Assembly (NCBI RefSeq): GCF_002161215.1
Contig: NZ_NFMB01000004.1
Location: 186,001 to 250,000, forward strand
Length of the DNA: 64,000 bases
Direction of reading: 5' to 3'
Source of the DNA: Flavonifractor sp. An10
GTDB lineage: Bacteria > Bacillota > Clostridia > Oscillospirales > Oscillospiraceae
Shown: one piece after another, positions 1 through 64,000 of the stretch
How positions within the stretch are numbered: the stretch's first letter is position 1
Layout of the letters: every line of letters begins with the position of its first letter
Notes under the pieces: model-generated
Seen by the model: the letters and a program-made list of their open reading frames with translations, nothing else
Told to the model about the DNA's origin: nothing
Databases searched by the model: none
Program-made: the position numbers and the translations under genes

Positions 1-1
1 C

Positions 2-610
2 CGTGTGGACTTCCTGGAGCAGGTGGTGTTAGGCGAGATCCGGAGGCTAACTAAATTTTCCAGTCAGTTTGAGGATGAGTTTGTGAAGGCTGTGATCGGC
101 CATTCCCAGCAGGCAGAGGCCACCGACCGAAAGCTGAAGGAGAAAGAGCTGAAAGCCCTGCAAGCCCGCGATGAGGAGCTGGACGGCCTGTTCGAGAGGA
201 TCTATGAGGATAATGTTTCCGGCAAACTCTCGGATGACCGTTTCGCCAGAATGTCGAGGCGGTATGAGGAGGAGCAGAAGGAATTGGCGGAGAAGATCAA
301 GGCGCTCCGCGCCGAGATCGACAAGCAGAACAGCCAGTCCATGACCACGGATATGTTCATCTCCCTGGTCCGCAAATACACCCGCGCCCGCAAGCTGACG
401 CCCCGGATGCTGAACGAGCTCATCGAGAAGATTGAGGTATTCAACGCCGAGAAGGTAGACGGGGTGTGGGAGCAGCGGCTCCGTATCCACTACAACTGCG
501 TGGGCGCCATCGAGATCCCCGACCTCATCCCGCTGCCCGCCCCGGAGGTGTCCGTAAACACAAGAAAGGGCGTAGTCGTCAACTACGCCCCATCCACCAT
601 CGCCGGATGA
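2..610 (+). CDS. Large serine recombinase, C-terminal part (cut by window start)
   Basis: Reading frame open from the first bases to a TGA at 608-610, about 202 residues. It has no catalytic domain in view. What is seen is a long charged coiled coil (about residues 30-110) followed by a segment TRARKLTPRMLNELIEKIEV and a short beta-rich end with IHYNCVGAIEIP. This is the typical C-terminal layout (DUF4368-like) of the large serine recombinases that move Clostridial conjugative and mobilizable transposons. In that family the N-terminal resolvase domain cuts DNA and the C-terminal coiled coil controls integration versus excision. It lies 60 bp from a tRNA-Leu gene, which suggests it marks the end of an element whose body lies to the left. 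The partial nature is only due to the window edge. The family call is good; whether the protein is active cannot be judged. Confidence 0.85.
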   Translation, partial: RVDFLEQVVLGEIRRLTKFSSQFEDEFVKAVIGHSQQAEATDRKLKEKELKALQARDEELDGLFERIYEDNVSGKLSDDRFARMSRRYEEEQKELAEKIKALRAEIDKQNSQSMTTDMFISLVRKYTRARKLTPRMLNELIEKIEVFNAEKVDGVWEQRLRIHYNCVGAIEIPDLIPLPAPEVSVNTRKGVVVNYAPSTIAG

Positions 611-617
611 AATTAAC

Positions 618-667
618 AAAAAAAGACGAGTGTTCTTACAGCATTTCAAATGCTATAAGAACACTCG
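618..667 (-). terminator. Terminator of tRNA-Leu
   Basis: Long hairpin 627-667 (outer 12-bp stem CGAGTGTTCTTA/TAAGAACACTCG plus an inner AGCATTT/AAATGCT stem). On the minus strand it is followed by a T-run at 618-624. It sits directly after the 3' end of the minus-strand tRNA and also separates it from the recombinase gene. Confidence 0.8.
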
Positions 668-670
668 CCA

Positions 671-758
671 TGGTGCGCGAGGCGGGACTTGAACCCGCAC
701 GTGCGTAATGCACACTAGAACCTGAATCTAGCGAGTCTGCCAATTCCACCACTCGCGC
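671..758 (-). tRNA. tRNA-Leu (anticodon CAG)
   Basis: On the minus strand an 88-nt class II tRNA can be folded: acceptor stem GCGCGAG/CTCGCGC with discriminator A and an encoded CCA. The anticodon stem CTAGA/TCTAG has the loop TTCAGGT (anticodon CAG). There is a long variable arm (TGTGCATTACGCACG), and the T-arm loop is TTCAAGT between GCGGG and CCCGC. The long variable arm is typical of leucine and serine tRNAs, and anticodon CAG gives leucine. A serine recombinase gene ends 60 bp from its 3' end, but no duplicated tRNA 3' fragment is visible in the window. Confidence 0.95.
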
Positions 759-941
759 AGCTTGGCGCAATCATCAGCGCGAGGAATATGATATCACACG
801 ATATATGGATTGTCAACTCTTTTTTGCTCAAAAGGGGAATAATTTTGCAGCCAGCCTGATCAAGGCAGAAAAAAGGGGGGAGGGAAGATCCCGCGGCAGG
901 CGCAGAAAGCGGGCCCGTGCCGCTTCCGGCAGAGAAGGCCT

Positions 942-969
942 TTGCGGATCCTGCTATTTCAGGTATAAT
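942..969 (+). promoter_or_regulatory. Promoter for the TetR gene
   Basis: Perfect -10 box TATAAT at 964-969 with a weak -35 TTGCGG at 942-947, spacer 16. It lies 43 bp upstream of the chosen ATG. Confidence 0.65.
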
Positions 970-1012
970 GGGGTCAGGAAAGGGACTCAGGGAGCAACAG
1001 GAGGATCATTTC

Positions 1013-1573
1013 ATGACGAACACCACCAAGCAGGCCCTGGAGGCATCGCTCAAGCACATGCTGCTGAAAAAGCCTCTGGACAAGATCACCATCCGGGACA
1101 TCACCGAGGACTGCGGCATCAGCCGCATGGCGTTTTACTACCATTTCAAGGACATCTACGATCTGGTGGAGTGGGCCTGTATTGAGGACGCCTCCCGGGC
1201 CCTCCAGGGAAAAAAGACCTACGAGACCTGGCAGGAGGGGCTTTTGCAGATCTTCGAGGCGGTGCTGGAAAACAAGCCCTTCATCCTCAACGCCTGTCGC
1301 TGCATCAGCCGGGAGCAGATGGAGCGCTTCCTCTATCACCTGACCTACGGGCTGATCCGGGGGGTGGTGGACGAGCAGAGCCGGGGTGCAGCGATCTCCG
1401 AGGAGGAGCGGGCATTTATCGCGGAGTTTTACAAGTACAGCTTTGTGGGGCTGATGCTGGACTGGATCCGCCAGGGGATGAGTGCCGATTACCGGCAGCT
1501 TGTGGAAAAGATCAGCACCACCATGCGGGGGAATATCGCCAACTCCATCCGAAATTTTGCGGCCGGCGGCTGA
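1013..1573 (+). CDS. TetR/AcrR family transcriptional regulator
   Basis: 186 aa. The start is the ATG at 1013, 8 nt after AGGAGG (999-1004); a longer in-frame reading from 917 has no ribosome site and would cover the promoter. The N-terminal helix-turn-helix is at residues 27-48 (IRDITEDCGISRMAFYYHFKD), the hallmark of TetR repressors. The rest is an all-helical ligand-binding and dimer domain like that of the DhaS/TetR_C_8 group. Such proteins bind a palindromic operator and release it on binding a small ligand. It is transcribed toward an oleate hydratase gene 150 bp downstream, with a large palindrome between them, so a fatty-acid-responsive role is a reasonable inference. The ligand is not known. 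Confidence 0.9.
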   Translation: MTNTTKQALEASLKHMLLKKPLDKITIRDITEDCGISRMAFYYHFKDIYDLVEWACIEDASRALQGKKTYETWQEGLLQIFEAVLENKPFILNACRCISREQMERFLYHLTYGLIRGVVDEQSRGAAISEEERAFIAEFYKYSFVGLMLDWIRQGMSADYRQLVEKISTTMRGNIANSIRNFAAGG

Positions 1574-1583
1574 ACCGGTCTCT

Positions 1584-1634
1584 TTACAAAACCGGCCCGG
1601 TGATCAAAATCTGATCACCGGGCCGGTTTTGTAA
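1584..1634. terminator. Large palindrome between tetR and the oleate hydratase gene
   Basis: Stem of about 23 bp: TTACAAAACCGGCCCGGTGATCA pairs with its complement across a 5-nt loop. It is flanked by A/T on both sides, so it can end transcription of tetR. Its near-perfect symmetry just before the next gene would also suit a TetR operator; which of the two it is cannot be told from sequence alone. Confidence 0.65.
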
Positions 1635-1725
1635 ATGGAAGCGCCGGCGGAACCCGGTTAGAATAGGGCCGAAACAAAGGATGAGCCGCCCCCGGGCGGC
1701 AGCATTCGGAAAGGTGGCCTGATTC

Positions 1726-3687
1726 ATGGCAAAAAGTATGGAGAAGCTGGCGGCAGCGGCCGTCGGACTGGCGGCCGCGAGCGCGGCCGGCATGGCAGTA
1801 AAGAAGCACGCCGGAGGCAGAAAGGCGGCGCCCGATGCCGCCCCCAGCTCCTACCGGAATACAGAGCTGGGGAAGCAGCGGAAAAACCGCAGGGGTATCT
1901 ATTACTCCAGCGGCAACTACGAGGCATTTGCCCGGCCTGAGAAGCCGGCGGGCGTGGAGGAAAAGAGCGCCTACATCGTGGGCAGCGGCCTGGCGGCCCT
2001 GGCGGCGGCGTGCTTCCTGGTGCGGGACGGGCAGATGCCCGGCTCCCACATCCACATCCTGGAGGCCATGGATCTGGCCGGCGGCGCCTGCGACGGCATC
2101 TGTGATCCCAGCCGGGGCTACATCATGCGGGGCGGTCGGGAGATGGAGGATCACTTCGAGTGCCTGTGGGATCTGTTCCGCTCCATCCCCTCCCTGGAGA
2201 AGCCGGGCGCCTCGGTGCTGGACGAGTTCTACTGGCTCAACAAGCGCGATCCCAACTACTCCCTGTGCCGGGCCACGGTGAACCGGGGCCGGGACGCCCG
2301 CACCGACGGGAAATTCAACCTGAGCCAGAAGGGCTGCATGGAGATCATGAAGCTCTTTATGACCCCCGACGAGGATCTGTACGACAAGACCATTGAGGAC
2401 GTCTTTGACGACGAGGTGTTCTCCTCCACCTTCTGGCTGTACTGGCGAACCATGTTCGCCTTTGAGAACTGGCACAGCGCCCTGGAGATGAAGCTCTACT
2501 TCCAGCGTTTTCTCCACCACATTGCCGGCCTGCCCGACTTCAGCGCCCTGAAGTTTACCCGGTATAACCAGTATGAGTCCCTGATCCTCCCCATGCAGAA
2601 GTACCTGGAGGACGCGGGGGTGGATTTCCGGTTCAACACCGAGGTCACCAATGTGATCTTCGACAAGAAGGACGGCAGAAAGACCGCCACCGCCATCGAG
2701 TGCCGGGTGGACGGCGTGGAGCAGGGCATTGTCCTCACGGAGAATGATCTGGTGTTTGTCACCAACGGCTCCTGCACCGAGGGAACCATCTACGGCGACC
2801 AGGATCACGCCCCCAACGGGGACGCGGAGGTGCGCACCAGCGGGTGCTGGAGCCTGTGGAAGAACATCGCCAGGCAGGATCCCGCCTTCGGCCGGCCGGA
2901 GAAGTTCTGCGGCCAGATTGACAAGACCAGCTGGGAGTCGGCCACCATCACCACCCTGGACGACCGGATCCTCCCCTATATCACCAGCATCTGCCAGCGG
3001 GATCCCCGCACCGGGAAGGTGGTCACCGGCGGCATCGTCAGCTGCCAGGACTCCAAGTGGCTGCTGAGCTGGACGATCAACCGCCAGGGACAGTTCAGGG
3101 AGCAGGCGCCGGAGCAGGTGTGCGTCTGGGTATACGGCCTGTTCACCGACGTGCCCGGGGACTATGTGAAAAAGCCCATGCGGGAATGCACCGGAAAGGA
3201 GATCACCCAGGAGTGGCTCTACCACATCGGGGTGCCGCTGGAGCAGATCCCGGAGCTGGCGGAGCACAGCGCCGTGTGCGTGCCCACGATGATGCCCTAC
3301 ATTACCGCCTTCTTCATGCCCCGGGCGGCCGGCGACCGGCCCGCCGTGATCCCGGACGGATGCGTGAACTTCGCCTTCCTGGGGCAGTTCGCCGACACCC
3401 CCCGGGACACCGTGTTCACCACCGAGTACTCGGTTCGCACCGCCATGGAGGCGGTCTACGGCCTGCTGGGGGTGGATCGGGGCGTGCCCGAGGTGTGGGG
3501 CAGCGTGTACGACATCCGGGAGCTGCTGCACAGCTCCGTCTGCCTGATGGATGGCAAATCGCCCCTGGACATCGGCCTGCCCGGGCCGCTGGAGCTGCTG
3601 AAAAAGCCTCTGCTGAAGGGAATCCGGGGCACGGTTGTGGAGAAGCTGCTGCGGGAGCAGGGCGTCCTCCGGGACGGGATGCGGTAA
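1726..3687 (+). CDS. ohyA: Oleate hydratase (myosin-cross-reactive antigen family)
   Basis: 653 aa flavoenzyme that adds water across the cis-9 double bond of oleate or linoleate to give 10-hydroxy fatty acids, a host-fatty-acid detoxification step common in gut bacteria. Seen: Rossmann FAD-binding motif YIVGSGLAALAAA (residues 83-95), the family motif RGGREMEDHFECLWDL (135-150) carrying the proposed catalytic glutamate, and full-length similarity in layout to family members (usually 570-650 aa). The ATG at 1726 is preceded by AAAGGTGG. Odd: the first 33 residues (MAKSMEKLAAAAVGLAAASA and on) form an Ala-rich hydrophobic stretch then a basic patch, unlike the short charged starts of many homologues, so it may help membrane binding. 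The TetR gene upstream is the likely regulator. Confidence 0.93.
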   Translation: MAKSMEKLAAAAVGLAAASAAGMAVKKHAGGRKAAPDAAPSSYRNTELGKQRKNRRGIYYSSGNYEAFARPEKPAGVEEKSAYIVGSGLAALAAACFLVRDGQMPGSHIHILEAMDLAGGACDGICDPSRGYIMRGGREMEDHFECLWDLFRSIPSLEKPGASVLDEFYWLNKRDPNYSLCRATVNRGRDARTDGKFNLSQKGCMEIMKLFMTPDEDLYDKTIEDVFDDEVFSSTFWLYWRTMFAFENWHSALEMKLYFQRFLHHIAGLPDFSALKFTRYNQYESLILPMQKYLEDAGVDFRFNTEVTNVIFDKKDGRKTATAIECRVDGVEQGIVLTENDLVFVTNGSCTEGTIYGDQDHAPNGDAEVRTSGCWSLWKNIARQDPAFGRPEKFCGQIDKTSWESATITTLDDRILPYITSICQRDPRTGKVVTGGIVSCQDSKWLLSWTINRQGQFREQAPEQVCVWVYGLFTDVPGDYVKKPMRECTGKEITQEWLYHIGVPLEQIPELAEHSAVCVPTMMPYITAFFMPRAAGDRPAVIPDGCVNFAFLGQFADTPRDTVFTTEYSVRTAMEAVYGLLGVDRGVPEVWGSVYDIRELLHSSVCLMDGKSPLDIGLPGPLELLKKPLLKGIRGTVVEKLLREQGVLRDGMR

Positions 3688-3712
3688 ACCCGCCTCCCGT
3701 CCGCCCTGGGAA

Positions 3713-3745
3713 AGCCCTTGTCCCGCGCTTGGGCGGGACAAGGCT
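3713..3745. terminator. Hairpin after the oleate hydratase gene
   Basis: AGCCCTTGTCCCGC pairs with GGCGGGACAAGGCT (one bulge) 25 bp after the stop codon. There is no clear U-run, so it is a weak intrinsic terminator or an mRNA 3' end stabiliser. Confidence 0.5.
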
Positions 3746-3814
3746 CTGCCGATTATAACCTCATGCCCTCTCCGCCCGATTCCATTCTGAGAGAAGACGC
3801 TCCGCGGCGCCGGT

Positions 3815-3843
3815 TTGACAGGCCGCCGGTTCTCTGATAGAAT
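3815..3843 (+). promoter_or_regulatory. Strong promoter for the MerR gene
   Basis: Consensus TTGACA (3815-3820), 17-bp spacer, TAGAAT (3838-3843). The 55 bp between it and the ATG contain CTGACTTCAGGTCAAG, a small dyad that could be an autoregulatory site. Confidence 0.8.
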
Positions 3844-3898
3844 GGCTTGTAAGATCTGAATCTGACTTCAGGTCAAGACTTTATCGGGAGCTCAAAAG

Positions 3899-4336
3899 AT
3901 GTATACAATCGGACAGGTCTCTGAGATGTTTCATATCCCCGTCTCCACCCTTCGGTATTACGACAAGGAGGGGCTCTTCCCCGGGCTGGAACGGGCATCC
4001 GGCATCCGGCGCTTCGGCGACGCGGAGCTGGAGGCCCTGCGGGTCATCGACTGCCTGAAAAAATCCGGGCTGGAGATCAAGGACATCAGGCAGTTCATGC
4101 AGTGGTGCTGCGAGGGCAGCGGAACCTATGGAAAGCGCAGGGAGTTGTTTGAGCGTCAGCGCCGGGTGGTGGAGCAGCAGCTGCGCCAAATGGAAAAGAC
4201 CCTGTCCATGATCCGGTTCAAATGCTGGTATTATGAGCAGGCCCTTCAGGACGGCAGCGAGGAGCGGGTCACCCGGATGATGCCGGATCACCTGCCGGCG
4301 GAGATTCAGAGGCTCTATGACGATGCGCGGTCATGA
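3899..4336 (+). CDS. MerR family transcriptional regulator
   Basis: 145 aa. The N-terminal winged HTH begins YTIGQVSEMFHIPVSTLRYYDKEGLFP (residues 2-28), the defining MerR motif. A long helix at about 78-120 (EGSGTYGKRRELFERQRRVVEQQLRQ) forms the antiparallel dimer coil. There is no conserved Cys pair at the C-terminus, so it is not a metal sensor of the MerR/CueR type; it fits the broad 'MerR family, small molecule or stress' group (like AdhR/NmlR). No adjacent target gene on the same strand: the next genes are convergent. Its own promoter is near consensus. Confidence 0.9.
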   Translation: MYTIGQVSEMFHIPVSTLRYYDKEGLFPGLERASGIRRFGDAELEALRVIDCLKKSGLEIKDIRQFMQWCCEGSGTYGKRRELFERQRRVVEQQLRQMEKTLSMIRFKCWYYEQALQDGSEERVTRMMPDHLPAEIQRLYDDARS

Positions 4337-4403
4337 GCCCGGAAGGGCTGGGCGCGCCCGCGCACAGCGCCGTCTGTCCTTGGATGAATTGCAGAGACTC
4401 CAG

Positions 4404-4437
4404 CAGGGGCACTCCCGCAGATGCGGGAGTGCCCCTG
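4404..4437. terminator. Bidirectional hairpin between merR and the membrane protein gene
   Basis: CAGGGGCACTCCCGCA/TGCGGGAGTGCCCCTG with a 2-nt loop, placed between two convergent genes. Confidence 0.7.
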
Positions 4438-4463
4438 TTGTCCGATTGGCGGCCGTCTTCCGG

Positions 4464-5981
4464 TCACCACGTCTGATAGCTCCCCTTCTCCGCCTCGGAT
4501 GCCGGGTAGAACTGGATGGCGGTCTGGGCGGTGTGGAAGGCGCCGAAGCCGTTCCAGATCCCGGATCTGTCGTACTCCTGGGCGGTCATGGCGGGGTAGT
4601 TCAGCCATTTGACCTGGTGGGTGTAGTTGATCCAGGAGTCCAGGAGCCACCCGTCCTCCACCGTCTCCACGCCGTAGGTCAGATAGCCCCGGCAGTACTC
4701 CCCCCGCCGCGGCAGGGAGAAAAGGGCGGTGGGGTCGGTGCTCTGACTCTCCCCCCAGAAGAAAGAGTTGGTGGTGTATGGCTCCGTGGAGATGCTGTAG
4801 TAGTCCCCTTCATAGGTGGTTCCCTGCCAGTCGAAGAGCAGCCGGCCGGTCACCTCCCCCTCCTGCCGCCAGCCGTCGAAGCCGTCACGGGTGGTGGGCC
4901 ACAGGCTGATGCACTCGGTGGTTCGCAGACCGGGCTCCGCCTGCCAGAGGAAGTGGTGGATGATCCGCCAGCGCCCGCCCGGCAGCTCCACGGCGATGTC
5001 GCTCAGGCGCAGCTCCCGCACGTCGTAGACGGTTTGGACGTGGATGGTTCTCCCTGAGACGCTGCGCTCCTCCCGCCCGTCGTTGAAGGGCTCCTCGTGC
5101 ACCTGGGCGGTCACGCTGAGGGCCCCCTCCAGCAGGGCCAGATCCCCGGGCGCCAGATCCTCCGCCACCTGCTCCGGCATCCCCAGCGCCAGCAGGCTGT
5201 CCCGGATCTCCTCCAGCTGCTGCTGTTCTCCGGCCTCCACCGGACTCCACTCCATGGGATAGCGGCAGAACGCCGTCCCCGCCACCAGGAGCCCCGCTGC
5301 CAGGAGAACCGCCCAGGTGATCCACACCGCCAGTTCGGACAGGCGCGCCCCGGCGGCCCGCACCACGTAGCCCGCCCCGTCCAGCAGGGCGGGCAGCTTC
5401 GCCAGGCTGCGCATGATGCAGATGTAGAGCCCCAGAAAAATCACCGCGAAGAACAGCCCCTGGAGCTGGAGATTCCCCCCGCCCAGCAGGCCCAGGGCCA
5501 CCAGGGCGCACTGGAACGTCAGCAGGGCCGCCGCCGCCCCGGCCCTGTCCTCCTGCCCGGCACACCGGCGCACCGCCCGGATCCCCCGCCACAGGCAGAA
5601 GCTCCGCACCAGGCCCAGCAGGGCCAGCGCCGCCCCCAGGGGCGGGAGATCCCGGGCCCAGATGGTGGCGTCCATCACCCGTCCCACATAAAAGGAGGCC
5701 AGATCCAGCAGGCTCAGCCCCCAGCAGAGGGCAAACCAGCGGTTTTCCCGCCGCAGGGTGCGGAACCCCAGGAACAGCAGCACCACTCCCACGGCGGGGA
5801 GCAGGTAGTTCAGGTACCAGAAGTTCAGGGTCAGGGTGGTCAGGCCGGTTCCCCACACGATGCGCACCATGGCCCGCCGCCAGGGGTTCACCTCCGCCAC
5901 CGTATCGTCGGGCAGGGGCAGCGCAGTCAGCTCCTCCTCCAGCATCCGGTCAAATTCCCGGTCATCACCCATCCAGCTCAC
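4464..5981 (-). CDS. Multi-pass membrane protein, probable anti-sigma factor
   Basis: 505 aa. The first about 35 residues are acidic and cytoplasmic (DDREFDRMLEEELTALPLPDD). They are followed by about six hydrophobic segments (roughly 45-75, 83-100, 114-130, 150-168, 174-192, 217-237), then a 265-residue soluble domain expected outside the cell. Its start overlaps the end of the sigma-factor gene by 17 bp, the usual arrangement for an ECF sigma and its membrane anti-sigma partner. The N-terminal segment RMLEEELTALPLPDD resembles the short cytoplasmic tails of Clostridial anti-sigma proteins. No known domain is recognised in the outer part. The function is inferred from context; the true ligand or stress is unknown. 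Confidence 0.7.
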   Translation of the reverse strand: MSWMGDDREFDRMLEEELTALPLPDDTVAEVNPWRRAMVRIVWGTGLTTLTLNFWYLNYLLPAVGVVLLFLGFRTLRRENRWFALCWGLSLLDLASFYVGRVMDATIWARDLPPLGAALALLGLVRSFCLWRGIRAVRRCAGQEDRAGAAAALLTFQCALVALGLLGGGNLQLQGLFFAVIFLGLYICIMRSLAKLPALLDGAGYVVRAAGARLSELAVWITWAVLLAAGLLVAGTAFCRYPMEWSPVEAGEQQQLEEIRDSLLALGMPEQVAEDLAPGDLALLEGALSVTAQVHEEPFNDGREERSVSGRTIHVQTVYDVRELRLSDIAVELPGGRWRIIHHFLWQAEPGLRTTECISLWPTTRDGFDGWRQEGEVTGRLLFDWQGTTYEGDYYSISTEPYTTNSFFWGESQSTDPTALFSLPRRGEYCRGYLTYGVETVEDGWLLDSWINYTHQVKWLNYPAMTAQEYDRSGIWNGFGAFHTAQTAIQFYPASEAEKGSYQTW

Positions 5982-6503
5982 CTCCCAGCTCCTTCCGCAG
6001 GCGGCGGCGGAGCCGGTGCAGCCGGCCCTCCACCCCCCGCGGGGTCAGCCCCAGCTCCGCCGCCATCTGGGCGGTGGACTGGAGGTAGTAGTATTTCCGG
6101 TACAGCAGCTCCCGCTCCATACCGCCCAGCCCGTCAATGACCTCCGGAGCCGCCGCAGCCGCTCCTTCCGCAGCATCACTCCTCCGGGCCGGGGAGGGTC
6201 GGGGCGTCGGGGACAACTCGGAAGCTCCGCCGCCGCGGCCTCCCCGGCGCGCAGGCGGTTCCTCGCCGTGTTCCGGGCCACCGCGGACAGCCAGGCCGGG
6301 AATCCGCCCCGCCCCCGGTCATACTGCCCGATCCGATCCCAGGCCCGCATGACCACGTCGTTCAGGCACTCCTCCCGCTCCCGGGGATCGGGCAGAATGG
6401 GCGCGATGATATAGCGCAGCATGGGGCCGTAGCAGCGCAGCAGCTCGTCCGCGCCCCGCTCCTCCCGCCGCACCAGCAGCTCCACCAGCTCCCGGTCGTC
6501 CAT
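5965..6503 (-). pseudogene. ECF-type sigma-70 factor split by a frameshift
   Basis: From the ATG at 6503 (ribosome site AAAGGGGGAGG) the frame gives sigma region 2 (ADELLRCYGPMLRYIIAPIL, ECLNDVVMRAWDRIGQYD, FPAWLSAVARNTARNRLR). At about 6145 the coding sense moves to another frame, which supplies region 4 (MERELLYRKYYYLQSTAQMA then ELGLTPRGVEGRLHRLRRRL). The span is 539 nt, one base short of 180 codons, so a single missing base near CTCCGGAGGTC explains it. A restored protein would be 179 aa, the normal ECF length. As read, the first frame ends at 6045 with a nonsense tail and lacks a usable promoter-reading region 4. It could be a real inactivation or a sequencing error. The downstream membrane protein overlaps it. 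Confidence 0.8.
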
Positions 6504-6532
6504 GGGCCTCCCCCTTTCTTCCTTCCTATATG

Positions 6533-6538
6533 ATTATA
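6533..6538 (-). promoter_or_regulatory. -10 box upstream of the sigma-factor gene
   Basis: TATAAT on the minus strand, 30 bp before the ATG. The -35 region (TGGGAT) does not match the vegetative consensus. Confidence 0.45.
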
Positions 6539-6617
6539 CACGCTGAACGGGGCGGATCCCATGCCGGCGGGGGGAAAATTTGAAACCGGACAGGCCGGAG
6601 GGTTTATCGACAGCCTA

Positions 6618-6646
6618 AGGCCGGAGGGGGAATCCCCCTCCGGCCT
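6618..6646 (-). terminator. Hairpin ending the adaptor-ABC-SLH operon
   Basis: AGGCCGGAGGGGG/CCCCCTCCGGCCT with a 3-nt loop, about 65 bp after the stop codon of the SLH gene. It also overlaps the beginning of the untranscribed gap before the sigma gene promoter. Confidence 0.6.
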
Positions 6647-6711
6647 ATCCGGTTGGTTCGGTTCGGGCGGCAGTTATCTGCTGTGAGGCGCGTCCTGCCC
6701 GCATGCCGCGC

Positions 6712-8578
6712 TTACTTCGGCACCGCCACTAGAATGCGGATGCGGCCGCCGGCGGCGCAGTCCAGATCGTCGTACCAGCCGGTGAGGCGGTAGTCCTCGT
6801 CATTGATCTCGGACAGGGTGGTCACGTAGTAGGTGTTGGAGCTGCTGCTGTCCTTGAGCAGCACCTCCAAGTCGTCGGCCAGCATGTATTTCTTGTTCCC
6901 CGCCATGGCGTACAGGTCGGAGAGCTGGCTCAGGGTGACGGACTCCAGCTGGCGGATGCTGCTGATGCTGCCGTTGTTGTAAATGAGGGCGATGCCCCCG
7001 TGGGTGATGTTGTAGTTGGTGGAGCCGCTGACGGTATAGGTCTCCCCGTCCAGCAGATAGGTGTAGGAGGCGGAGATCTCCAGATTCTCGGAGTTCACCT
7101 CGCCGTCCACCAGGAAGGCATAGGTATAGGTGTCGCCGGTGACCTGGTTGAGAATCAGCCGGTCGATCTCCCCCAGCTCATTGAGGGAGTAGTAGCTCAC
7201 GTCGTCGGACTCCAGCTCGGCGCCGGCCAGCCGGTCGGGGTAGATGCGGGCGTAGCCGCCCTCGTCGTCCACGTCCAGGATCTCCACGTCATCGGCGAAG
7301 TCATAGCTGCCCAGGCTGCTCCCGTCCCGGGATACGTCGCCCTCCAGCCCCTTGGAGCTCAACGTCCGCAGGCGGGTGGCGCCGTCCTCTATGGTCACCG
7401 ACACCACCCGCCCGGCGGAGTAGGCCGAGCCGCTGTGGTAGAAGGTGCGCTGGGTGCCGTCGGTGCAGGCCACCACCGTGGTGGTCTGGACGCTGGTGCT
7501 CTCCTCGCTGGTGGTGGAGCCGTCGGCGGCGCCCTTGGTGCTGGAGAGCACCACGCCGTAATAGGTCATATCGGCCTCGGCGGCGGAGACGGCCTGCACC
7601 ACCTCGCCGTTCATGCCCAGCAGCAGGGTGACGGTGTCGCCGGCGGAGAAGTCCCCCTGGCTGGAGAACTGATAGACGGCGGTGGAGGTGCCCAGCTCAT
7701 AGGTGCCCCCCGCCACGGTGACGGAGGTGGGGGCCGTCGTGCCGGGGGAGACGGCGGTGAGGGTGCCGGTGACCCGGTCGCTGTAGATCCACACGGTGCG
7801 CAGGTTCTCGTTGTAGTAGTACACGTCGTACTGCTGCACCGCCGACAGCCCGGAGGCCGTGCCGTTGCGGTAGACCGTGATGCCGCTGGTGGAGAAGGGC
7901 AGGCTCAGGGAGCCGGAGTCCGCCACGTAGGGGCCCTTGGTGTCGGCGGTGACCAGGGTGGAGTAGTCCACCTCCCCGTTGGTGACGGTGTAGCCCAGGG
8001 TGGTACCGTAGACGGTGCCCTCGCTGTTTTCACTGACCAGCAGGTTGTAGAACAGGGTGACGCAGTCCTGCCGGGTGAGGGTCTCCCCCTGGGACACGTC
8101 CAGATCATCCAGCAGGCCCAGGGAGCGGGCCTTGGACAGCTGGGCCTCGGGGAAGGAGCCGCTCAGGCTGCCCGAGTCAAAGCCCAGCAGCCGCAGCAGG
8201 GCGGTGCAGGCCTCCTCCAGAGTGATGGAGCTGCCGGGACGGAAGGAGCCGTCCACGTAGCCGGTGACCCACTCCTGCTCCACCGCCAGCTGGATATAGC
8301 CGTTGGCCCAGTAGCCGCTCTTCACGTCGGTGAACAGGGAGGCCCCCCTGTCCGGTGCCCACCGCGTCCTGGTAGGTGGAGGCGGCGGTCATCATCTTCA
8401 CAAATTCCGCCCGGGTCACCGGGCTGCTCAGGTTCAGGTTTCCGCTCTCGTCGCCGGACAGGATGCCCAGGGCCCGGATGGTCTCCAGCCGGGTGTCCGC
8501 GTCCGCCGCCAGGGCCGGCGCCGCCAGGGACAGGGCCAGGCACAGGGCGGTGAGCAGGGAAAGAAAGCGCAGTTTCAA
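6712..8578 (-). pseudogene. SLH-domain surface protein, frameshifted at a G6 tract
   Basis: Starts with TTG at 8578, 7 nt after AAGGAGG, giving a classic signal peptide (MKLRFLSLLTALCLALSLAA, cleavage after ALA at about 24). SLH repeat 1 follows (LGILSGDESGNLNLSSPVTRAEFVKMM). After GTGQG the frame is lost at a run of six C (plus strand 8343-8348). With five, the reading would run GQGASLFTDVKSGYWANGY into SLH repeats 2 and 3 and a beta-rich Ser/Thr/Gly region ending RIRILVAVPK at 6712. The restored product is 621 aa. SLH repeats bind pyruvylated wall polymers. It is the last gene of an adaptor-ATPase-permease operon (15 nt after the permease). The homopolymer site means slippage, phase variation or a sequencing error are all possible. 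Confidence 0.85.
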
Positions 8579-8593
8579 GTTGATTCCTCCTTC

Positions 8594-9784
8594 TCAGTCG
8601 TAGCGCAGCGCGTCGATGGGGTTGAGCTTGGCGGCCTTCTTGGCGGGCAGGTAGCCGAACAGGATGCCGATGCCCACCGAGATGCCGAAGGCCAGGGCCA
8701 CCGCCGCCAGGGTGGGGGCCACCGCCAGGGTCTCCTCCATGAGGCGGGTGACCACCTGGGAGGCCGCGGCGGAGAGCAGATAGCCGAACAGGATGCCGAA
8801 GATCCCGCCCAGGGCGCTGGTGCAGGCCGCCTCGATGACGAACTGCTGCATGATGTACCGCTCCTTGGCGCCCAGGGACTTGCGGATGCCGATCTCCCGT
8901 GTGCGCTCGGTGACGGACACCAGCATGATGTTCATGATGCCGATGCCGCCCACCACCAGGGAGATGGCCGCGATGCCCGCCAGCACCCCCACCAGGATGT
9001 TGATCATGCTGGTCATGGTCTCCACCATCTCCGCCATGCTGGTGACGGTGTAGTAGTCGTCGCTGGAAAAGATCTCATAGAGGGCGTTCTCCAGGGCGGC
9101 CACGCTCTGGTCGAGCTGGTTCTCGTCCTTCACAGTGACCACATAGCTGCTCACCTCGCCGGAGATGCGGGAGGCGGTGGTGTAGGGCAGGTAGAGGCAG
9201 TCGTCACCGCTCCCCTCCTCCAGAGTGTCCTCCTGCTGGGCGAGCACCCCCACCACGGTGAGGCTCTGGCCCCCCACCCGCAGGGTCTGGCCCACGGCGC
9301 TGCCGCCGAAGTAGGCCTGGTCCAGGTAGGCGCCGATGACGCACACCTTGGCGCGGAGCTTCATGTCGCTGTACTGGAGGTTGCGGCCGCTGGAGACGGA
9401 GGCGCCGGAGATGTCCACATAGTCCTCGCTGACGCCCTGGACGGAGGTGGAGCTCACCGTATCCGAGCCGATCTTCACATAGCCGTTCATGGACACCGTG
9501 GGGGAGCACAGATCCAGATAGTCGCTGTTCTCCTCCACGATGTCGTACATCTCATCCACGCTGAGGCTGCGGGTGGAGCCGCGGGACATGACGTTGACGG
9601 TGAGGGTATTGGTGCCCAGGCCGGAGAAGCTGTCGGTCATATACTGCTCCAGACCGTTGCCCAGGCCCACGATGACGATCACCGCCGCCACGCCGATGAT
9701 GATGCCCAGCATGGTCAGCAGGGTGCGGGTCTTGCTGGAGAGGATGTTCTTGACGGCCAGGGAGAAGGATTCCAGGATGCTCAA
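8594..9784 (-). CDS. MacB-like ABC transporter permease
   Basis: 396 aa FtsX/MacB-family permease: one N-terminal membrane helix (ILSSKTRTLLTMLGIIIGVAAVIVIV, residues about 14-42), a large extracytoplasmic MacB core domain (about 45-255), then three C-terminal helices with the signature GGIGIMNIMLVSVTERTREIGIRKSLGA. It begins with TTG at 9784, overlapping the ATPase stop (TTGA), so the two are translationally coupled. MacB-type transporters drive export of peptides or small molecules picked up at the outer face, with a HlyD-type adaptor. Here the adaptor gene is first in the same operon and an SLH protein gene is last. The substrate is not known. Confidence 0.93.
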   Translation of the reverse strand: MSILESFSLAVKNILSSKTRTLLTMLGIIIGVAAVIVIVGLGNGLEQYMTDSFSGLGTNTLTVNVMSRGSTRSLSVDEMYDIVEENSDYLDLCSPTVSMNGYVKIGSDTVSSTSVQGVSEDYVDISGASVSSGRNLQYSDMKLRAKVCVIGAYLDQAYFGGSAVGQTLRVGGQSLTVVGVLAQQEDTLEEGSGDDCLYLPYTTASRISGEVSSYVVTVKDENQLDQSVAALENALYEIFSSDDYYTVTSMAEMVETMTSMINILVGVLAGIAAISLVVGGIGIMNIMLVSVTERTREIGIRKSLGAKERYIMQQFVIEAACTSALGGIFGILFGYLLSAAASQVVTRLMEETLAVAPTLAAVALAFGISVGIGILFGYLPAKKAAKLNPIDALRYD

Positions 9785-10524
9785 GACGCCGCACCTCCCT
9801 CCGTGCCGGCGGCCCGGGGCGTCACCACCGCATCAGGGGCGTCGGCGGGGCCGTCGTAGATCACGTGGCCGTCCTCCAGGCGGATGATGCGCTGGGCCTG
9901 GACGGCGATGGAGTTGTCGTGGGTGATGAGCACCACCGTGTTCCCCGCGGCGTGGAGCTGCTGGATGATGCCCAGCACCTCCCGCCCGGTGCGGGAGTCC
10001 AGGGCGCCGGTGGGCTCGTCGGCCAGGATCACCGACGGATCCCCCGCCAGGGCCCGGGCGATGGACACCCGCTGCTGCTGGCCGCCGGACAGCTCGGAGG
10101 GCTTGTGCTTATACTTCTCCCGCAGGCCCACCATGTCCAGGGCCAGCAGAGCCCGCTCCCGCCGCTCCGCCCGGGGCACCCCGGCGTACATCAGGGGCAC
10201 CTCCACGTTCTCCACCAGGTTCAGCTTGGGCAGCAGGTTGTACTGCTGGAAGATGAAGCCCAGCATCTCATTTCGGATCTCGGCCAGCTCGTTCTTGTTC
10301 ATCTGGCTCACGTCCCGGCCGTCCAGCAGGTAGGTGCCCTCGGTGGGCACGTCCAGGCAGCCGATGATGTTCATACAGGTGGACTTGCCGGAGCCGGACT
10401 GGCCCACGATGGCCACGAACTCCCCCTTGTAGATCTGAAAGGAGATGCCGTCGGCGGCCTTCACCACCGTGTCCCCCATGTAGTAGTACTTGCACGCGTC
10501 CCGGAATTCAATGAGCGCCTTCAT
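9781..10524 (-). CDS. ABC transporter ATP-binding protein (MacB/LolD type)
   Basis: 247 aa. Walker [10 protein letters not shown] (41-49), Q-loop FQQ (92-94), signature LSGGQ (145-149), Walker [13 protein letters not shown] (165-176) and H-loop LITHD (199-203) are all intact. The PTGALDS motif is typical of the MacB/LolD/FtsE class. It lies 1 nt after the adaptor stop and overlaps the permease start by 4 nt. It powers the permease encoded next. The C-terminal 20 residues are an Ala/Gly-rich tail with no known role. Confidence 0.95.
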   Translation of the reverse strand: MKALIEFRDACKYYYMGDTVVKAADGISFQIYKGEFVAIVGQSGSGKSTCMNIIGCLDVPTEGTYLLDGRDVSQMNKNELAEIRNEMLGFIFQQYNLLPKLNLVENVEVPLMYAGVPRAERRERALLALDMVGLREKYKHKPSELSGGQQQRVSIARALAGDPSVILADEPTGALDSRTGREVLGIIQQLHAAGNTVVLITHDNSIAVQAQRIIRLEDGHVIYDGPADAPDAVVTPRAAGTEGGAAS

Positions 10525-10525
10525 C

Positions 10526-12274
10526 TCAGAAGCCCCCCGGGCCGCCGCCCATGCCGCCGCCTCCGCCGCCGGGCATGCCGCCCATCATGCCCATGTCACT
10601 GTCCGAGGAGGTGGTGGGTATGTAGACCACCGTGTCCCCCTCCTGCAGGCCGGAGGTGATCTCAATATAGCTGTCGTCGCTGATGCCGGTGGTCACCTGG
10701 ACGGAGACATACTGGGAGGCTTCGTCCCCGGCGGTCTCCGCGTCTCCGCCGTCTGCGGGAGTCTCCGCGTCCGTACCGTCCTCCGGCTGCTGGGCCTCGG
10801 CGTTGGCGGCGCTGGGGGAGTCGGCGGTGAGCAGCACCGTGTCGCCCCGGTTGAGGGCGGCGGAGGGGATGGCAAGCACGTCCTCGGCGCTGTCCAGGGT
10901 GATGGTGGCGTCCACGCTCATGCCGGGCAGCAGCCCGTCGGTCTCGTCGATGCGGATGGTCACCGGGTAGGTGGTGGCGCTGCCGGAGGAGGTGCCCGCC
11001 ACGCTGACCTTGGTGACCACGCCCTCATAGGTGGTGTCCTCCACCGCGTCGGCGGTGACGGCCACGGTCTGCCCCACCTGGATGTTGGCGATGTCCAGCT
11101 CATCCACGCTGAGGGTCATGGTGAGGTAGGACAGGTCGTAGATGGTGTACAGCACCTGGTTGGCCTCGGTGATCTCGCCGGCGTTGTAGTATTTGTCCAC
11201 GATGGTGCCGGTGATGGGGGCGGTGACGGTGTAGTCGTCCAGCTGCTCGGTCTGCTTTTCATAGGAGATCTGGGCGTTGCGCAGGCTCTCCTGGGCGCTC
11301 TGCACCTGGTCGGAGAGCTCCTCGCTGGTGAGCTGGAGGAGGGTCTGCCCCTTGCTTACCCGGTCCCCCTCGGCCACGGAGATGGAGGACACGGTGCCCG
11401 CCACATCGGCGGTGACGGTGGCCTCGCCGGCGTAGGCAAAGGTGCCGCCGGAGCTGCTGCCCACCCCGTTGACCCTGGCCGAGGCGGACTGGCTGGTGGA
11501 CAGGCCGCCGGGGTTGGATACGTCAATGGTCACATTGCGCACGATCATGTTGCCGGTGAGCACCTCGGTGTTGCCCGAGATCTCGCTGACCGTGCCGGTG
11601 AGGGTCTCAAAGGTGGAGTCCAGGGTCACCGTGGCGCTCTGGCCCACGTAGAAGCCCGCCGCGTCGTCGGCAGGGAAGGGCACCGTGAGCTCCATGGTGT
11701 CCGAGTCCCGGATGGTGGCCACCTGCTGCCCGGCGGTCACCTCGTCCCCCACCTCCACGTCCAGGGTGTAGATCCGCCCGGCGGTGTCGGCGGTGACGGT
11801 GAGATCCTCCAGGCTCTCCACCGTGTTCTGATAGCTGCGCTCCGACTGGTTGAGGGAGATCAGGGCCTGCTCCAGGGAGTTGGCCGCGTCGGAGTCGTCG
11901 ATGGTGTAGAGCACCGTGCCCTCCTCCACCTGATCCCCCTCCTCAAAGTCGGCGGTGAGGATGGTGCCCTCCAGCAGGGTGGTCACCGAGTAGGAGTCCG
12001 CCGCCTCCAGGGTGCCGCTGCCGGTGATGGTGGAGGTGATGGTGCGCCGCTCCACCTGGGCGGTGGTATAGGCGCTGTCCGCGGCGGCGGCGGTGTTCTG
12101 GCTGCCGCCCAGGAAGTACCAGCCCCCGCCGCCGGCGATGGCCAGCACCACCGCCAGGGCGATCAGCCGCTTCACCGGAATCCTGCGCCGCTTCCTGGGC
12201 GGGGCGCCGTCAACCGCCGCCAGGGCGCCCTCCGCCGCCTTCCCGCGCTTCCACTGCAATTTCATATCGTTCAT
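10526..12274 (-). CDS. HlyD/MacA-family membrane fusion (adaptor) protein
   Basis: 582 aa. The start is placed at the ATG 12274 (MNDMKLQWKR), after AAAGGACGG; a longer in-frame reading up to 12556 runs through hairpins and lacks a ribosome site. One membrane anchor at residues 36-56 (LIALAVVLAIAGGGGWYFLG), then lipoyl/barrel-sandwich segments (ADFEEGDQVEEGTVLYTIDD and ISVAEGDRVSKGQTLLQLTS), coiled-coil helices between them, and a beta-barrel region. An acidic low-complexity loop and a Gly/Met-rich C-terminus (MMGGMPGGGGGGMGG) end the protein. Such adaptors link an ABC exporter to the outside; in a monoderm they would cross the wall zone. It is first gene of a four-gene operon. Confidence 0.9.
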   Translation of the reverse strand: MNDMKLQWKRGKAAEGALAAVDGAPPRKRRRIPVKRLIALAVVLAIAGGGGWYFLGGSQNTAAAADSAYTTAQVERRTITSTITGSGTLEAADSYSVTTLLEGTILTADFEEGDQVEEGTVLYTIDDSDAANSLEQALISLNQSERSYQNTVESLEDLTVTADTAGRIYTLDVEVGDEVTAGQQVATIRDSDTMELTVPFPADDAAGFYVGQSATVTLDSTFETLTGTVSEISGNTEVLTGNMIVRNVTIDVSNPGGLSTSQSASARVNGVGSSSGGTFAYAGEATVTADVAGTVSSISVAEGDRVSKGQTLLQLTSEELSDQVQSAQESLRNAQISYEKQTEQLDDYTVTAPITGTIVDKYYNAGEITEANQVLYTIYDLSYLTMTLSVDELDIANIQVGQTVAVTADAVEDTTYEGVVTKVSVAGTSSGSATTYPVTIRIDETDGLLPGMSVDATITLDSAEDVLAIPSAALNRGDTVLLTADSPSAANAEAQQPEDGTDAETPADGGDAETAGDEASQYVSVQVTTGISDDSYIEITSGLQEGDTVVYIPTTSSDSDMGMMGGMPGGGGGGMGGGPGGF

Positions 12275-12311
12275 CCGTCCTTTCCTGAAACGGGTTTCTG
12301 GTTCGGTACCT

Positions 12312-12317
12312 ATTGTA
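12312..12317 (-). promoter_or_regulatory. -10 box for the adaptor operon
   Basis: TACAAT on the minus strand, 38 bp before the adaptor ATG. No good -35 at 16-18 bp, which fits a promoter that needs an activator (for example the nearby two-component system). Confidence 0.4.
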
Positions 12318-12394
12318 CCGGCGGAAGGTGAACATTCCCGGCGGAAAATCGAAACAAACTCGAAACAGCAGCCAAACAATGGAAAAACAAAGCA

Positions 12395-12420
12395 GGGGGC
12401 GCCGCGTCTGCGGCGCCCCC
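12395..12420 (-). terminator. GC-rich hairpin upstream of the adaptor operon
   Basis: GGGGGCGCCGC/GCGGCGCCCCC with a 4-nt loop. On the minus strand it is followed by CTGCTTTGTTTTT, so it can stop read-through from the two-component genes. It is 120 bp before the adaptor start. Confidence 0.6.
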
Positions 12421-12422
12421 TC

Positions 12423-12651
12423 AGGCCGTCGATAAACCCTCCGTGAGGAAAAGCCTCGCAGAGTTCCTGCGGCCATCTCGGCCTAAGAGCCGCCGCAAGC
12501 GGCGGTTGGCCTCGAAACGCGCCTGCGGGCGCAGGCAGCCGCAGGAATAAAATCAAAATCCGTCATTTCCGGGGACATGCGCCTTGGAAATGACACTTTT
12601 CATGGCGGAAGGGGTGACTTTTTCGCAAGAAAACGAACCCCTTCCGCCATG
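12423..12651. repeat. Stack of inverted repeats between the response regulator and the adaptor operon
   Basis: No gene is seen in 12275-12694. This part holds an outer stem TTCCTGCGGC (12464-12473)/GCCGCAGGAA (12538-12547) enclosing two small hairpins (GCCGCCGCAAGCGGCGG and GCCTGCGGGCGCAGGC). It also holds a stem TCATTTCC/GGAAATGA (12563-12594) and a 15-bp stem CATGGCGGAAGGGGT (12601-12615)/12637-12651. 12423-12442 is an inverted near-copy of 6597-6616 at the far end of the operon. This could be a structured RNA or a REP-like cluster. Confidence 0.6.
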
Positions 12652-12660
12652 TGATCTTTC

Positions 12661-12689
12661 TCGAAAAAGCGGCTTTGCCGCTTTTTCGA
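12661..12689 (-). terminator. Terminator after the response regulator
   Basis: TCGAAAAAGCGGC/GCCGCTTTTTCGA, a 13-bp perfect stem with a 3-nt loop just after the stop codon of the regulator gene; on the minus strand it runs into CTTTTTCGAG. Confidence 0.75.
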
Positions 12690-12694
12690 CACGC

Positions 12695-13192
12695 TCAGGG
12701 ACGGTTGAGGCGGTAGCCCGCCCCCCATACCGTCTCGATAATCCTCGGGTTGGAGGGATCATCCTCGATCTTGTCCCGGATGCGGCCGATGTGGACGGTG
12801 ACGGTGGCGCTGTCCCCCAGGTAGTCATAGCCCCAGATGGCCTCGAACAGCTGCTCCTTGGAGAAGACGATGTTGGGGTTCTCCGCCAGGAATTTCAGCA
12901 GCTCAAACTCCCGGTTGGGCAGGCGCAGCTCCCGCTCTCCCTTGTACACCTTCCAGCTCCGGGGGAGGATGGGCACGTCGATCTTGTCCCGCAGCTGGCG
13001 GCAGATGTCGTAGCCGTCCCGCCCGGGCAGCATCACGTCCAGCAGGATCAGATCGTACTCGCCGGACAGGGCGGCGGCCGCCGCCGCATCCCCATCGGCG
13101 GCCAGTCCGGTGGAAAAGCCGGCGATCTCCAGATAGTCCCGCTCCAGCATGGCGATGTCGTTGTCGTCCTCCACAATCAGAATCTTACGCAT
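12695..13192 (-). CDS. OmpR/PhoB-type response regulator with an internal deletion
   Basis: 165 aa instead of about 225. The start is the ATG at 13192 (MRKILIVEDD). Receiver features kept: acidic pair D9-D10 and phospho-acceptor D52 (DLILLDVMLPGRDG). After DVPIL (residues 72-76) the sequence jumps straight to the linker and winged helix (KVYKGERELRLPNREFELLK, then SKEQLFEAIWGYD and VTVHIGRIRDKIE to RLNRP). About 60 residues are missing, including the Thr/Ser switch of strand 4, the invariant Lys of strand 5 and helix 5, the phosphorylation read-out and dimer face. The frame is kept. DNA binding may persist, but normal phospho-control should not. It overlaps the kinase stop by 8 nt. Confidence 0.88.
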   Translation of the reverse strand: MRKILIVEDDNDIAMLERDYLEIAGFSTGLAADGDAAAAAALSGEYDLILLDVMLPGRDGYDICRQLRDKIDVPILPRSWKVYKGERELRLPNREFELLKFLAENPNIVFSKEQLFEAIWGYDYLGDSATVTVHIGRIRDKIEDDPSNPRIIETVWGAGYRLNRP

Positions 13193-14600
13193 ACAGCTCC
13201 TCCTCACAGGGCAGAGAGATCTCAAACACCAGCCCGCCGTCGTCCCAGGCCGTCACCGTGCCGCCGTGGGCCTCCACGATGTGCCTGACGATGTAAAGGC
13301 CCAGGCCGCTGCCCTCGCCGTTTTTTCCGCTGCGGGAGGCGTCCCCCCGCCAGAACTGCTCAAACAGGAAGGGCAGCTGCTCCTCCGGCACGCCCCGGCC
13401 GTTGTCCGCAAAGCGCAGCCGCTCCGTGCCTCCCCCCCGCCAGACGGTGAGGGTGAGCACCAGGGGCTCCGCCCCGGCGTAGCGCAGGGCGTTGTCCGTC
13501 AGATTGGCCAGCACCCGGCCCATCTGCCCGGTGTCCATGCGCACCGGGTGGGGGGCGGGCGCGCCCCGGAGGACAAACCGGCCGCCCCGCTGTGCCAGCT
13601 CCCCCTCCGTGCCGCGGATATAATTCCGGACAAACTCCCCCAGATCCGCCCGCACGGGGGACAGGGGCAGGCTGCCCGTCTCCATCCGGGAGAAGTCGAA
13701 CAGCCGCTGGAGCAGCACCTCCATATCACAGGCCTTCCGGTAGGCGATGTCCACGTACTGCGCCCGTTTTTCCTCCGTGCTGGCCACCCCGTCCCGCAGG
13801 CCCTTGAGGTACCCCTGCACCGAGGTGAGCGGGGTGCGCAGATCGTGGGAGATGCCCGCCACCAGGTCGGTGCGGGCCCGCTCGTAGGCGGCGTTTTTCT
13901 CCCGCTCCTCCAGCAGGTGGCGCTGCATCTGCTCAAAGGCGGCGCACACGGCGGTGAACTCGTCCTGCCCGCCGTAGCCCACCGGCCGGGTGTAGTCCCC
14001 CGCCTCCACCCGCCGGGCGGCGTCCGCCAGGGCGTTCACCGGGCGCATGATGTGCTTCACCTGAAAGTGGGTGGATATCAGGCTGAGGGACACAATGAGC
14101 AGGATGGCGGCGGCGCCGATGATCAGCAGGGAGAGCAGGGACGCCTCGGTCTGGGGCCGCTGCCGCCCGAAGAACTCCGGCAGATCCGGGCGGCTCATGG
14201 CCACCAGGGTATAGCCGCCGGACTGGATCCCCACCAGCAGGGCCGCGCCGTTCCACAGCTCCGCCGCCTCCCCCTCCGGCCAGGAGGCGGGAATCCCGCC
14301 GTGCCGGAGCAGGTCGCTCTGCAGGGGGCTCAGGGAGGAGAACACCTCCGCGCCGTCCCGAACCGCGTAGAGCTGATAGCCCAGCGCCTCCAGCTGCAGG
14401 TTCAGCTCCTGCCAGCCGCCGCTGCCCTCCCAGGACTCCAGCAGCTCCGCCGCCTGGGCGGCGCCGGGATCCTCCTCCGGCGGGGCCTGGCTGGTATAGT
14501 GGTCGCTCACCCGGCGGATCACCTCGCTGCTGATGAGCAGAAGGGCCACCAGCGCCAGCACCACCACAATGGTATTGGTTATAAAGATGCGCCGCTTCAT
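13185..14600 (-). CDS. Sensor histidine kinase
   Basis: 471 aa. The start is the ATG at 14600 (MKRRIFITNT). Membrane helices at about 9-27 and 154-175 bracket an extracellular sensor domain. A HAMP linker (about 176-228) follows. The HisKA box is GISHDLRTPLTS with H252. The ATPase has N-box LANLTDNALRYA (364-375), G1 DNGRG (399-403), F-box FEQFWRGD and G2 GSGLGL (430-435). All catalytic motifs are intact. It forms a pair with the response regulator that follows it on the same strand (8-nt overlap). Kinase first, regulator second is the reverse of the most common order. The pair lies between an SLH gene and an ABC-SLH operon, so a surface-stress role is a fair guess; the signal is unknown. Confidence 0.93.
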   Translation of the reverse strand: MKRRIFITNTIVVVLALVALLLISSEVIRRVSDHYTSQAPPEEDPGAAQAAELLESWEGSGGWQELNLQLEALGYQLYAVRDGAEVFSSLSPLQSDLLRHGGIPASWPEGEAAELWNGAALLVGIQSGGYTLVAMSRPDLPEFFGRQRPQTEASLLSLLIIGAAAILLIVSLSLISTHFQVKHIMRPVNALADAARRVEAGDYTRPVGYGGQDEFTAVCAAFEQMQRHLLEEREKNAAYERARTDLVAGISHDLRTPLTSVQGYLKGLRDGVASTEEKRAQYVDIAYRKACDMEVLLQRLFDFSRMETGSLPLSPVRADLGEFVRNYIRGTEGELAQRGGRFVLRGAPAPHPVRMDTGQMGRVLANLTDNALRYAGAEPLVLTLTVWRGGGTERLRFADNGRGVPEEQLPFLFEQFWRGDASRSGKNGEGSGLGLYIVRHIVEAHGGTVTAWDDGGLVFEISLPCEEELYA

Positions 14601-14686
14601 TACAATCACCCACGATAGCATAGCGGGCAATTGTAAACGCTTGGCTGAGATTTTCTAAATTTTTTGCAAACTCCTGGAAAAGCCCG

Positions 14687-14714
14687 GGCCCCCGGGGCGG
14701 ATGCCCCGGGGGCC
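14687..14714 (-). terminator. GC-rich terminator of the interrupted SLH gene
   Basis: GGCCCCCGGGGC/GCCCCGGGGGCC with a 4-nt loop, 35 bp after the stop at 14749. On the minus strand it is followed by CTTTTCC. It belongs to the same CCCCGGG-type terminator family that ends the four giant SLH genes. Confidence 0.75.
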
Positions 14715-14748
14715 GCAGGTTGGGGAAATGCAAAGGGAGGGTGAGGGA

Positions 14749-16311
14749 TCAGGTGCCAGAAGAAGAAATTGTAGCCCCGCTGTCCGGAATGTTGGTCAAC
14801 GTGTACACGTAGTCGCCGTTGGATCCCTGCCTCGAAAGGCTGCCGGCATCGGTGCTAAGATTGGCATCCGAGCAGGTGAACTCCAGATAGTAGGTTCCAT
14901 CCTCATTCACTTTGGAGAGGGTGGAGGAGCCGAGGCTCGCGCCGGTCTCAGCATCCCATGCAGTCACACCACTGCTGAAGGTGACGGTGGGATTGGCTTC
15001 GAGACGTACACCGATGATCAGCTTGTTGCTGCCGCTGTCCACATCCGCCAAATCTTCGCTGTCGATTGTGTATACGCCATTCTCGTCAGCCGTAAGTTCA
15101 ATCGCAGAAACATCGCTTGCCAGCATCCAATTCACGCGCCCCAGGTGATAGCCATCGGGGATCTGCACTGTAAAGGTGACATCCTCCGTGTTGTCAAAGT
15201 AGCTGTTCTCGCTGATGCCGATAATCACGTCATCAGCATCCACGTCATCGTTGCCATTCATGACGAAGCTGCCAGTCATGGCGGAGTAGATGGCGCTCTG
15301 GGTCACGGTGATCGTGACATCACTGCTGGTTGCTGCGGCAGGGAGGGTGTAGGTCGTGCCGCCGCCGGTGCAGGTTCCCTCGTCAGATGTGTTTTTCCAC
15401 GCAACCGACTGGATGCTCATATCATCCGCGGGGGTAACAGTAAAGGCAACGGCGGTACCCTGTACCGCATAGCTGGGATCAAAGCCCTTCACGGTTGCGC
15501 CATTGTCCTCAACAGTGACCTGAACCAGGGCCTGGCGGGTCACGACAATGGTATAGGCCCGGCTGGAATAGTCATCGGCAGTCAGCAGGATGGTGTAGGT
15601 AGCAGTGCCGGCAGTGGTGCCAAGGGTGGCGGTGTTGCTGTCCAGAGCCGCGGCCCTGCCGGCAGTGGTCTCGATACTCTTGCTGTAAGAATCGGGGCCG
15701 GAGATGGTGACATTAGCGGACACATTAGTGGTAATTACAAACAGAGACTCGTCATTCATGGCAGACGTACCCAGAGTGACGGTGCCGGTGGTGCCGCTGA
15801 AGCTCACGGCCACGCCCTTGACGGACAGGGCGGTGATGCCCAGCTCGCCTTCCTCCACGTCGGAGCTGCTGCCGCCGCCGGTGGAGCCGCCGGAGGAGGT
15901 GCTGCTGTCATAGCAGACATAGACCTCGGCCACCTCGCCGTCGTCGTTCAGGAAGACGTAGACGGTGCCGGTGAAGGAATCCGACGTGTCATAGTCGCGG
16001 GCCAGGCTGCTGGCGGTGACGGTCTCGGCGTCGCCGTCGTCGTTGACAAAGATGGTGTAGTCGTCGGCCAGGGCCAGATCCACCGCCACGTCGTCATTCT
16101 CGAAGGAGAGCACGCCGCTGGAGTAGATCACGTCCACATCCTCCAGGCCGTAGTAGTCGAAGTCGCCGTCCTCGCCGGTGATCAGCTCGGCGTCGTTGAC
16201 GTACTCGTCGCTGTCATAGGAGATGTCGTTGTACAGGCCGATGTCGGTGAAGGTGCTGTTGTCGGAGGCGCGGATGGTGCCCACCTCGCCGTTGACAATG
16301 GCGTCGTACTC
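14749..16311 (-). pseudogene. C-terminal part of an SLH protein, downstream of an in-frame TAA
   Basis: About 520 codons in exactly the same frame as the gene that ends at 16312, starting EYDAIVNGEV right after the TAA. The next possible start is a GTG at 16284 with no ribosome site, so independent translation is unlikely. The acidic, Asp/Tyr/Val-rich surface style continues without break (ELITGEDGDFDYYGLEDVDV). It then passes into a cadherin-like beta-sandwich region (VTLGTSAMNDESLFVITTNV, TYTILLTADDYSSRAYTIVV) and ends TNIPDSGATISSSGT. The body seems otherwise undamaged, which suggests the stop is recent, read through, or an error. If the stop were sense, the full protein would be 1240 aa. 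Confidence 0.75.
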
Positions 16312-18471
16312 TTAGTAGCTGTTGCCCTCGCTGTCCACGCTGCGGCTGGCGCTGTCGTCCAGGATGTAGACCCGGTCGTCGCTGCCGCCGGAGACGGACA
16401 TGTTGTCGGAGTAGATGTACACCGCGTCGGCGTAGCCGTCGTCGTCCATGACCCAGGCCACCACGCCGGTCTCGCCGGAGCGCAGGGTGACGTCGGGCAC
16501 GTTGCGGATGCCGGTGTAGGAGGACACGTCGCCGTCGTCGTTGATCACAAAGACGGTGGAGCTGTTGGCGCGGATACGGTCGCCGCTGCTGTCGCCGTAG
16601 TAGACATAGGCGCTGCCGGAGACGGCGATGTCGGTGCCGCCGGAGGCGCCGGTCAGGGTCTCACTGCCGCTGTCGGAGACGTCGTTCAGCTCATAGCTGC
16701 CGTCGCTCTGCTCGTCGTAGTCGTACCACTCGTTGATGGTCTCGTAGCTGTTGGTGCTGTCCTTAGCAATTTCGATCAGGGTGTCCCCATTATGGGTGGC
16801 CTCGCTGTCCTCATCCAGATCGATGACGGCGTAGGTGCCGTCGGTGAAGTAGGCGCGGGCCTCATAGTCGCTGCTTACGCCGCCGGTAGCCGCCACGCGG
16901 GAGATGAACACGTAGTCGCTGGTGCCCTCGGTGGCGTCGGAGTACACCACGTAGCCGTACTCGTCCAGCACCAGGGTGTAGGCCTCGTTCAGATCGTAGT
17001 CCAGGGCGGTGGAGTCGGTGGCCAGGCCGGACTCAAAGGTGCGGTTGTAGTAGTAGCGGGTGCCGTCCACGGTGACGCTGGAGCCCTCGGTGTAGGCGGT
17101 CACGTCGCCGTCCACGGTGTCGGCCAGGGCGATGGTCTGGATCTCGCCGTTGGCCACGGTGAGCAGCACATAGTCGCCGTCGGAGAAGGTGTCCAGGTTG
17201 TCGAAGTCCTCGTCATAGACGGTGAGATCCGTGGCGGCCATGGCGGTGCCGTCCAGGGCGTCCAGATCCAGCTCGCCGTCGGTGGAGTCGTAGTCGCCCT
17301 CCACCTGGGCCACATAGGTGTGGATCATGGTGATGGTCACATTGTTGTCGTCGTCCACGAAGACCTCGGTGAGCACGCCGTTGCCGGTGCGCTGACCACT
17401 GATCAGATCGCCATCGCCGTCCCGTACGCCTGCGGTATCGTCGCCGTTGCGGGCGATGAAGTCGTCCAGGTCGAAATCCGCATAGTCCACTTCCTCGCCG
17501 TCCACATATACATCCAGATCGGCGGAACCGTCGTCCAGATCACTGTAGACCGTGCGGCCCACCGCGTCATAGAGCTCGCCGGTCTCGGCGGTGGTGGTAA
17601 AGGTGGCGTCGGCGGTCTCGGAGAAGGTGCCGATCTCGGTGCGGCCGTCCAGCCAGGTCACGGAGGGGCGCTGGAAGCTGTCATAACCGGTCTCGTCCTT
17701 GGTCAGATCGGGGAAGTAGTACTCGCAGAACTGCTGCACCTCGTCGCCGTCAGAATAGCCGCGGTAGTCGTCCTCCTGGTCGGCGGCGATGGTGTCGGCG
17801 GCGCCGGTGATGACCACGGAGCTGCCGTCGGGAGTGGTGACGGAGGTGGAGCCGCTGCCGGTGTAGGTCACCATGTCGGCCTCCAGGGTCTGGAAGGCCA
17901 TCTGGGCGGCGTCCTCACGGGAGATCACGTTGGCCAGCACCAGGCCGGAGGGGCTGATGCCCGCGTTTACGGCGTCGGCGGCCACGTTGATGGCCCAGTC
18001 GGTACCCACATAGCCCTCGGAGTCGGCATTGTAGCCCAGGGCCACCAGGCACATCTTGGCGAAGGCCAGGCCGGTCAGCTCGCCCTCGGGATCGAAGGCG
18101 CCGTTGCCGGTGCCGGCCAGGATGCCCTGCTGGGCGCAGTAGCCGATGTAGCCGGCAGACCAGCGGTCGGCGGACACGTCGCTGAACACCACGGAGTTGG
18201 TGGTCAGCTCCTCGGCATCCTCGCCCAGGAGCATGCGGCAGATGATCGCCGCGGCCTGCTCACGGGTCAGGGTGCCGTTGGGATCGAAGGCGCCGCTGTC
18301 GGTGCCCTCGAATACACCGAGGGCCGTCATGACCTGGGCCGCCTCGATGTTGGTGATTTCATCCGAATCGGTGAAATCACTGGAGCTCGCAGCACTGGCC
18401 CCGACAACCATCATGCCAATCAGCATGGCGGCCGTCAGAAGCAGGCTGAGAGTCCGTTTGAGGTTTCTCAT
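16312..18471 (-). CDS. SLH-domain S-layer-type protein (N-terminal part, stops early)
   Basis: 719 aa as read. The start is the ATG at 18471 (MRNLKRTLSLLLTAAM), 9 nt after AGAAGGAGG. The signal peptide ends at GASAA (about 27). Three SLH repeats follow: about 31-80 (FTDSDEITNIEAAQVMTALG), 92-145 (FSDVSADRWSAGYIGYCAQQ) and 150-205 (DWAINVAADAVNAGISPSGL). The rest is very acidic (many Asp, Tyr, Thr), as in S-layer passengers. It ends SVDSEGNSY then TAA, after which the same frame goes on for 520 codons. It shares leader and first residues with the four giant paralogues and carries copy A of the shared upstream module, but has no convergent small gene. Confidence 0.85.
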   Translation of the reverse strand: MRNLKRTLSLLLTAAMLIGMMVVGASAASSSDFTDSDEITNIEAAQVMTALGVFEGTDSGAFDPNGTLTREQAAAIICRMLLGEDAEELTTNSVVFSDVSADRWSAGYIGYCAQQGILAGTGNGAFDPEGELTGLAFAKMCLVALGYNADSEGYVGTDWAINVAADAVNAGISPSGLVLANVISREDAAQMAFQTLEADMVTYTGSGSTSVTTPDGSSVVITGAADTIAADQEDDYRGYSDGDEVQQFCEYYFPDLTKDETGYDSFQRPSVTWLDGRTEIGTFSETADATFTTTAETGELYDAVGRTVYSDLDDGSADLDVYVDGEEVDYADFDLDDFIARNGDDTAGVRDGDGDLISGQRTGNGVLTEVFVDDDNNVTITMIHTYVAQVEGDYDSTDGELDLDALDGTAMAATDLTVYDEDFDNLDTFSDGDYVLLTVANGEIQTIALADTVDGDVTAYTEGSSVTVDGTRYYYNRTFESGLATDSTALDYDLNEAYTLVLDEYGYVVYSDATEGTSDYVFISRVAATGGVSSDYEARAYFTDGTYAVIDLDEDSEATHNGDTLIEIAKDSTNSYETINEWYDYDEQSDGSYELNDVSDSGSETLTGASGGTDIAVSGSAYVYYGDSSGDRIRANSSTVFVINDDGDVSSYTGIRNVPDVTLRSGETGVVAWVMDDDGYADAVYIYSDNMSVSGGSDDRVYILDDSASRSVDSEGNSY

Positions 18472-18639
18472 CTTGGATTTCCTCCTTCTAAAATTTAAGG
18501 CAAAAGTTTCCATATCCACCTGTTTATGCTTGATGCGGGGGCACTAGCGGCGTATGTCGACCCTTGCGCGGGATTAGAAGTGAGGAAATCCTGCGGTATA
18601 CGGGTGTTTTTAGATTGATTTGCAGCTTAAATGTTCCCA

Positions 18640-18745
18640 TGGTAGACATTTGGTAGACACGAGACGGCAAAAGAAAGGGCGCGCAGCGGGAAGCCGCTGC
18701 GCGCCAATGGATTGCGGGATTGAATTGGTAGACGTCTGGTAGACG
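18640..18745 (-). promoter_or_regulatory. SLH upstream module, copy A
   Basis: Two direct-repeat pairs of the form TGTCTAC-N4-TGTCTACC (minus strand) at 18640-18659 and 18726-18745 (the distal copy reads CGTCTACCAGACGTCTACCA), 86 bp apart. Between them lies the hairpin GGCGCGCAGCGG/CCGCTGCGCGCC at 18678-18705, followed on the minus strand by CTTTCTTTTGCC, a terminator-like site. The proximal pair is 169 bp from the SLH start codon. No clear -35/-10 pair is seen downstream of it. Confidence 0.75.
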
Positions 18746-18918
18746 TTGCCTAGAATTGCATCGGACAGGAAACTTTTGCGCCGTTTGTACGTCTAAAAAA
18801 ATAGATCTGCCAAAATTAAGGTTTCCGTAAGAACTTGTCACTGCTTTGTAATGCCAACGGGCGCGGCTTGTGCTACAATAAGCTGGAACAGGCAGTGCCA
18901 ACCAAGGGAGGAAGGATT

Positions 18919-20793
18919 ATGACAGAACAGCAGACCCCGGTGCTCACCCCGCCGGTGCAGCCGACCGCCCCCAAGGGGCCCAAGAAAAAGCACAAAGGAC
19001 GCGGCAAGACCATTGCCGGAATCATTGTGGCCGCTGCGGTGGCCATCGCGCTGATTGTCCTGGTGTGGTACTTTGTATTCCGGGACACCACGGCGCTGGG
19101 CGACCCCATGACCACCACGGTCTACCGTGGCTCGATCCAGTCCACGGTGGAGGGCTACGGCCTCACCAAGGCCAAGGACTCCGCCACCATCACCCCCGGC
19201 ACGGGCACCATTCTGGAGCTCTTTGTCCAGGAGGGCGACCAGGTCACCGCCGGGCAGCAGCTCTACCGCATGGACGACACCGTCGCCCGGGACGCGGTGG
19301 CCGATGCCCAGGAGACCGTGGACAACTGTCAGAAGGAGCTGGAGGCCGTCTACGAGAAGGTGGCCGAGCTCAACATCGCCGCCCCCCACGCCGGCAACCT
19401 GCGGGAGGTGGCCGATATCCAGGTGGGGGACACGGTGAGCGAGGGAACCACCATCGCCAAGCTGGTCAACGACACCAAGCTGCGGCTGTCCCTCTACTAC
19501 AGCTATGCCTACGAGAATCAGATCCACGTGGGCCAGTCCGCCAAGATCTCCATCCCCGCCGTCATGGGTGAGTGGAACGGCACCGTGGAGCAGATCAACA
19601 AGGTGCGTTTTGTCTCCCCCGAGGGGGCCATCCACTTTGAGGTGGTGCTGTCCCTGGACAACCCGGGCACCCTCACCGAGGGGATGGACGCCTCCGCCGG
19701 CATCACCGCCGCCGACGGCACCGCCATCTACCCCTACGAGAACGGCAAGCTGGAGTACTATGAGACCACCGAGATCAAGGCCAAGGCCAGCGGCCCGGTG
19801 GAGAGCGTCAACCTGCTGGACTACGCGGATGTGGCGGCCGGGCAGACCCTGGTGCGCCTGGGCGCCCAGGATACCGACGCGGAGATCGCCGCCGCTGAAG
19901 AGGCCCTCAAGGCCGCCCAGGAGAAGCTCACCACCGCCAACGAGGAGCTGGCCGCCTACAACGCCGTGGCCCCCATCGACGGCACCGTCATCCAGTGCAG
20001 CCTGACGGCCGGCCAGGAGGTGACCTCCGGCCAGGGTCAGGGCATCACCATTGCCGACACCTCCGTCATGACCATCGAGATGCAGGTGGACGAGCGGAAC
20101 ATCCAGTACGTATCCACCGGCATGCCCGTGGACATCGACTACAACGGCAACTACCTCATGGGCACCGTGGTCTCTGTGTCCATGACCGGCACCGCCGAGA
20201 ACGGCATGTCCACCTTCCCCGTGGTGGCCCAGGTGGAGAACCCCGACGGGCTGATCATGAGCAACTCCTACGCCAACTACTCCTTTGTGGCCAGCCAGTC
20301 CAACGACTGCCTGCTGGTGCCTACCGTGGCCCTGAAATACGTCAGCTTTGCCAACATGAGCGTGGGCGGCGACGGCATAGCGGACGATGGCATGGTGGAT
20401 GGCGGCATGATGGTGGACGGCGGCGAGGTGGAGGTTATGCCCCAGTCCTATACCGGCGGAGCCGCTCCGAAGCCCCTGATGGCCGTGGCGGTGCCCATGC
20501 CCGGCGGTTCTTCCGGCGGCGGCACCATGGGCGGCGGCACCATGGGCGGCGGCACCATGGGCGGCGACGGGAGCACCGGCTATGTGGTCTTTGTCAAGGC
20601 CGACCAGGCCCCGGACAACGCCATTCTGGAGCCGGATCCCACCTGGGGCTGCCCTGAGGGCTTCTGGACGGTTCCCGTGGAAGTGGGCCTGTCCAGCACC
20701 ACCGAGGTGGAGATCGTCAGCGGCCTGAATGAGGGCGATGAGGTGTTCATCGGCTACCAGAACCCGGACGAAGTCATGGGCTATGGCTATTAA
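18919..20793 (+). CDS. HlyD/MacA-family membrane fusion (adaptor) protein, second cassette
   Basis: 624 aa. The start is the ATG at 18919 (MTEQQTPVLT), after GGGAGGAAGG; a longer in-frame reading from 18835 has no ribosome site. A cytoplasmic Pro/Lys-rich lead is followed by one membrane anchor at 31-54. Lipoyl-type segments (LFVQEGDQVTAGQQLYRMDD and the C-terminal half SLTAGQEVTSGQGQGITIAD) flank a coiled coil, and a beta-barrel region includes VDERNIQYVSTGMPVDIDYN. An acidic/Met/Gly-rich insert (about 490-552), with three GGGTM units, precedes the final beta segment. First gene of an operon with the same order as the one at 6712-12274, but the two adaptors differ clearly in sequence. It probably forms the extracellular stalk of the ABC exporter encoded next. 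Confidence 0.9.
   Translation: MTEQQTPVLTPPVQPTAPKGPKKKHKGRGKTIAGIIVAAAVAIALIVLVWYFVFRDTTALGDPMTTTVYRGSIQSTVEGYGLTKAKDSATITPGTGTILELFVQEGDQVTAGQQLYRMDDTVARDAVADAQETVDNCQKELEAVYEKVAELNIAAPHAGNLREVADIQVGDTVSEGTTIAKLVNDTKLRLSLYYSYAYENQIHVGQSAKISIPAVMGEWNGTVEQINKVRFVSPEGAIHFEVVLSLDNPGTLTEGMDASAGITAADGTAIYPYENGKLEYYETTEIKAKASGPVESVNLLDYADVAAGQTLVRLGAQDTDAEIAAAEEALKAAQEKLTTANEELAAYNAVAPIDGTVIQCSLTAGQEVTSGQGQGITIADTSVMTIEMQVDERNIQYVSTGMPVDIDYNGNYLMGTVVSVSMTGTAENGMSTFPVVAQVENPDGLIMSNSYANYSFVASQSNDCLLVPTVALKYVSFANMSVGGDGIADDGMVDGGMMVDGGEVEVMPQSYTGGAAPKPLMAVAVPMPGGSSGGGTMGGGTMGGGTMGGDGSTGYVVFVKADQAPDNAILEPDPTWGCPEGFWTVPVEVGLSSTTEVEIVSGLNEGDEVFIGYQNPDEVMGYGY
20515..20566 (+). repeat. Tandem repeat coding for GGGTM units
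   Basis: Three copies of a 15-bp unit (GGCGGCGGCACCATG) in the adaptor gene, in frame. Copy number could vary by slippage without breaking the frame. Confidence 0.7.
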
Positions 20794-20805
20794 GAGGACA
20801 CCGCC

Positions 20806-21501
20806 ATGCTCATTGATGTAAAGAACCTCTATAAGATCTACAACGAGGGGGAGGAGAGCGAGGTGCGGGCCCTCAACGGGGTCACCCTCACCATCGACCG
20901 GGGGGAGTTCGTGGCCATCATCGGCCAGTCCGGCTCCGGCAAGTCCACCCTGATGAACATCCTGGGCTGCCTGGATATCCCCACCTACGGGGACTACCAC
21001 CTGGACGGGGTGGACGTGACCGAGCTCACCGACCGGCAGCTGGCCCACATCCGGAACAAGCAGATCGGCTTCATCTTCCAGGGCTTCAACCTGATCCCCG
21101 CCCTCAACGCCTGGGAGAATGTGGAGCTGCCCCTCATCTACCAGGGCATCCCCTTCTACAAGCGGGGGGATCTGGTGGAGGAGGCCCTGGAGCGGGTGGG
21201 CCTGGCCGACCGTTCCAGGCACAAGCCCACCGAGATGTCTGGCGGCCAGCAGCAGCGGGTGGCTATCGCCCGGGCCATCGCCACCCACCCCCCCATCATC
21301 ATGGCCGACGAGCCCACCGGCGCCCTGGACTCCAAGACGGGCAAGCACGTGCTGGAGATCCTCCACGGGCTCCACGACGACGGCTCCACCGTCATCCTCA
21401 TCACCCATGACAACGGCATTGCCGCCACCGCCGAGCGCATTGTCCGCATCTCCGACGGCACCATCATCTACGACGGCGGCAGAGAGGGGGCCTTTGCATG
21501 A
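20806..21501 (+). CDS. ABC transporter ATP-binding protein (MacB/LolD type), second cassette
   Basis: 231 aa. Walker [10 protein letters not shown] (40-48), Q-loop FQG, signature [14 protein letters not shown], Walker [14 protein letters not shown] and H-loop LITHD are intact. It starts 12 nt after the adaptor stop and overlaps the permease start by 4 nt (ATGA), so it is part of one translationally coupled unit. It energises the permease that follows. Close in type to the ATPase at 9781-10524. Confidence 0.95.
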
Positions 21502-22706
21502 ATTTGAAGCAGGCCTTCAAGATGGCCGTCAAGTCCATTGTCTCCAAGAAGATGCGCTCCTTCCTGACCATGCTGGGCATCATCATCGGCGTGGCCGCGG
21601 TGGTCATCATGGTCTCCGCCCTCCAGGGGCAGAACAAGAAGACCATGGAGTACATTGAGAGCCAGGGCACCAACAAGCTGGAGGTGAGCGCCTACAGCTA
21701 CGCCGGCAAAAACGTGTCCCAGGAGCTGTACGACTACTGCCTGGGCCTGGGCGATCTGGTGCAGGGCGTCACCCCCAACGGCCAGATTTACTCCGAGGTG
21801 GTCATCAAGTTCGGGAGCAAGACCATCTCCACCCAGAACTATGACGACTGGGAGAATACGCCCACCATCTACCTGGGCAGCGATCAGTACGGCCTGTGCA
21901 ACAACTACACCATCGCATCGGGCCGGGAGATGTCCCACCTGGACATTGAAAAGGAGAACAACGTCTGCGTGCTGGGCGGCCGGGTGGCGGAGAACCTGTT
22001 TGACTTCGTAAACCCCGTGGGCCAGACCATCACCCTCAACGGAAGCCCCTTCACCGTGGTGGGGGTGTATGAGCGCAAGGACGTGGACAACTGGCCGGAA
22101 ATGGACAACATCATCGTCCTGCCCTACACCCTGAGCCGCACCATGAACGACAACCAGCCCATCGAGAACTACTCGGTCAAGGCGGTGGACGCCACCTCCG
22201 CCTCCCAGGCCAAGGTGTGGATTGAGGGCTTCCTCCAGGGCCTCATCGGGGAGAACGGCTACTACTATGTCCAGAACTACAACGCCTCCATCGAGTCCTC
22301 TAACGAAATGCTGCTGATGCAGTCGCTGATCATGGGCTCCATCGCGGGCATCTCCCTGCTGGTGGGCGGCATCGGCATCATGAACATCATGCTGGTCACC
22401 GTCACCGAGCGCACCCGGGAGATCGGCATCCGCAAGGCCATCGGCGCCGAGCGCCGCAGCATCATCGTCCAGTTCCTCATCGAGGCGTCCATGCTCTGCG
22501 GCATCGGCGGCATCCTGGGCATCTTCATCGGCTACCTGGGGACGCTGATCGTGGGCAAGCTGCTGCTGAACATGATCCTATATCCCAGCATGCTCATCAC
22601 CGTGGGCGCGTTCGTGTTCTCGGTGGCCCTGGGCATCGGCTTCGGCCTGTACCCCGCCATCAAGGCCTCCGGCCTCCAGCCGGTGAACGCCCTGCGGGCG
22701 GAGTAG
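21498..22706 (+). CDS. MacB-like ABC transporter permease, second cassette
   Basis: 402 aa. N-terminal helix (IVSKKMRSFLTMLGIIIGVAAVVIMV, about 13-40), extracytoplasmic MacB core domain (about 45-270), then three helices with the signature GGIGIMNIMLVTVTERTREIGIRKAIGAERR. This is the FtsX/MacB fold. It is the third gene of the adaptor-ATPase-permease-SLH cassette. The outer domain differs from the permease at 8594-9784, so the two exporters may handle different cargo. Confidence 0.93.
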   Translation: MNLKQAFKMAVKSIVSKKMRSFLTMLGIIIGVAAVVIMVSALQGQNKKTMEYIESQGTNKLEVSAYSYAGKNVSQELYDYCLGLGDLVQGVTPNGQIYSEVVIKFGSKTISTQNYDDWENTPTIYLGSDQYGLCNNYTIASGREMSHLDIEKENNVCVLGGRVAENLFDFVNPVGQTITLNGSPFTVVGVYERKDVDNWPEMDNIIVLPYTLSRTMNDNQPIENYSVKAVDATSASQAKVWIEGFLQGLIGENGYYYVQNYNASIESSNEMLLMQSLIMGSIAGISLLVGGIGIMNIMLVTVTERTREIGIRKAIGAERRSIIVQFLIEASMLCGIGGILGIFIGYLGTLIVGKLLLNMILYPSMLITVGAFVFSVALGIGFGLYPAIKASGLQPVNALRAE

Positions 22707-22768
22707 TCCGCGGCAGCCCCTCCTGGGGACGGCTGCGATACATTATATTATATAAGGAGAACATGCGT

Positions 22769-25186
22769 ATGAGATTCAGACGATTCCTGTCCGGCCTGCT
22801 GTCGGCGGCGCTGGTGGTTGGCCTGCTGGTGGTGCCGCCGGCCTCGGCTGCCGGCACCTCCGGCTTTACCGATATTGCCGACGCCCGCACCGCCGACGCC
22901 GCGGAGATGCTCCGCCTGCTGGGCGTGGTGGACGGCACCGGCGGCACCAGCTTCAAACCCGGCGGCACCCTGTCCCGGGCGGAGTTCTGCAAGATGACCG
23001 TGGAGATCATGGGCCGCGGCGACGAGGAGCCCGCCCAGCGCAGCCGCACCATCTTCACCGACGTGGGCCCCACCTACTGGGCCCGGGGCTACGTGAACCT
23101 GGCCTCCTCCATCACCATCGGCGGCGGCACGGGGGAGGACGCCTCCGCCGGCACCCGGCTGATCATGGGCGTGGGGGACGGCACCTTCCAGCCCAACCGG
23201 CCCATCACCTACGGGGAGGCCGTCACCATCCTCATGCGGGTGCTGGGCTACAGCGACGGCGACGTGGCAACCGGCACCAACTGGTATGACGGCTATGTGG
23301 GCCTGGGCCAGTCCAGCGGCCTGGCCGACGGCCTGACCATCTCCGGCGGGGACAACATCACCCGGGGCCAGGCGGCCATCCTGTTCTACAACCTGCTGTT
23401 CACCGAGAGCAAGGGCGGCGACCAGATCTACCTGACCACCCTGGGCGGCTCCCTGGAGAACAACGCCATCATCCTGTCCACCAACGCCACCGCCGACGAC
23501 GGCACCACCGGCTCGGTGCTCACCACCTCCGGCACCTACAAGACCGACCGGGCCACCTTCGACGAGACCCTCAACGGCACCCGCGGCCAGCTGGTGCTGG
23601 ACAAGGAGAAAAAGCTGCTGGCCGTCCTGCCCGAGGAGGGGAGCACCCTGCGCTCCGTCACCGTGATGGGCACCCCGGAGGCCAACGCCATCCCCGTCCT
23701 GGGTGATGAGACCATCTCCGTCACCCTCCAGACCCCGGTGTACAAGAGCGACAGCCAGAGCGCCGACACCTATGAGCATGTCTGGACATCCCTGCGCTCC
23801 GGCACGCCCCTGAAGCTGTGCTTCAACGGCTCCGGCCAGCTGGACTACATCTACATGTCCGCCGGCGGCGCCGTGGTCAGCGACGACAACGTGCTGGTGG
23901 CCAAGAACAAGCCCAGCGGCACCTCCAACCCCTTCGCCTCCCTGTCCGGCGGCAAGACCCCCCAGATCTTCAAGAACGGCATCCCCGCCGACCTGACCGA
24001 TCTGCGCCAGTACGACGTGGGCACCTATGACGCCGGGAGCAACACCCTCTTTGTGTCCGATCTGAAGCTCACCGGCCTGTACGAGAACGCCTACCCCAAC
24101 TCCAACGCCCCGTCCACCGTCACCGTGATGGGTGCGGAGCTCAACGTCCTGCCCAGCGCCATCCCCGACCTGGCCCAGTTCAAGGTGGGCGACCGGATGA
24201 CCCTGCTGCTCACCACCACCGGACAGGTGGCCGGCGCGGTGTCCACCGACGTGGCCAAGTCCAACGCCGTGGGCGTCGCCAAGGTCACCGCCGGCGGCGA
24301 GGGCTCCGACGGCACGGCGGAGATCACCCTGCTGGACGGCCTGATCACCCTCAAGGGGAGCACCACCGGCTCGGAGAAGCTCAACGGCTGCCTGGTCACC
24401 GTGTCCTCCGGCCGGAGGGACTACCTGTCCCTGAGCCGGGTCAACGGCAAGGGCGCCAGCGGCATCCTCAACCTGACCACCAACCGCGTGGGTACCAAGG
24501 CCCTGTCCGAGGGCGCACGGTTCTTCGAGCAGGTGGGCAACGGCGAGCTGGTGGAGATCGAGCGCAGCGACATCACCGTGGACACCGTCCCCGCCAACAA
24601 GATCACCTACGTGGGCTACGACTGGGCCGGCCGGGTGGATAAGCTGGTGCTGGACGACGTGACCGGCGACCGCTATGACTACGGCATGATCTACTACCGT
24701 CCCGCCGGGCCTCAGGACGTGGAGAACGCCGTTCCCGACCCTGACACCGGCAAGGTGCCTCAGACCTACCAGAACGGCGAGATCCGCGTCACCAACGGCG
24801 CCACCGGCGAGGGCGGCATCAGCTACGTGGTGGGCTCCGTGGAGGGCGCCAAGAGCGGCCGCTACGGCGGCATTGCCGGCTCCCTGGACACCCTCAACGG
24901 CAAGCACCGCCTGGCGGGCTACGTGCCCCTCACCTCCGCCGACGGCATCCGCCGCAGCCAGATCGACACCTCCACCATGGTGCTGACCACCAACGAGATG
25001 GTTCTGCCCATCTCCAGCCAGGTGCAGATCTACAGCGAGGCCACCGGCGGCTGGTACACCGTGAGCAAGGACGCCTCCGCCAAGGATAACCTGGAGCGGG
25101 CCCTGGCCTTCTCCAACGACATGACGGTCTACTATGACCGCACCCCCGGCGAGGGCGGCAAAGTCCGCATCATCGTCCTGGAGTAA
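22769..25186 (+). CDS. SLH-domain surface protein of the second exporter cassette
   Basis: 805 aa from the ATG at 22769 (MRFRRFLSGL), which lies 9 nt after AAGGAG (22754-22759); the ATG at 22763 is only 3 nt from that site. The signal peptide ends near PPASAAG. Three SLH repeats follow: about 30-78 (FTDIADARTADAAEMLRLLG), 88-160 (FTDVGPTYWARGYVNLASSI, with an insert, then FQPNRPITYGEAVTILMRVL) and 168-215 (WYDGYVGLGQSSGLADG). The passenger is beta-rich and ends VYYDRTPGEGGKVRIIVLE, the same kind of ending as the frameshifted SLH protein of the first cassette. Unlike the giant paralogues it does not start MRNLKR and has no upstream repeat module. It is last in the operon, 62 nt after the permease, and intact. 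Confidence 0.9.
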   Translation: MRFRRFLSGLLSAALVVGLLVVPPASAAGTSGFTDIADARTADAAEMLRLLGVVDGTGGTSFKPGGTLSRAEFCKMTVEIMGRGDEEPAQRSRTIFTDVGPTYWARGYVNLASSITIGGGTGEDASAGTRLIMGVGDGTFQPNRPITYGEAVTILMRVLGYSDGDVATGTNWYDGYVGLGQSSGLADGLTISGGDNITRGQAAILFYNLLFTESKGGDQIYLTTLGGSLENNAIILSTNATADDGTTGSVLTTSGTYKTDRATFDETLNGTRGQLVLDKEKKLLAVLPEEGSTLRSVTVMGTPEANAIPVLGDETISVTLQTPVYKSDSQSADTYEHVWTSLRSGTPLKLCFNGSGQLDYIYMSAGGAVVSDDNVLVAKNKPSGTSNPFASLSGGKTPQIFKNGIPADLTDLRQYDVGTYDAGSNTLFVSDLKLTGLYENAYPNSNAPSTVTVMGAELNVLPSAIPDLAQFKVGDRMTLLLTTTGQVAGAVSTDVAKSNAVGVAKVTAGGEGSDGTAEITLLDGLITLKGSTTGSEKLNGCLVTVSSGRRDYLSLSRVNGKGASGILNLTTNRVGTKALSEGARFFEQVGNGELVEIERSDITVDTVPANKITYVGYDWAGRVDKLVLDDVTGDRYDYGMIYYRPAGPQDVENAVPDPDTGKVPQTYQNGEIRVTNGATGEGGISYVVGSVEGAKSGRYGGIAGSLDTLNGKHRLAGYVPLTSADGIRRSQIDTSTMVLTTNEMVLPISSQVQIYSEATGGWYTVSKDASAKDNLERALAFSNDMTVYYDRTPGEGGKVRIIVLE

Positions 25187-25195
25187 ACCCATAAA

Positions 25196-25239
25196 AACGC
25201 CGCCCGGGTGTACGGAAACGTACCACTCCGGGCGGCGTT
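25196..25239 (+). terminator. Terminator of the second adaptor-ABC-SLH operon
   Basis: AACGCCGCCCGG...CCGGGCGGCGTT with a second inner GTAC stem, then CTTCTGTT, starting 10 bp after the SLH stop codon. Confidence 0.8.
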
Positions 25240-25285
25240 CTTCTGTTGGGTGGGCGGGACAGGCGATTACCGACATACCCTGCAG

Positions 25286-25445
25286 GGGCGGATATCATCC
25301 GCCCGTCTGCCCCCGTAACCGCTGGCCCGTGGGGCGCGACGACTCGGCGCGCCGTCCGTAGGGGCGACCTGTGGTCGCCCGTCTGGTAAAAGCCCGGCTG
25401 GCGCGGAAATTGCCATGCACTGTAGGGCGGGGGCTTGCCCCCGCC
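25286..25445. repeat. REP-like palindrome cluster
   Basis: Three short palindromes: GGGCGGAT-ATC-ATCCGCCC (25286-25304), GGGCGACC-TGT-GGTCGCCC (25362-25380) and a GGCGGGGGC/GCCCCCGCC hairpin (25425-25445). A GCGCGACGACTCGGCGCGC unit lies near 25334-25352. The first two and the last unit recur at 49422-49520. From 25240 to 25924 no gene is seen: reading frames there are short and of no family. Confidence 0.7.
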
Positions 25446-25479
25446 GTTATTTGCCGGGGTACCCCCCGGGGGGGGGCAC

Positions 25480-25522
25480 GCCTGCGCGGCGGGCGCCCCC
25501 ATTTCTTCCCGAAGAAATGGGG
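25480..25522. repeat. Dispersed GC-rich repeat unit, copy 1
   Basis: The 20-mer GCCTGCGCGGCGGGCGCCCC (25480-25499) is followed by a hairpin CCCCATTTCTT/AAGAAATGGGG. The same 20-mer occurs at 49186-49205, again followed by a hairpin but with a different stem sequence. This compensated variation suggests a structured repeat. Confidence 0.6.
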
Positions 25523-25924
25523 AGAAAGAAGGGCCGGGGGGCTCCGCCCACCCTGGCCCCCCAGTACGGGGGTTCATGGCGGCGGTGGGCTGTACGGACA
25601 GGGCAGAGGCCAACCGTGCATTGCCGCCCGCTCCCTTGGCAGTTACGTGACAGGCGCTGCCGCGCCTTGGGTGGCACGCATTGAGGTTACCCTGCAAGCC
25701 CTGAAAGCGGCTGCGCTGTACCTGCCTGGCCCGCCGGGCCGCCGTCGGTGCCATGCCTCTGAAATACCGGGGCGGGCACGGCAGCCATCCGCAGGCCGGG
25801 CCTCCAGGGATCCGCCACAGGGCCCCGGGGATACCCGCGAAACACCCCGGAGGCGGTCGGAATTGGGGGCATTGGGAAGGGCCGGGCGGAGTTTTACAGG
25901 TTTGTTACATTTGGCCCGGGGGTG

Positions 25925-25953
25925 TTGACCTTTGGGGCGGGATGGTTTATTAT
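25925..25953 (+). promoter_or_regulatory. Promoter of the plus-strand giant SLH gene
   Basis: TTGACC (25925-25930), 17-bp spacer, TATTAT (25948-25953), 95 bp before the start codon. This gene lacks the upstream repeat module found at its minus-strand paralogues. Confidence 0.75.
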
Positions 25954-26047
25954 CTGTCCAGAGGCAAGGGGAGTCATACTTGGCTGAACTGGTCAGTTCG
26001 TGTCGAAATGCCCCCGGAAGCTCAAATTTTAGAAGGAGGAAATCCAA

Positions 26048-29000
26048 ATGAGAAACCTCAAACGGGCTCTCAGCCTGCTTCTGGCTGCCGCCATGCTGAT
26101 CGGCATGATGGTTGTCGGGGCCAGCGCTGCCGGGAGCCTCGACGACTTCTCCGATAAGGACGAAATCGTCAACCAGGACGCCGTTTCTCTGCTCACGATC
26201 CTTGGTGTGATCGAGGGTAAGGAAGACGGCTCCTACTTTGACCCCACGGGCAATGTGACCCGTGCCGAGATGGCGAAGATGATCGCCACCATCCTGAACC
26301 AGGGCGCCGACGTGGACGGCCTGTACACCGGGATGAACACCGGCCTGACCGACGTGGCGGGCCACTGGGCTGAGAGCTACATCAACTACTGCTACAGCCT
26401 GGGCATCATCGCCGGCCGCGGCAACGGCAAGTTTGACCCCGGTGCCACTGTTACCGGTAACGAGGCCGCCAAGATGCTGCTGGTGGCCGCCGGCTACGAC
26501 GCCAGCATCGAGGGCCTGACCGGCAACGACTGGGCCATCCGCACTGCCGCTCTGGCCTCCACCCTGGGCATCTTCGACAACCTGAACGCCCCCACCGGCG
26601 CCCCCCTGACCCGCGACAACGCGGCCCTGCTGGTGTACAACGCCCTGGACATCGAGATGATCCAGAGCTACCAGAACGGCTATGCCATCGCCTATGATGA
26701 CAACCGCACCATCCTGTCCACCAAGTACGGTGTGTACCGCCTGGAGGGCGTGGTTGTGGGTAACGAGTGGGCCTACCTGGACGGCACCGACTCCGACGAG
26801 GCTCTGGCTGCTGGCAAGACCCGTCTGAGCGACATCCGCCTGGTGGACTCCGACACCGTCAACACCCGCCCCGGCGTGGATGACGGCCAGTCCCGTCCCG
26901 ACACCACCTTCAACGTGTCCACTTCCGTTGACCTGCTGGGCCAGACCGTGACTATGTACGTGCGCAACACCACCGTGCTGGCCAACGCCGAGGTGCTGGG
27001 TGTGTATCTGAAGGATGGCGCTAACACCGTCGTCACCAGCGTGAACACCGAGGATACCCTGAAGGACTTCCTGAAGGGCACCGGCCTGAGCGAGGGCAAC
27101 GGTACCGAGTACTACGTCAACTACGGCGAGGTTGCCAGTGTTGACGATGCTACCGCTGCCATGGACTTCGGCAAGGACGATACCCATCTGGACAACGTGC
27201 AGGATAAGGCCAACGGCTACGGTGTCGAGCTGACTGTGATCGATAACGATCAGGACGGTATCGTGGACTATGTGCTCTACCTGCAGGAGTCCCTGTCCCA
27301 GGTCATTGCCAAGAACAATTCCAAGGAGACCACCACAATCAATGCCTTCAACAACAACAAGGCCATTGATGATGCCGACATCGTGACCGAGGCCGACCTG
27401 GCCGAGAGCGATCTGGTTCTGGTGGTTGAGTATGGCGGCCGCTACTATGTGTCCGAGCCCCAGGTTGTCACCGGCCAGATGGAGTCCTATCAGGCCAGCA
27501 AGACCAAGGAGCAGACCATCAAGGTGGACGGCACCGACTATCACCCCTCCTACATCCAGTACAAGGCCGCTACCGCTGACAACACCTACGAGTTCGATAT
27601 CCAGCTGTGCGACCAGGACAACGGCTACACCGAGGGTGTCCAGTTCGACACCGACTACGACTTCATCCTGGACTCCAACGGCAACGTGATCGCCTTCCAG
27701 CCCTCCGAGGCCGGTCTGTACGACTACGCGCTGGTTCTGGATTCCGGCTATGAGCCCGGCGCCTTTGCTTCCGACGCCTCCGGCAAGGTGAAGGTCCTGC
27801 TGCCCGACGGCACCGAGGGCACCTACACCCTGAACTTCTCCGCCTCCGCCAAGAACGTGGGCGAGCAGATTGCCGATGTCCAGAATTTCTCCTACAAGAA
27901 GAACCAGGGCATCCAGGAGCTGAAGGGCTTCCTCGGCACCGCCGACTCCGATCTGTCCGCCACCGCTCCCTGGGACGACGCTCAGGGCACCCAGGTCTTC
28001 GCTGACGAGGACAAGAGCGACACCGCCTTCCGCGACGGCAACGCCAAGGGCTATGTCATCGGCTACAGCCTGACTGAGGACGATGTGCTGACCATCACCT
28101 CCATCGTGGGTTCCACTGATGACATTGCCAGCAACGCTATCGACGAGTACAACGACACCAACGTCAACTACGACACCGACGCCAACTACAGCTCCGGCTC
28201 CGGCCGCATCCGTTTCGACGGCAATGCTGATCAGGTGGCCGTGGATCGCAACACGGTTGCCTTCTACTACACCAACGGCGGCGATGACTACGGCGTGGCC
28301 GTGGGCTACAATGAGATGAGCGACGTGACCAACGCGCCCTTCGTAGCCGAGCATGTCCGCAGCACCACCGATCTGGCCGGTGTGGTCCTGTTTGACGCTG
28401 TGGGCGTCCAGGCTGAGAAGGACTACGTGTTCGTGCTGAGCAAGAACACTGTCTCCTCCAGCCGCGCGATCCTGAACGTGGTCTACATGGACGGCACCGT
28501 GGGCCAGATGACCATCGATCGCGACGACTACGATGACATCTTCCGCAACGATACCGACTTCGGCACCGCCTATGCCTACCGCACCGGCTCCAACGGTATC
28601 TCCACCCTGACCCCCGCCGACGACGATGTGGACGATCTGCTGCCCGTGATCCACGGCTATGCCTGGCAGGTCAACGACGGCACTGTGGCCGTGTACAGCG
28701 ACAAGGCCGGCAGCAACCGCATCGACCGCGACGATGCCTATGACGGCACCGACGGCACCCTGAAGAACCTGGACGGCTACACCTTCTCCTACGACAAGCA
28801 GATCTGGAACGTGGAGGACGTGGACGAGGGCGACGAGAAGGCCCCCGCTGGCAGCTTCTCCCGCAACGTGGGCCGCGAGGTCGTCATGATCCTCGACACC
28901 AAGTGCAACGAGGTCCGTGCCGCTTACATCCTGGACGTGCTGGACGGCGGCGCCGCTTCCGGCGACGAGGTGGGCGCTGACTTCCGCATCACCTGGGACG

Positions 29001-30202
29001 AGGACAACGCCACCGTGCGCATCTTCAACCCCGAGCATGTGGGCGCCATCACCCTGATGAACGAGATCACCAACCTGCTGGAGCGCGAGGGTTATACCGA
29101 TGTTGAGTTCAACAATGCTCTGACCGTCAATGCTGAGACCATCACTACTCAGATTGAGGCCCGCATCGGTGACAACGGCCCCATGATCCGCAACATCCAG
29201 GCCATCAATGTCTACCAGGTGACCCGTGACGGCAAGAGTGCTCAGTATCTGGCCAATGGCGAGGACTACGAGTTCAAGGGCACCAACGGCGATACCTATC
29301 TGGTGAATAAGACCACCGCCTCCGCCGCCGACGTGACGGTTAACGCCGCTGGCGAGGGCAAGTACACCGTTGTCAGCACCAACAAGGATGCCAACAATTG
29401 CTTCGATCTGAAGACTGCCTACTCTGTTGAGCCCGGTGCCAACCTCACCATTAAGGACTCTGCCTCCACCCCCAACACCGCTACCAACGGCAGCGCTCGG
29501 TTCTGGGTCAGCGGCACGGAGCTGACTGTGGTTCCCGACACCAATTACGCTCTGGATCCTGACTGCGCTCTGGCTGATCTGGTGGACAGCAACATGAAGT
29601 TCGAGCTGGAGGGCAATGTTGCCCCCGCTGATGCTGTTGCGGTTCGGGCCAACATCCAGATCACCTTCACCGACGCTGGCTCCACTTACATGGATGCCCG
29701 CGATCTGCCCCGCGATGTGACCGTGATGGAGAACTCCGAGTACACTCTGCCCGCCGCGGTGACCGCCAAGACTGGCTATCAGTTCATCGGCTGGAGCGAT
29801 GGCTCCAAGCTGTATCAGGCTGGCGACAAGCTCAACGTTAGTAGCAGCCCCATCAACCTGACCCCCATCTTTGTGGGCCTCGTCCCGACTGAGTCCACTG
29901 CTGTGGCTAACGGTCAACAGGTTGCCACTGCTTGCGGGTATCTGGGGATTGCAACCAACCTGCCTGCTTCTATGAAGGCTGCCTTTAAGAGTGTTGCGGC
30001 GACTGTGAATGCCGACGGCACTACCTACACAGATGTAGCCAGCACTTCTAACATTTCTAGCAACAAGCTTACGTTCACCGATTTTGCCAATAGTTCGGAT
30101 ACCATTACCACTTGGACTAGCGGCGACAGCATTGAGCTGGTTGTGACCGTCACCTTCGAGGGCGGCGCTACCACCACCTTCACCGCTACTCTGACCGAGT
30201 AA
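26048..30202 (+). CDS. Giant SLH-domain S-layer-type protein 1
   Basis: 1384 aa. The ATG at 26048 follows AGAAGGAGG. The signal peptide (MRNLKRALSLLLAAAMLIGM) is cleaved near GASAAG. SLH repeats lie at about 33-80 (FSDKDEIVNQDAVSLLTILG), 96-150 (LTDVAGHWAESYINYCYSLG) and 155-200 (WAIRTAALASTLGIFDNLNA). The passenger is long, acidic and Asn/Asp/Thr-rich. It shares blocks with its paralogues (YVNYGEV, DYVFVLSKN, LNVVYMDGTV) to about residue 980, then has its own C-terminus, including an InlB/Flg_new-type unit (AKTGYQFIGWSDGSKLYQAG). The protein is expected at the cell surface, held to wall polymer by SLH repeats. Synonymous codons are more biased than around it (many GCT/GTC), a sign of high expression. 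Its end is met tail-to-tail by a small tail-fibre-like gene. Confidence 0.92.
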   Translation: MRNLKRALSLLLAAAMLIGMMVVGASAAGSLDDFSDKDEIVNQDAVSLLTILGVIEGKEDGSYFDPTGNVTRAEMAKMIATILNQGADVDGLYTGMNTGLTDVAGHWAESYINYCYSLGIIAGRGNGKFDPGATVTGNEAAKMLLVAAGYDASIEGLTGNDWAIRTAALASTLGIFDNLNAPTGAPLTRDNAALLVYNALDIEMIQSYQNGYAIAYDDNRTILSTKYGVYRLEGVVVGNEWAYLDGTDSDEALAAGKTRLSDIRLVDSDTVNTRPGVDDGQSRPDTTFNVSTSVDLLGQTVTMYVRNTTVLANAEVLGVYLKDGANTVVTSVNTEDTLKDFLKGTGLSEGNGTEYYVNYGEVASVDDATAAMDFGKDDTHLDNVQDKANGYGVELTVIDNDQDGIVDYVLYLQESLSQVIAKNNSKETTTINAFNNNKAIDDADIVTEADLAESDLVLVVEYGGRYYVSEPQVVTGQMESYQASKTKEQTIKVDGTDYHPSYIQYKAATADNTYEFDIQLCDQDNGYTEGVQFDTDYDFILDSNGNVIAFQPSEAGLYDYALVLDSGYEPGAFASDASGKVKVLLPDGTEGTYTLNFSASAKNVGEQIADVQNFSYKKNQGIQELKGFLGTADSDLSATAPWDDAQGTQVFADEDKSDTAFRDGNAKGYVIGYSLTEDDVLTITSIVGSTDDIASNAIDEYNDTNVNYDTDANYSSGSGRIRFDGNADQVAVDRNTVAFYYTNGGDDYGVAVGYNEMSDVTNAPFVAEHVRSTTDLAGVVLFDAVGVQAEKDYVFVLSKNTVSSSRAILNVVYMDGTVGQMTIDRDDYDDIFRNDTDFGTAYAYRTGSNGISTLTPADDDVDDLLPVIHGYAWQVNDGTVAVYSDKAGSNRIDRDDAYDGTDGTLKNLDGYTFSYDKQIWNVEDVDEGDEKAPAGSFSRNVGREVVMILDTKCNEVRAAYILDVLDGGAASGDEVGADFRITWDEDNATVRIFNPEHVGAITLMNEITNLLEREGYTDVEFNNALTVNAETITTQIEARIGDNGPMIRNIQAINVYQVTRDGKSAQYLANGEDYEFKGTNGDTYLVNKTTASAADVTVNAAGEGKYTVVSTNKDANNCFDLKTAYSVEPGANLTIKDSASTPNTATNGSARFWVSGTELTVVPDTNYALDPDCALADLVDSNMKFELEGNVAPADAVAVRANIQITFTDAGSTYMDARDLPRDVTVMENSEYTLPAAVTAKTGYQFIGWSDGSKLYQAGDKLNVSSSPINLTPIFVGLVPTESTAVANGQQVATACGYLGIATNLPASMKAAFKSVAATVNADGTTYTDVASTSNISSNKLTFTDFANSSDTITTWTSGDSIELVVTVTFEGGATTTFTATLTE

Positions 30203-30223
30203 TTCTACGCTTCGACAGCACCG

Positions 30224-30252
30224 AAAACCCCCGGGCAAAGCCCGGGGGTTTT
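30224..30252. terminator. Shared terminator of giant SLH gene 1 and the convergent small gene
   Basis: AAAACCCCCGGGC/GCCCGGGGGTTTT with a 3-nt loop and A/T tails on both sides; works for both strands. Confidence 0.85.
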
Positions 30253-30254
30253 CC

Positions 30255-30671
30255 CTATTTCACCGCCAGATAATAATATGTATACCCCTCGTTATTGGTC
30301 TGCTCGCCGGTACTGCCCCGAACCACCCGGAAACCTCCGGAGGTCATGAAGAGGCATGGCTGGCCGTCTTGTGGGGCCAGGGGGCCGCCGGCTACCGCCA
30401 TACCCGCCCGGGCCTGGGTAACGCCGCCCCGGGCGCCCCAGGAGGTCTCCACCAGCACGCCCCGTGGCTGAAAACCCAGGTTAATCAGGCGATTTTGTGT
30501 GCCGTCCCCGGTGTAAGTGCCGGTAACGATTTCCGCCTTGCCCTGGGCGGTTGACAGAGCCGCCTTGATCCCCGCGTCGATCTTCTGAAAATCGGTATTG
30601 AAGTCGGTGCGGAGAAAGTTGTCGCCGGGCACCCACTGGTGGAGCCCATAATTTGCCGTATAGGTTGCCAT
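30255..30671 (-). CDS. Small tail-fibre-like protein, copy 1 (LHQW family)
   Basis: 138 aa, no signal peptide or membrane segment. The N-terminus MATYTANYGLHQWVPGDNFL then RTDFNTDFQKIDAGI resembles the first domain of phage tail fibre proteins (xxYTxNYxLxxxxxxDxxxxxDFNxNFxxID). The middle is Gly/Thr-rich (GTYTGDGTQNRLINLGFQPR) and the end GYTYYYLAVK resembles the closing strands of fibre tip domains. Three more copies lie at 30785, 40553 and 49590, each convergent with a giant SLH gene. Nothing else phage-like is near. Its ATG (30671) is preceded by GGGAGGG 7 nt away, sealed in a hairpin. Function unknown; binding or display of a surface ligand is a guess. Confidence 0.8.
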   Translation of the reverse strand: MATYTANYGLHQWVPGDNFLRTDFNTDFQKIDAGIKAALSTAQGKAEIVTGTYTGDGTQNRLINLGFQPRGVLVETSWGARGGVTQARAGMAVAGGPLAPQDGQPCLFMTSGGFRVVRGSTGEQTNNEGYTYYYLAVK

Positions 30672-30678
30672 GGTTCAT

Positions 30679-30700
30679 CCCTCCCGGCGGCGCGGGAGGG
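30679..30700 (-). promoter_or_regulatory. Ribosome-site hairpin of small gene 1
   Basis: On the minus strand CCCTCCCG (anti-SD) pairs with CGGGAGGG, which holds the Shine-Dalgarno, with a 6-nt loop, directly before the start codon. Translation should be low unless the hairpin is opened. Confidence 0.65.
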
Positions 30701-30784
30701 CGGCCCGGCGCGGTACGGGGAGCCGCGGCCGCGTCCTGCCGTCCCGCGCCGCCCTGCGGGCGCCGGCACCCGGGAGGGATTTTT

Positions 30785-31180
30785 ATGGCAAGTTATACAA
30801 CCAATTATCAGCTGCACCAGTGGGAGGCCAGCGACGACTTCCTGCGCACGGATTTCAACGAGGACTTTGCCAAAATCGACGCGGGCATCAAATCGGCGGC
30901 GGACGCCGCCGCAGGCGCGGCCAGCACCGCCGCCGGAAAGGCCCGGATCGTGACGGGCTCCTACACCGGCAACGGCTCTTCCAAGACGGTGAGCCTCGGG
31001 TTCCGCCCCAAGGCTCTCTGGGTGCATGGGGGTGTGTACGACACAATGGTCACCCAGCAGGGCGGACACAATATGCTGGGTCTAAACACCACCGGCTTCA
31101 TCGTGCAGTTTGTCAGTGGCTATGGGGACTACTGCGCAAACAAAAACGGCCAAAGTTATACCTATGCCGCTATCCAATAG
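30785..31180 (+). CDS. Small tail-fibre-like protein, copy 2 (LHQW family)
   Basis: 131 aa from the ATG at 30785, with GGGAGGG 6 nt upstream. N-terminus MASYTTNYQLHQWEASDDFL then RTDFNEDFAKIDAGIKSAAD, a short Ala-rich helix, then a beta-rich part (IVTGSYTGNGSSKTVSLGFR) and a closing GYGDYCANKNGQSYTYAAIQ. The same family as 30255-30671, which lies back to back with it (113 bp between starts). It converges on giant SLH gene 2. The local hairpin around its ribosome site is weaker than in the other three copies, although the same GGGAGGG is used and an anti-SD CCCTCCC lies 90 bp upstream. Function unknown. Confidence 0.78.
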   Translation: MASYTTNYQLHQWEASDDFLRTDFNEDFAKIDAGIKSAADAAAGAASTAAGKARIVTGSYTGNGSSKTVSLGFRPKALWVHGGVYDTMVTQQGGHNMLGLNTTGFIVQFVSGYGDYCANKNGQSYTYAAIQ

Positions 31181-31186
31181 GTAAAA

Positions 31187-31219
31187 AGATCCCCCCGGGC
31201 AAATTGCCCGGGGGGATCT
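31187..31219 (-). terminator. Terminator between small gene 2 and giant SLH gene 2
   Basis: AGATCCCCCCGGGCAA/TTGCCCGGGGGGATCT. On the minus strand it ends in TTTTT, so it mainly stops the SLH transcript. Confidence 0.8.
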
Positions 31220-31249
31220 GACCTTTAGGAGAATTCAGAATTCTCTAAA

Positions 31250-34200
31250 TTAGTCGTGAATATCTCCAGCTGTGACGTTACCAGAAACCGTAAAGCTATA
31301 GATCCCGGTCTCACCGGTAACGGGGGTCAGGGTGATGGTGCTGCTAGTGGGAGTGCCCGTCGCGGTTACAAACAGCTCAGTGCCCACAGCAACAGAATTG
31401 CTATAGGTGAGCTCAGGGCTACCAGTCTTCGCGTCGCTCAGCGAGGCAAAGATCTTAACATCGCTGTCAGTCTGGTCGGCCACGGTATAGGCATCCCAAA
31501 TAAAGATCTCACCGTCATCGCCGTTGGCACCCATATCGAGTGTATACACAGCCTCTCTGCCGTTGGCGTTGATAACCGTACCAGCCACAGGAGTGCCAAT
31601 GTTGGTATCGATCAAGAAGCTGGTAGAAGTGGTGTCAAAGTACACCAGATCGTTATCCTTCCAGAAGCCCAGGCTGTCACCATTGTAGAACACCTCGGCA
31701 ACCTGGAGCTCGCCAATGGTGACGGGCTTGGTCACGGTGTACTCAGTGGTGTTCTTGGTGCCGCTCAGACGGTACGGGTCGGTAAACGCGACGCCGTCCT
31801 CGGTGAACTGCACGTACTTGCCGGAACCAGCCTTGTCGCCGGTAACCTCGAGTACCACACCGTCGGCCACATAAGTGGTGGAGCTGGGAGTATAGGTCGC
31901 ATCATAGGTGCCGTTGCCATCGCTGTCGTACTTGAAGGTCACGCCGCCCGCGGCCTTAACCTGATAGCCGTCAGTGAGGGCAACATCCATGATGATGCCA
32001 GGCCAGGAATAGGTGAACTCGCTATTTCCGGTCGTGTAAGACACGCCGCTATCCTTGACGTCGACCTTGCCCTCAATGATAACCGCCACGTCTCCAGTGG
32101 TGTCTTTCTTCAGAGCTTCAGAAGCATCGAAGGTAGCAGTGTAACCAGCATTACGATCCATCCAATAATACTCTCCGCCATAAGAGACGTAGTGAACCTG
32201 GATAGACTCGACCTCGTACATGCCCCAATCACTCCAAGAGTCGCCGCCGGTGGTCACATTCCAGCCGCCAGCGGTACCGATGGCGGCGTCCCAGGTAACA
32301 CTGACGATGTTCTCGCCCAGGAAGTCGGCCATCAGGTCGCGCACGTCGTTGATGGTGGGGCGGGAGCTGTTGACATCATGCCAACGCAGCTCATAGGCGC
32401 CGGTGAGGCTGTCGCGGGTGACGTTGTCGGTGTAGCGGGCACCCTGGACGGGAGTCTCGGTGGTGTCGTCGATCTCCCACACGAAGGCGGTGCGGATGGT
32501 GCGGCCGTTCACGGTGGTGGGAACGATGACGGAGTGGCACTCGATGTAGGAGAACTCACCCTCACGGATGTCGTCCTTGGCGGTGGTCATGTCGGTGACA
32601 TCCCACACGTCGGCGTCGTCGGGCAGCGCGTAGATCTCGTTCTTGGTATTCTCCACGGTGCCGTTGAGCAGCAGCTCGGCGTTGTAGTCCTCGATGCGGG
32701 TACCGTCAACGATGTCGTAGGTGCCGTCGGCGTTCTCCACATAGGCATAGGCGTTCATGTAGCAGGTGGTGTCCTCGGGATTGAAGGTGCTCTTGCTGTA
32801 CTCGTCGATTTCAATCTCCTTGGCGGTGCCATCCTCAAAGACCACGTTCAGCCACAGGGTGTCGTCCTTGGTGTAGGCGTTGCGGGACAGAACCAGCATG
32901 TAGTCGCGGCTGGTAACCACGGTCTCGGCGTTGATCAGAACGACCTCGGCCAGGTGGGTGGTCTCCCAGGTCTTGTCGGCGGTCTTCTTCTCCACGGGGT
33001 AGACCTGCACGTCCACGTTCAGATCCTTGTTGTCCTTGTTATAGGCGTCCACGTCGCCCATGTTGTTCCAGCCGATGGCGGCGCTGTAGGAGATGGTTCC
33101 GTCAGCGTTGCGGACGAAGTAGAAGGCCACGGTGTTGCGGTCAATGGCGTACTCCACGTCGTCGTTGCCGACCTTGCTGGTCAGGAAGATGGAGGCGTCG
33201 CCCTTGTCGTAGTCCTCGTCCAGAGTCCACTCCAGGTTGCTGTCGGTCTGAGCGGCAGTCACAGGGGCCTTATCGTTCTTGTCGATATAGGCATAGGTGT
33301 CGTCCTTGCCGTCGCCGAAGTTGCGGTCGGTGTTGGTCTTGGGAGCGGTCACGAGGCCGTCCACAATGCGATCCTCATGCAGGCCCAGAACCTTGTTGAT
33401 GGTCAGCTCGGTCTCGTCCTCGTTCAGGGAGTAGAGGATCACGGTGCCCACGGCGGCGTTCAGGTTGCTCTGAGCGGAACCGCCGGAGGTGTTCACGTCG
33501 CGGGTGCCCAGGTAGGCTTCCAGCTTGTCGCTGTCGTCACCAAAGGCGGGATCCACGGAAGCATCCCAGTCGATGTCGTACTTGGCGGTGGTGCCGTCGG
33601 CCTTCAGGATCTTGATCTCGCCCTCCTTGGTCAGGGCGTTCTGGGTCCAGGCGGACTCGATGACCAGGCCGTAGTTGATCTCGGGCTCCTCAGTGGGCCG
33701 GATGGCGACCACGTAGCCGTTGGAGTCCAGGATGAAGTCGAACATGTCGTCGAAGCCGGGCTCCGTCTCACGGGTCTCGGGCTCGTCGATGTCGAAGTGG
33801 GTCAGCTCCACGTCCACCTTGGAGGCGGCGTCGGGGATGAAGGACTGGCGGTACTCCTTACCATTGTCCAGGGTGATGTACAGCTCATTATCCTCGTCGC
33901 GGTCCAGACGGGTCATGGTGCCGGAGACGATCTCGGGCAGGGTGATGTAGGTGCGGCCGCCGTACTGGACGTACAGCACCAGGTCGTCGGTGGCGATGGT
34001 GTCGCCGTTGGGGTACACGGCGTCCTCGAAGTCCACGGCGAAGGAGTCAGCGGTGTTGTCCAGCTCGCCCTTGGGGTCGCGGCCGGGGGCGTACAGGGTG
34101 AACTCCTCGTTGCGCTCGCTGTAGGAGCGAACCTCGGACAGAGTCTCCATGGTGTACAGGACGTACTCGGCCTTGCCGTCGTCGTTGTTGTCGATGACCT

Positions 34201-35374
34201 CGACCTCAATGCCGTTGGCCACGAAGTAATCCTCGGTCTGATCCAGGTCATAGTTGGCGTGCTCATTGATGGTCTCAATGGCGGCGGCCTCGTTGGCCTG
34301 GTAGCCGTAGTTGACATAGTACTCGGTGTCCTCGTCCACGGTCACGCCGGTGCCCTTCAGGTAGTCCTTAGAGGTGTCCTCGGTGGAGGCGGTGGTCAGG
34401 ATCACGTTCATGTCGTCCTTGGTGGCCACGCCGATGACCTTGGAGTTGGACAGCACGGTGGTCTTCTCCACGTACAGGGTCACGGCCTTGCCCATGTAGT
34501 CCACGGGGGTGGTCACATTGAAGGGCACCACGCCGTCATAGCGCACGCCCTCGTCCACCACGGTGTTGGCGGTGGTGGAGTCGTACACGATCACGTTCTC
34601 CAGGGTGGTGCGGCCCTCGCGCAGGGCGGCCTCGGAGTCGGTCTGCTCCAGCTGAGCCCACTCGTTGCCCACAACCACGCCCTCGACGCGCATCACGCCG
34701 AACACGGAGCTCAGAATGGTGCGGTGGTCGTCATAGGAAATGGCGTAGCCGTTGCGGTACTCCTGGATCAGCTCCACGTCCAGGGCGTTGTAGATCAGCA
34801 GAGCCGCGTCGTCACGGTTCAGAGGCTCGCTCACGTCCTTGGTGAAGTTGCGGAAGATGCCCAGCTGCTGGGCCAGGGCGGCGGTGTTCAGCGCCCAGTC
34901 GGGGCCGACCAGGCCCTCGATGTCGGCGTTGTAGCCCAGGGCGGCCAGCAGCATCTTGGCGGCCTCAACGCCGGTCACGTTGGCGCTGGGGTCGAAGGTG
35001 TTGTCGCCGCGGCCGGCAATGATGCCGCGCACATAGCAGTAGTTGATGAAGCCGCGGGCCCAGTTGGCTGCGATGTCGGTCAGGCCGCTGTCCACATTGG
35101 TGTACAGGGTATCGCAGTTCTGGTTGTTGGTCAGAGTGACGGAGATCATCTTCGCCATCTGAGCGCGGTCCACGTTGCCAGTGGGATCATAGGAGCCATC
35201 GGGCAGGCCCTGGATAATCTCCAGCGTGGTCAGCATGGAAACCGCATCCTTGTTCACGATCTCTTCCCGGTCGGAGAAATCGTTGTAGCTCACAGCGCCA
35301 GCGCCGACGACCATCAGGCCAATGACCATAACGACGGCCAGCACCAGGCTGAGAGCCCGTTTGAGGTTTCTCAT
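31250..35374 (-). CDS. Giant SLH-domain S-layer-type protein 2
   Basis: 1374 aa. The ATG at 35374 follows AGAAGGAGG. The signal peptide (MRNLKRALSLVLAVVMVIGL) ends near GAGAVS. SLH repeats lie at about 30-78 (FSDREEIVNKDAVSMLTTLE), 93-148 (LTDIAANWARGFINYCYVRG) and 153-200 (DWALNTAALAQQLGIFRNFT). The long acidic passenger shares blocks with the others (YVNYGYQANEAAA, ILYVQYGGRTYI-like, DYMLVLSRNAYTKDDTLWLN). From about residue 1000 the sequence is its own, beta-rich (GEYYWMDRNAGYTATFDASE) and ends SFTVSGNVTAGDIHD. It carries copy B of the upstream module. It is convergent with the small tail-fibre-like gene at 30785. Expected to be wall-anchored and abundant. Confidence 0.92.
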   Translation of the reverse strand: MRNLKRALSLVLAVVMVIGLMVVGAGAVSYNDFSDREEIVNKDAVSMLTTLEIIQGLPDGSYDPTGNVDRAQMAKMISVTLTNNQNCDTLYTNVDSGLTDIAANWARGFINYCYVRGIIAGRGDNTFDPSANVTGVEAAKMLLAALGYNADIEGLVGPDWALNTAALAQQLGIFRNFTKDVSEPLNRDDAALLIYNALDVELIQEYRNGYAISYDDHRTILSSVFGVMRVEGVVVGNEWAQLEQTDSEAALREGRTTLENVIVYDSTTANTVVDEGVRYDGVVPFNVTTPVDYMGKAVTLYVEKTTVLSNSKVIGVATKDDMNVILTTASTEDTSKDYLKGTGVTVDEDTEYYVNYGYQANEAAAIETINEHANYDLDQTEDYFVANGIEVEVIDNNDDGKAEYVLYTMETLSEVRSYSERNEEFTLYAPGRDPKGELDNTADSFAVDFEDAVYPNGDTIATDDLVLYVQYGGRTYITLPEIVSGTMTRLDRDEDNELYITLDNGKEYRQSFIPDAASKVDVELTHFDIDEPETRETEPGFDDMFDFILDSNGYVVAIRPTEEPEINYGLVIESAWTQNALTKEGEIKILKADGTTAKYDIDWDASVDPAFGDDSDKLEAYLGTRDVNTSGGSAQSNLNAAVGTVILYSLNEDETELTINKVLGLHEDRIVDGLVTAPKTNTDRNFGDGKDDTYAYIDKNDKAPVTAAQTDSNLEWTLDEDYDKGDASIFLTSKVGNDDVEYAIDRNTVAFYFVRNADGTISYSAAIGWNNMGDVDAYNKDNKDLNVDVQVYPVEKKTADKTWETTHLAEVVLINAETVVTSRDYMLVLSRNAYTKDDTLWLNVVFEDGTAKEIEIDEYSKSTFNPEDTTCYMNAYAYVENADGTYDIVDGTRIEDYNAELLLNGTVENTKNEIYALPDDADVWDVTDMTTAKDDIREGEFSYIECHSVIVPTTVNGRTIRTAFVWEIDDTTETPVQGARYTDNVTRDSLTGAYELRWHDVNSSRPTINDVRDLMADFLGENIVSVTWDAAIGTAGGWNVTTGGDSWSDWGMYEVESIQVHYVSYGGEYYWMDRNAGYTATFDASEALKKDTTGDVAVIIEGKVDVKDSGVSYTTGNSEFTYSWPGIIMDVALTDGYQVKAAGGVTFKYDSDGNGTYDATYTPSSTTYVADGVVLEVTGDKAGSGKYVQFTEDGVAFTDPYRLSGTKNTTEYTVTKPVTIGELQVAEVFYNGDSLGFWKDNDLVYFDTTSTSFLIDTNIGTPVAGTVINANGREAVYTLDMGANGDDGEIFIWDAYTVADQTDSDVKIFASLSDAKTGSPELTYSNSVAVGTELFVTATGTPTSSTITLTPVTGETGIYSFTVSGNVTAGDIHD

Positions 35375-35543
35375 CTTGGATTTTCCTCCTTCTAAAATTT
35401 GAGGCCGGAGTTGCCATATAGTCCCAATATCCGGTAAAATAGGGAAATCAGAGCCGTATGACGACCCTTACATGCGGTTTGAAGTGAGGAAATCCTGCGG
35501 TATTCAGACAATTTTAGCTTGATTTGCGGCTTAAATGTTCCCA

Positions 35544-35649
35544 TGGTAGACATTTGGTAGACATGAGGCGGCAAAAGAAAGGGCGCGCAGCGGGAAACCG
35601 CTGCGCGCCAATGAATTGCGGGATTGATTTGGTAGACATTTGGTAGACA
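35544..35649 (-). promoter_or_regulatory. SLH upstream module, copy B
   Basis: Repeat pairs TGTCTAC-CAAA-TGTCTACCA at 35544-35563 and 35630-35649 (86 bp apart), hairpin 35582-35609 between them with CTTTCTTTTGCC after it on the minus strand. It is 170 bp from the SLH start. The 80 bp just before that start (from AAATTTTAGAAGG upstream) are almost identical to copies C and D. Confidence 0.78.
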
Positions 35650-35740
35650 TGACCTCAAAACACAGTGTGGGTATAGAACCTGGGGAAACGGGGTATTTTG
35701 AAGGTTAGAAGGCGGCGGAAAAAAGAGAAAGAAATTTTCT

Positions 35741-35768
35741 TTGATTTTATCCGGAGATCTGCTATAAT
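35741..35768 (+). promoter_or_regulatory. Promoter of murA
   Basis: TTGATT (35741-35746), 16-bp spacer, TATAAT (35763-35768). Confidence 0.7.
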
Positions 35769-35900
35769 GTACTCGTATTGGAGCGCTCTGCCATGGAGCG
35801 TACCTGTTTTTGAACATACAACGGGCCGGCGAACCTCCGGCTTTTGGGATGCTGCCGGGCCTGGAACGGGCTGCGGCGGAAGGAATAGAGGGTTGTAGCT

Positions 35901-37193
35901 TTGACAAAATATGTGATTCACGGCGGAAAGCCGCTTTTTGGAGAGATCGATATCAGCGGCGCCAAAAATGCCGCTGTTGCCATCATACCGGCCGCCCTTC
36001 TGGTGGACGGTGTTTGCCGCATTGAAAATATTCCCCAGATCAGCGATGTGACACTGATCTTAAATATTCTTCAGGAGCTGGGGGCCGATGTCCGCACCGT
36101 CAACCGCACCACGGTGGACATTGACTGCTCCCATATCCGCAATTCCCGGGTGCCTGACGAGCTGGCGCGGAAAATCCGCGCCTCCTACTATCTCATTGGC
36201 GCTCTGCTGGGGCGGTTCGGCTCGGCGGAGGTGCCGCCGCCGGGCGGCTGCGACTTCGGCGGCCGCCCCATCGACCAGCACATCAAGGGCTTTGTGGCCA
36301 TGGGGGCCGACGTGGACGTACGGGGCGGCTTCATCCATGCCAAGGCCAAGTCCGGGCGGATGCTGGGCACCCAGATCTATCTGGATATCGTATCCGTGGG
36401 GGCCACCATGAACATCATGCTGGCCGCCGTGCTGGCCGACGGCATGACGGTCATTGAGAACGCCGCCAAGGAGCCCCATGTGGTGGATCTGGCCAACTTC
36501 CTCAACTCCATGGGCGCCGACATCATGGGCGCCGGCACCGACGTGATCAAAATCCGCGGGGTGGAGCGCCTGAGCGGCGGCGTCTACTCCATCATTCCCG
36601 ACCAGATCGAGGCGGGCACCTACATGGCGGCGGTGGCCGCCGCCGGCGGCGAGGTGCTGATTAAAAACGTGATCCCCAAGCACCTGGAGTGCATCACGGC
36701 CAAGCTGCTGGAGATGGGAGTGGACGTGGACGAGCGGGACGACGCGGTGCTGGTGCGCCGCACCGGCAGGCTCACCCGCACCAACGTGAAGACCCTGCCC
36801 TATCCCGGCTTCCCCACGGACATGCAGCCCCAGATCGCCGCGGTGCTCTGCCTGGCGGAGGGCACCAGTGTACTCACCGAGGGCGTGTGGGACAACCGCT
36901 ACCGCTATGTGGACGAGTTCCGCCGCATGGGGGCCCAGATCCAGGTGGACGGCAAGATCGCCGTCATCGAGGGGGTGGAGAGCCTCACCGGCGCCAAGAT
37001 CCAGGCCTGCGACCTGCGGGCCGGGGCGGCCATGGTGATCGCCGGCCTGGCGGCCCAGGGCACCACGGAGATCAGCTGCATCCACCACATCGAGCGGGGT
37101 TATGAGGACATTGTGCGCAAGCTCTCCGGCGTGGGGGCGGACATCCGCGTGGTGGTGACCCCCGACGAGGGCAAGCAGATGCAGGTGGGATAA
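35901..37193 (+). CDS. murA: UDP-N-acetylglucosamine 1-carboxyvinyltransferase
   Basis: 430 aa cytoplasmic enzyme for the first committed step of peptidoglycan synthesis: transfer of enolpyruvate from PEP to UDP-GlcNAc. Seen: K22-N23 in ISGAKNAA, R92 in ARKIRASYYL, the catalytic loop PPPGGCDFGGRPID with C117 (the fosfomycin target), and IIPDQIEAGTYM. The length is normal (about 420-430). The start is TTG at 35901, preceded by AGAGGG. It has its own promoter and terminator and lies next to S-layer genes, a plain housekeeping neighbour. Low-GC Firmicutes often carry two MurA copies; which type this is was not resolved. Confidence 0.96.
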   Translation: MTKYVIHGGKPLFGEIDISGAKNAAVAIIPAALLVDGVCRIENIPQISDVTLILNILQELGADVRTVNRTTVDIDCSHIRNSRVPDELARKIRASYYLIGALLGRFGSAEVPPPGGCDFGGRPIDQHIKGFVAMGADVDVRGGFIHAKAKSGRMLGTQIYLDIVSVGATMNIMLAAVLADGMTVIENAAKEPHVVDLANFLNSMGADIMGAGTDVIKIRGVERLSGGVYSIIPDQIEAGTYMAAVAAAGGEVLIKNVIPKHLECITAKLLEMGVDVDERDDAVLVRRTGRLTRTNVKTLPYPGFPTDMQPQIAAVLCLAEGTSVLTEGVWDNRYRYVDEFRRMGAQIQVDGKIAVIEGVESLTGAKIQACDLRAGAAMVIAGLAAQGTTEISCIHHIERGYEDIVRKLSGVGADIRVVVTPDEGKQMQVG

Positions 37194-37252
37194 CCCTTCA
37201 AAAAAGTTTCAAAAAGTTCAGCGGCCTGTCGAAAAGCCTTTTTGACAGGCTG

Positions 37253-37277
37253 GGGGGGGCGCAGGCCCCCCTTTTTT
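37253..37277 (+). terminator. Terminator of murA
   Basis: GGGGGG...GCCCCCC stem followed by TTTTTT (37272-37277). A second stem, GGCCTGTC/GACAGGCT, lies just before it. Confidence 0.85.
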
Positions 37278-37311
37278 ATGCGATCATCTTACATAGCAAG
37301 GAGCGACTTCT

Positions 37312-38100
37312 GTGCTGGAACTTTGTACCCTGGCCAGCGGCTCCAGCGGCAACAGCCTGCTGGTGAGCGACGGCCGCACCCATATCCTGGTGGACGCAGG
37401 CATCTCCTGCCGCCGCATCACCAACAGCCTCAAGGCCCTGGGCGTGGATCCCAGGGAGCTGGCGGGGGTGCTGATCACCCACGAGCACACCGACCATATG
37501 GCCGGCCTGGCCACCCTGACCAAGCAGCTGCGGCTCCCTGTGTATGCCAGCCGGGGGACGGGGCGGCAGCTGTGCTACCGCATCGCCTTTCTGGAGGAGC
37601 TGTTCCACCCGGTGACCCCTGGGGAGGGCTTCTCGGTGGGCGGCATCGACGTGGAGAGCTTTTCCACCCCCCACGACGCGGCGGAGAGCACGGGCTTTGC
37701 CCTGTCCGCCGGGGGGCGGAAGGCCGCCGTGGTCACCGACCTGGGCTATGTGACGCCGGAGGTGCTGAAGGGCATCCGGGGGGCGGATCTGCTGGTGTGC
37801 GAGGCCAACCACGACGTGGAGTGGCTCCAGTCCGGGCCCTATCCCTACTATCTGAAGGCACGGATCCTGGGCGACCGGGGGCACCTGTCCAACGAGGCGG
37901 GGGCCGAGCTGGCCTGGACAGCGGTGGAGGGCGGCGCCCGCACGGTGGTACTGGCCCACCTGTCCCACGAGAACAACACCCCCCAGCGGGCCCACGAGGT
38001 GGTGCGCGCCCTGCTGGAGCGGCGGGGCGCGGCGGTGGGGCGGGATGTGATCCTGGAGGTGGCCCCCCGCAGCGAGGCAGGCAGGAGGTATCCGGTATGA
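37312..38100 (+). CDS. MBL-fold metallohydrolase of the YycJ/WalJ type
   Basis: 262 aa. Starts with GTG at 37312, 8 nt after AAGGAG. The metal motif THEHTDH (56-62) and further ligands (FSTPHDAAEST, VTDLGYVT, EANHD, LSHEN) give the metallo-beta-lactamase fold. The N-terminus LCTLASGSSGNSLLVSDG is characteristic of YycJ/WalJ, a probable 5'-3' exonuclease linked in Bacillus and Streptococcus to the WalRK wall regulon and DNA repair. In those species it sits near rlmH, as here, where the two genes overlap by 4 bp (ATGA). Confidence 0.9.
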   Translation: MLELCTLASGSSGNSLLVSDGRTHILVDAGISCRRITNSLKALGVDPRELAGVLITHEHTDHMAGLATLTKQLRLPVYASRGTGRQLCYRIAFLEELFHPVTPGEGFSVGGIDVESFSTPHDAAESTGFALSAGGRKAAVVTDLGYVTPEVLKGIRGADLLVCEANHDVEWLQSGPYPYYLKARILGDRGHLSNEAGAELAWTAVEGGARTVVLAHLSHENNTPQRAHEVVRALLERRGAAVGRDVILEVAPRSEAGRRYPV

Positions 38101-38585
38101 AGGGCATCCATGTGCAGCTCCTCTGCGTGGGCAAGATGAAGGAGAAGTTCTACATCGACGCGGCGGCGGAGTACGTCAAGCGGCTGGGCGCCTACTGCAG
38201 GCTCCAGGTGGTGGAGCTGCCCGAGGAGCGGCTGCCCGCCAATCCCTCCCGGGCCCAGATCGACGCCGCACTGGAGAAGGAGGGGGCCGCCATCCGGGCC
38301 AGGCTGGCCCCTGGTGCGGCCCTGGTGGCCCTGTGTGTGGAGGGGGAGGAGAAGTCCAGCGAGGCGCTCTCCCGCCTGCTGGCGGGCTGGAGCGCCGCGG
38401 GCACTGGCTCCCTGGCCTTTGTGATCGGCGGCTCCTACGGCCTCCATCCGAACATCAAGGCCCTGGCCCGGCTGCGCCTGTCCATGTCTCCCATGACCTT
38501 CCCCCACCACCTGGCCCGGGTCATGCTGCTGGAGCAGCTCTATCGGGCTTTCAAGATTGACGAGGGCTCCAGCTACCACAAGTGA
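38097..38585 (+). CDS. rlmH: 23S rRNA (pseudouridine-1915-N3) methyltransferase
   Basis: 162 aa SPOUT-class methyltransferase that modifies helix 69 of 23S rRNA using SAM. Seen: the SAM-binding knot AFVIGGSYGLHP (107-118) and the C-terminal family motif SMSPMTFPHHLARVMLLEQL then YRAFKI...YHK. The length is normal (about 159). The start overlaps the upstream hydrolase by ATGA, so the two are co-translated. The same gene pair is common in Firmicutes. Confidence 0.96.
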   Translation: MKGIHVQLLCVGKMKEKFYIDAAAEYVKRLGAYCRLQVVELPEERLPANPSRAQIDAALEKEGAAIRARLAPGAALVALCVEGEEKSSEALSRLLAGWSAAGTGSLAFVIGGSYGLHPNIKALARLRLSMSPMTFPHHLARVMLLEQLYRAFKIDEGSSYHK

Positions 38586-38641
38586 GACCCGGAATTTTCC
38601 ATGATTCGTCAAAAGACAGGGTAGCTATTGCCGGTTATTTG

Positions 38642-38650
38642 TGATATAAT
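38642..38650 (+). promoter_or_regulatory. Extended -10 promoter of the phosphoglucomutase gene
   Basis: TGATATAAT (TGn plus a perfect -10), 62 bp before the start. The -35 region is weak. Confidence 0.6.
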
Positions 38651-38711
38651 CACAACAGCTGGAAAGCGTTCACGCCCGAATTTTGACAGATTGGTATTGG
38701 AGGTAAGTCCC

Positions 38712-40439
38712 ATGTCCTATCGTGATGTGTATGAAAAATGGCTCAACAGCCCCGCCCTCAGCGAGGCGGAGAAGGAGGAGCTACGGGGCATCGCCGGCGA
38801 CGAGAAGGAGATCGAGAGCCGGTTCTTCGCCCCTCTGGAGTTCGGCACCGCCGGCCTGCGGGGCACCATGTGCGTCGGCCTGCACCAGATGAACGTCCAC
38901 GTGATCCGCCACGCCACCCAGGCCTTTGCCGAGGTGATCCTGGCCGAGGGCGAGGCGGCCGCCAAGCGGGGCGTGGCCGTGTGCTACGACTGCCGCAACC
39001 ACTCCCAGGAGTTCGCCCGGGAGACCGCCTGTGTCATGGCGGGCAACGGCATTCCGGTGCGCATCTTTGAGTCCCTCCGCCCCACGCCGGAGCTGTCCTT
39101 CGCCGTGCGGGAGTACGGCTGCATCGCCGGCGTGAACGTCACCGCCAGCCACAACCCCAAGGAGTACAACGGCTACAAGGTCTACTGGCAGGACGGGGCC
39201 CAGCTGCCCCCCCACCACGCCTCCGCCATCGCCAAGAAGATGGAGGAGCTGGATCTGTTCGACTCCATCAAGCGGATGGACTATGACGAGGCGGTTTCCA
39301 AGGGCCTGATCACCGTCATGGGCGAAGAGACCGACGAGAAGTTCCTGTCCAACGTCATGGGCCAGGTCAACGACAAGGCGGCGGTGGACAAGGTGGCCGA
39401 CACCTTCAAGATGGTGTACACCCCCTTCCACGGCACCGGCTACAAGCTGATTCCCGAGGCCCTCAAGCGCCTGGGCATGAAGCACGTCATCTGCGTGCCC
39501 GAGCAGATGGTCATCGACGGCAACTTCCCCACCGTGGTCTCCCCCAACCCGGAGAACCCGGAGGGCTTCGCCCTGGCGGTGGAGCTGGCGAAAAAGGAGG
39601 GGGCCGACTTCATTCTGGGCTCTGACCCCGACGCCGACCGGGTGGGCATCATGGTCAAGACCGGCGACGGGGAGTTCAAGGTGCTCACCGGCAACCAGAC
39701 CGGCGTGCTGCTGCTGGACTACCTGATCGGCGCCAAACGCCGCACCGGCAAGATGCCGGACAAGCCGGTGGCCCTCAAGACCATCGTCACCACCGAGATG
39801 GCCCGCAAGGTGGCCGAGGACAACGGCCTGGCCTGCTATGACACCTTCACCGGCTTCAAGTTCCTGGCCGAGAAGAAGGACAAGCTGGAGAACGCCGGCG
39901 AGGGCAAGGTGATCTTCGCCTACGAGGAGAGCTACGGCTACATGCTGGGCGACTACGTCCGGGACAAGGACGCGGTCACCGCCGCCCTGGCCCTCACCGA
40001 GATGGCCGCCTGGTACGCCGGGCAGGGCATGACCCTGTACGACGCCCTGCTGGCCTGCTATGAGAAGTACGGCTATTACGGGGAAAAGACCCTGAACCTG
40101 GTGATGCCCGGCCTGGACGGTCTGAAGAAGATGGCCCAGCTGATGGCCGATCTGCGGGCCAAGCCCCCGGTGGAGATCGCCGGCGTGGGCGTGCTCCAGC
40201 AGAAGGACTATCAGGACGGAAGCGTGGTCAACGTGGCTGACGGCGCGAAGAGCACCATGGAGCTGTCCGGTTCCAACGTGCTGCGCTATGAGATGGCCGA
40301 CGGCACCAGCCTTATCGTCCGGCCCTCCGGCACCGAGCCCAAGGTCAAGGTCTACATCCTGGCAAGAGGCGCCGACCGCGCCGAGTGCGACGCCAAGGTG
40401 GCCGCCTATACCGCCTGGGCCGAGACCCTGAAGAAGTAA
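38712..40439 (+). CDS. pgm: Phospho-sugar mutase (phosphoglucomutase/phosphomannomutase)
   Basis: 575 aa alpha-D-phosphohexomutase, interconverting glucose-1-P and glucose-6-P (or the mannose forms), feeding glycolysis and wall sugar-nucleotides. Start at the ATG 38712 (MSYRDVYEKW) after GGAGGTAAG. The four family motifs are present: catalytic serine loop VTASHNPKEYNG (S146), Mg loop DPDADR (305-310), sugar-binding EESYGYMLGDYVRDKD, and phosphate-binding RPSGTEPKVKVY near the end. The length fits the long PgcA-type of Firmicutes. The 113 bp after its stop hold the hairpin of the next small gene and a partial REP palindrome (GACGGATATCATCCGCC). Confidence 0.95.
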   Translation: MSYRDVYEKWLNSPALSEAEKEELRGIAGDEKEIESRFFAPLEFGTAGLRGTMCVGLHQMNVHVIRHATQAFAEVILAEGEAAAKRGVAVCYDCRNHSQEFARETACVMAGNGIPVRIFESLRPTPELSFAVREYGCIAGVNVTASHNPKEYNGYKVYWQDGAQLPPHHASAIAKKMEELDLFDSIKRMDYDEAVSKGLITVMGEETDEKFLSNVMGQVNDKAAVDKVADTFKMVYTPFHGTGYKLIPEALKRLGMKHVICVPEQMVIDGNFPTVVSPNPENPEGFALAVELAKKEGADFILGSDPDADRVGIMVKTGDGEFKVLTGNQTGVLLLDYLIGAKRRTGKMPDKPVALKTIVTTEMARKVAEDNGLACYDTFTGFKFLAEKKDKLENAGEGKVIFAYEESYGYMLGDYVRDKDAVTAALALTEMAAWYAGQGMTLYDALLACYEKYGYYGEKTLNLVMPGLDGLKKMAQLMADLRAKPPVEIAGVGVLQQKDYQDGSVVNVADGAKSTMELSGSNVLRYEMADGTSLIVRPSGTEPKVKVYILARGADRAECDAKVAAYTAWAETLKK

Positions 40440-40516
40440 GGACGGATATCATCCGCCTGCCTTACGGAATCGCCGCCCTCGGCGGCCCGTCCTGCCCGTA
40501 TTCCCCTGTACCGAAG

Positions 40517-40547
40517 ATCCCTCCCGGCTTTGACAACCGGGAGGGAT
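40517..40547 (+). promoter_or_regulatory. Ribosome-site hairpin of small gene 3
   Basis: Perfect 11-bp stem ATCCCTCCCGG/CCGGGAGGGAT with a 9-nt loop. The right arm contains the Shine-Dalgarno for the ATG at 40553, 5 nt further on. Confidence 0.75.
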
Positions 40548-40552
40548 TTTTT

Positions 40553-40975
40553 ATGGCAAGCTATACAACCAATTATCAGCTGCACCAGTGGGAGGCCAGC
40601 GACAGCTTCCTGCGCACCGACTTCAACACCGATTTCCAGAAAATCGACGCCGCCGTCAAGGGGGTGGAGACGGCGGCCAACACGGCGCTGGCCCTGAAGG
40701 CGGACAAGACGGAGCTGACCCAGGCGTGCGGGGCGCTGGATGAGGCCAAGTGCGAGACCCTCACCGGTAGCTACACGGGCAACGGGGCCAACACCAGAAC
40801 CATCGACCTGGGGTGTGCGCCCAGGGCGGTCTTTGTGGGGGAGTTCCTCGCTGTGCCGGGTATGACAAGCAACTATCTGCTCAGTCTTACGGCCAGCGGC
40901 TTCCAGGTGCGGGACAGCCTGGGCACCAGCACCAACAGCTCCGGCGAAACCTACTATTATCTGGCACTGGTATAA
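40553..40975 (+). CDS. Small tail-fibre-like protein, copy 3 (LHQW family)
   Basis: 140 aa from the ATG at 40553. N-terminus MASYTTNYQLHQWEASDSFL then RTDFNTDFQKIDAAVK, a predicted trimer-like heptad helix (GVETAANTALALKADKTELT), then GSYTGNGANTRTIDLG and a closing SSGETYYYLALV. The helix between the N-terminal and C-terminal parts is longer than in copies 1 and 4, as in fibres that trimerise. It may be read through from the phosphoglucomutase gene or have its own promoter; none is clear. Converges on giant SLH gene 3 with a shared terminator. No signal peptide. Function unknown. Confidence 0.78.
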   Translation: MASYTTNYQLHQWEASDSFLRTDFNTDFQKIDAAVKGVETAANTALALKADKTELTQACGALDEAKCETLTGSYTGNGANTRTIDLGCAPRAVFVGEFLAVPGMTSNYLLSLTASGFQVRDSLGTSTNSSGETYYYLALV

Positions 40976-40977
40976 AA

Positions 40978-41008
40978 GGAGCCCCCGGGCCATCGGCCCG
41001 GGGGCTCC
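40978..41008. terminator. Shared terminator of small gene 3 and giant SLH gene 3
   Basis: GGAGCCCCCGGGCC/GGCCCGGGGGCTCC with a 3-nt loop; convergent genes on both sides. Confidence 0.8.
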
Positions 41009-41029
41009 ATAAGTCAAGGCTTCAGGGAA

Positions 41030-44000
41030 TTACTCGGCGGTAGCGATGAGGTTGATAACCATCTCAACGCCGTCCACATAGAGAACGATCTCGCCGTTCT
41101 CAGGGAATGTCCAGCCACCAATCTGTCCAAAGATGGCGCTGACCAGAGTGTTCTGGGAACCGGAATCACCGTTGTAGGCGTTGTCGGAAGCGTCATACCA
41201 GGCGCTGCCCTTCACAGGCTTATCGCTGGCGTTCTTGGCATCGTCATCCCACACATAGGTCACGCCGTCAAACTTAATCTGAGAGGCGTGGCCCTGGTGA
41301 TACAGAGCGCCCAGGAAGCGGGACACATCGTTGGTGATGAAGCTGTGATCCGCATCGCTATACTCCTTGCTACCAAAGTCAGCGGTCAGGGTATTGCCGT
41401 TCACAGTCCAGGTAGCCGCAGTATCACTGTACCCAACGATCTTATTATCAGAGCCAACAGCAGAGCTGGCAACATCATTGACGAACTCGTAATACCACTT
41501 CTCGGTGTTAATGCCGCCGTTGGTCTTGGTGACGCGGGCGGTCACGCTCTGCTCGTCGGCGTCGAAGCGGGTGATCTCCACATCGACAGACTCCCCGTTG
41601 ACGTTCTTGTTGTAGTAGCCGAGCAGCTCGTCGGTGATCAGGGTGCGCAGGTCGGAGGTGCTGGGCTCCTCACCGGTGTACTCGATGGTGATCAGGCGGC
41701 GGCCGCTGGCGTTGTCGTCCACGACCACATCCACCAGCTCGGTGTCAGTGTCGAAGTCCACATCGGGGGTGGTGGGAGTCTCACGATCCCAGATCCACGC
41801 GGTGCGGATGGAGCCGCTGTCGTTGAAGATCACGACGGCGTTCACGTCAGTGCGGGTAGAGAAGGCGGAAGCGGTGGCCTCATCGCCGGCGTTCTCCACA
41901 TCGTTGACGTCCCAGACCTGCGCGGCGCCCAGAATGGCGGCGTAAATCTGCCTGCTGTTCACCTCATCGGTGAAAGCAATGGTGCCGTTCTCCAGACGGT
42001 GGGCAACGCCTCTGCCGGTGCTGGCATCGTCGCCGTCAATGCTGACATCGGTGTCCACGCCGCGATACATGCTGCCCACGTCATAGGTGCCGTCGGCGTT
42101 CTCGCTGTAGCTCCAGGCACGGCCATAGGAATTGTTGTTGTCGACCTCGAAGTCGCCCAGGTTGTCTTCCTCTACCTCGATGGCGGCAACAGTACCGTCC
42201 TCAAAGACCACAGTCAGGGTCCAGATGTCGCCGCGGCGGTTGGCGTTGGCGTCCAGAACCAGCATGTAGTCGGAGGAATCAGTCTCGTTAGCGGCCTCGA
42301 AGAGGATCAGACCGGCCAGATCAGAGGCCTGATAGGTGCGGTTAGTGGTGCGCTCCAGCACAGGGTAGACCTGCGCGTCGGTGCCGGCGGCCACGTCGCT
42401 CATGTCGTCCCAGCCGGTAGCCACGCCGTACCGCACATCGCCCTCGTCGTCAATCCAGTAATAGAAGGCCACGGTGTTCAGATCCACGGCGTAGTTGCGG
42501 CTGACGTCGGAGAGATCGTCGGAGATGCCGCTGCCGCCATCAGGATCGTTGACAGCGCCGTTGTTCACGCCGTGAACGGTAATGGTGCCGTTGCCGTTCT
42601 CGTAGCCGCTGGCGGCAGTCTCAGCGACATTGCCCACATTATACTGCAGGTTGTCGTCGTCGGGATCAGCGCCCAGGTACAGGATCACGCCGTTGTCGCC
42701 CACACCGGCGGTGGTACGGGTCGTGTTCGCGTTGTGGATCTGCAGAGGAGTGCTGGCCTCATCGGAATCGGCGGTGAAGCTGTTGCCCTGCATGACGCTC
42801 TCGATGGTCAGCACGTCGTCGTCGTCCAGCGTGTAGGTGATGACGGAGCCCTCGGCGGAGTTCACACCATACTGGCCGGTGACATTATGCACGTCGCGGC
42901 TGCCCAGATAGAGCTCCAGCTTGGTGTCGTTGGGCAGATCTTCGATATCCTGCGCAGGACTGCCAGCGGGGGTGTAAGTATCATCGCCATTGATGGAGCT
43001 TACGCGGGCAAAAGCCTTGGCGGACTCATCCCAATCGATGTAGTAGGTGCCCTCAGTGCCGTCGGCCATGAGGATCTTCACCTGACCATCGCGATCCAGG
43101 GCGTTCTGGGTCCAGGCGGACTCCAGCACCAGGGCGTAGTTGGTCACAGTCTCCTCGGCGGGACGGGTGGCGATCACGTACTGCTCGCTGGCATCCAGAA
43201 TGAAGTCGTAGGTGGTGTCAAAGCCCAGCTCAGTACGGGCCTCATCAATATTGAAGTGGGTCAGCTCCACATCGGCCATAGAGGCGGCGTCGGGCAGATA
43301 GGCCTGGCGGTACTCCTGCTCGTTGTCCAGGGTGATGTACTGCTCGTTGTTCCGGTCACGGTCCACGCGGTACATAGCCTCGGTAACGATGGGGGCCAGC
43401 TGGATGTAGGTGCGGCCGCCGTACTCCACGTACAGGATCAGGTCGTCGGTGGCGACCTCGTCGTTGAACACCACGTCCTCAAAGTCGCGGGTCAGGGTGT
43501 CCACGTCCTGGCTGGGCGTGCCGTCGTTCTCCAGCTCGGGGATATAGAAGGAGACAGTCTCGTTGCGCTCGCTGTAGCGGGTGACCTCGGACAGGGTGTC
43601 CTGAACATACAGCACGTACTCGGCGGTGCCGTCGTCATTGTTGTCAATGACCTCCACATCCACGCCGTTCACGTTGTAGTAGGTGTTGGTCTCCCCCAGA
43701 TCCTCATTAGCGTACTTGTTGATGAGGGTAACGGCCTCAGTGGCGCCGTCCTCGCACCAGCCGTAGTTGACATAGTACTGGGTGTTCTTGTCGGTCTCAA
43801 TGCCGGTGCCGTCCAGCAGGTCGTCCAGGTTCTCCTCGGTGGCGGTGGTGGCATGGATCACATTGGCCTCGTCGTTGGTGGCCACACCGATGACGTTGGA
43901 GTTGGCCAGAATGGTGGTCTTCTCCACGTACATGGTGACAGCCTTGCCCATGTACTCCACGGGAGTGGAGACATTGAAGGTGACAGGCTTGTCTTCCTTC

Positions 44001-44830
44001 ACGCCCTCGGGCACGGTGGTGTTGGAGGTGGTGGAGTCGTACACCACGACCTCGTCCAGGGTGGTCTTGCCGGTGCGCAGAGCGGCGTCGGAGTCGGTCT
44101 CCTCCAGGCGGGCCCACTCGTTGGCGGTGACAACGCCCTCCACGCGAACCACACCGAACACGGAGCTCAGGATGGTGCGGTGGTCGGAGTACACCAGGGC
44201 GTAGCCGTTGGAGTACTGCTGGATCATCTCCACGTCCAGGGCGTTGTAGATGAGCAGAGCGGCGTCGTCACGGTTCAGGGGCTCGCTCACGTCCTTGGTG
44301 AAGTTGCGGAAGATGCCCAGCTGCTGCGCCAGGGCGGCGGTGTTCAGCGCCCAGTCGGGGCCCACCAGGCCCTCGATCTCAGCGTTGTAGCCCAGGGCGG
44401 CCAGCAGCATCTTGGCGGCCTCAACGCCGGTCACGTTGGCGCCGGGGTCGAAGGTGTTGTTGCCGCGGCCGGCAATGATGCCGCGCACATAGCAGTAGTT
44501 GATGTAGCCGCGGGCCCAGTTGGCGGAAATGTCGGTGAGGCCGCTGTTGACATTCTGATACAGAGTGTCGCAGTCCTCGTTGTTGGTCAGGGCGACAGAA
44601 ATCATCTTCGCCATCTGCGCGCGGTCCACGTTACCAGCGGGGTTATAAGAGCCGTCGGGCTGGCCCTCAATAATGCCCAGCGTGGTGAGCATGGAAACCG
44701 CATCCTTGTTCACGATCTCTTCCCGGTCGGAGAAATCGTTGTAGCTCACAGCGCCGGCGCCGACGACCATCAGGCCAATGACCATAACGACGGCCAGCAC
44801 CAGGCTGAGAGCCCGTTTGAGGTTTCTCAT
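41030..44830 (-). CDS. Giant SLH-domain S-layer-type protein 3
   Basis: 1266 aa. The start is set at the ATG 44830 (MRNLKRALSL) after AGAAGGAGG. The same frame is open for a further 102 codons upstream, but that stretch covers the shared regulatory module and has no ribosome site. Signal peptide, then SLH repeats at about 30-78 (FSDREEIVNKDAVSMLTTLG), 93-148 (LTDISANWARGYINYCYVRG) and 153-200 (DWALNTAALAQQLGIFRNFT), nearly the same as in paralogue 2. The acidic passenger has common blocks (YVNYGWCEDGATEA, LILYVEYGGRTYIQLAPIVT, DYMLVLDANANRRGDIWTLT). The last about 250 residues differ from the others and end YVDGVEMVINLIATAE. Copy C of the module lies upstream. Confidence 0.92.
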   Translation of the reverse strand: MRNLKRALSLVLAVVMVIGLMVVGAGAVSYNDFSDREEIVNKDAVSMLTTLGIIEGQPDGSYNPAGNVDRAQMAKMISVALTNNEDCDTLYQNVNSGLTDISANWARGYINYCYVRGIIAGRGNNTFDPGANVTGVEAAKMLLAALGYNAEIEGLVGPDWALNTAALAQQLGIFRNFTKDVSEPLNRDDAALLIYNALDVEMIQQYSNGYALVYSDHRTILSSVFGVVRVEGVVTANEWARLEETDSDAALRTGKTTLDEVVVYDSTTSNTTVPEGVKEDKPVTFNVSTPVEYMGKAVTMYVEKTTILANSNVIGVATNDEANVIHATTATEENLDDLLDGTGIETDKNTQYYVNYGWCEDGATEAVTLINKYANEDLGETNTYYNVNGVDVEVIDNNDDGTAEYVLYVQDTLSEVTRYSERNETVSFYIPELENDGTPSQDVDTLTRDFEDVVFNDEVATDDLILYVEYGGRTYIQLAPIVTEAMYRVDRDRNNEQYITLDNEQEYRQAYLPDAASMADVELTHFNIDEARTELGFDTTYDFILDASEQYVIATRPAEETVTNYALVLESAWTQNALDRDGQVKILMADGTEGTYYIDWDESAKAFARVSSINGDDTYTPAGSPAQDIEDLPNDTKLELYLGSRDVHNVTGQYGVNSAEGSVITYTLDDDDVLTIESVMQGNSFTADSDEASTPLQIHNANTTRTTAGVGDNGVILYLGADPDDDNLQYNVGNVAETAASGYENGNGTITVHGVNNGAVNDPDGGSGISDDLSDVSRNYAVDLNTVAFYYWIDDEGDVRYGVATGWDDMSDVAAGTDAQVYPVLERTTNRTYQASDLAGLILFEAANETDSSDYMLVLDANANRRGDIWTLTVVFEDGTVAAIEVEEDNLGDFEVDNNNSYGRAWSYSENADGTYDVGSMYRGVDTDVSIDGDDASTGRGVAHRLENGTIAFTDEVNSRQIYAAILGAAQVWDVNDVENAGDEATASAFSTRTDVNAVVIFNDSGSIRTAWIWDRETPTTPDVDFDTDTELVDVVVDDNASGRRLITIEYTGEEPSTSDLRTLITDELLGYYNKNVNGESVDVEITRFDADEQSVTARVTKTNGGINTEKWYYEFVNDVASSAVGSDNKIVGYSDTAATWTVNGNTLTADFGSKEYSDADHSFITNDVSRFLGALYHQGHASQIKFDGVTYVWDDDAKNASDKPVKGSAWYDASDNAYNGDSGSQNTLVSAIFGQIGGWTFPENGEIVLYVDGVEMVINLIATAE

Positions 44831-44999
44831 CTTGGATTTTCCTCCTTCTAAAATTTGAGGCCGGAGTTGCCATATAGTCCCAATATCCGGTAAAATAGGG
44901 AAATCAGAGCCGTATGACGACCCTTGCATGGGATTAGAAGTGAGGAAATCCGGTGGTATGCGGGTATTTTCGACCCGGTCTTTGGCCGAAAAGTTCCGA

Positions 45000-45105
45000 T
45001 GGTAGACATTTGGTAGACACGAGACGGCAAAAGAAAGGGCGCGCAGCGGGAAACCGCTGCGCGCCAATGGGTTGCGGGGTTGAATTGGTAGACATCTGGT
45101 AGACA
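45000..45105 (-). promoter_or_regulatory. SLH upstream module, copy C
   Basis: Repeat pairs at 45000-45019 (TGTCTAC-CAAA-TGTCTACC) and 45086-45105 (spacer CAGA), 86 bp apart, hairpin 45038-45065 between. It is 170 bp from the SLH start. On the outer side it shares TGACCTCAAAACACA with copy B, then diverges. Confidence 0.78.
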
Positions 45106-45200
45106 TGACCTCAAAACACATGGTAAGAAGCGGCATGCTGCCCCGGGAAATCCCGACGGTTGTATATTGTGTGGCCGCCGGCTTTCAGCAGAAGCTCCTG

Positions 45201-46079
45201 TTACAGCGTGTCGGCCTGATAGGCCAGGGTGTGCGCCTGACCGGGGGAGAGGGTGATGCAGTGGGGCTTGCCGGCGAACTCCGTCCCCTCGCTCCAGGAG
45301 GCGGCACAGCCGTGCCACGGCTCGATGCACAGGTAGGGGGCTTTCTTCCCGGGCATAGTCCAGAAGGCCAGCATGGGGAAGCCCGCAAAGGATACCCGCA
45401 CCCCCTTGCCGCTCTTTCTGCCGCGCAGGGTGACGCTGCGGGATTTCAGCCCCTCCAGGATCACGGTATCCAGCTGGTCAAACCAGCGGTAGTCCAGAGG
45501 GAAGGTATCCGTATCCTCCAGGCAGGGCATGGCCGCCGGCCGATCCAGCAGGCCGTCCCGCAGCAGCAGGGTGGGGCAGGTCTCCCTCTCCGGGAACACC
45601 AGCTCGTAGTCCTCAAACCGCTCCCCCTCCGCCAGGGGGCAACGGAAGCCGGTGTGGGCGCCCAGGCAGAAGGGCATGGGCGCCGTCCCGGTATTGGTCA
45701 CGGTGACCGCCGTGGCAAAGCCGCCGTCGGTGAGCCGCTGCTCCACCGCCAGGCGGAAGGGGAAGGGATACATGGCCAGGGTGTCCGGGCTGTCCGTCAG
45801 CTCCAGCCGGGCCCAGTCCTCCCCCTGTTCCGCCACGGCAAATTCCTGCCGCCGGGCAAAGCCGTGGCGCTCCATGGCGTACTCCTTTCCCCCGATGGTC
45901 ACCTTTCCGTCCCGCAGGTTCCCCACCACGGGGAACAGCAGGGGGTTCCGGCCCGCCCAGTAGGCCGGGTCGCCGCCCCAGATGTACTCCAGGCCGTCCT
46001 CGTCCCGGTAGGATACCAGCTCAGCCCCCTTCGTGTCAATCCGGGCGGTGCGGCCGCCCCGTCTCAGCTCCAGCTCCAT
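45201..46079 (-). CDS. Aldose 1-epimerase family protein
   Basis: 292 aa from the ATG at 46079 (MELELRRGGR). Galactose-mutarotase fold: PLLFPVVGNLRDGKV, HGFARRQEF (conserved His-Gly-Phe), CLGAHTGFRCPL (second conserved His) and the closing CIEPWHG motif. The family interconverts alpha and beta anomers of sugars; this subgroup (YeaD/'aldose 1-epimerase family') may act on phosphorylated or other sugars. No sugar-operon neighbours; it is alone between a repeat module and a divergent TIGR04255 gene. Substrate unknown. Confidence 0.9.
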   Translation of the reverse strand: MELELRRGGRTARIDTKGAELVSYRDEDGLEYIWGGDPAYWAGRNPLLFPVVGNLRDGKVTIGGKEYAMERHGFARRQEFAVAEQGEDWARLELTDSPDTLAMYPFPFRLAVEQRLTDGGFATAVTVTNTGTAPMPFCLGAHTGFRCPLAEGERFEDYELVFPERETCPTLLLRDGLLDRPAAMPCLEDTDTFPLDYRWFDQLDTVILEGLKSRSVTLRGRKSGKGVRVSFAGFPMLAFWTMPGKKAPYLCIEPWHGCAASWSEGTEFAGKPHCITLSPGQAHTLAYQADTL

Positions 46080-46194
46080 TTTGAGCGCCTCCTTCTTGAT
46101 TCTGAGGGCATGATACCACGTCCCGGCGATCTTTACAAGGCCGGGTTGGGCGGCTGGAATCTGTTTCAAAAATGGTTTCGATGTGCCGTTTGGT

Positions 46195-46223
46195 TTGACA
46201 GACGGCCCATTCCGGGATACAAT
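46195..46223 (+). promoter_or_regulatory. Promoter of the TIGR04255 gene
   Basis: TTGACA (46195-46200), 17-bp spacer, TACAAT (46218-46223), close to perfect vegetative consensus, 35 bp before the ATG. Confidence 0.82.
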
Positions 46224-46257
46224 AGGAACACGAACTTAAGAAAGGAGCAGCCCAATC

Positions 46258-47049
46258 ATGCTGTTTGCCCAATACGAGCGCTATCAGTACGCCCGCCCCC
46301 CGCTGGTGGAGGTCATCTGCCAGCTGCGCTTCCCCACCATCCTGGCTATCGGGGCCCAGGAGCCCGCCGCCTTCCAGGAGGCCGTGCGCCGGGACTTTCC
46401 CCAGTACGCCGCCCGGCAGGAGCAGCTGCCCCCCAAGGTGGTGCGCAAAGGCAATACCGCCTCTTTGGAGGCCCAGAAGCCCATCACCAACTACAACTTT
46501 GTCTCCCAGGACGGCCGGTGGAAGCTCAACCTGACCCAGAATTTCATCGCCCTGTCCACTGTGGGCTACCAGCGGTGGGAGGACTTTGCCACCCGGCTGG
46601 ATCAGCCCCTGGCCCAGTTCATCCAGATCTACCAGCCCGCCTACTTTGAGCGCATCGGCCTGCGGTATGTCAACGCCGTCTCCCGCCAGCGGCTGGGCCT
46701 GGAGGGCCAGCTGTGGGACGATCTGATCCAGAGCCAGTATATCGGCATACTGGGGGAGCCCGACGTGGAGGAGAGCGAGATCGCCAAGTGCTCCCTGGAG
46801 GTGGACACCCCCCTGGTGGGCGGCTACCGGATGAAGCTGCGCACCGGCCCCGGCCTTGTCGGCGGCGGCAAGACCGACAAGGAGGTCAAGTTCGTCCTGG
46901 ACGCGGACTTCTCCACCGCCGGAAAGATGACCGCGGAGGCGGTGCCTGAGAAGCTGGAGCGGATGCACCGCTTCGCCGTGTGCTTCTTCCAGGGCGCCAT
47001 CACCAAGGAGCTCCACGAGGCCATGGGCCCCACCCCCATGGCGGATTGA
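46258..47049 (+). CDS. TIGR04255 family protein
   Basis: 263 aa. The ATG at 46258 follows AGAAAGGAGCAG. The family hallmark is the start YARPPLVEVICQLRFP and the middle RWEDFATRLDQPLAQFIQIY followed by FERIGLRYVN. Members are scattered in many bacteria, about 250 aa, with no known function; some lie near phage-defence or mobile genes. Here it stands alone under a strong promoter and ends in its own terminator, between an epimerase and the NAD salvage pair. No membrane segment or signal. Confidence 0.88.
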   Translation: MLFAQYERYQYARPPLVEVICQLRFPTILAIGAQEPAAFQEAVRRDFPQYAARQEQLPPKVVRKGNTASLEAQKPITNYNFVSQDGRWKLNLTQNFIALSTVGYQRWEDFATRLDQPLAQFIQIYQPAYFERIGLRYVNAVSRQRLGLEGQLWDDLIQSQYIGILGEPDVEESEIAKCSLEVDTPLVGGYRMKLRTGPGLVGGGKTDKEVKFVLDADFSTAGKMTAEAVPEKLERMHRFAVCFFQGAITKELHEAMGPTPMAD

Positions 47050-47055
47050 CCGCAC

Positions 47056-47087
47056 AGCCCCGGAAAAGTCCTTGCTTTTCCGGGGCT
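47056..47087 (+). terminator. Terminator of the TIGR04255 gene
   Basis: AGCCCCGGAAAAG/CTTTTCCGGGGCT with a 6-nt loop. A -10-like TATAAAAT (47093-47100) follows at once and may start the pncA transcript. Confidence 0.75.
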
Positions 47088-47134
47088 CTTGGTATAAAAT
47101 AGTCAGGTGTCTTGACAGCTTGGAGGCGGTACGG

Positions 47135-47665
47135 ATGAAGAGACTGCTGCTGGTGGTGGACTACCAGAAGGACTTTGTGGACGGGGCCCTGGGCTTTGCC
47201 GGCGCGGAGAAGCTGGACGGGCCCATTTCGGCCAAAATCGCCCAATACCGGGCCGCGGGGGACGACGTGGCCTTCACCATGGACACCCACGGCCCCGACT
47301 ACCTGGACACCCAGGAGGGCCGGAAGCTGCCGGTGCCCCACTGCCTCCGCGGCTCCGACGGCTGGCAGCTCTACGGCGAGACCGGGCAGGCCCTGGACAG
47401 GGGCCGGGACAAGGTGCTGGAGAAGCCCGCCTTCCCCTCCCTGGAGCTAGCCGAGTGGCTCCGGGGCCGGGGGTATGACCAGGTGGAGCTGGCGGGGCTG
47501 GTGTCCTACCTGTGTGTGCTCTCCAACGCCGTCATGGTCAAGGCCGCCCTGCCGGAGGCGGAGATTATCGTGGACGCATCCTGCACCGCCGGGCCCGATC
47601 CGGCTCTCCACGCCAAGGGCCTGGACGTGATGGAGGCCCTCCAGATCACGGTACTGAACCGATAA
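47135..47665 (+). CDS. pncA: Nicotinamidase-type cysteine hydrolase
   Basis: 176 aa isochorismatase-fold enzyme. The catalytic triad D9 (VVDYQKDFVDG), K97 (LEKPAF) and C127 (GLVSYLCVLSNA) is visible, with metal ligands D50/H52 (MDTHGPDYLDT) and H69. It likely deaminates nicotinamide to nicotinate. Start at the ATG 47135 after GGAGG. Directly followed (14 bp) by nicotinate phosphoribosyltransferase, which uses its product, so the two form an NAD salvage operon. Other amide substrates cannot be excluded from sequence alone, but the context makes nicotinamide most likely. Confidence 0.9.
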   Translation: MKRLLLVVDYQKDFVDGALGFAGAEKLDGPISAKIAQYRAAGDDVAFTMDTHGPDYLDTQEGRKLPVPHCLRGSDGWQLYGETGQALDRGRDKVLEKPAFPSLELAEWLRGRGYDQVELAGLVSYLCVLSNAVMVKAALPEAEIIVDASCTAGPDPALHAKGLDVMEALQITVLNR

Positions 47666-47679
47666 AGGTTGTGAAACAG

Positions 47680-49128
47680 ATGAAGGAACACATGAACTAT
47701 ACCCTGCTCTGCGACTTCTACGAGCTCACCATGGGCAACGGCTACTTCCAGACCGAGGGATACGCCGATCAGATCTGCTACTTCGACGTGTTCTTCCGCA
47801 ACGTGCCCGACGGGGGCGGCTTCGCCATTGCCGCGGGGCTGGAGCAGGTCATCGACTATATCGAAAACCTCCGCTTTACCGAGGAGGACATCACCTATCT
47901 GCGGGGCAAGGGCTGCTTCTGCGAGGAATTTCTGAACTATCTGCGGGACTTCCGCTTCACCGGCGACATCTGGGCCGTGCCGGAGGGCACCCCCATCTTC
48001 CCCCGGGAGCCCATCCTCACCGTCCGGGCGCCGGCCATCGAGGCCCAGTTTATCGAGACCTTCCTGCTGCTCACCCTGAACCACCAGTCCCTCATCGCCA
48101 CCAAGACCAACCGCATCGTCCGGGCCGCCGACGGCCGGCCGGTGAGCGAGTTCGGCTCCCGCCGGGCCCAGGGCCCCGACGCGGCCATCCTGGGGGCCCG
48201 GGCGTCCTACATCGCCGGCTGCGCCGGCACCGCCTGCACCCTGGCCGACGAGATCTACGGCTCCCCCGCCGGGGGCACCATGGCCCACTCCTGGGTGCAG
48301 ATGTTCCCCGACGAGTATACCGCCTTCAAGACCTACTGCCAGCTCTACCCCCACTCCGCCACCCTGCTGGTGGACACCTACAACGTGCTCAAGTCCGGCG
48401 TGCCCAACGCCATCAAGGCGTTCCAGGAGGTGCTGCTGCCCCAGGGCATCACCCATTGCGCCATCCGGCTGGACAGCGGCGATCTGACCTACCTGTCCCG
48501 CAAGGCCCGGAAGATGCTGGACGCGGCGGGGCTCACCGAGTGCAAGATCGTGGCCTCCAACTCCCTGGACGAGTATATCATCCGGGATCTGCTGCTCCAG
48601 GGGGCCAAGATCGACTCCTTCGGCGTGGGGGAGCGGCTGATCACCTCCAAGAGCGAGCCGGTGTTCGGCGGCGTGTACAAGCTGGCCGCCGTGGAGGACA
48701 AGGCGGGCAACATCATCCCCAAGATCAAGATCAGCGCCAACCCGGCCAAGATCACCACCCCTCACTTCAAGAAGGTGTACCGCCTCTTCGACAACGAGAG
48801 CGGCAAGGCCTTTGCCGATCTGATCACCCTCCACGACGAGACGGTGGAGGAGGGGAAGCCCCTGGAGCTCTTCGACCCCGACGCCACCTGGAAGCGCAGC
48901 GTGTTCACCAATTTCACCGCCAAAGAGCTGCTGGTGCCCGTATTCCGGGCCGGTAAGCGGGTGTACGACTCGCCCCCCATCGCCGAGATGCGGGCCTACT
49001 GCGCCGGGCAGATCGACCTGCTGTGGGACGAGGTCAAGCGCTTTGAGAACCCCCACAACTACTATGTGGATCTGTCCCAGAAGCTGTGGGACATCCAGCA
49101 GGAGCTGCTGGAGCGGGAGGGCAAGTAA
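47680..49128 (+). CDS. pncB: Nicotinate phosphoribosyltransferase
   Basis: 482 aa. Makes nicotinate mononucleotide from nicotinate and PRPP, an early step of NAD salvage. Start at the ATG 47680 (MKEHMNYTLL); a GTG at 47671 in frame lies too close to AAAGG. Family features: NYTLLCDFYELTMGNGYF at the N-terminus, EFGSRRAQGPDAA (active-site loop with the conserved His replaced by the A/QG variant common in this subgroup), IRLDSGDL (PRPP binding), SNSLDEY and GVGERLIT. The length fits the Firmicutes type. Second gene of the pncA-pncB pair. Confidence 0.95.
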   Translation: MKEHMNYTLLCDFYELTMGNGYFQTEGYADQICYFDVFFRNVPDGGGFAIAAGLEQVIDYIENLRFTEEDITYLRGKGCFCEEFLNYLRDFRFTGDIWAVPEGTPIFPREPILTVRAPAIEAQFIETFLLLTLNHQSLIATKTNRIVRAADGRPVSEFGSRRAQGPDAAILGARASYIAGCAGTACTLADEIYGSPAGGTMAHSWVQMFPDEYTAFKTYCQLYPHSATLLVDTYNVLKSGVPNAIKAFQEVLLPQGITHCAIRLDSGDLTYLSRKARKMLDAAGLTECKIVASNSLDEYIIRDLLLQGAKIDSFGVGERLITSKSEPVFGGVYKLAAVEDKAGNIIPKIKISANPAKITTPHFKKVYRLFDNESGKAFADLITLHDETVEEGKPLELFDPDATWKRSVFTNFTAKELLVPVFRAGKRVYDSPPIAEMRAYCAGQIDLLWDEVKRFENPHNYYVDLSQKLWDIQQELLEREGK

Positions 49129-49185
49129 CAGAAAGCCCATCCCCGTTACCACCGCCCCATGGAGGCACCGGCCTCCCGGCGGCGC

Positions 49186-49270
49186 GCCTGCGCGGCGGGC
49201 GCCCCGCTTTTGATGGCAAAAGCGGGGGGAAAACCAGCAGGGGAAGGGATTTCGATTTCCCTTCCCCTGC
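49186..49270. repeat. Dispersed GC-rich repeat unit, copy 2, and adjoining hairpins
   Basis: The 20-mer GCCTGCGCGGCGGGCGCCCC (49186-49205) is shared with 25480-25499. Next is a hairpin CCCCGCTTTT/AAAAGCGGGG, and then a stem GCAGGGGAAGGGA/TCCCTTCCCCTGC (49237-49270). No gene is seen from 49129 to 49589. Confidence 0.6.
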
Positions 49271-49288
49271 ACCCTATCCTTAAAACGA

Positions 49289-49318
49289 CCAAAAAGGGGG
49301 CTCCGGCCCCCTTTTTGG
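49289..49318 (+). terminator. Intrinsic terminator downstream of pncB
   Basis: CCAAAAAGGGGG/CCCCCTTTTTGG followed by ATTTTCCC. Confidence 0.7.
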
Positions 49319-49421
49319 ATTTTCCCCCAAGCTGTCCTACAGGTAGCTTACCAACCGAGGGGGCTTACTTTGTAACGCCCCCTCGGTTCGCGGCACGCGG
49401 CGGCCCCGGCGCACTCTGTAG

Positions 49422-49520
49422 GGGCGGATAGTATCCGCCCGAATCCGTAGGGGCGACCTGTGGTCGCCCGCCCCATGGAGGCACCGGCATCACCGCTCTG
49501 TGGCGCGCGACGACTCGGCG
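49422..49520. repeat. REP-like palindrome cluster, second location
   Basis: GGGCGGAT-AGT-ATCCGCCC (49422-49440) and GGGCGACC-TGT-GGTCGCCC (49451-49469), then a GCGCGACGACTCGGCGCGC unit (about 49504-49522). They are the same units as at 25286-25380 in a different order, 30-80 bp upstream of a small tail-fibre-like gene. Confidence 0.65.
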
Positions 49521-49553
49521 CGCGTGTCACCCCCGTGTTCCGTCATACCTCAA

Positions 49554-49587
49554 ACATCCCTCCCGGCTGTCACGCCGGGAGGGATGT
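49554..49587 (+). promoter_or_regulatory. Ribosome-site hairpin of small gene 4
   Basis: Perfect 14-bp stem ACATCCCTCCCGGC/GCCGGGAGGGATGT with a 6-nt loop. The Shine-Dalgarno GGGAGGG lies in the right arm, 7 nt before the ATG at 49590; an in-frame ATG at 49584 is inside the stem. Confidence 0.78.
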
Positions 49588-49589
49588 TT

Positions 49590-49961
49590 ATGGCAACGTA
49601 TACAGAAAATTACCAGCTGCACCAGTGGGTGCCCGAGGACGATTTCCTCAGAACCGACTTCAACACGGACTTCCAGAAGATCGACACCGCGCTGGCGGGA
49701 CTCCAGACCGCGCTGGACGGGAAGTGCCGCATCCGGGAGGGAAGCTACAACGGCAACGGGAGCACATCCCTGCGGACGGTGGCCACGTCGGGCACCCCCA
49801 AAGTGCTCCTGCTGTCCACGGGGAGCAGCGTCTTTGCCGTCCTGGACAACGGCAAGACCGTCAACCGGGTCACCGTCATCAACAACGGCTTCCGCATCGA
49901 GGCCGGTTCCGGCGACCCCAACCAGAGCGGGAAGACCTACCACTTCGCGGCCTTCCTGTAA
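49590..49961 (+). CDS. Small tail-fibre-like protein, copy 4 (LHQW family)
   Basis: 123 aa. N-terminus MATYTENYQLHQWVPEDDFL then RTDFNTDFQKIDTALAGLQT, then GSYNGNGSTSLRTVATSG and a closing SGDPNQSGKTYHFAAFL. Shortest of the four copies. Like the others it has no signal peptide, sits tail-to-tail with a giant SLH gene (4) and shares its terminator zone. The Shine-Dalgarno is fully paired in a 14-bp hairpin. The N-terminal part is almost unchanged across the four copies, while the C-terminal part varies, as expected for a conserved mount and a variable tip. Function unknown. Confidence 0.78.
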   Translation: MATYTENYQLHQWVPEDDFLRTDFNTDFQKIDTALAGLQTALDGKCRIREGSYNGNGSTSLRTVATSGTPKVLLLSTGSSVFAVLDNGKTVNRVTVINNGFRIEAGSGDPNQSGKTYHFAAFL

Positions 49962-49965
49962 AAAA

Positions 49966-49993
49966 GCCCCCCGGGCCAGATGGCCCGGGGGGC
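49966..49993. terminator. Shared terminator of small gene 4 and giant SLH gene 4
   Basis: GCCCCCCGGGCCA/TGGCCCGGGGGGC, loop of 2 nt, with an A-run (T-run on the minus strand) at 49960-49965. Confidence 0.8.
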
Positions 49994-50018
49994 AAGTGCC
50001 AGTGTCTAATGGTTGCGA

Positions 50019-53000
50019 TTAGCGGGTGGTGTTGTCGTAGCTCACGCGCAGGGTGACGGTGTCGGTCACGGTAGCGCTGCCGTCAACATCGCCCTTGTCG
50101 GAGGTCAGGGTGACAGTGACATCCACGGTGTAGCTGAACGCGCCGGTTCCGGTGGTAGCGTCCCAATCGGGCTCGTTGCTGAAGGAAACCTTCACGTCGC
50201 TGCCCCACTTCGCCATGGCCTTGATCTGCTTCTCGATCTCGTCCTTGATGGCTTTCTCAGTGACCTTCTGATTAGTGACCTCGTAAGCCTTCAGGCTGTC
50301 CAGACCGTCCGCGATCAGAGCCTTGTCACGGTCAACGCGCTCCTCGCCGTTGGCGGACTTGACAGTCACGGTGATGACCTGATCCTTGCCCTCCTGAATG
50401 CCCTTGAAGGTGAGGGTGAACACACCGTCCTTGGGGGTGGCGGTAGAGATCACATTGGCAATGTCGCTGGAGGTAGTACCCTTGCCGCTGACGCGGTTCG
50501 CGAGGTGGGTACCAGTCACAACGTCGACATCCTTGTCAACAAGGAGCGTGTAAGCATCGTCGGAGCCAGTCAGCTCACCAACAGCACCGCTCTTGTTATC
50601 GCTGTACAGGGTCACGTTAGCCTTCTGAGCGGGCTGCTTAGACACAACGACAGTCAGATAGTAATAGTCAGACTCAGTCCCATTCTCAGCTTCAATCTTG
50701 AACTTGATGGTGCTGCTTCCGCCGTCCACAACATCCTTCAGAGCCGCAGTGCTTTCCCACTCATTCCCACCAAGGCCGAAATACTTACCGGTGTCGTGAC
50801 CGATGGCAACGACATCAGCGTTCTTATCAGCGGGCGTAACCTCAACCTTCTTCTCGGTGGTGTTGATGGCCTGCTCATAGGTCAGCTCCACAGTATACTT
50901 GGTAGCATCTTTGGCATCCGCCTTAGCAGCCACACCCTTGACGGTAATGCTGCTCACATCGGTGTTGTCGCTCTTCTCGAGGACAGTCACAGCGATGGTG
51001 TAGGTGACGGTGACGGAGCCCTCCTTCACCAGACGGATGTTGAAGCTGTTGGTGCCGTTGGCAGTGATCTCAACCTCGGCCTTCTCATCGTTGGCCTTAG
51101 CAACAACATCCTTCACAGCGATGGGGGCGTCACCGGCCTCGGTGGCGCTCAGGGTCACGGTGCCGGTCTTGGTGGACTGGTTCAGAGTGACCTTCACTTC
51201 TTTGACAGTAACGCTCTCCAGCTTCAGGTCGGAGACCACGGGCTCCTCGGTGCTGCCGGTGCCGTTGGCGTTCAGGGTGCCCTCGGAGGACTCGTTGTAG
51301 CCGTCGGGCTTCACGGTGACGGTCAGGACGCCGTTCTTGTTCACGGTGACGCTGTTGGCATCAATGATGGTGCCGGGCAGGGAGACCTCGCCGTTGTTGA
51401 TCACCACATTGTAGCCGTTGACGTCCATGTTGCGGATGATGCCGTTGGTCTGCTTGATGTAGCCCTTGGTGGAAGCAGAACCGACGGTGATGTCGCCGGT
51501 GGTGCTCACATCAGTGGCATTGGCCAGGTTCAGAGTGCCGTTGACCACATCAACGCCGCCGTAGACGGTGAAGTCGCCGTAGACGGTGACCACACCGGCG
51601 TCAGAGGTGTTGCCGATGGTCAGGCCGCCGGAGCAGATCAGCAGATCGCCGGAGGCAACCAGGGTGTTGTCGCTGTACACGGCCGCGCCGCGCTGGATGT
51701 GGTAGTTGGTGGCCTCCAGGTGACCGTTGACAGTGAGGGTGTCCACGTTCACGTCGCCGCGCACGTACACGCTGCTGTTCACGGTCAGGTCATTGACATA
51801 GCCGTGATCGCCGGACTTGTCGGCATCCAGGATGCTGCCATACACGCCGATACGGGCCTTGGTGGTGGTATCCTCGGTCAGGTACAGGTTGCCGCCCACC
51901 TGAGTGGGAACGGTGATGGTGCTGTTGTTATCGCCGGTGGTGTTGTCCACAGTGTAGTCACCGGTGACGCGGAAGGTGCCGGCGCCGGTGATGCTGTGGT
52001 TGTTCTCGACGACATCGCCGTCAACCTGGAAGATGATGCCCTCGGGGATCACCAGGTCGCTGTTCAGGGTCATGTCGCCGTGCCACAGGATGTTCTTGCC
52101 GTCGCGGTAGGCCTCGTAGATCTCCATCTCAGCCCACATGCCGGTACCGGCCCAGATGTCCACGTAGTTGGTCAGATCCCAGTTGAAGTTGTAGCCCAGG
52201 CCGGTGGTGTCGTCCTCGTCCAGATCCCAGATCCAGGCGGTGCGCACCTGACCCTCGGACACGATGGCCACGGTGTTCACGTACACGTTCTGGTGGAAGG
52301 TGCCGGTGGACACGTCGTCGCCGCCCTTCTCAACCTCGGTCACGTCCCACACGTTGGCGGTGGTGGGCAGGGACAGGTAGTCTTCCACGCCGGTGCCGTC
52401 GTTCAGGGCGATGGTGCGGTTGATCAGCAGGTCGGCCACGCCGAAGGTGTTCCACATGGTGCCGATGTCATAGGTGCCGTCGGCGTTCTCGGAGTAGCTC
52501 CAAGCCTTCATGTAGTGGTAGTCGTTGTCCTTGTCGAAGTAGTCACCCTCGTCGTCGACCTTGATGGTCTCGGCGGTGCCGTCCTCAAAGACAACGTTCA
52601 GCTCCAGGGTGTCCTTGCCGATGGCGTTGGCGGACAGAACCAGCATGTAGTCGGCGGCCACGGTGTCGGGCTCAGCCTCGAACAGGATCACGCCGGCCAG
52701 GTCGGAGGCCACATAGGTGCCGTCGGTCTTCTTCTCCAGCACGGGGTAGACCTGGACGTCGGTGTTGCGGTCAACGTCGCTCATCTTGTCCCAGCCGGTG
52801 GCCACGCCGTAGACATACTCGTCATCGGTGGTGGAGGAAGTGTTCTTGTCGTCCAGGTAGTAGTAGAAGGCAACGGTGTCCAGATCCACCGCGTAGGTCT
52901 TGGTGCCCTGGCGGCTGGGCAGGCCCTCGCCGTCATCCAGATCGGAGGCAGCCACGGTGATGCGGCCGTAGCCGTTGTCATAGCCGCTGGTGGTGGTGTA

Positions 53001-55214
53001 CTGGAGGTTGTCGTTGTTGATGGGGTTGCCGTCCATGAAGATCACGGTGCCGTTGTCGGCGACGCCGGCGGTGGTCTTCACGTTGGTGTCGTCGTCGATC
53101 TCCAGGGAGGCCTTCTCGGCGGCGTCATCGTTGGCGAAGGTGTTGCCCTGCAGCACGGACTCGATGGTCAGCTCGTCGCCGGCCTCGTTCAGGCTGTAGG
53201 TGATGATGGAGCCAGCGGCGCGGCCGGTCTTGTAAGCGTCGGTCACGACGTTGCCGTCCTCATCCTGCACCACGTCGCGGGAGCCCAGGTAGTACTCCAG
53301 CTTGGTGTCGTTGCTGGCGCTGTCGGCAAAGGTCTTGACATCGATTTTGTCGATATCCTCGAAGGCCTTGGCGGACTCCTTCCAGTTGATGTCATAGGTG
53401 TTCTCGGTGCCGTCGGCCATGAGGATCTTCACCTCGCCGCCGCGGGTCAGAGCGTTCTGAGTCCAGGCGGAATCCAGCACCAGAGCGTAGTTGGTCACGA
53501 TCTCCTCGGCGGGACGCAGAGCGACCACGTAGCCGTGGGAGTCCAGGATAAAGTCGTAAGCGGTGTCGAAGCCGGGCATCTCCTTGGCGTCGTCGATGTC
53601 AAAGCGGGTGACGTCCACGTCCACCAGAGAGGCGGCATCCAGGATGAAGGACTGGCGGTACTCCTCGTCGTTGACGGTGATGTACAGCTCGTTGTCCTTA
53701 TCGCGATCCACGCGGGTCATGGTGCCGGTCACGATCTCGGGCAGGGAGATGTAAGTCCGGCCGCCGTACTGGACGTAGAGGATCAGATCCTCGGCCTCCA
53801 GCTCCAGAGCGTCGATGGGGGTCACACCCTCCAGGGACACGTCCTCGGCGCTGACCATGTCGGCCAGGTCGATGGTCACGGTGTTGTGGGCACCGTCAGC
53901 GGCCAGCTGGGTGTTCTCGTCACGCTCGGGGGTGTAGAAGGAGACGGTCTCCTTGGTGGCATTGTAGCGGGCGACCTCGGACAAGGTCTCCTGCAGGTAC
54001 AGCACGTACTCGGCGATGCCGTCATCGTCGTTGTCGATGACCTGCACCTCAATGCCGTTCAGGTTGAAGTCATTGCCCTGGGCCTCGGTGTAGTAGTACT
54101 CGTTGATCCAGTCAATGGCGTCTTCCTCGTTCTTGAAGTAGCCGTAGTTGACGTAGTACTCGGTCTCGTCGTCGTTCACGGCCACGCCGGTGCCCTTCAG
54201 GTAGTCCTTCACGGTGTCCTCGGTGGCGGCGGTGAAGTTGATGACGTTGGCCTCGTCGTCAGTGGCCACGCCCAGCACCTTGGAGTTGGCCAGGATGGTG
54301 GTCTTCTCCACGTACATGGTGACAGCCTTGCCCATGTACTCAACAGGGGTGGTCACATTGAAGGTCACGGGCTCGGTCTCCTTCACGCCCTCCTCCACGC
54401 GGGTGTTGGAGGTGGTGGAGTCATACCAAACCACGTTGGCCAGGGTGGTGCGGCCCTCGCGCAGAGCCTCGTCAGAGTCGGTCTGCTGCAGCTGAGCCCA
54501 CTCGTTGGCCACAACCACGCCCTCGACGCGGATCACGCCGAACACGTAGCTCAGGATGGTGCGGTGGTCGGCATAGGACAGCGCATAGCCGTTCTGATAC
54601 TGCTCGATCATCTCCACGTCCATGGCGTTGTAGATCAGCAGAGCCGCGTCGTCGCGGTTCAGAGGAGCGCTCACGTCCTTGTCGAAGTTGCGGAAGATGC
54701 CCAGCTCGTGGGCCAGGGCGGCGGTGTTCAGCGCCCAGTCATCGCCCACCAGGCCCTCGATCTCAGCCTCGTAGCCCAGCGCGGTCAGCAGCATCTTGGC
54801 GGCCTCCACGGCGGTCACGTTGGCGGAGGGGTCGAAGGTGCCATTGCCGCGGCCGGCAATGACGCCAAGGGTGTAGCAGTAGTTGATGTAGCCCTTGGCC
54901 CAGTTGGCGCTGATGTCAGTCAGGCCGCTGTTGACGTTCATGTACAGATCGTCACAGTTCTGGTTGTTGCTCAGCATGACGGAGATCATCTTCGCCATCT
55001 GAGCGCGGTCTACATTCTCGCCGGGCGCATAGGAACCATCGGGCTTGCCCTCGATGATCTCCAGCGTGGTGAGCATGGAAACCGCATCCTTGTTCACGAT
55101 CTCTCCGCGGTCGGAGAAATCGTTGTAGCTCACAGCGGAAGCGCTGACAACCATCATGCCGATGAGCATGGCGGCGGCCAGCACCAGGCTGAGAGCCCGT
55201 TTGAGGTTTCTCAT
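50019..55214 (-). CDS. Giant SLH-domain S-layer-type protein 4 with extra beta-helix region
   Basis: 1731 aa, the longest paralogue. ATG 55214 after AGAAGGAGG; signal peptide ending near SASAVS; three SLH repeats to about residue 200. The shared acidic passenger runs to about 990. Then comes a region unlike the others: a run of short parallel-beta-like turns (DLVIPEGIIFQVDGDVVENN, GGNLYLTED, SSVYVRGDVNVDTLTVNGHL, GDFTVYGGVDVVNGTLNLAN), which looks like a polymer-forming or hemagglutinin-type beta-helix. After it come at least three cadherin-like beta-sandwich units (SVTVTYTIAVTVLEKSDNTD; AENGTESDYYYLTVVVSKQP) and a C-terminus ending TVTLRVSYDNTTR. Copy D of the module lies upstream; a mobile element begins about 380 bp upstream of the start. 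Confidence 0.92.
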   Translation of the reverse strand: MRNLKRALSLVLAAAMLIGMMVVSASAVSYNDFSDRGEIVNKDAVSMLTTLEIIEGKPDGSYAPGENVDRAQMAKMISVMLSNNQNCDDLYMNVNSGLTDISANWAKGYINYCYTLGVIAGRGNGTFDPSANVTAVEAAKMLLTALGYEAEIEGLVGDDWALNTAALAHELGIFRNFDKDVSAPLNRDDAALLIYNAMDVEMIEQYQNGYALSYADHRTILSYVFGVIRVEGVVVANEWAQLQQTDSDEALREGRTTLANVVWYDSTTSNTRVEEGVKETEPVTFNVTTPVEYMGKAVTMYVEKTTILANSKVLGVATDDEANVINFTAATEDTVKDYLKGTGVAVNDDETEYYVNYGYFKNEEDAIDWINEYYYTEAQGNDFNLNGIEVQVIDNDDDGIAEYVLYLQETLSEVARYNATKETVSFYTPERDENTQLAADGAHNTVTIDLADMVSAEDVSLEGVTPIDALELEAEDLILYVQYGGRTYISLPEIVTGTMTRVDRDKDNELYITVNDEEYRQSFILDAASLVDVDVTRFDIDDAKEMPGFDTAYDFILDSHGYVVALRPAEEIVTNYALVLDSAWTQNALTRGGEVKILMADGTENTYDINWKESAKAFEDIDKIDVKTFADSASNDTKLEYYLGSRDVVQDEDGNVVTDAYKTGRAAGSIITYSLNEAGDELTIESVLQGNTFANDDAAEKASLEIDDDTNVKTTAGVADNGTVIFMDGNPINNDNLQYTTTSGYDNGYGRITVAASDLDDGEGLPSRQGTKTYAVDLDTVAFYYYLDDKNTSSTTDDEYVYGVATGWDKMSDVDRNTDVQVYPVLEKKTDGTYVASDLAGVILFEAEPDTVAADYMLVLSANAIGKDTLELNVVFEDGTAETIKVDDEGDYFDKDNDYHYMKAWSYSENADGTYDIGTMWNTFGVADLLINRTIALNDGTGVEDYLSLPTTANVWDVTEVEKGGDDVSTGTFHQNVYVNTVAIVSEGQVRTAWIWDLDEDDTTGLGYNFNWDLTNYVDIWAGTGMWAEMEIYEAYRDGKNILWHGDMTLNSDLVIPEGIIFQVDGDVVENNHSITGAGTFRVTGDYTVDNTTGDNNSTITVPTQVGGNLYLTEDTTTKARIGVYGSILDADKSGDHGYVNDLTVNSSVYVRGDVNVDTLTVNGHLEATNYHIQRGAAVYSDNTLVASGDLLICSGGLTIGNTSDAGVVTVYGDFTVYGGVDVVNGTLNLANATDVSTTGDITVGSASTKGYIKQTNGIIRNMDVNGYNVVINNGEVSLPGTIIDANSVTVNKNGVLTVTVKPDGYNESSEGTLNANGTGSTEEPVVSDLKLESVTVKEVKVTLNQSTKTGTVTLSATEAGDAPIAVKDVVAKANDEKAEVEITANGTNSFNIRLVKEGSVTVTYTIAVTVLEKSDNTDVSSITVKGVAAKADAKDATKYTVELTYEQAINTTEKKVEVTPADKNADVVAIGHDTGKYFGLGGNEWESTAALKDVVDGGSSTIKFKIEAENGTESDYYYLTVVVSKQPAQKANVTLYSDNKSGAVGELTGSDDAYTLLVDKDVDVVTGTHLANRVSGKGTTSSDIANVISTATPKDGVFTLTFKGIQEGKDQVITVTVKSANGEERVDRDKALIADGLDSLKAYEVTNQKVTEKAIKDEIEKQIKAMAKWGSDVKVSFSNEPDWDATTGTGAFSYTVDVTVTLTSDKGDVDGSATVTDTVTLRVSYDNTTR

Positions 55215-55382
55215 CTTGGATTTTCCTCCTTCTAAAATTTGAGGCCGGAGTTGCCATATAGTCCCAATATCCGGTAAAATAGGGAAATCAGAGCCGTATG
55301 ACGACCCTTACATCAGACTAGAAGTAAGGAAATCTAGAGATGTTTTGGCGTTTTGATCTGGTTTACAGCTCAAAAGTTCCCA

Positions 55383-55488
55383 TGGTAGACATTTGGTAGA
55401 CACGAGGCGGCAAAAGAAAGGGCGCGCAGCGGGAAACCGCTGCGCACCAATGGGTTGCGGGATTAAATTGGTAGACATTTGGTAGACA
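55383..55488 (-). promoter_or_regulatory. SLH upstream module, copy D
   Basis: Repeat pairs TGTCTAC-CAAA-TGTCTACCA at 55383-55402 and 55469-55488 (86 bp apart), hairpin 55421-55448 between (one mismatch). It is 169 bp from the SLH start. On the outer side similarity to copies B and C stops at TGTCTACCA, followed by AT-rich sequence up to the recombinase gene. Confidence 0.75.
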
Positions 55489-55593
55489 TGAATATAAATA
55501 AAGTCGGCAGAGTGCGCGGAACAAGAATAGGGCTTCGACCTGCGTTTTCCCGTGCGTAATTCGTGTGTAAATTTGACCCTTTTCTTCGGAATT

Positions 55594-57180
55594 TCAATCC
55601 AATATAAGGAAGCGAACAACTAAACATGGAACCCGCGAAACGGTTGGGAGAGTAATAAAAAATCCGCAATCCCTTGTAATCAAAGAATTGCGGATTTGGT
55701 GACCCGATGCGCTTGGCGCTCGAACACCTTCGGCCGCTCCGTCTATCTCCGCCAATGTGATCGTGCGGTTGTCCCCGGAGTAATTGAAGGTGATCGTTAC
55801 CCGGTCATCATAGACAAACACCGCATTCACAAAGATGTCAATAATCCGCCGCTGACTCTCCGGCTCGTCAAAATCCAGGGAGCGGAATTGCAGCAGGAAG
55901 AATTTGATATGCTCCCGGGTCAGCCGAAGGCCGCTGATCAACTCCGCATCCGCCAAGGCAGTTTCCAACGCCGCCTTCTGTTGTTCCAGTTCGTCCATGC
56001 GGGTTTTGGTGGCCGAACTTAAGATCCCTGCCTCCAGCGCACGCACCAGGTTGGCGATGGCTGTCTCCACCTGTTTCAGTTCCTCATGGAGCGCATCTGT
56101 GTAGGAGGTTTCGGTATTCTGCTCGACATAGTACTGATAAGTCCTCTCCGCAATGAAGTCGATCATCTCGTCGCTCATTACGATGGCCTTGGCCTTTTCC
56201 AGTACCAGTTGTTCGATCCACTGCTTTTGAACCGCCTTCTTTTTGCAGGTGCGGTTCTTTTTCTTCTCCAGGCAGTTGTAATAGAAATATTTTGTCCCGC
56301 TCTTTCCTGTCCCACATTCGCCTACCATGGTATGGCCGCACAGACCGCAGAACAGTTTGCCTGTCAGCAAATACTCCGCCTTTGTCCACTTCCGGGCCGG
56401 CGCCCGCTTGTTCTGGATCAAAAGCCGCTGGACTTTTGCAAAGGTTTCTGCATCAATCAAGGCCGGGATCTGCGCCTCCGGGTACTCCTTGCCGTCGTAA
56501 TGGTAGACGCCGATATACTTTTTATTTTTCAGCACAGAGCGGATACTGTTGATGGTCAGCGGCTTCCCTTTCCTTGTCCGCAAGCCCTCCGCGTTGAGAT
56601 GTTCGATAATCTCCTTCTGGGTGTTCCCAGCGGCGTACATCTCAAAGATGCGCCTAACCAGCGGCGCGGTCTTAGGATCAGGCTCCAGATGCTTGTCCGG
56701 TCCCGTCCGATACCCCAGCGGGAGCGTACCGCCCACACTCTGCCCCTTGCGGGCCACATTGTCCATGCCCCTCTTGACATTGGTGGCCAGTTGAACGGAA
56801 TAGTATTCCGCCATCCCCTCCAGAACCGCCTCCAAAATGATGCCCTCCGGGGTATCCGGGATGCTCTCCGCCGTATAGAGTACCTTGACGCCGTTCTTTT
56901 TGCATCGATATTTGTTGAAGGCGATTTCTTCCCGGTTGCGCCCAAAGCGGTCGATCTTCCAGATAATAATCGCCTCAAACTGGTGTTTTGCTGTGTCCTT
57001 CAGCATCTGCTGGAACTGTTCCCGGTCATCATTTCTGCCTGTCTGTGCCCGGTCGATGTACTCATGGATGATGGTGTAGCCGTGTTCCCCAGCGTATTTG
57101 TAGGCGGAGGCCAACTGTCCTTCAATCGACTGTTCCCCCTGCTTGTGGCTGGAGTATCTGGCGTAGACAACGGCGTTCAT
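55594..57180 (-). CDS. Large serine recombinase (integrase of a conjugative-type element)
   Basis: 528 aa. N-terminal resolvase domain with YARYSSHKQ (catalytic S10) and WKIDRFGRNREEIAF. A recombinase domain follows (GTLPLGYRTG, SVLKNKKYIG). The zinc ribbon has CGLCGHTMVGE then YNCLEKKKNRTC. A coiled coil comes next (about 365-420) and a short beta end. Such enzymes integrate and excise elements of the CTn/Tn4451/Tn1549 group through a circular form. The start overlaps the XRE repressor stop (ATGA), so both are one unit. Odd: the reading frame runs 30-35 residues past the family end, straight through a hairpin terminator (ATCCGCAAT/ATTGCGGAT near 55660-55697), so the last residues may come from DNA outside the element's own gene. 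Confidence 0.93.
   Translation of the reverse strand: MNAVVYARYSSHKQGEQSIEGQLASAYKYAGEHGYTIIHEYIDRAQTGRNDDREQFQQMLKDTAKHQFEAIIIWKIDRFGRNREEIAFNKYRCKKNGVKVLYTAESIPDTPEGIILEAVLEGMAEYYSVQLATNVKRGMDNVARKGQSVGGTLPLGYRTGPDKHLEPDPKTAPLVRRIFEMYAAGNTQKEIIEHLNAEGLRTRKGKPLTINSIRSVLKNKKYIGVYHYDGKEYPEAQIPALIDAETFAKVQRLLIQNKRAPARKWTKAEYLLTGKLFCGLCGHTMVGECGTGKSGTKYFYYNCLEKKKNRTCKKKAVQKQWIEQLVLEKAKAIVMSDEMIDFIAERTYQYYVEQNTETSYTDALHEELKQVETAIANLVRALEAGILSSATKTRMDELEQQKAALETALADAELISGLRLTREHIKFFLLQFRSLDFDEPESQRRIIDIFVNAVFVYDDRVTITFNYSGDNRTITLAEIDGAAEGVRAPSASGHQIRNSLITRDCGFFITLPTVSRVPCLVVRFLILD
55660..55697 (-). terminator. Hairpin inside the recombinase 3' end
   Basis: AAATCCGCAAT pairs with ATTGCGGATTT, followed on the minus strand by a T-rich stretch (TTTTTTATTA). 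It looks like a true terminator although the reading frame continues through it to 55594. Confidence 0.6.
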
Positions 57181-57803
57181 GTTGTCCCGCCCCCTGTCAT
57201 GGATGGCAGATCCAGAGCCATCCGCACCATCGCTTTCTCTTTCTGGCCCGCCTTGTCATAGGCCCGTGCCACCTGCCGAGCCTCCGCTGTGATGTCCGTG
57301 GGCTGATAGCGCCGGTCACCGGTCCACACCTCCAGCGGCACCCCCAGCGCATCCGACAACTGCATGGCAATGGGGAGGGGCGCGTCCTTCATCTGGCGGA
57401 TGATGATCGTCCGCACCTGCCGGTCTGTCAGTCCGCTGATCTGCGTCATCCCCGGAATGTCCAGCCCCATCTGCTCCATCACATCCAGGAGAATTTTATA
57501 AAAGGGCGGATGATCCTTGGGGCACAGGGAATTGAAGGCCGCCTCCTCCGCGGAATCCCCCATCAGGTAGTCGGCGGACACGTTCAGCCTCTTTGCGTAT
57601 TCCTGCACCTGGGTGATCTTCGGGATGCGCTGCCCGATCTCGTAGCGGCTGAGGACCTGCTTGGATGTCCCCAGCATCTGAGCAAACTCGTCCTGGGACA
57701 TCCCCTTCTCCTTCCGGATGGCCCGCAGGCGGTCACCGAAGGAGGCATAGGTCACATCCACGGCCACATCTGTATCCGGATATTCCTTCTTGAAAAACTC
57801 CAT
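57177..57803 (-). CDS. XRE-family repressor-type regulator
   Basis: 208 aa from the ATG at 57803, with AAAAGGAGG before it. HTH at about 27-80: FGDRLRAIRKEKGMSQDEFA and TSKQVLSRYEIGQRIPKITQ, as in Cro/CI-type repressors. A second, less clear HTH-like part follows (DIPGMTQISGLTDRQVRTII). It precedes and overlaps the recombinase, and faces away from the plus-strand excisionase-like gene, so it likely controls the element's lysogeny-like state from the AT-rich intergenic region 57804-58003. Confidence 0.9.
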   Translation of the reverse strand: MEFFKKEYPDTDVAVDVTYASFGDRLRAIRKEKGMSQDEFAQMLGTSKQVLSRYEIGQRIPKITQVQEYAKRLNVSADYLMGDSAEEAAFNSLCPKDHPPFYKILLDVMEQMGLDIPGMTQISGLTDRQVRTIIIRQMKDAPLPIAMQLSDALGVPLEVWTGDRRYQPTDITAEARQVARAYDKAGQKEKAMVRMALDLPSMTGGGTT

Positions 57804-57835
57804 ACGCCGGTCCTCCTTTTGGAATGCCTAAACCT

Positions 57836-57864
57836 ATTAAAGCACATCTTGTCAACAAAATCAA
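57836..57864 (-). promoter_or_regulatory. Promoter of the XRE-recombinase unit
   Basis: On the minus strand TTGATT (57859-57864), 17-bp spacer, TTTAAT (57836-57841). The local AT content is much higher than in the rest of the window. Confidence 0.55.
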
Positions 57865-57902
57865 GTTTTATTATGCAACTCTCTGATTTTATCACCGTAT
57901 AG

Positions 57903-57931
57903 TTGACTATATTGATTTTTCATGCTAAACT
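57903..57931 (+). promoter_or_regulatory. Promoter of the rightward element genes
   Basis: TTGACT (57903-57908), 17-bp spacer, TAAACT (57926-57931), divergent from the repressor promoter; the classic layout for a repressor-controlled switch. Confidence 0.55.
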
Positions 57932-58003
57932 GGCCTCATCGATCCTCTGGATGCTTTTCTTTTATCCGAAAAGTCACCATTTGATTGACAGGTAAGGAGG
58001 TGA

Positions 58004-58210
58004 TATAAAACTGATACCGCAATCCAGATCATCCCGAAACTGATCCCACGGGTGGAACAAAAAATACTGTGCGCCACATTTCTGGAGGCGGTGTTCCGAT
58101 TTTACGAGGACCCGAAGAACCGGGACGCCTTTGAGCGGTGGCGCGCGGGGAAAGGAGGAAACGCGATTGGACAAACGGACAGCGGAGCAGTTGCGGCGGA
58201 ACTACCCTGA
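58004..58210 (+). other. Small open frame without a standard start codon
   Basis: Right after a perfect AAGGAGGTGA (57994-58003), a frame runs TDTAIQIIPKLIPRVEQKIL then CATFLEAVFRFYEDPKNRDA and FERW to a stop at 58208. The composition and periodicity are protein-like, but no ATG, GTG or TTG lies at the right distance; ACTGAT stands where ATGGAT would be expected. Either a start lost by mutation or an unusual start. It overlaps the excisionase-like gene at 58167. Confidence 0.35.
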
Positions 58211-58400
58211 CTATGTCCCTCTGGACGTGGCGGCGAAATATCTGGGCGTCTCCCGCCGGCAGCTCTCCTGGCTGATCGCCGAGGGACGGGAGCCCTATGC
58301 GTCTGTCGGCGGCAACATCGGCAAGAAACAGCGGTATGCCCGTGTCTATACCGAGCCGCTGATTGCCCTGCTCTGCGGGGATCGTGAGGCTGGCGAGTAA
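58167..58400 (+). CDS. Excisionase-like HTH protein
   Basis: 77 aa. The start is the TTG at 58167, 8 nt after AAAGGAGG. One HTH unit, PLDVAAKYLGVSRRQLSWLI, then a basic stretch (GNIGKKQRYARVYTEPL). The size and fold match Xis/MerR-like excisionases (HTH_17) found next to integrases; these bend DNA to direct excision. It is the first full gene on the rightward side of the element, divergent from the XRE repressor. Confidence 0.7.
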   Translation: MDKRTAEQLRRNYPDYVPLDVAAKYLGVSRRQLSWLIAEGREPYASVGGNIGKKQRYARVYTEPLIALLCGDREAGE

Positions 58401-58477
58401 ATCGCTCTGCGCCGGGCGGAGCGGGGCGGCAATTCTGCCGTTTCCGCATCCGTCCGGCAGTTTTAAGGAGGAATGTG

Positions 58478-59575
58478 ATGAAGAACAAACTGCACGAAAA
58501 CCAACTATACTTACTGCGTCACCTGGCCCGGTTCCAGATGCTGTCCTACCCGGATTGCCTGGAACTGCTGAATACAGTGGGGACGAAGAACCGCACCGCC
58601 CTCTCCTATGCTTTTCGGCCGCTGACGAAGAACAAATACGTCTCCAAACAGCGGGACGGCTGTGTGTCCATCTTGGCGAAAGGCCGCGCCCTGTTTCCTG
58701 GAGTAACGCCCCTGATCTCCACCGGTGGTGGAGCCGCGGAGCGCCGCCGGGTCATGGAGGTGTCCCGCATGGCCGCTCTCATGGAGCGCAGTGGCGTTCC
58801 CTGTTTCGGAGAACTTCAGGAATTTGTTCAGCTGTATTTCATTCCCTCCGCCTGCTGGCGGAAGATCGTCCTCGGCATCCTGTCCACCACCCGCTTTGCC
58901 GGGATGCTGATGGCGGGGGAGGAGCGGCTGGCGGTCTATGACATTGGGGACGGCCGCATAGAGTGGCAGGGGCGGGCGGAGGGCTCCCTGTTCCATCCCC
59001 GGTACGGCTCTTATGCGGTGCAGGCCACCGGGATGCTCTTGATCTGCCGGGACGGGCTGCGAAACAGTGTGGCGGAGCAGATCATCCGCTACACCATGTG
59101 GCAGAGACGACAACTGCTCTGCGACCGCCTGCCCGCCCAGCGGGAACGGCCGGTGCGGTGGTCACGGGCCCCTATCCGCCTGCGGAAACTGTATGGGCGG
59201 GTCTATCTGACCACCCCATCCCGGTTCCGCCGGGATCTGGAGCGCATCTTGGCTGTCCCCGGGGAGATCCGGGCCCGGTGCGGCGATGACGGTATTCCTC
59301 TGCACGACCCGGCCCAGGGGGACTATGAGCGGGGAAACTACCGGGGCTTTGTCTGCTACGCCGCCGATCTGCTGAAGTACGTCTACTTCTTTTCTGCTGT
59401 CCGGGCACTGATGCGGATGCTGGACGCTCCGGGCACCCAACCGCCGGCTCTGCGGTATGAAATTTACATCCATGAGGGGGACGAGGGCCTTCTGGCCCTG
59501 TACCCGGACTGCCTGGACTTGGAGGGATTGAACATCTATGTATATCAACCTAAGGAAGACCCTGCGGGACATTGA
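58478..59575 (+). CDS. Conserved element protein with N-terminal winged helix, function unknown
   Basis: 365 aa; the ATG at 58478 lies 6 nt after AAGGAGG. The first about 65 residues form a winged-helix-like unit (LLRHLARFQMLSYPDCLELL...ALSYAFRPLTKNKYVSKQRD), a layout seen in replication-relaxation and transfer-control proteins of mobile elements. The rest is mixed alpha/beta without motifs I recognise (LAVYDIGDGRIEWQGRAEGS, VRWSRAPIRLRKLYGRVYLT). The next gene begins inside its last 38 bp, so the two are coupled and probably work together in element maintenance. Confidence 0.6.
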   Translation: MKNKLHENQLYLLRHLARFQMLSYPDCLELLNTVGTKNRTALSYAFRPLTKNKYVSKQRDGCVSILAKGRALFPGVTPLISTGGGAAERRRVMEVSRMAALMERSGVPCFGELQEFVQLYFIPSACWRKIVLGILSTTRFAGMLMAGEERLAVYDIGDGRIEWQGRAEGSLFHPRYGSYAVQATGMLLICRDGLRNSVAEQIIRYTMWQRRQLLCDRLPAQRERPVRWSRAPIRLRKLYGRVYLTTPSRFRRDLERILAVPGEIRARCGDDGIPLHDPAQGDYERGNYRGFVCYAADLLKYVYFFSAVRALMRMLDAPGTQPPALRYEIYIHEGDEGLLALYPDCLDLEGLNIYVYQPKEDPAGH

Positions 59576-60209
59576 GCGGCGTCTGCCAGAGTGCCGGGAG
59601 CCGACTCAGAGGGAACTACGGCAGGCCTACGATACGGTGCTGCGGTTGCGGAGCCAGGTGCTGGCGGCGCTGCGGGACCGGGAGGATTTTGAAGGGGCAC
59701 AGGGGCCGGAGGGCGAAAGGATCGCCGCCCAAAAGAGCGGCGGGGCATTGTGGGGGCGGACGGTGATCCTCAGTTTCCAGGAGCCCCTGCCTTCTCAAAA
59801 AGAACTGACGGCGGCGGTGGAGGAACACTGGGTAGATATGCTGCACGCCGCCTTTCAAAAAGCGGCGGAGCAGGGGACGCTTCCCCATTTTCAAAAGGCC
59901 CTGGTGGTGATCCACATCGCAACGCCCAGGGGCAGCGACAACACGAAGGTATGGGACACCTCCAATCGGGCCATCCAGGTCATCCTCAACAACCTGAAGG
60001 GCGTGCTCTTCCCGGACGATGATATGGAGCATATGGCCTTCGCGGTGGCGGGATATTGGGCAGGGGGGGATGGGTACACCATCGTCCAGGTCTCCGATTT
60101 CAGCGAATGCCAGCAGTTTTTCCGCATTCCCTATGAGCGTCTGAGATCCTCATTGGGAATCGACGCGGCAGATCTGCAAACTGACACATTGGGAACTGAA
60201 ATTCAGTGA
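59538..60209 (+). CDS. RusA-like element protein
   Basis: 223 aa. The N-terminal helical part (LRDIERRLPECREPTQRELR) is followed by a C-terminal domain with IATPRGSDNTKVWDTSNRAI then QVILNNLKGVLFPDDDMEHM. The spaced pattern D-N-x-x-K, D-x-x-N, LNxLxGVxFxDDD resembles the RusA Holliday-junction resolvase core, in which Asp residues bind magnesium. This is a pattern-based inference; a full fold comparison was not possible. The start overlaps the upstream gene by 38 bp. Confidence 0.5.
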   Translation: MYINLRKTLRDIERRLPECREPTQRELRQAYDTVLRLRSQVLAALRDREDFEGAQGPEGERIAAQKSGGALWGRTVILSFQEPLPSQKELTAAVEEHWVDMLHAAFQKAAEQGTLPHFQKALVVIHIATPRGSDNTKVWDTSNRAIQVILNNLKGVLFPDDDMEHMAFAVAGYWAGGDGYTIVQVSDFSECQQFFRIPYERLRSSLGIDAADLQTDTLGTEIQ

Positions 60210-60307
60210 ACTGCACAAATCGGCGTAAACGCTTTATCATGGGGAATTCCAACCGTGGAGGGGTTCTGTGCGTTGTTTCCCGGCCAAATTTCCCCGCAAG
60301 GGTGAGC

Positions 60308-60345
60308 GCCCCGGTGGGAATGGCGTCCGCCATTCCCACCGGGGC
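60308..60345. repeat. Perfect 18-bp inverted repeat between convergent genes
   Basis: GCCCCGGTGGGAATGGCG and its exact complement with a 2-nt loop. It lies between the plus-strand RusA-like gene and the minus-strand HTH gene; no T-run on either side, so it may be a terminator, an mRNA end or a recombination or replication site. Nothing else is seen in 60210-60435. Confidence 0.7.
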
Positions 60346-60435
60346 CAACTCTCTTTGTATGTCGTTCTCCGGGGCGGTTCTCCCTGCGCTTTGGACAGAC
60401 GGCAAATACCGGTTCCGTTGTCCTCCGATGCAAGC

Positions 60436-60624
60436 CTAAATCTGAAACCGCCGGATGCAGGTCAGGAGCGTAACGCACAGTTCCTGATACACGTCCTCGT
60501 CAAAGAGCCCGTTCACCACCGACTCCTTCATCAGAAGGGGCTGGTAGAGTGACAAAAGTTTCTCCTGCGCTCGCTGATCCCCGGCCTGCGCCCGGAGCAG
60601 CAGTTCCTTAAAGTTCAAGCCCAT
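60436..60624 (-). CDS. Conjugative-transposon helix-turn-helix protein
   Basis: 62 aa from the ATG at 60624 (a GTG at 60627 is adjacent). Sequence MGLNFKELLLRAQAGDQRAQ then EKLLSLYQPLLMKESVVNGL and FDEDVYQELCVTLLTCIRRF is typical of the small HTH_16 proteins of Tn916-like elements (Orf8 position). They help the neighbouring sigma-like protein regulate transfer genes. Its start overlaps the sigma gene's end. Confidence 0.75.
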   Translation of the reverse strand: MGLNFKELLLRAQAGDQRAQEKLLSLYQPLLMKESVVNGLFDEDVYQELCVTLLTCIRRFQI

Positions 60625-61015
60625 CACCTCGTAGCATCTCTCTGATCTTATAGATCACTCGGTAATAAGCGGCGGTCACACCCTTGTAAGTCAGGCCAAG
60701 TTCAGCGGCCAACTCGGTGAACGTCCGCTCGTCCAGGACATGAGCGTAGAAGATGTAGCGGTCCCGTTTCTCGATCTGGCGGAGGATCTGCTCCAACCCG
60801 ATGGTATCAAACTGCGTGGGAGAATTGAAGTAGACGTCCACCGTGATCAGGCCGGGAATGTCCTGCCAGGAGTCATCAAAGCACTCGTGGTCACAGACCC
60901 GGCTTCTGATACGGAAGAGGTCGATCTTTCTCCGCTGGATGGCCGTCTTTAGATACCGGGTGAATTGATTTTGCAGGATGTTGGACTCACCCTGCCCGTT
61001 GTTCCGAAAATTCAA
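60608..61015 (-). CDS. Tn916-type sigma-70 family regulator
   Basis: 135 aa. TTG start at 61015, 7 nt after AGGAGGG. Region 4-like C-terminus: ERTFTELAAELGLTYKGVTA then AYYRVIYKIREML; the N-terminal half (RYLKTAIQRRKIDLFRIRSR) is basic. The size and layout match the sigma-like regulators (Orf7 position) of conjugative transposons. It overlaps the HTH gene that follows by about 17-20 bp. Confidence 0.8.
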   Translation of the reverse strand: MNFRNNGQGESNILQNQFTRYLKTAIQRRKIDLFRIRSRVCDHECFDDSWQDIPGLITVDVYFNSPTQFDTIGLEQILRQIEKRDRYIFYAHVLDERTFTELAAELGLTYKGVTAAYYRVIYKIREMLRGDGLEL

Positions 61016-61162
61016 ATGGTTTCCCTCCTATGCACCAAAGTTTTGCAAAACTTTGATAGCACGGGAGGGCCACGGCATCCGGCGGTGCCCCAATTTAGGA
61101 GGCGAAAATCGTCCGGCTCGCACCGTCAATTCTTACAGCATCCGCATGACGCACCTCACAGT

Positions 61163-61780
61163 TTACTCGATTTGAATGGACACGCTCCCGGTCACGCCCT
61201 CGCCCCAGACACCGAGATAGACGCTTCCGCCGCCCACCTCGATGGTGCCGGAGTAATCCCCGCTCTTGGACAGCAGGAGCACCGGGTCCTCAGAGCCGGA
61301 GCGCAGGAAGATGGTGGCCTCCCCCTCTTCGACGGTAAGGGAGCAGGTGACCTCCACCGTATCCCCGGCCTCCCGGTCCAGCGTGGTACCGCCAAAGAGC
61401 AGTTCCGTACCGGAGAAGTCCTCGTAGTCAGCCGCATAGGTGCCGGTGTAGTCGTCCTCGCCCCGGACACGCTCCCCCTGGAGGGAGCGGTCCGGCGTCA
61501 GCGCCCAGGAGCCGGCGGTATCCATCAGCGAGCTGTAGGCGTCCAGAATGGCGTCCTTCACTGAGTCATCCGTCGCGTCGGCCGCGGCGTCGAGGGCTGT
61601 GTCTGTCATATCCGCCAGGGCGCCGGTGACCTGGCCTGTCCCTTCTGCCAGGCCACCCAGAACCGCATCCGTTCCATCCGCCAGGGACTGTAGCATACCG
61701 GAACAGCCGGACAGCAGAAGGGTACAGAGCAGACCGCACAGCAGCAGCGGTGCCCATCTTCTTTCTCGTTTTTCTTTCAT
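61163..61780 (-). CDS. Lipoprotein encoded with an ABC transporter
   Basis: 205 aa. Signal peptide with lipobox LLSGC (lipid on C26). Then a helical Asp/Ala-rich stretch (residues about 30-80) and a beta-rich domain (ELLFGGTTLDREAGDTVEVT, GDYSGTIEVGGGSVYLGVWG). ATG 61780. It begins right at the end of the upstream permease gene (same operon). Lipoproteins of this kind accompany lantibiotic immunity (LanI) or peptide-export systems. No family match was recognised. Confidence 0.75.
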   Translation of the reverse strand: MKEKRERRWAPLLLCGLLCTLLLSGCSGMLQSLADGTDAVLGGLAEGTGQVTGALADMTDTALDAAADATDDSVKDAILDAYSSLMDTAGSWALTPDRSLQGERVRGEDDYTGTYAADYEDFSGTELLFGGTTLDREAGDTVEVTCSLTVEEGEATIFLRSGSEDPVLLLSKSGDYSGTIEVGGGSVYLGVWGEGVTGSVSIQIE

Positions 61781-62589
61781 TATGTCCTCCTTGCCTGCCG
61801 ACGGCCCCGGCCCTTGGCCTTCTTCGGTTTCACCTGCGCTCCCTTGCTGCTGGGGCGGGACATCAGCAGGAGCACCGCAGTCAAGGCGATGATAGCCCCC
61901 ATGCCCAGAAGGGACAGCGGAATGCTGGGTGCCTGGGTGGCCCCATTGTATTCCTGCATATCAAAGCCGGCCAGCACCAGCGCCGCGGAGAATGGGTAGG
62001 CGGAGAGCAGAAACCCGCTCTTGAAGAACAAAATGCAGTAGCCCAAGAAAAAGGTCAAGATGGAGCCGCCCAGATAGGCGCCCCGCATCTGCCCAAAAAT
62101 CAGGATCATGGGCATACACACCAGGAAGGTGGTCAGCGCCGCGGCCACCACCTGTCCCCCCTGCTGGAGGATCACCCCAGGCGTCAGCCCTGGGAGGCCC
62201 GCCAGCGTCCCTGTGAGCACCGTCACGGCCACGCTGTAAAGGCCGAACAGCAGGGACAGCAGGCCGGTGACCGCCAGCTTGCCCCCCAGGAGCCTGGGGT
62301 AGGACACCGGAACGGTGAGCAGGTTCTTCATGGTGTCGTGGGTGCTCTCCCGGTCGATCAGCCATCCGCCGATCATCACCAGGGAGATGGGGAGAAACAC
62401 CTGGGTGTTGCCCCACACCACATTGGCGAACAGGTGGAGCATATCATAGTTGGGGTCCCGGATCTCCGGGTTCACGATCAGCTGGCTGCCGTACTGCACC
62501 ACCGGACAGAGGGCCAGAGCCACAATGCCCACCAGCAGGATCTGGCACTGCCGCAGCTTCCACCACTCCGTTTGAATCATCTTCCACAT
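61780..62589 (-). CDS. ABC transporter permease (lantibiotic-immunity type), second subunit
   Basis: 269 aa from the ATG at 62589 (MWKMIQTEWWKLRQCQILLV), 8 nt after GAGGAGG; a GTG at 62598 is the alternative. Six hydrophobic segments spread over the length, with a DRESTHDTMKNLLTVPVSYP loop. This is the LanE/LanG-type permease: small, no large outer domain, encoded in pairs with one ATPase. Its stop overlaps the lipoprotein start (A shared). It probably pumps an antimicrobial peptide from the membrane outward. Confidence 0.85.
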   Translation of the reverse strand: MWKMIQTEWWKLRQCQILLVGIVALALCPVVQYGSQLIVNPEIRDPNYDMLHLFANVVWGNTQVFLPISLVMIGGWLIDRESTHDTMKNLLTVPVSYPRLLGGKLAVTGLLSLLFGLYSVAVTVLTGTLAGLPGLTPGVILQQGGQVVAAALTTFLVCMPMILIFGQMRGAYLGGSILTFFLGYCILFFKSGFLLSAYPFSAALVLAGFDMQEYNGATQAPSIPLSLLGMGAIIALTAVLLLMSRPSSKGAQVKPKKAKGRGRRQARRT

Positions 62590-62602
62590 ATGCAACACCT
62601 CC

Positions 62603-63415
62603 TCAAACGCCCTGGCGCTTGTAGACCAGCGCGATCAGGGCCAGAAACACCGCGGCCTCCGCCCCGGTCACCAGAAACGCCTGGGCGGTGGTGACGAAAT
62701 AGGGGCTGACCCGCTCCAAAAGCCCCAGCATCTCGGCACCGGCATTAGAAAAGTCGAGATACTGGAAGTACCACCGGAAGGTCAGCGGCCCAGGGAGCAG
62801 CGTCCCCAGGTTCAGGCCGAAGGGCTGGGTGATGAAGAGGTCGTTCAGGCCGAAGATGTAGTTGACGGCGGTATAGAAAAAGGTGATGATCACGGAGATG
62901 ATGTAGCTCCGGTTCAGCAGCACCACCAGCAGGATACAGGGCAGTGCCCCGGCCCACATCATGATCCCCTGGCCGATGCCCACAAAGAAGAGCCGCCAGA
63001 AGCCCACCGGCTCCCATCCGGCGGCCAACACGATTAACAGAACCACCAGACCACCCACCGCCATGAAGGCGATGGAAAAGAGAAACAGCAGGGCCATCTT
63101 TGCCATGGCCAGGGCCGGCTTGCTCACCGGCACCGTCATCAGGTTTTTCAGCGTGTCATTGTCCTGCTCCTCAAAGAGCAGGTTGGAGGCCAGCACCACC
63201 AGGGCCGGCATGAGCAGCAGATAGGCGCTCATCTGGAACAGGGTGGACATCATGCCGTCCACCGCCTCAGCCCCGCTGGTGAACTCCTGAAAGTCCGGCA
63301 GGAACAGGGCGCATCCCAAAGGGATCAGGGCGGACACGGCAGCGGCGGCAAAGAACAGGGGCTTGCGCCGCAGCTTGGCAAATTCACACCACAGGAGTTT
63401 AAGCAATGCCCTCAC
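62603..63415 (-). CDS. ABC transporter permease (lantibiotic-immunity type), first subunit
   Basis: 270 aa, GTG start at 63415 overlapping the ATPase end by 17 bp. Six hydrophobic segments and the loop FEEQDNDTLKNLMTVPVSKP, which parallels the loop in the other permease (DTMKNLLTVPVSYP), so the two are related subunits. Ends 13 bp before the next permease start. Part of a LanFEG-like operon. Confidence 0.87.
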   Translation of the reverse strand: MRALLKLLWCEFAKLRRKPLFFAAAAVSALIPLGCALFLPDFQEFTSGAEAVDGMMSTLFQMSAYLLLMPALVVLASNLLFEEQDNDTLKNLMTVPVSKPALAMAKMALLFLFSIAFMAVGGLVVLLIVLAAGWEPVGFWRLFFVGIGQGIMMWAGALPCILLVVLLNRSYIISVIITFFYTAVNYIFGLNDLFITQPFGLNLGTLLPGPLTFRWYFQYLDFSNAGAEMLGLLERVSPYFVTTAQAFLVTGAEAAVFLALIALVYKRQGV

Positions 63416-64000
63416 CCCCTGTGATGCGCTTGAAGTAGTTCTCCAGGGTGTCCTCGTAGAGATGGGCGTCGGACACCACCAGCCCCGCCTCCACGAACCG
63501 CCGCACCGCCGCGCCGGTGTCCAGACGGAGATCCCGGACAGTCAGATCCCGTTCATTCTCCACTGTGACGGCCTGGACGCCCATCTCCTGCTGGAGCAGC
63601 TGGGCGGCCACCGGCGCATTGGACACGGTAAAGCGGAGGACTTTCCCGTTTTTCCGCTCCAGCTCCGCCAGGCTCTCCTCCTCCAGGAGGACACCGTGGT
63701 CGATGATCCCGATGTCGTCGGCCAGCAGGGCGATCTCGGAGAGGATGTGGCTGGAGATCAGGATGGTCTTTCCCCGTTCGTCACACAGCGCCCGGATGAA
63801 ATCCCGCACCTCGGCGATGCCGATGGGGTCCAGGCCGTTGATCGGTTCGTCCAGAATCAGCAGCTCCGGGTCGTGCATCACCGCCAGGGCGATGGCCAGC
63901 CGCTGTTTCATGCCCAGGGAGTACTGGGCGTAGCGCTTCTTGTCCCGGTACGGCAGGTTCACCAGCTCCAGCGCCCCCTTGATGTAGTTGGGACTCTTGA
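63399..64000 (-). CDS. ABC transporter ATP-binding protein (cut by window end)
   Basis: About 200 residues in view; the frame stays open to the window edge. Seen: signature SLGMKQRLAIALAVM, Walker B LLILDEPINGLDPIG and H-loop LISSHIL. The ABC-signature is the degenerate SLGMKQ form of the drug/lantibiotic (BcrA/LanF) class, and the C-terminal tail (TVSNAPVAAQLLQQEMGVQA) is the usual extension of that class. It pairs with the two permeases downstream. Walker A lies beyond the window. Probably part of an element-borne immunity or export operon. Confidence 0.9.
   Translation of the reverse strand, partial: KSPNYIKGALELVNLPYRDKKRYAQYSLGMKQRLAIALAVMHDPELLILDEPINGLDPIGIAEVRDFIRALCDERGKTILISSHILSEIALLADDIGIIDHGVLLEEESLAELERKNGKVLRFTVSNAPVAAQLLQQEMGVQAVTVENERDLTVRDLRLDTGAAVRRFVEAGLVVSDAHLYEDTLENYFKRITGGEGIA

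Follow-up and report, generated by a model that had tools for sequence, protein, structure and literature searches.

The four small genes in the 64,000-nucleotide stretch of DNA analysed here (the window) each lie tail-to-tail with a giant SLH surface protein gene, and comparison of sequences across genomes suggests that each such pair is probably one exchangeable, recombining surface-variation cassette with a fibre-like partner. The variable 3′ halves of the two genes meet in the middle and are flanked on the outside by the conserved 5′ halves, which form homology arms.

Pairing of small genes with SLH genes

The first-pass annotation had placed four small genes in the window, with a constant N-terminus and a variable C-terminus, each convergent with the 3′ end of a giant SLH gene and separated from it by a terminator. 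We recovered all four ORFs at those positions (123-140 aa); their N-termini are nearly constant, their C-termini vary, and a G+C-rich hairpin is found in 4/4 of the gaps. The four giant SLH genes are likewise present, but the start of the third was probably misplaced: it is likely to be 44830 rather than 45136, because MRNLKRALS sits 102 codons within the longer ORF. The surroundings, in which the annotation had noted no other phage gene, are not free of mobile genes: they contain a CcrB-like serine recombinase. The features are as follows, with gaps counted to the SLH stop codons.

26048..30202, + strand: SLH surface protein gene 1, 1384 aa; conserved 5′ arm (signal peptide, SLH repeats), variable 3′ end
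30224..30252, unstranded: bidirectional, terminator-like hairpin separating SLH gene 1 from its small gene
30255..30671, − strand: fibre-like small gene, tail-to-tail with SLH gene 1; 138-aa product; gap 52 bp
30679..30700, − strand: leader hairpin of the 30671 gene, overlapping its ribosome-binding site; no more stable than shuffled sequences (z −0.9)
30785..31180, + strand: fibre-like small gene, tail-to-tail with SLH gene 2 and divergent from the 30255..30671 gene; 131-aa product; gap 69 bp
31188..31218, unstranded: gap hairpin between the 30785 small gene and SLH gene 2, with a T-run in the SLH direction
31250..35374, − strand: SLH surface protein gene 2, 1374 aa
40514..40550, + strand: leader hairpin of the 40553 gene, enclosing its ribosome-binding site (−27.5 kcal/mol, z −5.5)
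40553..40975, + strand: fibre-like small gene, tail-to-tail with SLH gene 3; 140-aa product; gap 54 bp
40978..41008, unstranded: gap hairpin between the 40553 small gene and SLH gene 3
41030..44830, − strand: SLH surface protein gene 3, start put at MRNLKRALS; longer ORF from 45136
49552..49589, + strand: leader hairpin of the 49590 gene, enclosing its ribosome-binding site (−36.5 kcal/mol, z −7.3)
49590..49961, + strand: fibre-like small gene, tail-to-tail with SLH gene 4; 123-aa product; gap 57 bp
49966..49993, unstranded: gap hairpin between the 49590 small gene and SLH gene 4
50019..55214, − strand: SLH surface protein gene 4, 1731 aa; its first 240 aa are 99% identical to a second copy at C10:453296
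55594-57180: CcrB-like serine recombinase

The pairing is far beyond chance, as the annotation had supposed. In the host genome there are 12 small genes of full length, a further one that has decayed to a remnant, and 12 SLH genes of one subfamily (67-100% identity across the first 240 aa; next paralogue 45%); comparison of positions matched the two sets one to one, tail-to-tail. When the host, the genus set and G033 were taken together, 62/65 small ORFs faced an SLH-family gene, and no small-gene match was found in 3/20 genus genomes. The pairing is retained in 21 of 31 further genomes; in the selected regions of these 31, a convergent SLH gene was found at 40/48 readable small genes and was missing at 8/48. 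Homologues are therefore not mostly prophage-borne or distant from SLH genes. Similarly, 45/47 significant matches to the conserved N-terminus in nine whole genomes face an SLH gene. The spacing is about 70 bp, and one small gene of G168 has its convergent SLH gene as far as 826 bp away.

A conserved mount and a fibre-like tip

The small protein consists of a conserved N-terminal "mount" and a variable C-terminal tip, and intact members of the genus set are about 117-209 aa long. The suggestion that these proteins are phage-fibre-like held for the tip, which resembles a phage tail-fibre tip in both sequence and predicted fold. Over 111 aa, the P0002 tip shares 32% identity with the end of a genuine prophage tail fibre (E 4e-11). 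Foldseek paired the P0001 model with named tail-fibre models (E 1e-4 to 4e-4, TM-scores about 0.5), and DUF7483 is matched by 4/21 small proteins at E<=0.01 (P0004 scored 25.5 bits, with a cut-off of 27). The AlphaFold2 model of the 30785..31180 product shows a helix followed by beta strands (pLDDT 85). A fold search of the PDB returned no E better than 0.12, with the AP22 gp53 fibre at probability 0.75, and a sequence search of solved structures gave chance-level matches alone. For the type-2 tip, no Pfam or PHROG match was found in three proteins; its model is mostly-beta and of low confidence (pLDDT 67), with TM-scores of at most 0.36 among the 50 fold-search matches listed.

These fibre-tip-like domains are not placed inside a phage tail module. 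The phage search with the small protein gave two weak matches (E 0.4-0.5) and no confident match to the mount, the plasmid search gave no match, and both IMG/VR matches were modules at provirus edges, one of them identical to a host cassette. A plasmid or phage origin of the whole small protein was rejected on these grounds. Estimates of dN/dS for whole small genes were 0.10-0.30 in 6/7 comparisons, the seventh being saturated, indicating that the small protein is under purifying selection.

Conserved arms, variable cores and exchange between loci

The small-gene arm extends from about −50 to +100 and covers the ribosome-binding site and the mount, and the SLH arm extends from about −45 to +1800 and covers the signal peptide, the SLH repeats and a proximal domain. 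Between them lies the core, the variable SLH C-terminal region and the fibre-like tip placed tail-to-tail. For the 12 host cassettes, a mean of 10.8 of the 11 others align at +0..50 of the small gene and 0.2 at +150..200, and for the first 600 nt of the SLH gene the mean is 11.0/11. Judged by these alignments, the genome carries several S-layer-type genes with a shared 5′ region and differing 3′ regions. The first-pass annotation had mentioned neither this arrangement of arms and core nor the signs of exchange.

The arms resemble each other within genomes. The nearest neighbour of a small-gene 5′ end lies in the same genome in 43/60 cases (permuted mean 4.7), and the 41 readable SLH 5′ ends have a median identity of 0.85 within genomes and 0.62 between them. 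At the level of single loci, homogenisation is clear in G018 only, where four arms are mutually 0.92-0.95 alike, compared with 0.84-0.86 to their orthologues at locus F2; in G004, G012 and G016, an arm is at least as similar to its F2 orthologues as to the other arm of the same genome.

At the orthologous locus F2, five genomes have 0.86-0.93 identity in the upstream DNA, yet the SLH region +600..+1200 is 0.46-0.54 identical in 9/10 pairs (the exception being G007/G016, at 0.89). Across 48 distinct comparisons in four locus sets of our own choosing, 3 keep both variable ends and 45 change both. Where tips are similar between genomes, the SLH ends are similar in 9/9 pairs (2.15 on average after re-pairing, p<=0.0006; four pairs of thresholds gave p 0.0002-0.0034). 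Over all pairs, the rank correlation between tip and SLH-end similarity is near zero (0.05), the association being visible among similar pairs only. These comparisons are between genomes that each represent one species. Core exchange is well supported by sequence as an evolutionary process; we infer that it proceeds by ordinary homologous recombination and that it also occurs within a population. Recombination between the arms of dispersed copies would swap in another core, and a core would be flipped if the recombining SLH arms were two in inverted orientation. Either event would alter the displayed surface and leave the promoter, export and wall-anchoring parts in place.

Inverted copies with arms of recombination length were found in 12/12 clusters in which both sides could be read, with longest exact matches of 30-570 bp. 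The window cluster is the weakest of these 12, its head-to-head arms being 72% alike with a longest exact match of 30 bp; in another, L095, an extra SLH-family ORF lies between the two small genes. The core of one cluster is inverted in G001 relative to G003 and G008. This evidence comes from a single locus in three genomes, and only one of the two cores can be recognised in all of them; on one side of the locus G001 and G008 have a long flank in common, on the other just a 73-bp identical stretch. Within their contigs, 11/12 host cassettes share one orientation, and a crossover between them would therefore cause a deletion or duplication, not an inversion.

Partnership, alternatives and known systems

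We infer that the fibre-like protein acts with the SLH protein with which it travels, by binding to or assembling on the variable SLH region. A narrower reading, which we put forward tentatively, is that of a lock-and-key specificity cassette in which each S-layer-type variant has its own fibre-tip-like binder and both are exchanged in one step. The binder would originally have been acquired from a phage tail fibre. Such a cassette could serve to recognise kin, to cap phage-receptor sites or to build a self-assembling two-part adhesin. Joint replacement of both ends follows mechanically from the outer arms and is therefore no proof of partnership. Indeed, the outer arms by themselves would predict it if the small gene were independent, encoding for instance a soluble lectin-like protein, and moved with the SLH end because the arms flank both genes. 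This is rather unlikely in our estimation, though it is in keeping with the fact that, of nine pairs with similar tips within one genome, just 3/9 are also similar in their SLH ends, with the loci outside the genus that lack a convergent SLH gene, and with a tip class that can switch while the SLH end remains related (the G284 SLH end, with a type-2 tip, is best matched by a G321 SLH end bearing a type-1 tip). The exact 12:12 pairing with one SLH subfamily and its retention in most of the further genomes are hard to explain for an independent gene. It is improbable that the small protein acts, in the manner of tail-fibre chaperones, as a chaperone dedicated to assembly or export of the variable SLH C-terminus: each SLH gene has a single small gene, no signal peptide was seen by eye in the small proteins and both variable ends change jointly, but the tip resembles fibre ends and the layout is convergent, not operonic.

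The resemblance to fibre tips would also fit a stock of receptor-binding tips that supplies an injection particle of the same cell (eCIS, tailocin or prophage), a prospect we rate as very low. The host genome has an eCIS-like cluster on contig C15 from about 39.6 kb, and contractile sheaths of some kind occur in 10/11 module-bearing genomes checked. Against this, an eCIS sheath is present in just 13/54 genomes and missing from the module-rich G018, G014, G307 and G168; the host genome has no PF04984 sheath besides the eCIS one; and the mount was not found in the eCIS regions of three genomes, in the sheath regions of G307, G168, G269 and G018, or where the sheaths of G016 and G112 lie, the best match outside the small genes having an E of 0.23 in nine whole genomes. 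By eye, the sheath regions of G307 and G269 are prophage-like. An identity as eCIS fibre or tailocin was rejected, as there was neither co-occurrence nor a mount shared with the particle's own fibre. Regulation of the SLH mRNA by convergent transcription or 3′ antisense overlap, proposed in the first-pass annotation, has been weakened and now seems scarcely probable. The close tail-to-tail spacing favours it, as does the scarcity of T-runs in the small-gene direction (just 25/60 gaps), and small-gene readthrough into the SLH 3′ end may occur. However, T-runs in the SLH direction accompany the hairpins of 45/60 gaps (19 of these in both directions), so that SLH transcripts should end before the small gene, and it is the small protein itself that is under purifying selection. 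Also in favour of regulation, strong leader hairpins at the ribosome-binding site (z −5 to −7 in 9/12 folded leaders, comprising 11 from the host, one host leader being left out, and one from G019) suggest regulated translation in the host species; reading of the leaders placed them in the host species, in G019 and, more weakly, in G002, and they are therefore no general part of the module. A diversity-generating retroelement that writes the tips could account for a variable C-terminus on a conserved N-terminus, but we give it almost no weight and rejected it: the tips differ through replacement of whole blocks and dN/dS is well below 1 where it can be estimated, so adenine-specific changes from a template repeat are unlikely, and in the host genome, the one in which we looked, reverse transcriptase matches are not adjacent to modules (on contig C10, matches near 340-341 kb, modules at 127-137, 212-241, 293-307 and 400-454 kb).

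An exchangeable cassette of this kind has known relatives. In the sap system of Campylobacter fetus, several S-layer genes have conserved 5′ and variable 3′ parts and occur as inverted copies, and recombination changes the displayed protein. In Lactobacillus acidophilus, exchange between two inverted S-layer genes, slpA and slpB, changes the expressed protein. The modules described here share with sap the conserved 5′ and variable 3′ parts and the inverted copies, and differ in having many copies, each with its own upstream DNA, a second, fibre-like variable gene inside the exchanged core, anchoring via SLH domains, and exchange known from comparison between genomes. The inverted orientation is also shared with slpA/slpB, which, unlike the present modules, form a single locus without a fibre-like companion gene. 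Switching of C. fetus surface-layer proteins is mentioned in passages of PMC5634654. The small-protein tip is like phage tail-fibre tips of the gp53-like or DUF7483 C-terminal kind, but the small protein is not phage-encoded. According to passages of the respective papers, the S-layer protein SlpA of Clostridioides difficile is a phage receptor (PMC10100898) and forms a binding pair with a prophage receptor-binding protein of the tail-fibre type (PMC9615553). The present modules likewise combine a tail-fibre-type protein with an S-layer protein, their binding being putative; the C. difficile binder belongs to a prophage, whereas here both genes form one chromosomal cassette. In literature searches on SLH genes with tail fibres, Flavonifractor S-layers and Oscillospiraceae S-layer phase variation, the module was not described in the excerpts of the matches listed.

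If the exchanged unit does hold an SLH protein and its matched fibre-like protein, these gut bacteria would vary their surface through a system in which the two members of a recognition pair stay together. This would account for the presence of a tail-fibre-like gene tail-to-tail with SLH genes across many genera, and the cassettes supply testable candidate binding pairs, 12 of them in one genome.

Pairing of the small genes with SLH genes

The four small fibre-like ORFs reported in the first-pass annotation are present in the window, and the closeness claimed for their tail-to-tail ends was borne out, with 52-69 bp between the stop codons of the small gene and the giant SLH gene in all four pairs. 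In the whole host genome (3.88 Mb; the window is G000:C10:186001-250000), a search with one small protein returned 12 full-length copies and one short partial copy at C10:291800. A query made of the N-terminal 240 aa of SLH gene 4 found 12 SLH genes at 67-100% identity, after which the next match drops to 45%. Comparison of positions placed each of the 12 full-length small genes convergent with one member of this SLH subfamily (12/12), a pair we refer to as a cassette. No convergent SLH gene was found within 2 kb of the partial copy, which resembles the leftover of a deletion.

G000:C10:291788-292003 (L056 8789-9004): decayed small-gene remnant in the host, 71 aa, with its own leader, the leader hairpin and the conserved N-terminal mount kept

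The genome collection holds one genome per species, and comparisons are therefore between species. Counting the host, 19 of 60 genomes contained a small-protein match: 17 of the 20 in the genus set, G033 and G058. The genus-set genomes G009, G011, and G013 gave none (completeness 75-85%), and the G058 match, with the variable C-terminal tip present, the mount absent and no SLH neighbour, was dropped from later counts. An HMM built on the four window mounts identified 65 small ORFs in the regions fetched from the host, the genus and G033. At 56 of them an SLH N-terminal ORF is convergent within 400 bp, and six more oppose SLH-family genes truncated where a contig or fetched region stops (two run on into the next host region and four were identified by BLASTP). 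In all, 62/65 small ORFs of the host, the genus and G033 lie opposite an SLH-family gene. Outside this count are L107 (contig end), the host remnant, and the left gene of L115, which has no stop codon and runs on, and is nonetheless opposed by a large ORF.

A family-wide search found homologues in 93/300 genomes and 40/106 genera. For a wider survey of neighbours, 40 regions were chosen from 32 of the 93 genomes, favouring multi-copy and long-ORF cases; removal of L211, a real prophage fibre, left 53 loci in 31 genomes. Forty loci were convergent with an SLH gene (two across gaps of 547-553 bp), eight were not and five were ended by a contig edge; at least one convergent pair occurred in 21/31 genomes. 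Near two of the eight unpaired loci, one in G252 and one in G115, an SLH-type ORF lies on the same strand.

L221 5764-9512 (G252): layout variant in which the small gene runs in the same direction as the SLH gene, not convergent with it

Searched with the mount profile, nine whole genomes yielded 47 significant matches, 45 of them opposite a convergent SLH gene; the other two are the host remnant and a G168 copy whose convergent SLH gene lies 826 bp off. The next match in these genomes had an E value of 0.23. Two IMG/VR proviral contigs, L132 and L133, start at a small gene and then enter the convergent SLH gene, and the host cassette in L061 has the identical sequence to L132; their provirus borders were likely misplaced owing to the fibre-like gene.

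The small protein and neighbouring genes

The mount comprises the N-terminal 40 residues (LHQW..D.FLRTDFN.D..KID) and is conserved; the C-terminus varies, and motifs are scattered along it. The AlphaFold2 model (pLDDT 85) shows a helix followed by beta strands, and Foldseek against viral models retrieved named tail-fibre proteins (E 1e-4 to 4e-4, TM about 0.5 to the query). BLASTP matched a prophage fibre of G306 (32% over 111 aa, E 4e-11), which itself matches PHROG tail-fibre families and has tail-gene-like neighbours. The same mount is joined to another tip, about 290 aa long, in G105, G284, G190, and G324. Of seven whole-gene dN/dS comparisons, one was saturated and six gave values of 0.10-0.30.

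The host carries an eCIS-like cluster (regions L233 and L238; G000:C15, from about 39.6 kb onward), where a 588-aa sheath was recognised by Pfam match and tube-like, LysM-like, and gp25-like proteins were identified by eye. The reading of the small proteins as eCIS fibres was rejected, as the sheath is present in only 13/54 listed genomes (the host, nine other genus-set members and three outside that set) and the mount is absent from the fetched eCIS regions. A retroelement reading was likewise discarded, the host RT genes not adjoining the modules. A search by title and start of abstract, with most subscription journals outside it, found no description of the module. Two other features of the window adjoin cassettes.

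55594-57180, minus strand: large serine recombinase whose top NCBIfam model is CcrB (E 5e-41, cut-off not reached)
35901-40439: block of murA, an ORF with an RlmH-like end and a phosphohexomutase-like gene

The recombinase lies just upstream of SLH gene 4 and may mark a mobile element. The murA block is conserved and cassette-flanked in several genera, and the cassette end adjoining it, small-gene 5' or SLH 5', varies between genomes.

Conserved arms and exchanged cores

When the 12 host cassettes were compared all-against-all, similarity was concentrated in two outer blocks, or arms. On the small-gene side the arm spans about -50 to +100, beyond which the partners sharing it fall from 10.7 to 0.2 of 11, and almost no pair shares its small-gene 3' half. 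On the SLH side it covers the first 1.8 kb of the gene; similarity then drops and partly recovers at 2.4-2.8 kb. We collected 14 divergent small-gene pairs, two of which (L101, L115) have an unreadable SLH arm on one side. In the other 12/12 the SLH 5' parts form inverted repeats; in one, L095, the small genes are separated by an extra SLH-family ORF. Eight pairs retain both true SLH starts. In six of these the repeat begins 42-49 bp 5' of the start codon; the other two are the window, at about 27 bp, and L124, at about 123 bp. The longest exact match between inverted arms reaches 570 bp in G008, compared with 30 bp for the window pair.

Small 5' ends had their nearest neighbour in the same genome in 43/60 cases (permuted mean 4.7), as did SLH 5' ends, readable for 41/62, in 25/38 (permuted mean 4.2); small 3' ends cluster less by genome (19/60). 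Flanking DNA allows loci to be matched across species. At the locus recognised by flank F2, upstream DNA is 0.86-0.93 identical among G004, G012, G018, G007, and G016, and the SLH genes past +600 are 0.46-0.54 identical in 9/10 pairs and 0.89 in G007/G016. The G018 arm is homogenised, at 0.92-0.95 among its four loci versus 0.84-0.86 to F2 orthologues; no such within-genome excess was seen in G004, G012, or G016.

Tip and SLH end changed jointly: in 48 distinct comparisons under the thresholds used, drawn from four locus sets of our choosing that exclude L107, L111, and other genera, both were kept in 3, both changed in 45 and none was mixed. Between genomes, similar tips were accompanied by similar SLH ends in 9/9 pairs (2.15 on re-pairing within genomes, p<=0.0006). 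Within one genome, only 3/9 pairs with similar tips also had similar SLH ends, which counts against a strict pair. A core common to G012 and G017 occupies different flanks, F1 and F3. One core also appears inverted between genomes: G001 and G003 share both flanks, and the right-hand core of G001 is the left-hand one of G003 (0.80 versus a background of 0.73-0.76). In G008 the same core adjoins flank F1 (0.87). The stretch separating the two G008 small genes matches G001 better inverted (0.83, score 125) than in direct orientation (0.68, score 19). The other core cannot be recognised across these three genomes, and at least one further replacement is therefore required.

Hairpins and the convergent layout

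With two gaps above 160 bp excluded, the hairpin between the convergent genes is followed by a T-run in 45/60 gaps when read in the SLH direction and in 25/60 when read in the small-gene direction. Host-species leaders (window 49552-49589, 40514-40550, and others) contain hairpins of very high stability (z -5 to -7), in which the ribosome-binding site forms the 3' arm; in some, a T-run immediately precedes the start codon. They resemble off switches or terminators built into the leader.

The convergent layout sets the variable 3' halves next to each other and leaves the conserved 5' halves outside, so that a single double crossover would exchange both variable halves. Judged from this layout, exchange alone would suffice to explain the arrangement, and the antisense regulation suggested in the first-pass annotation would not be needed.
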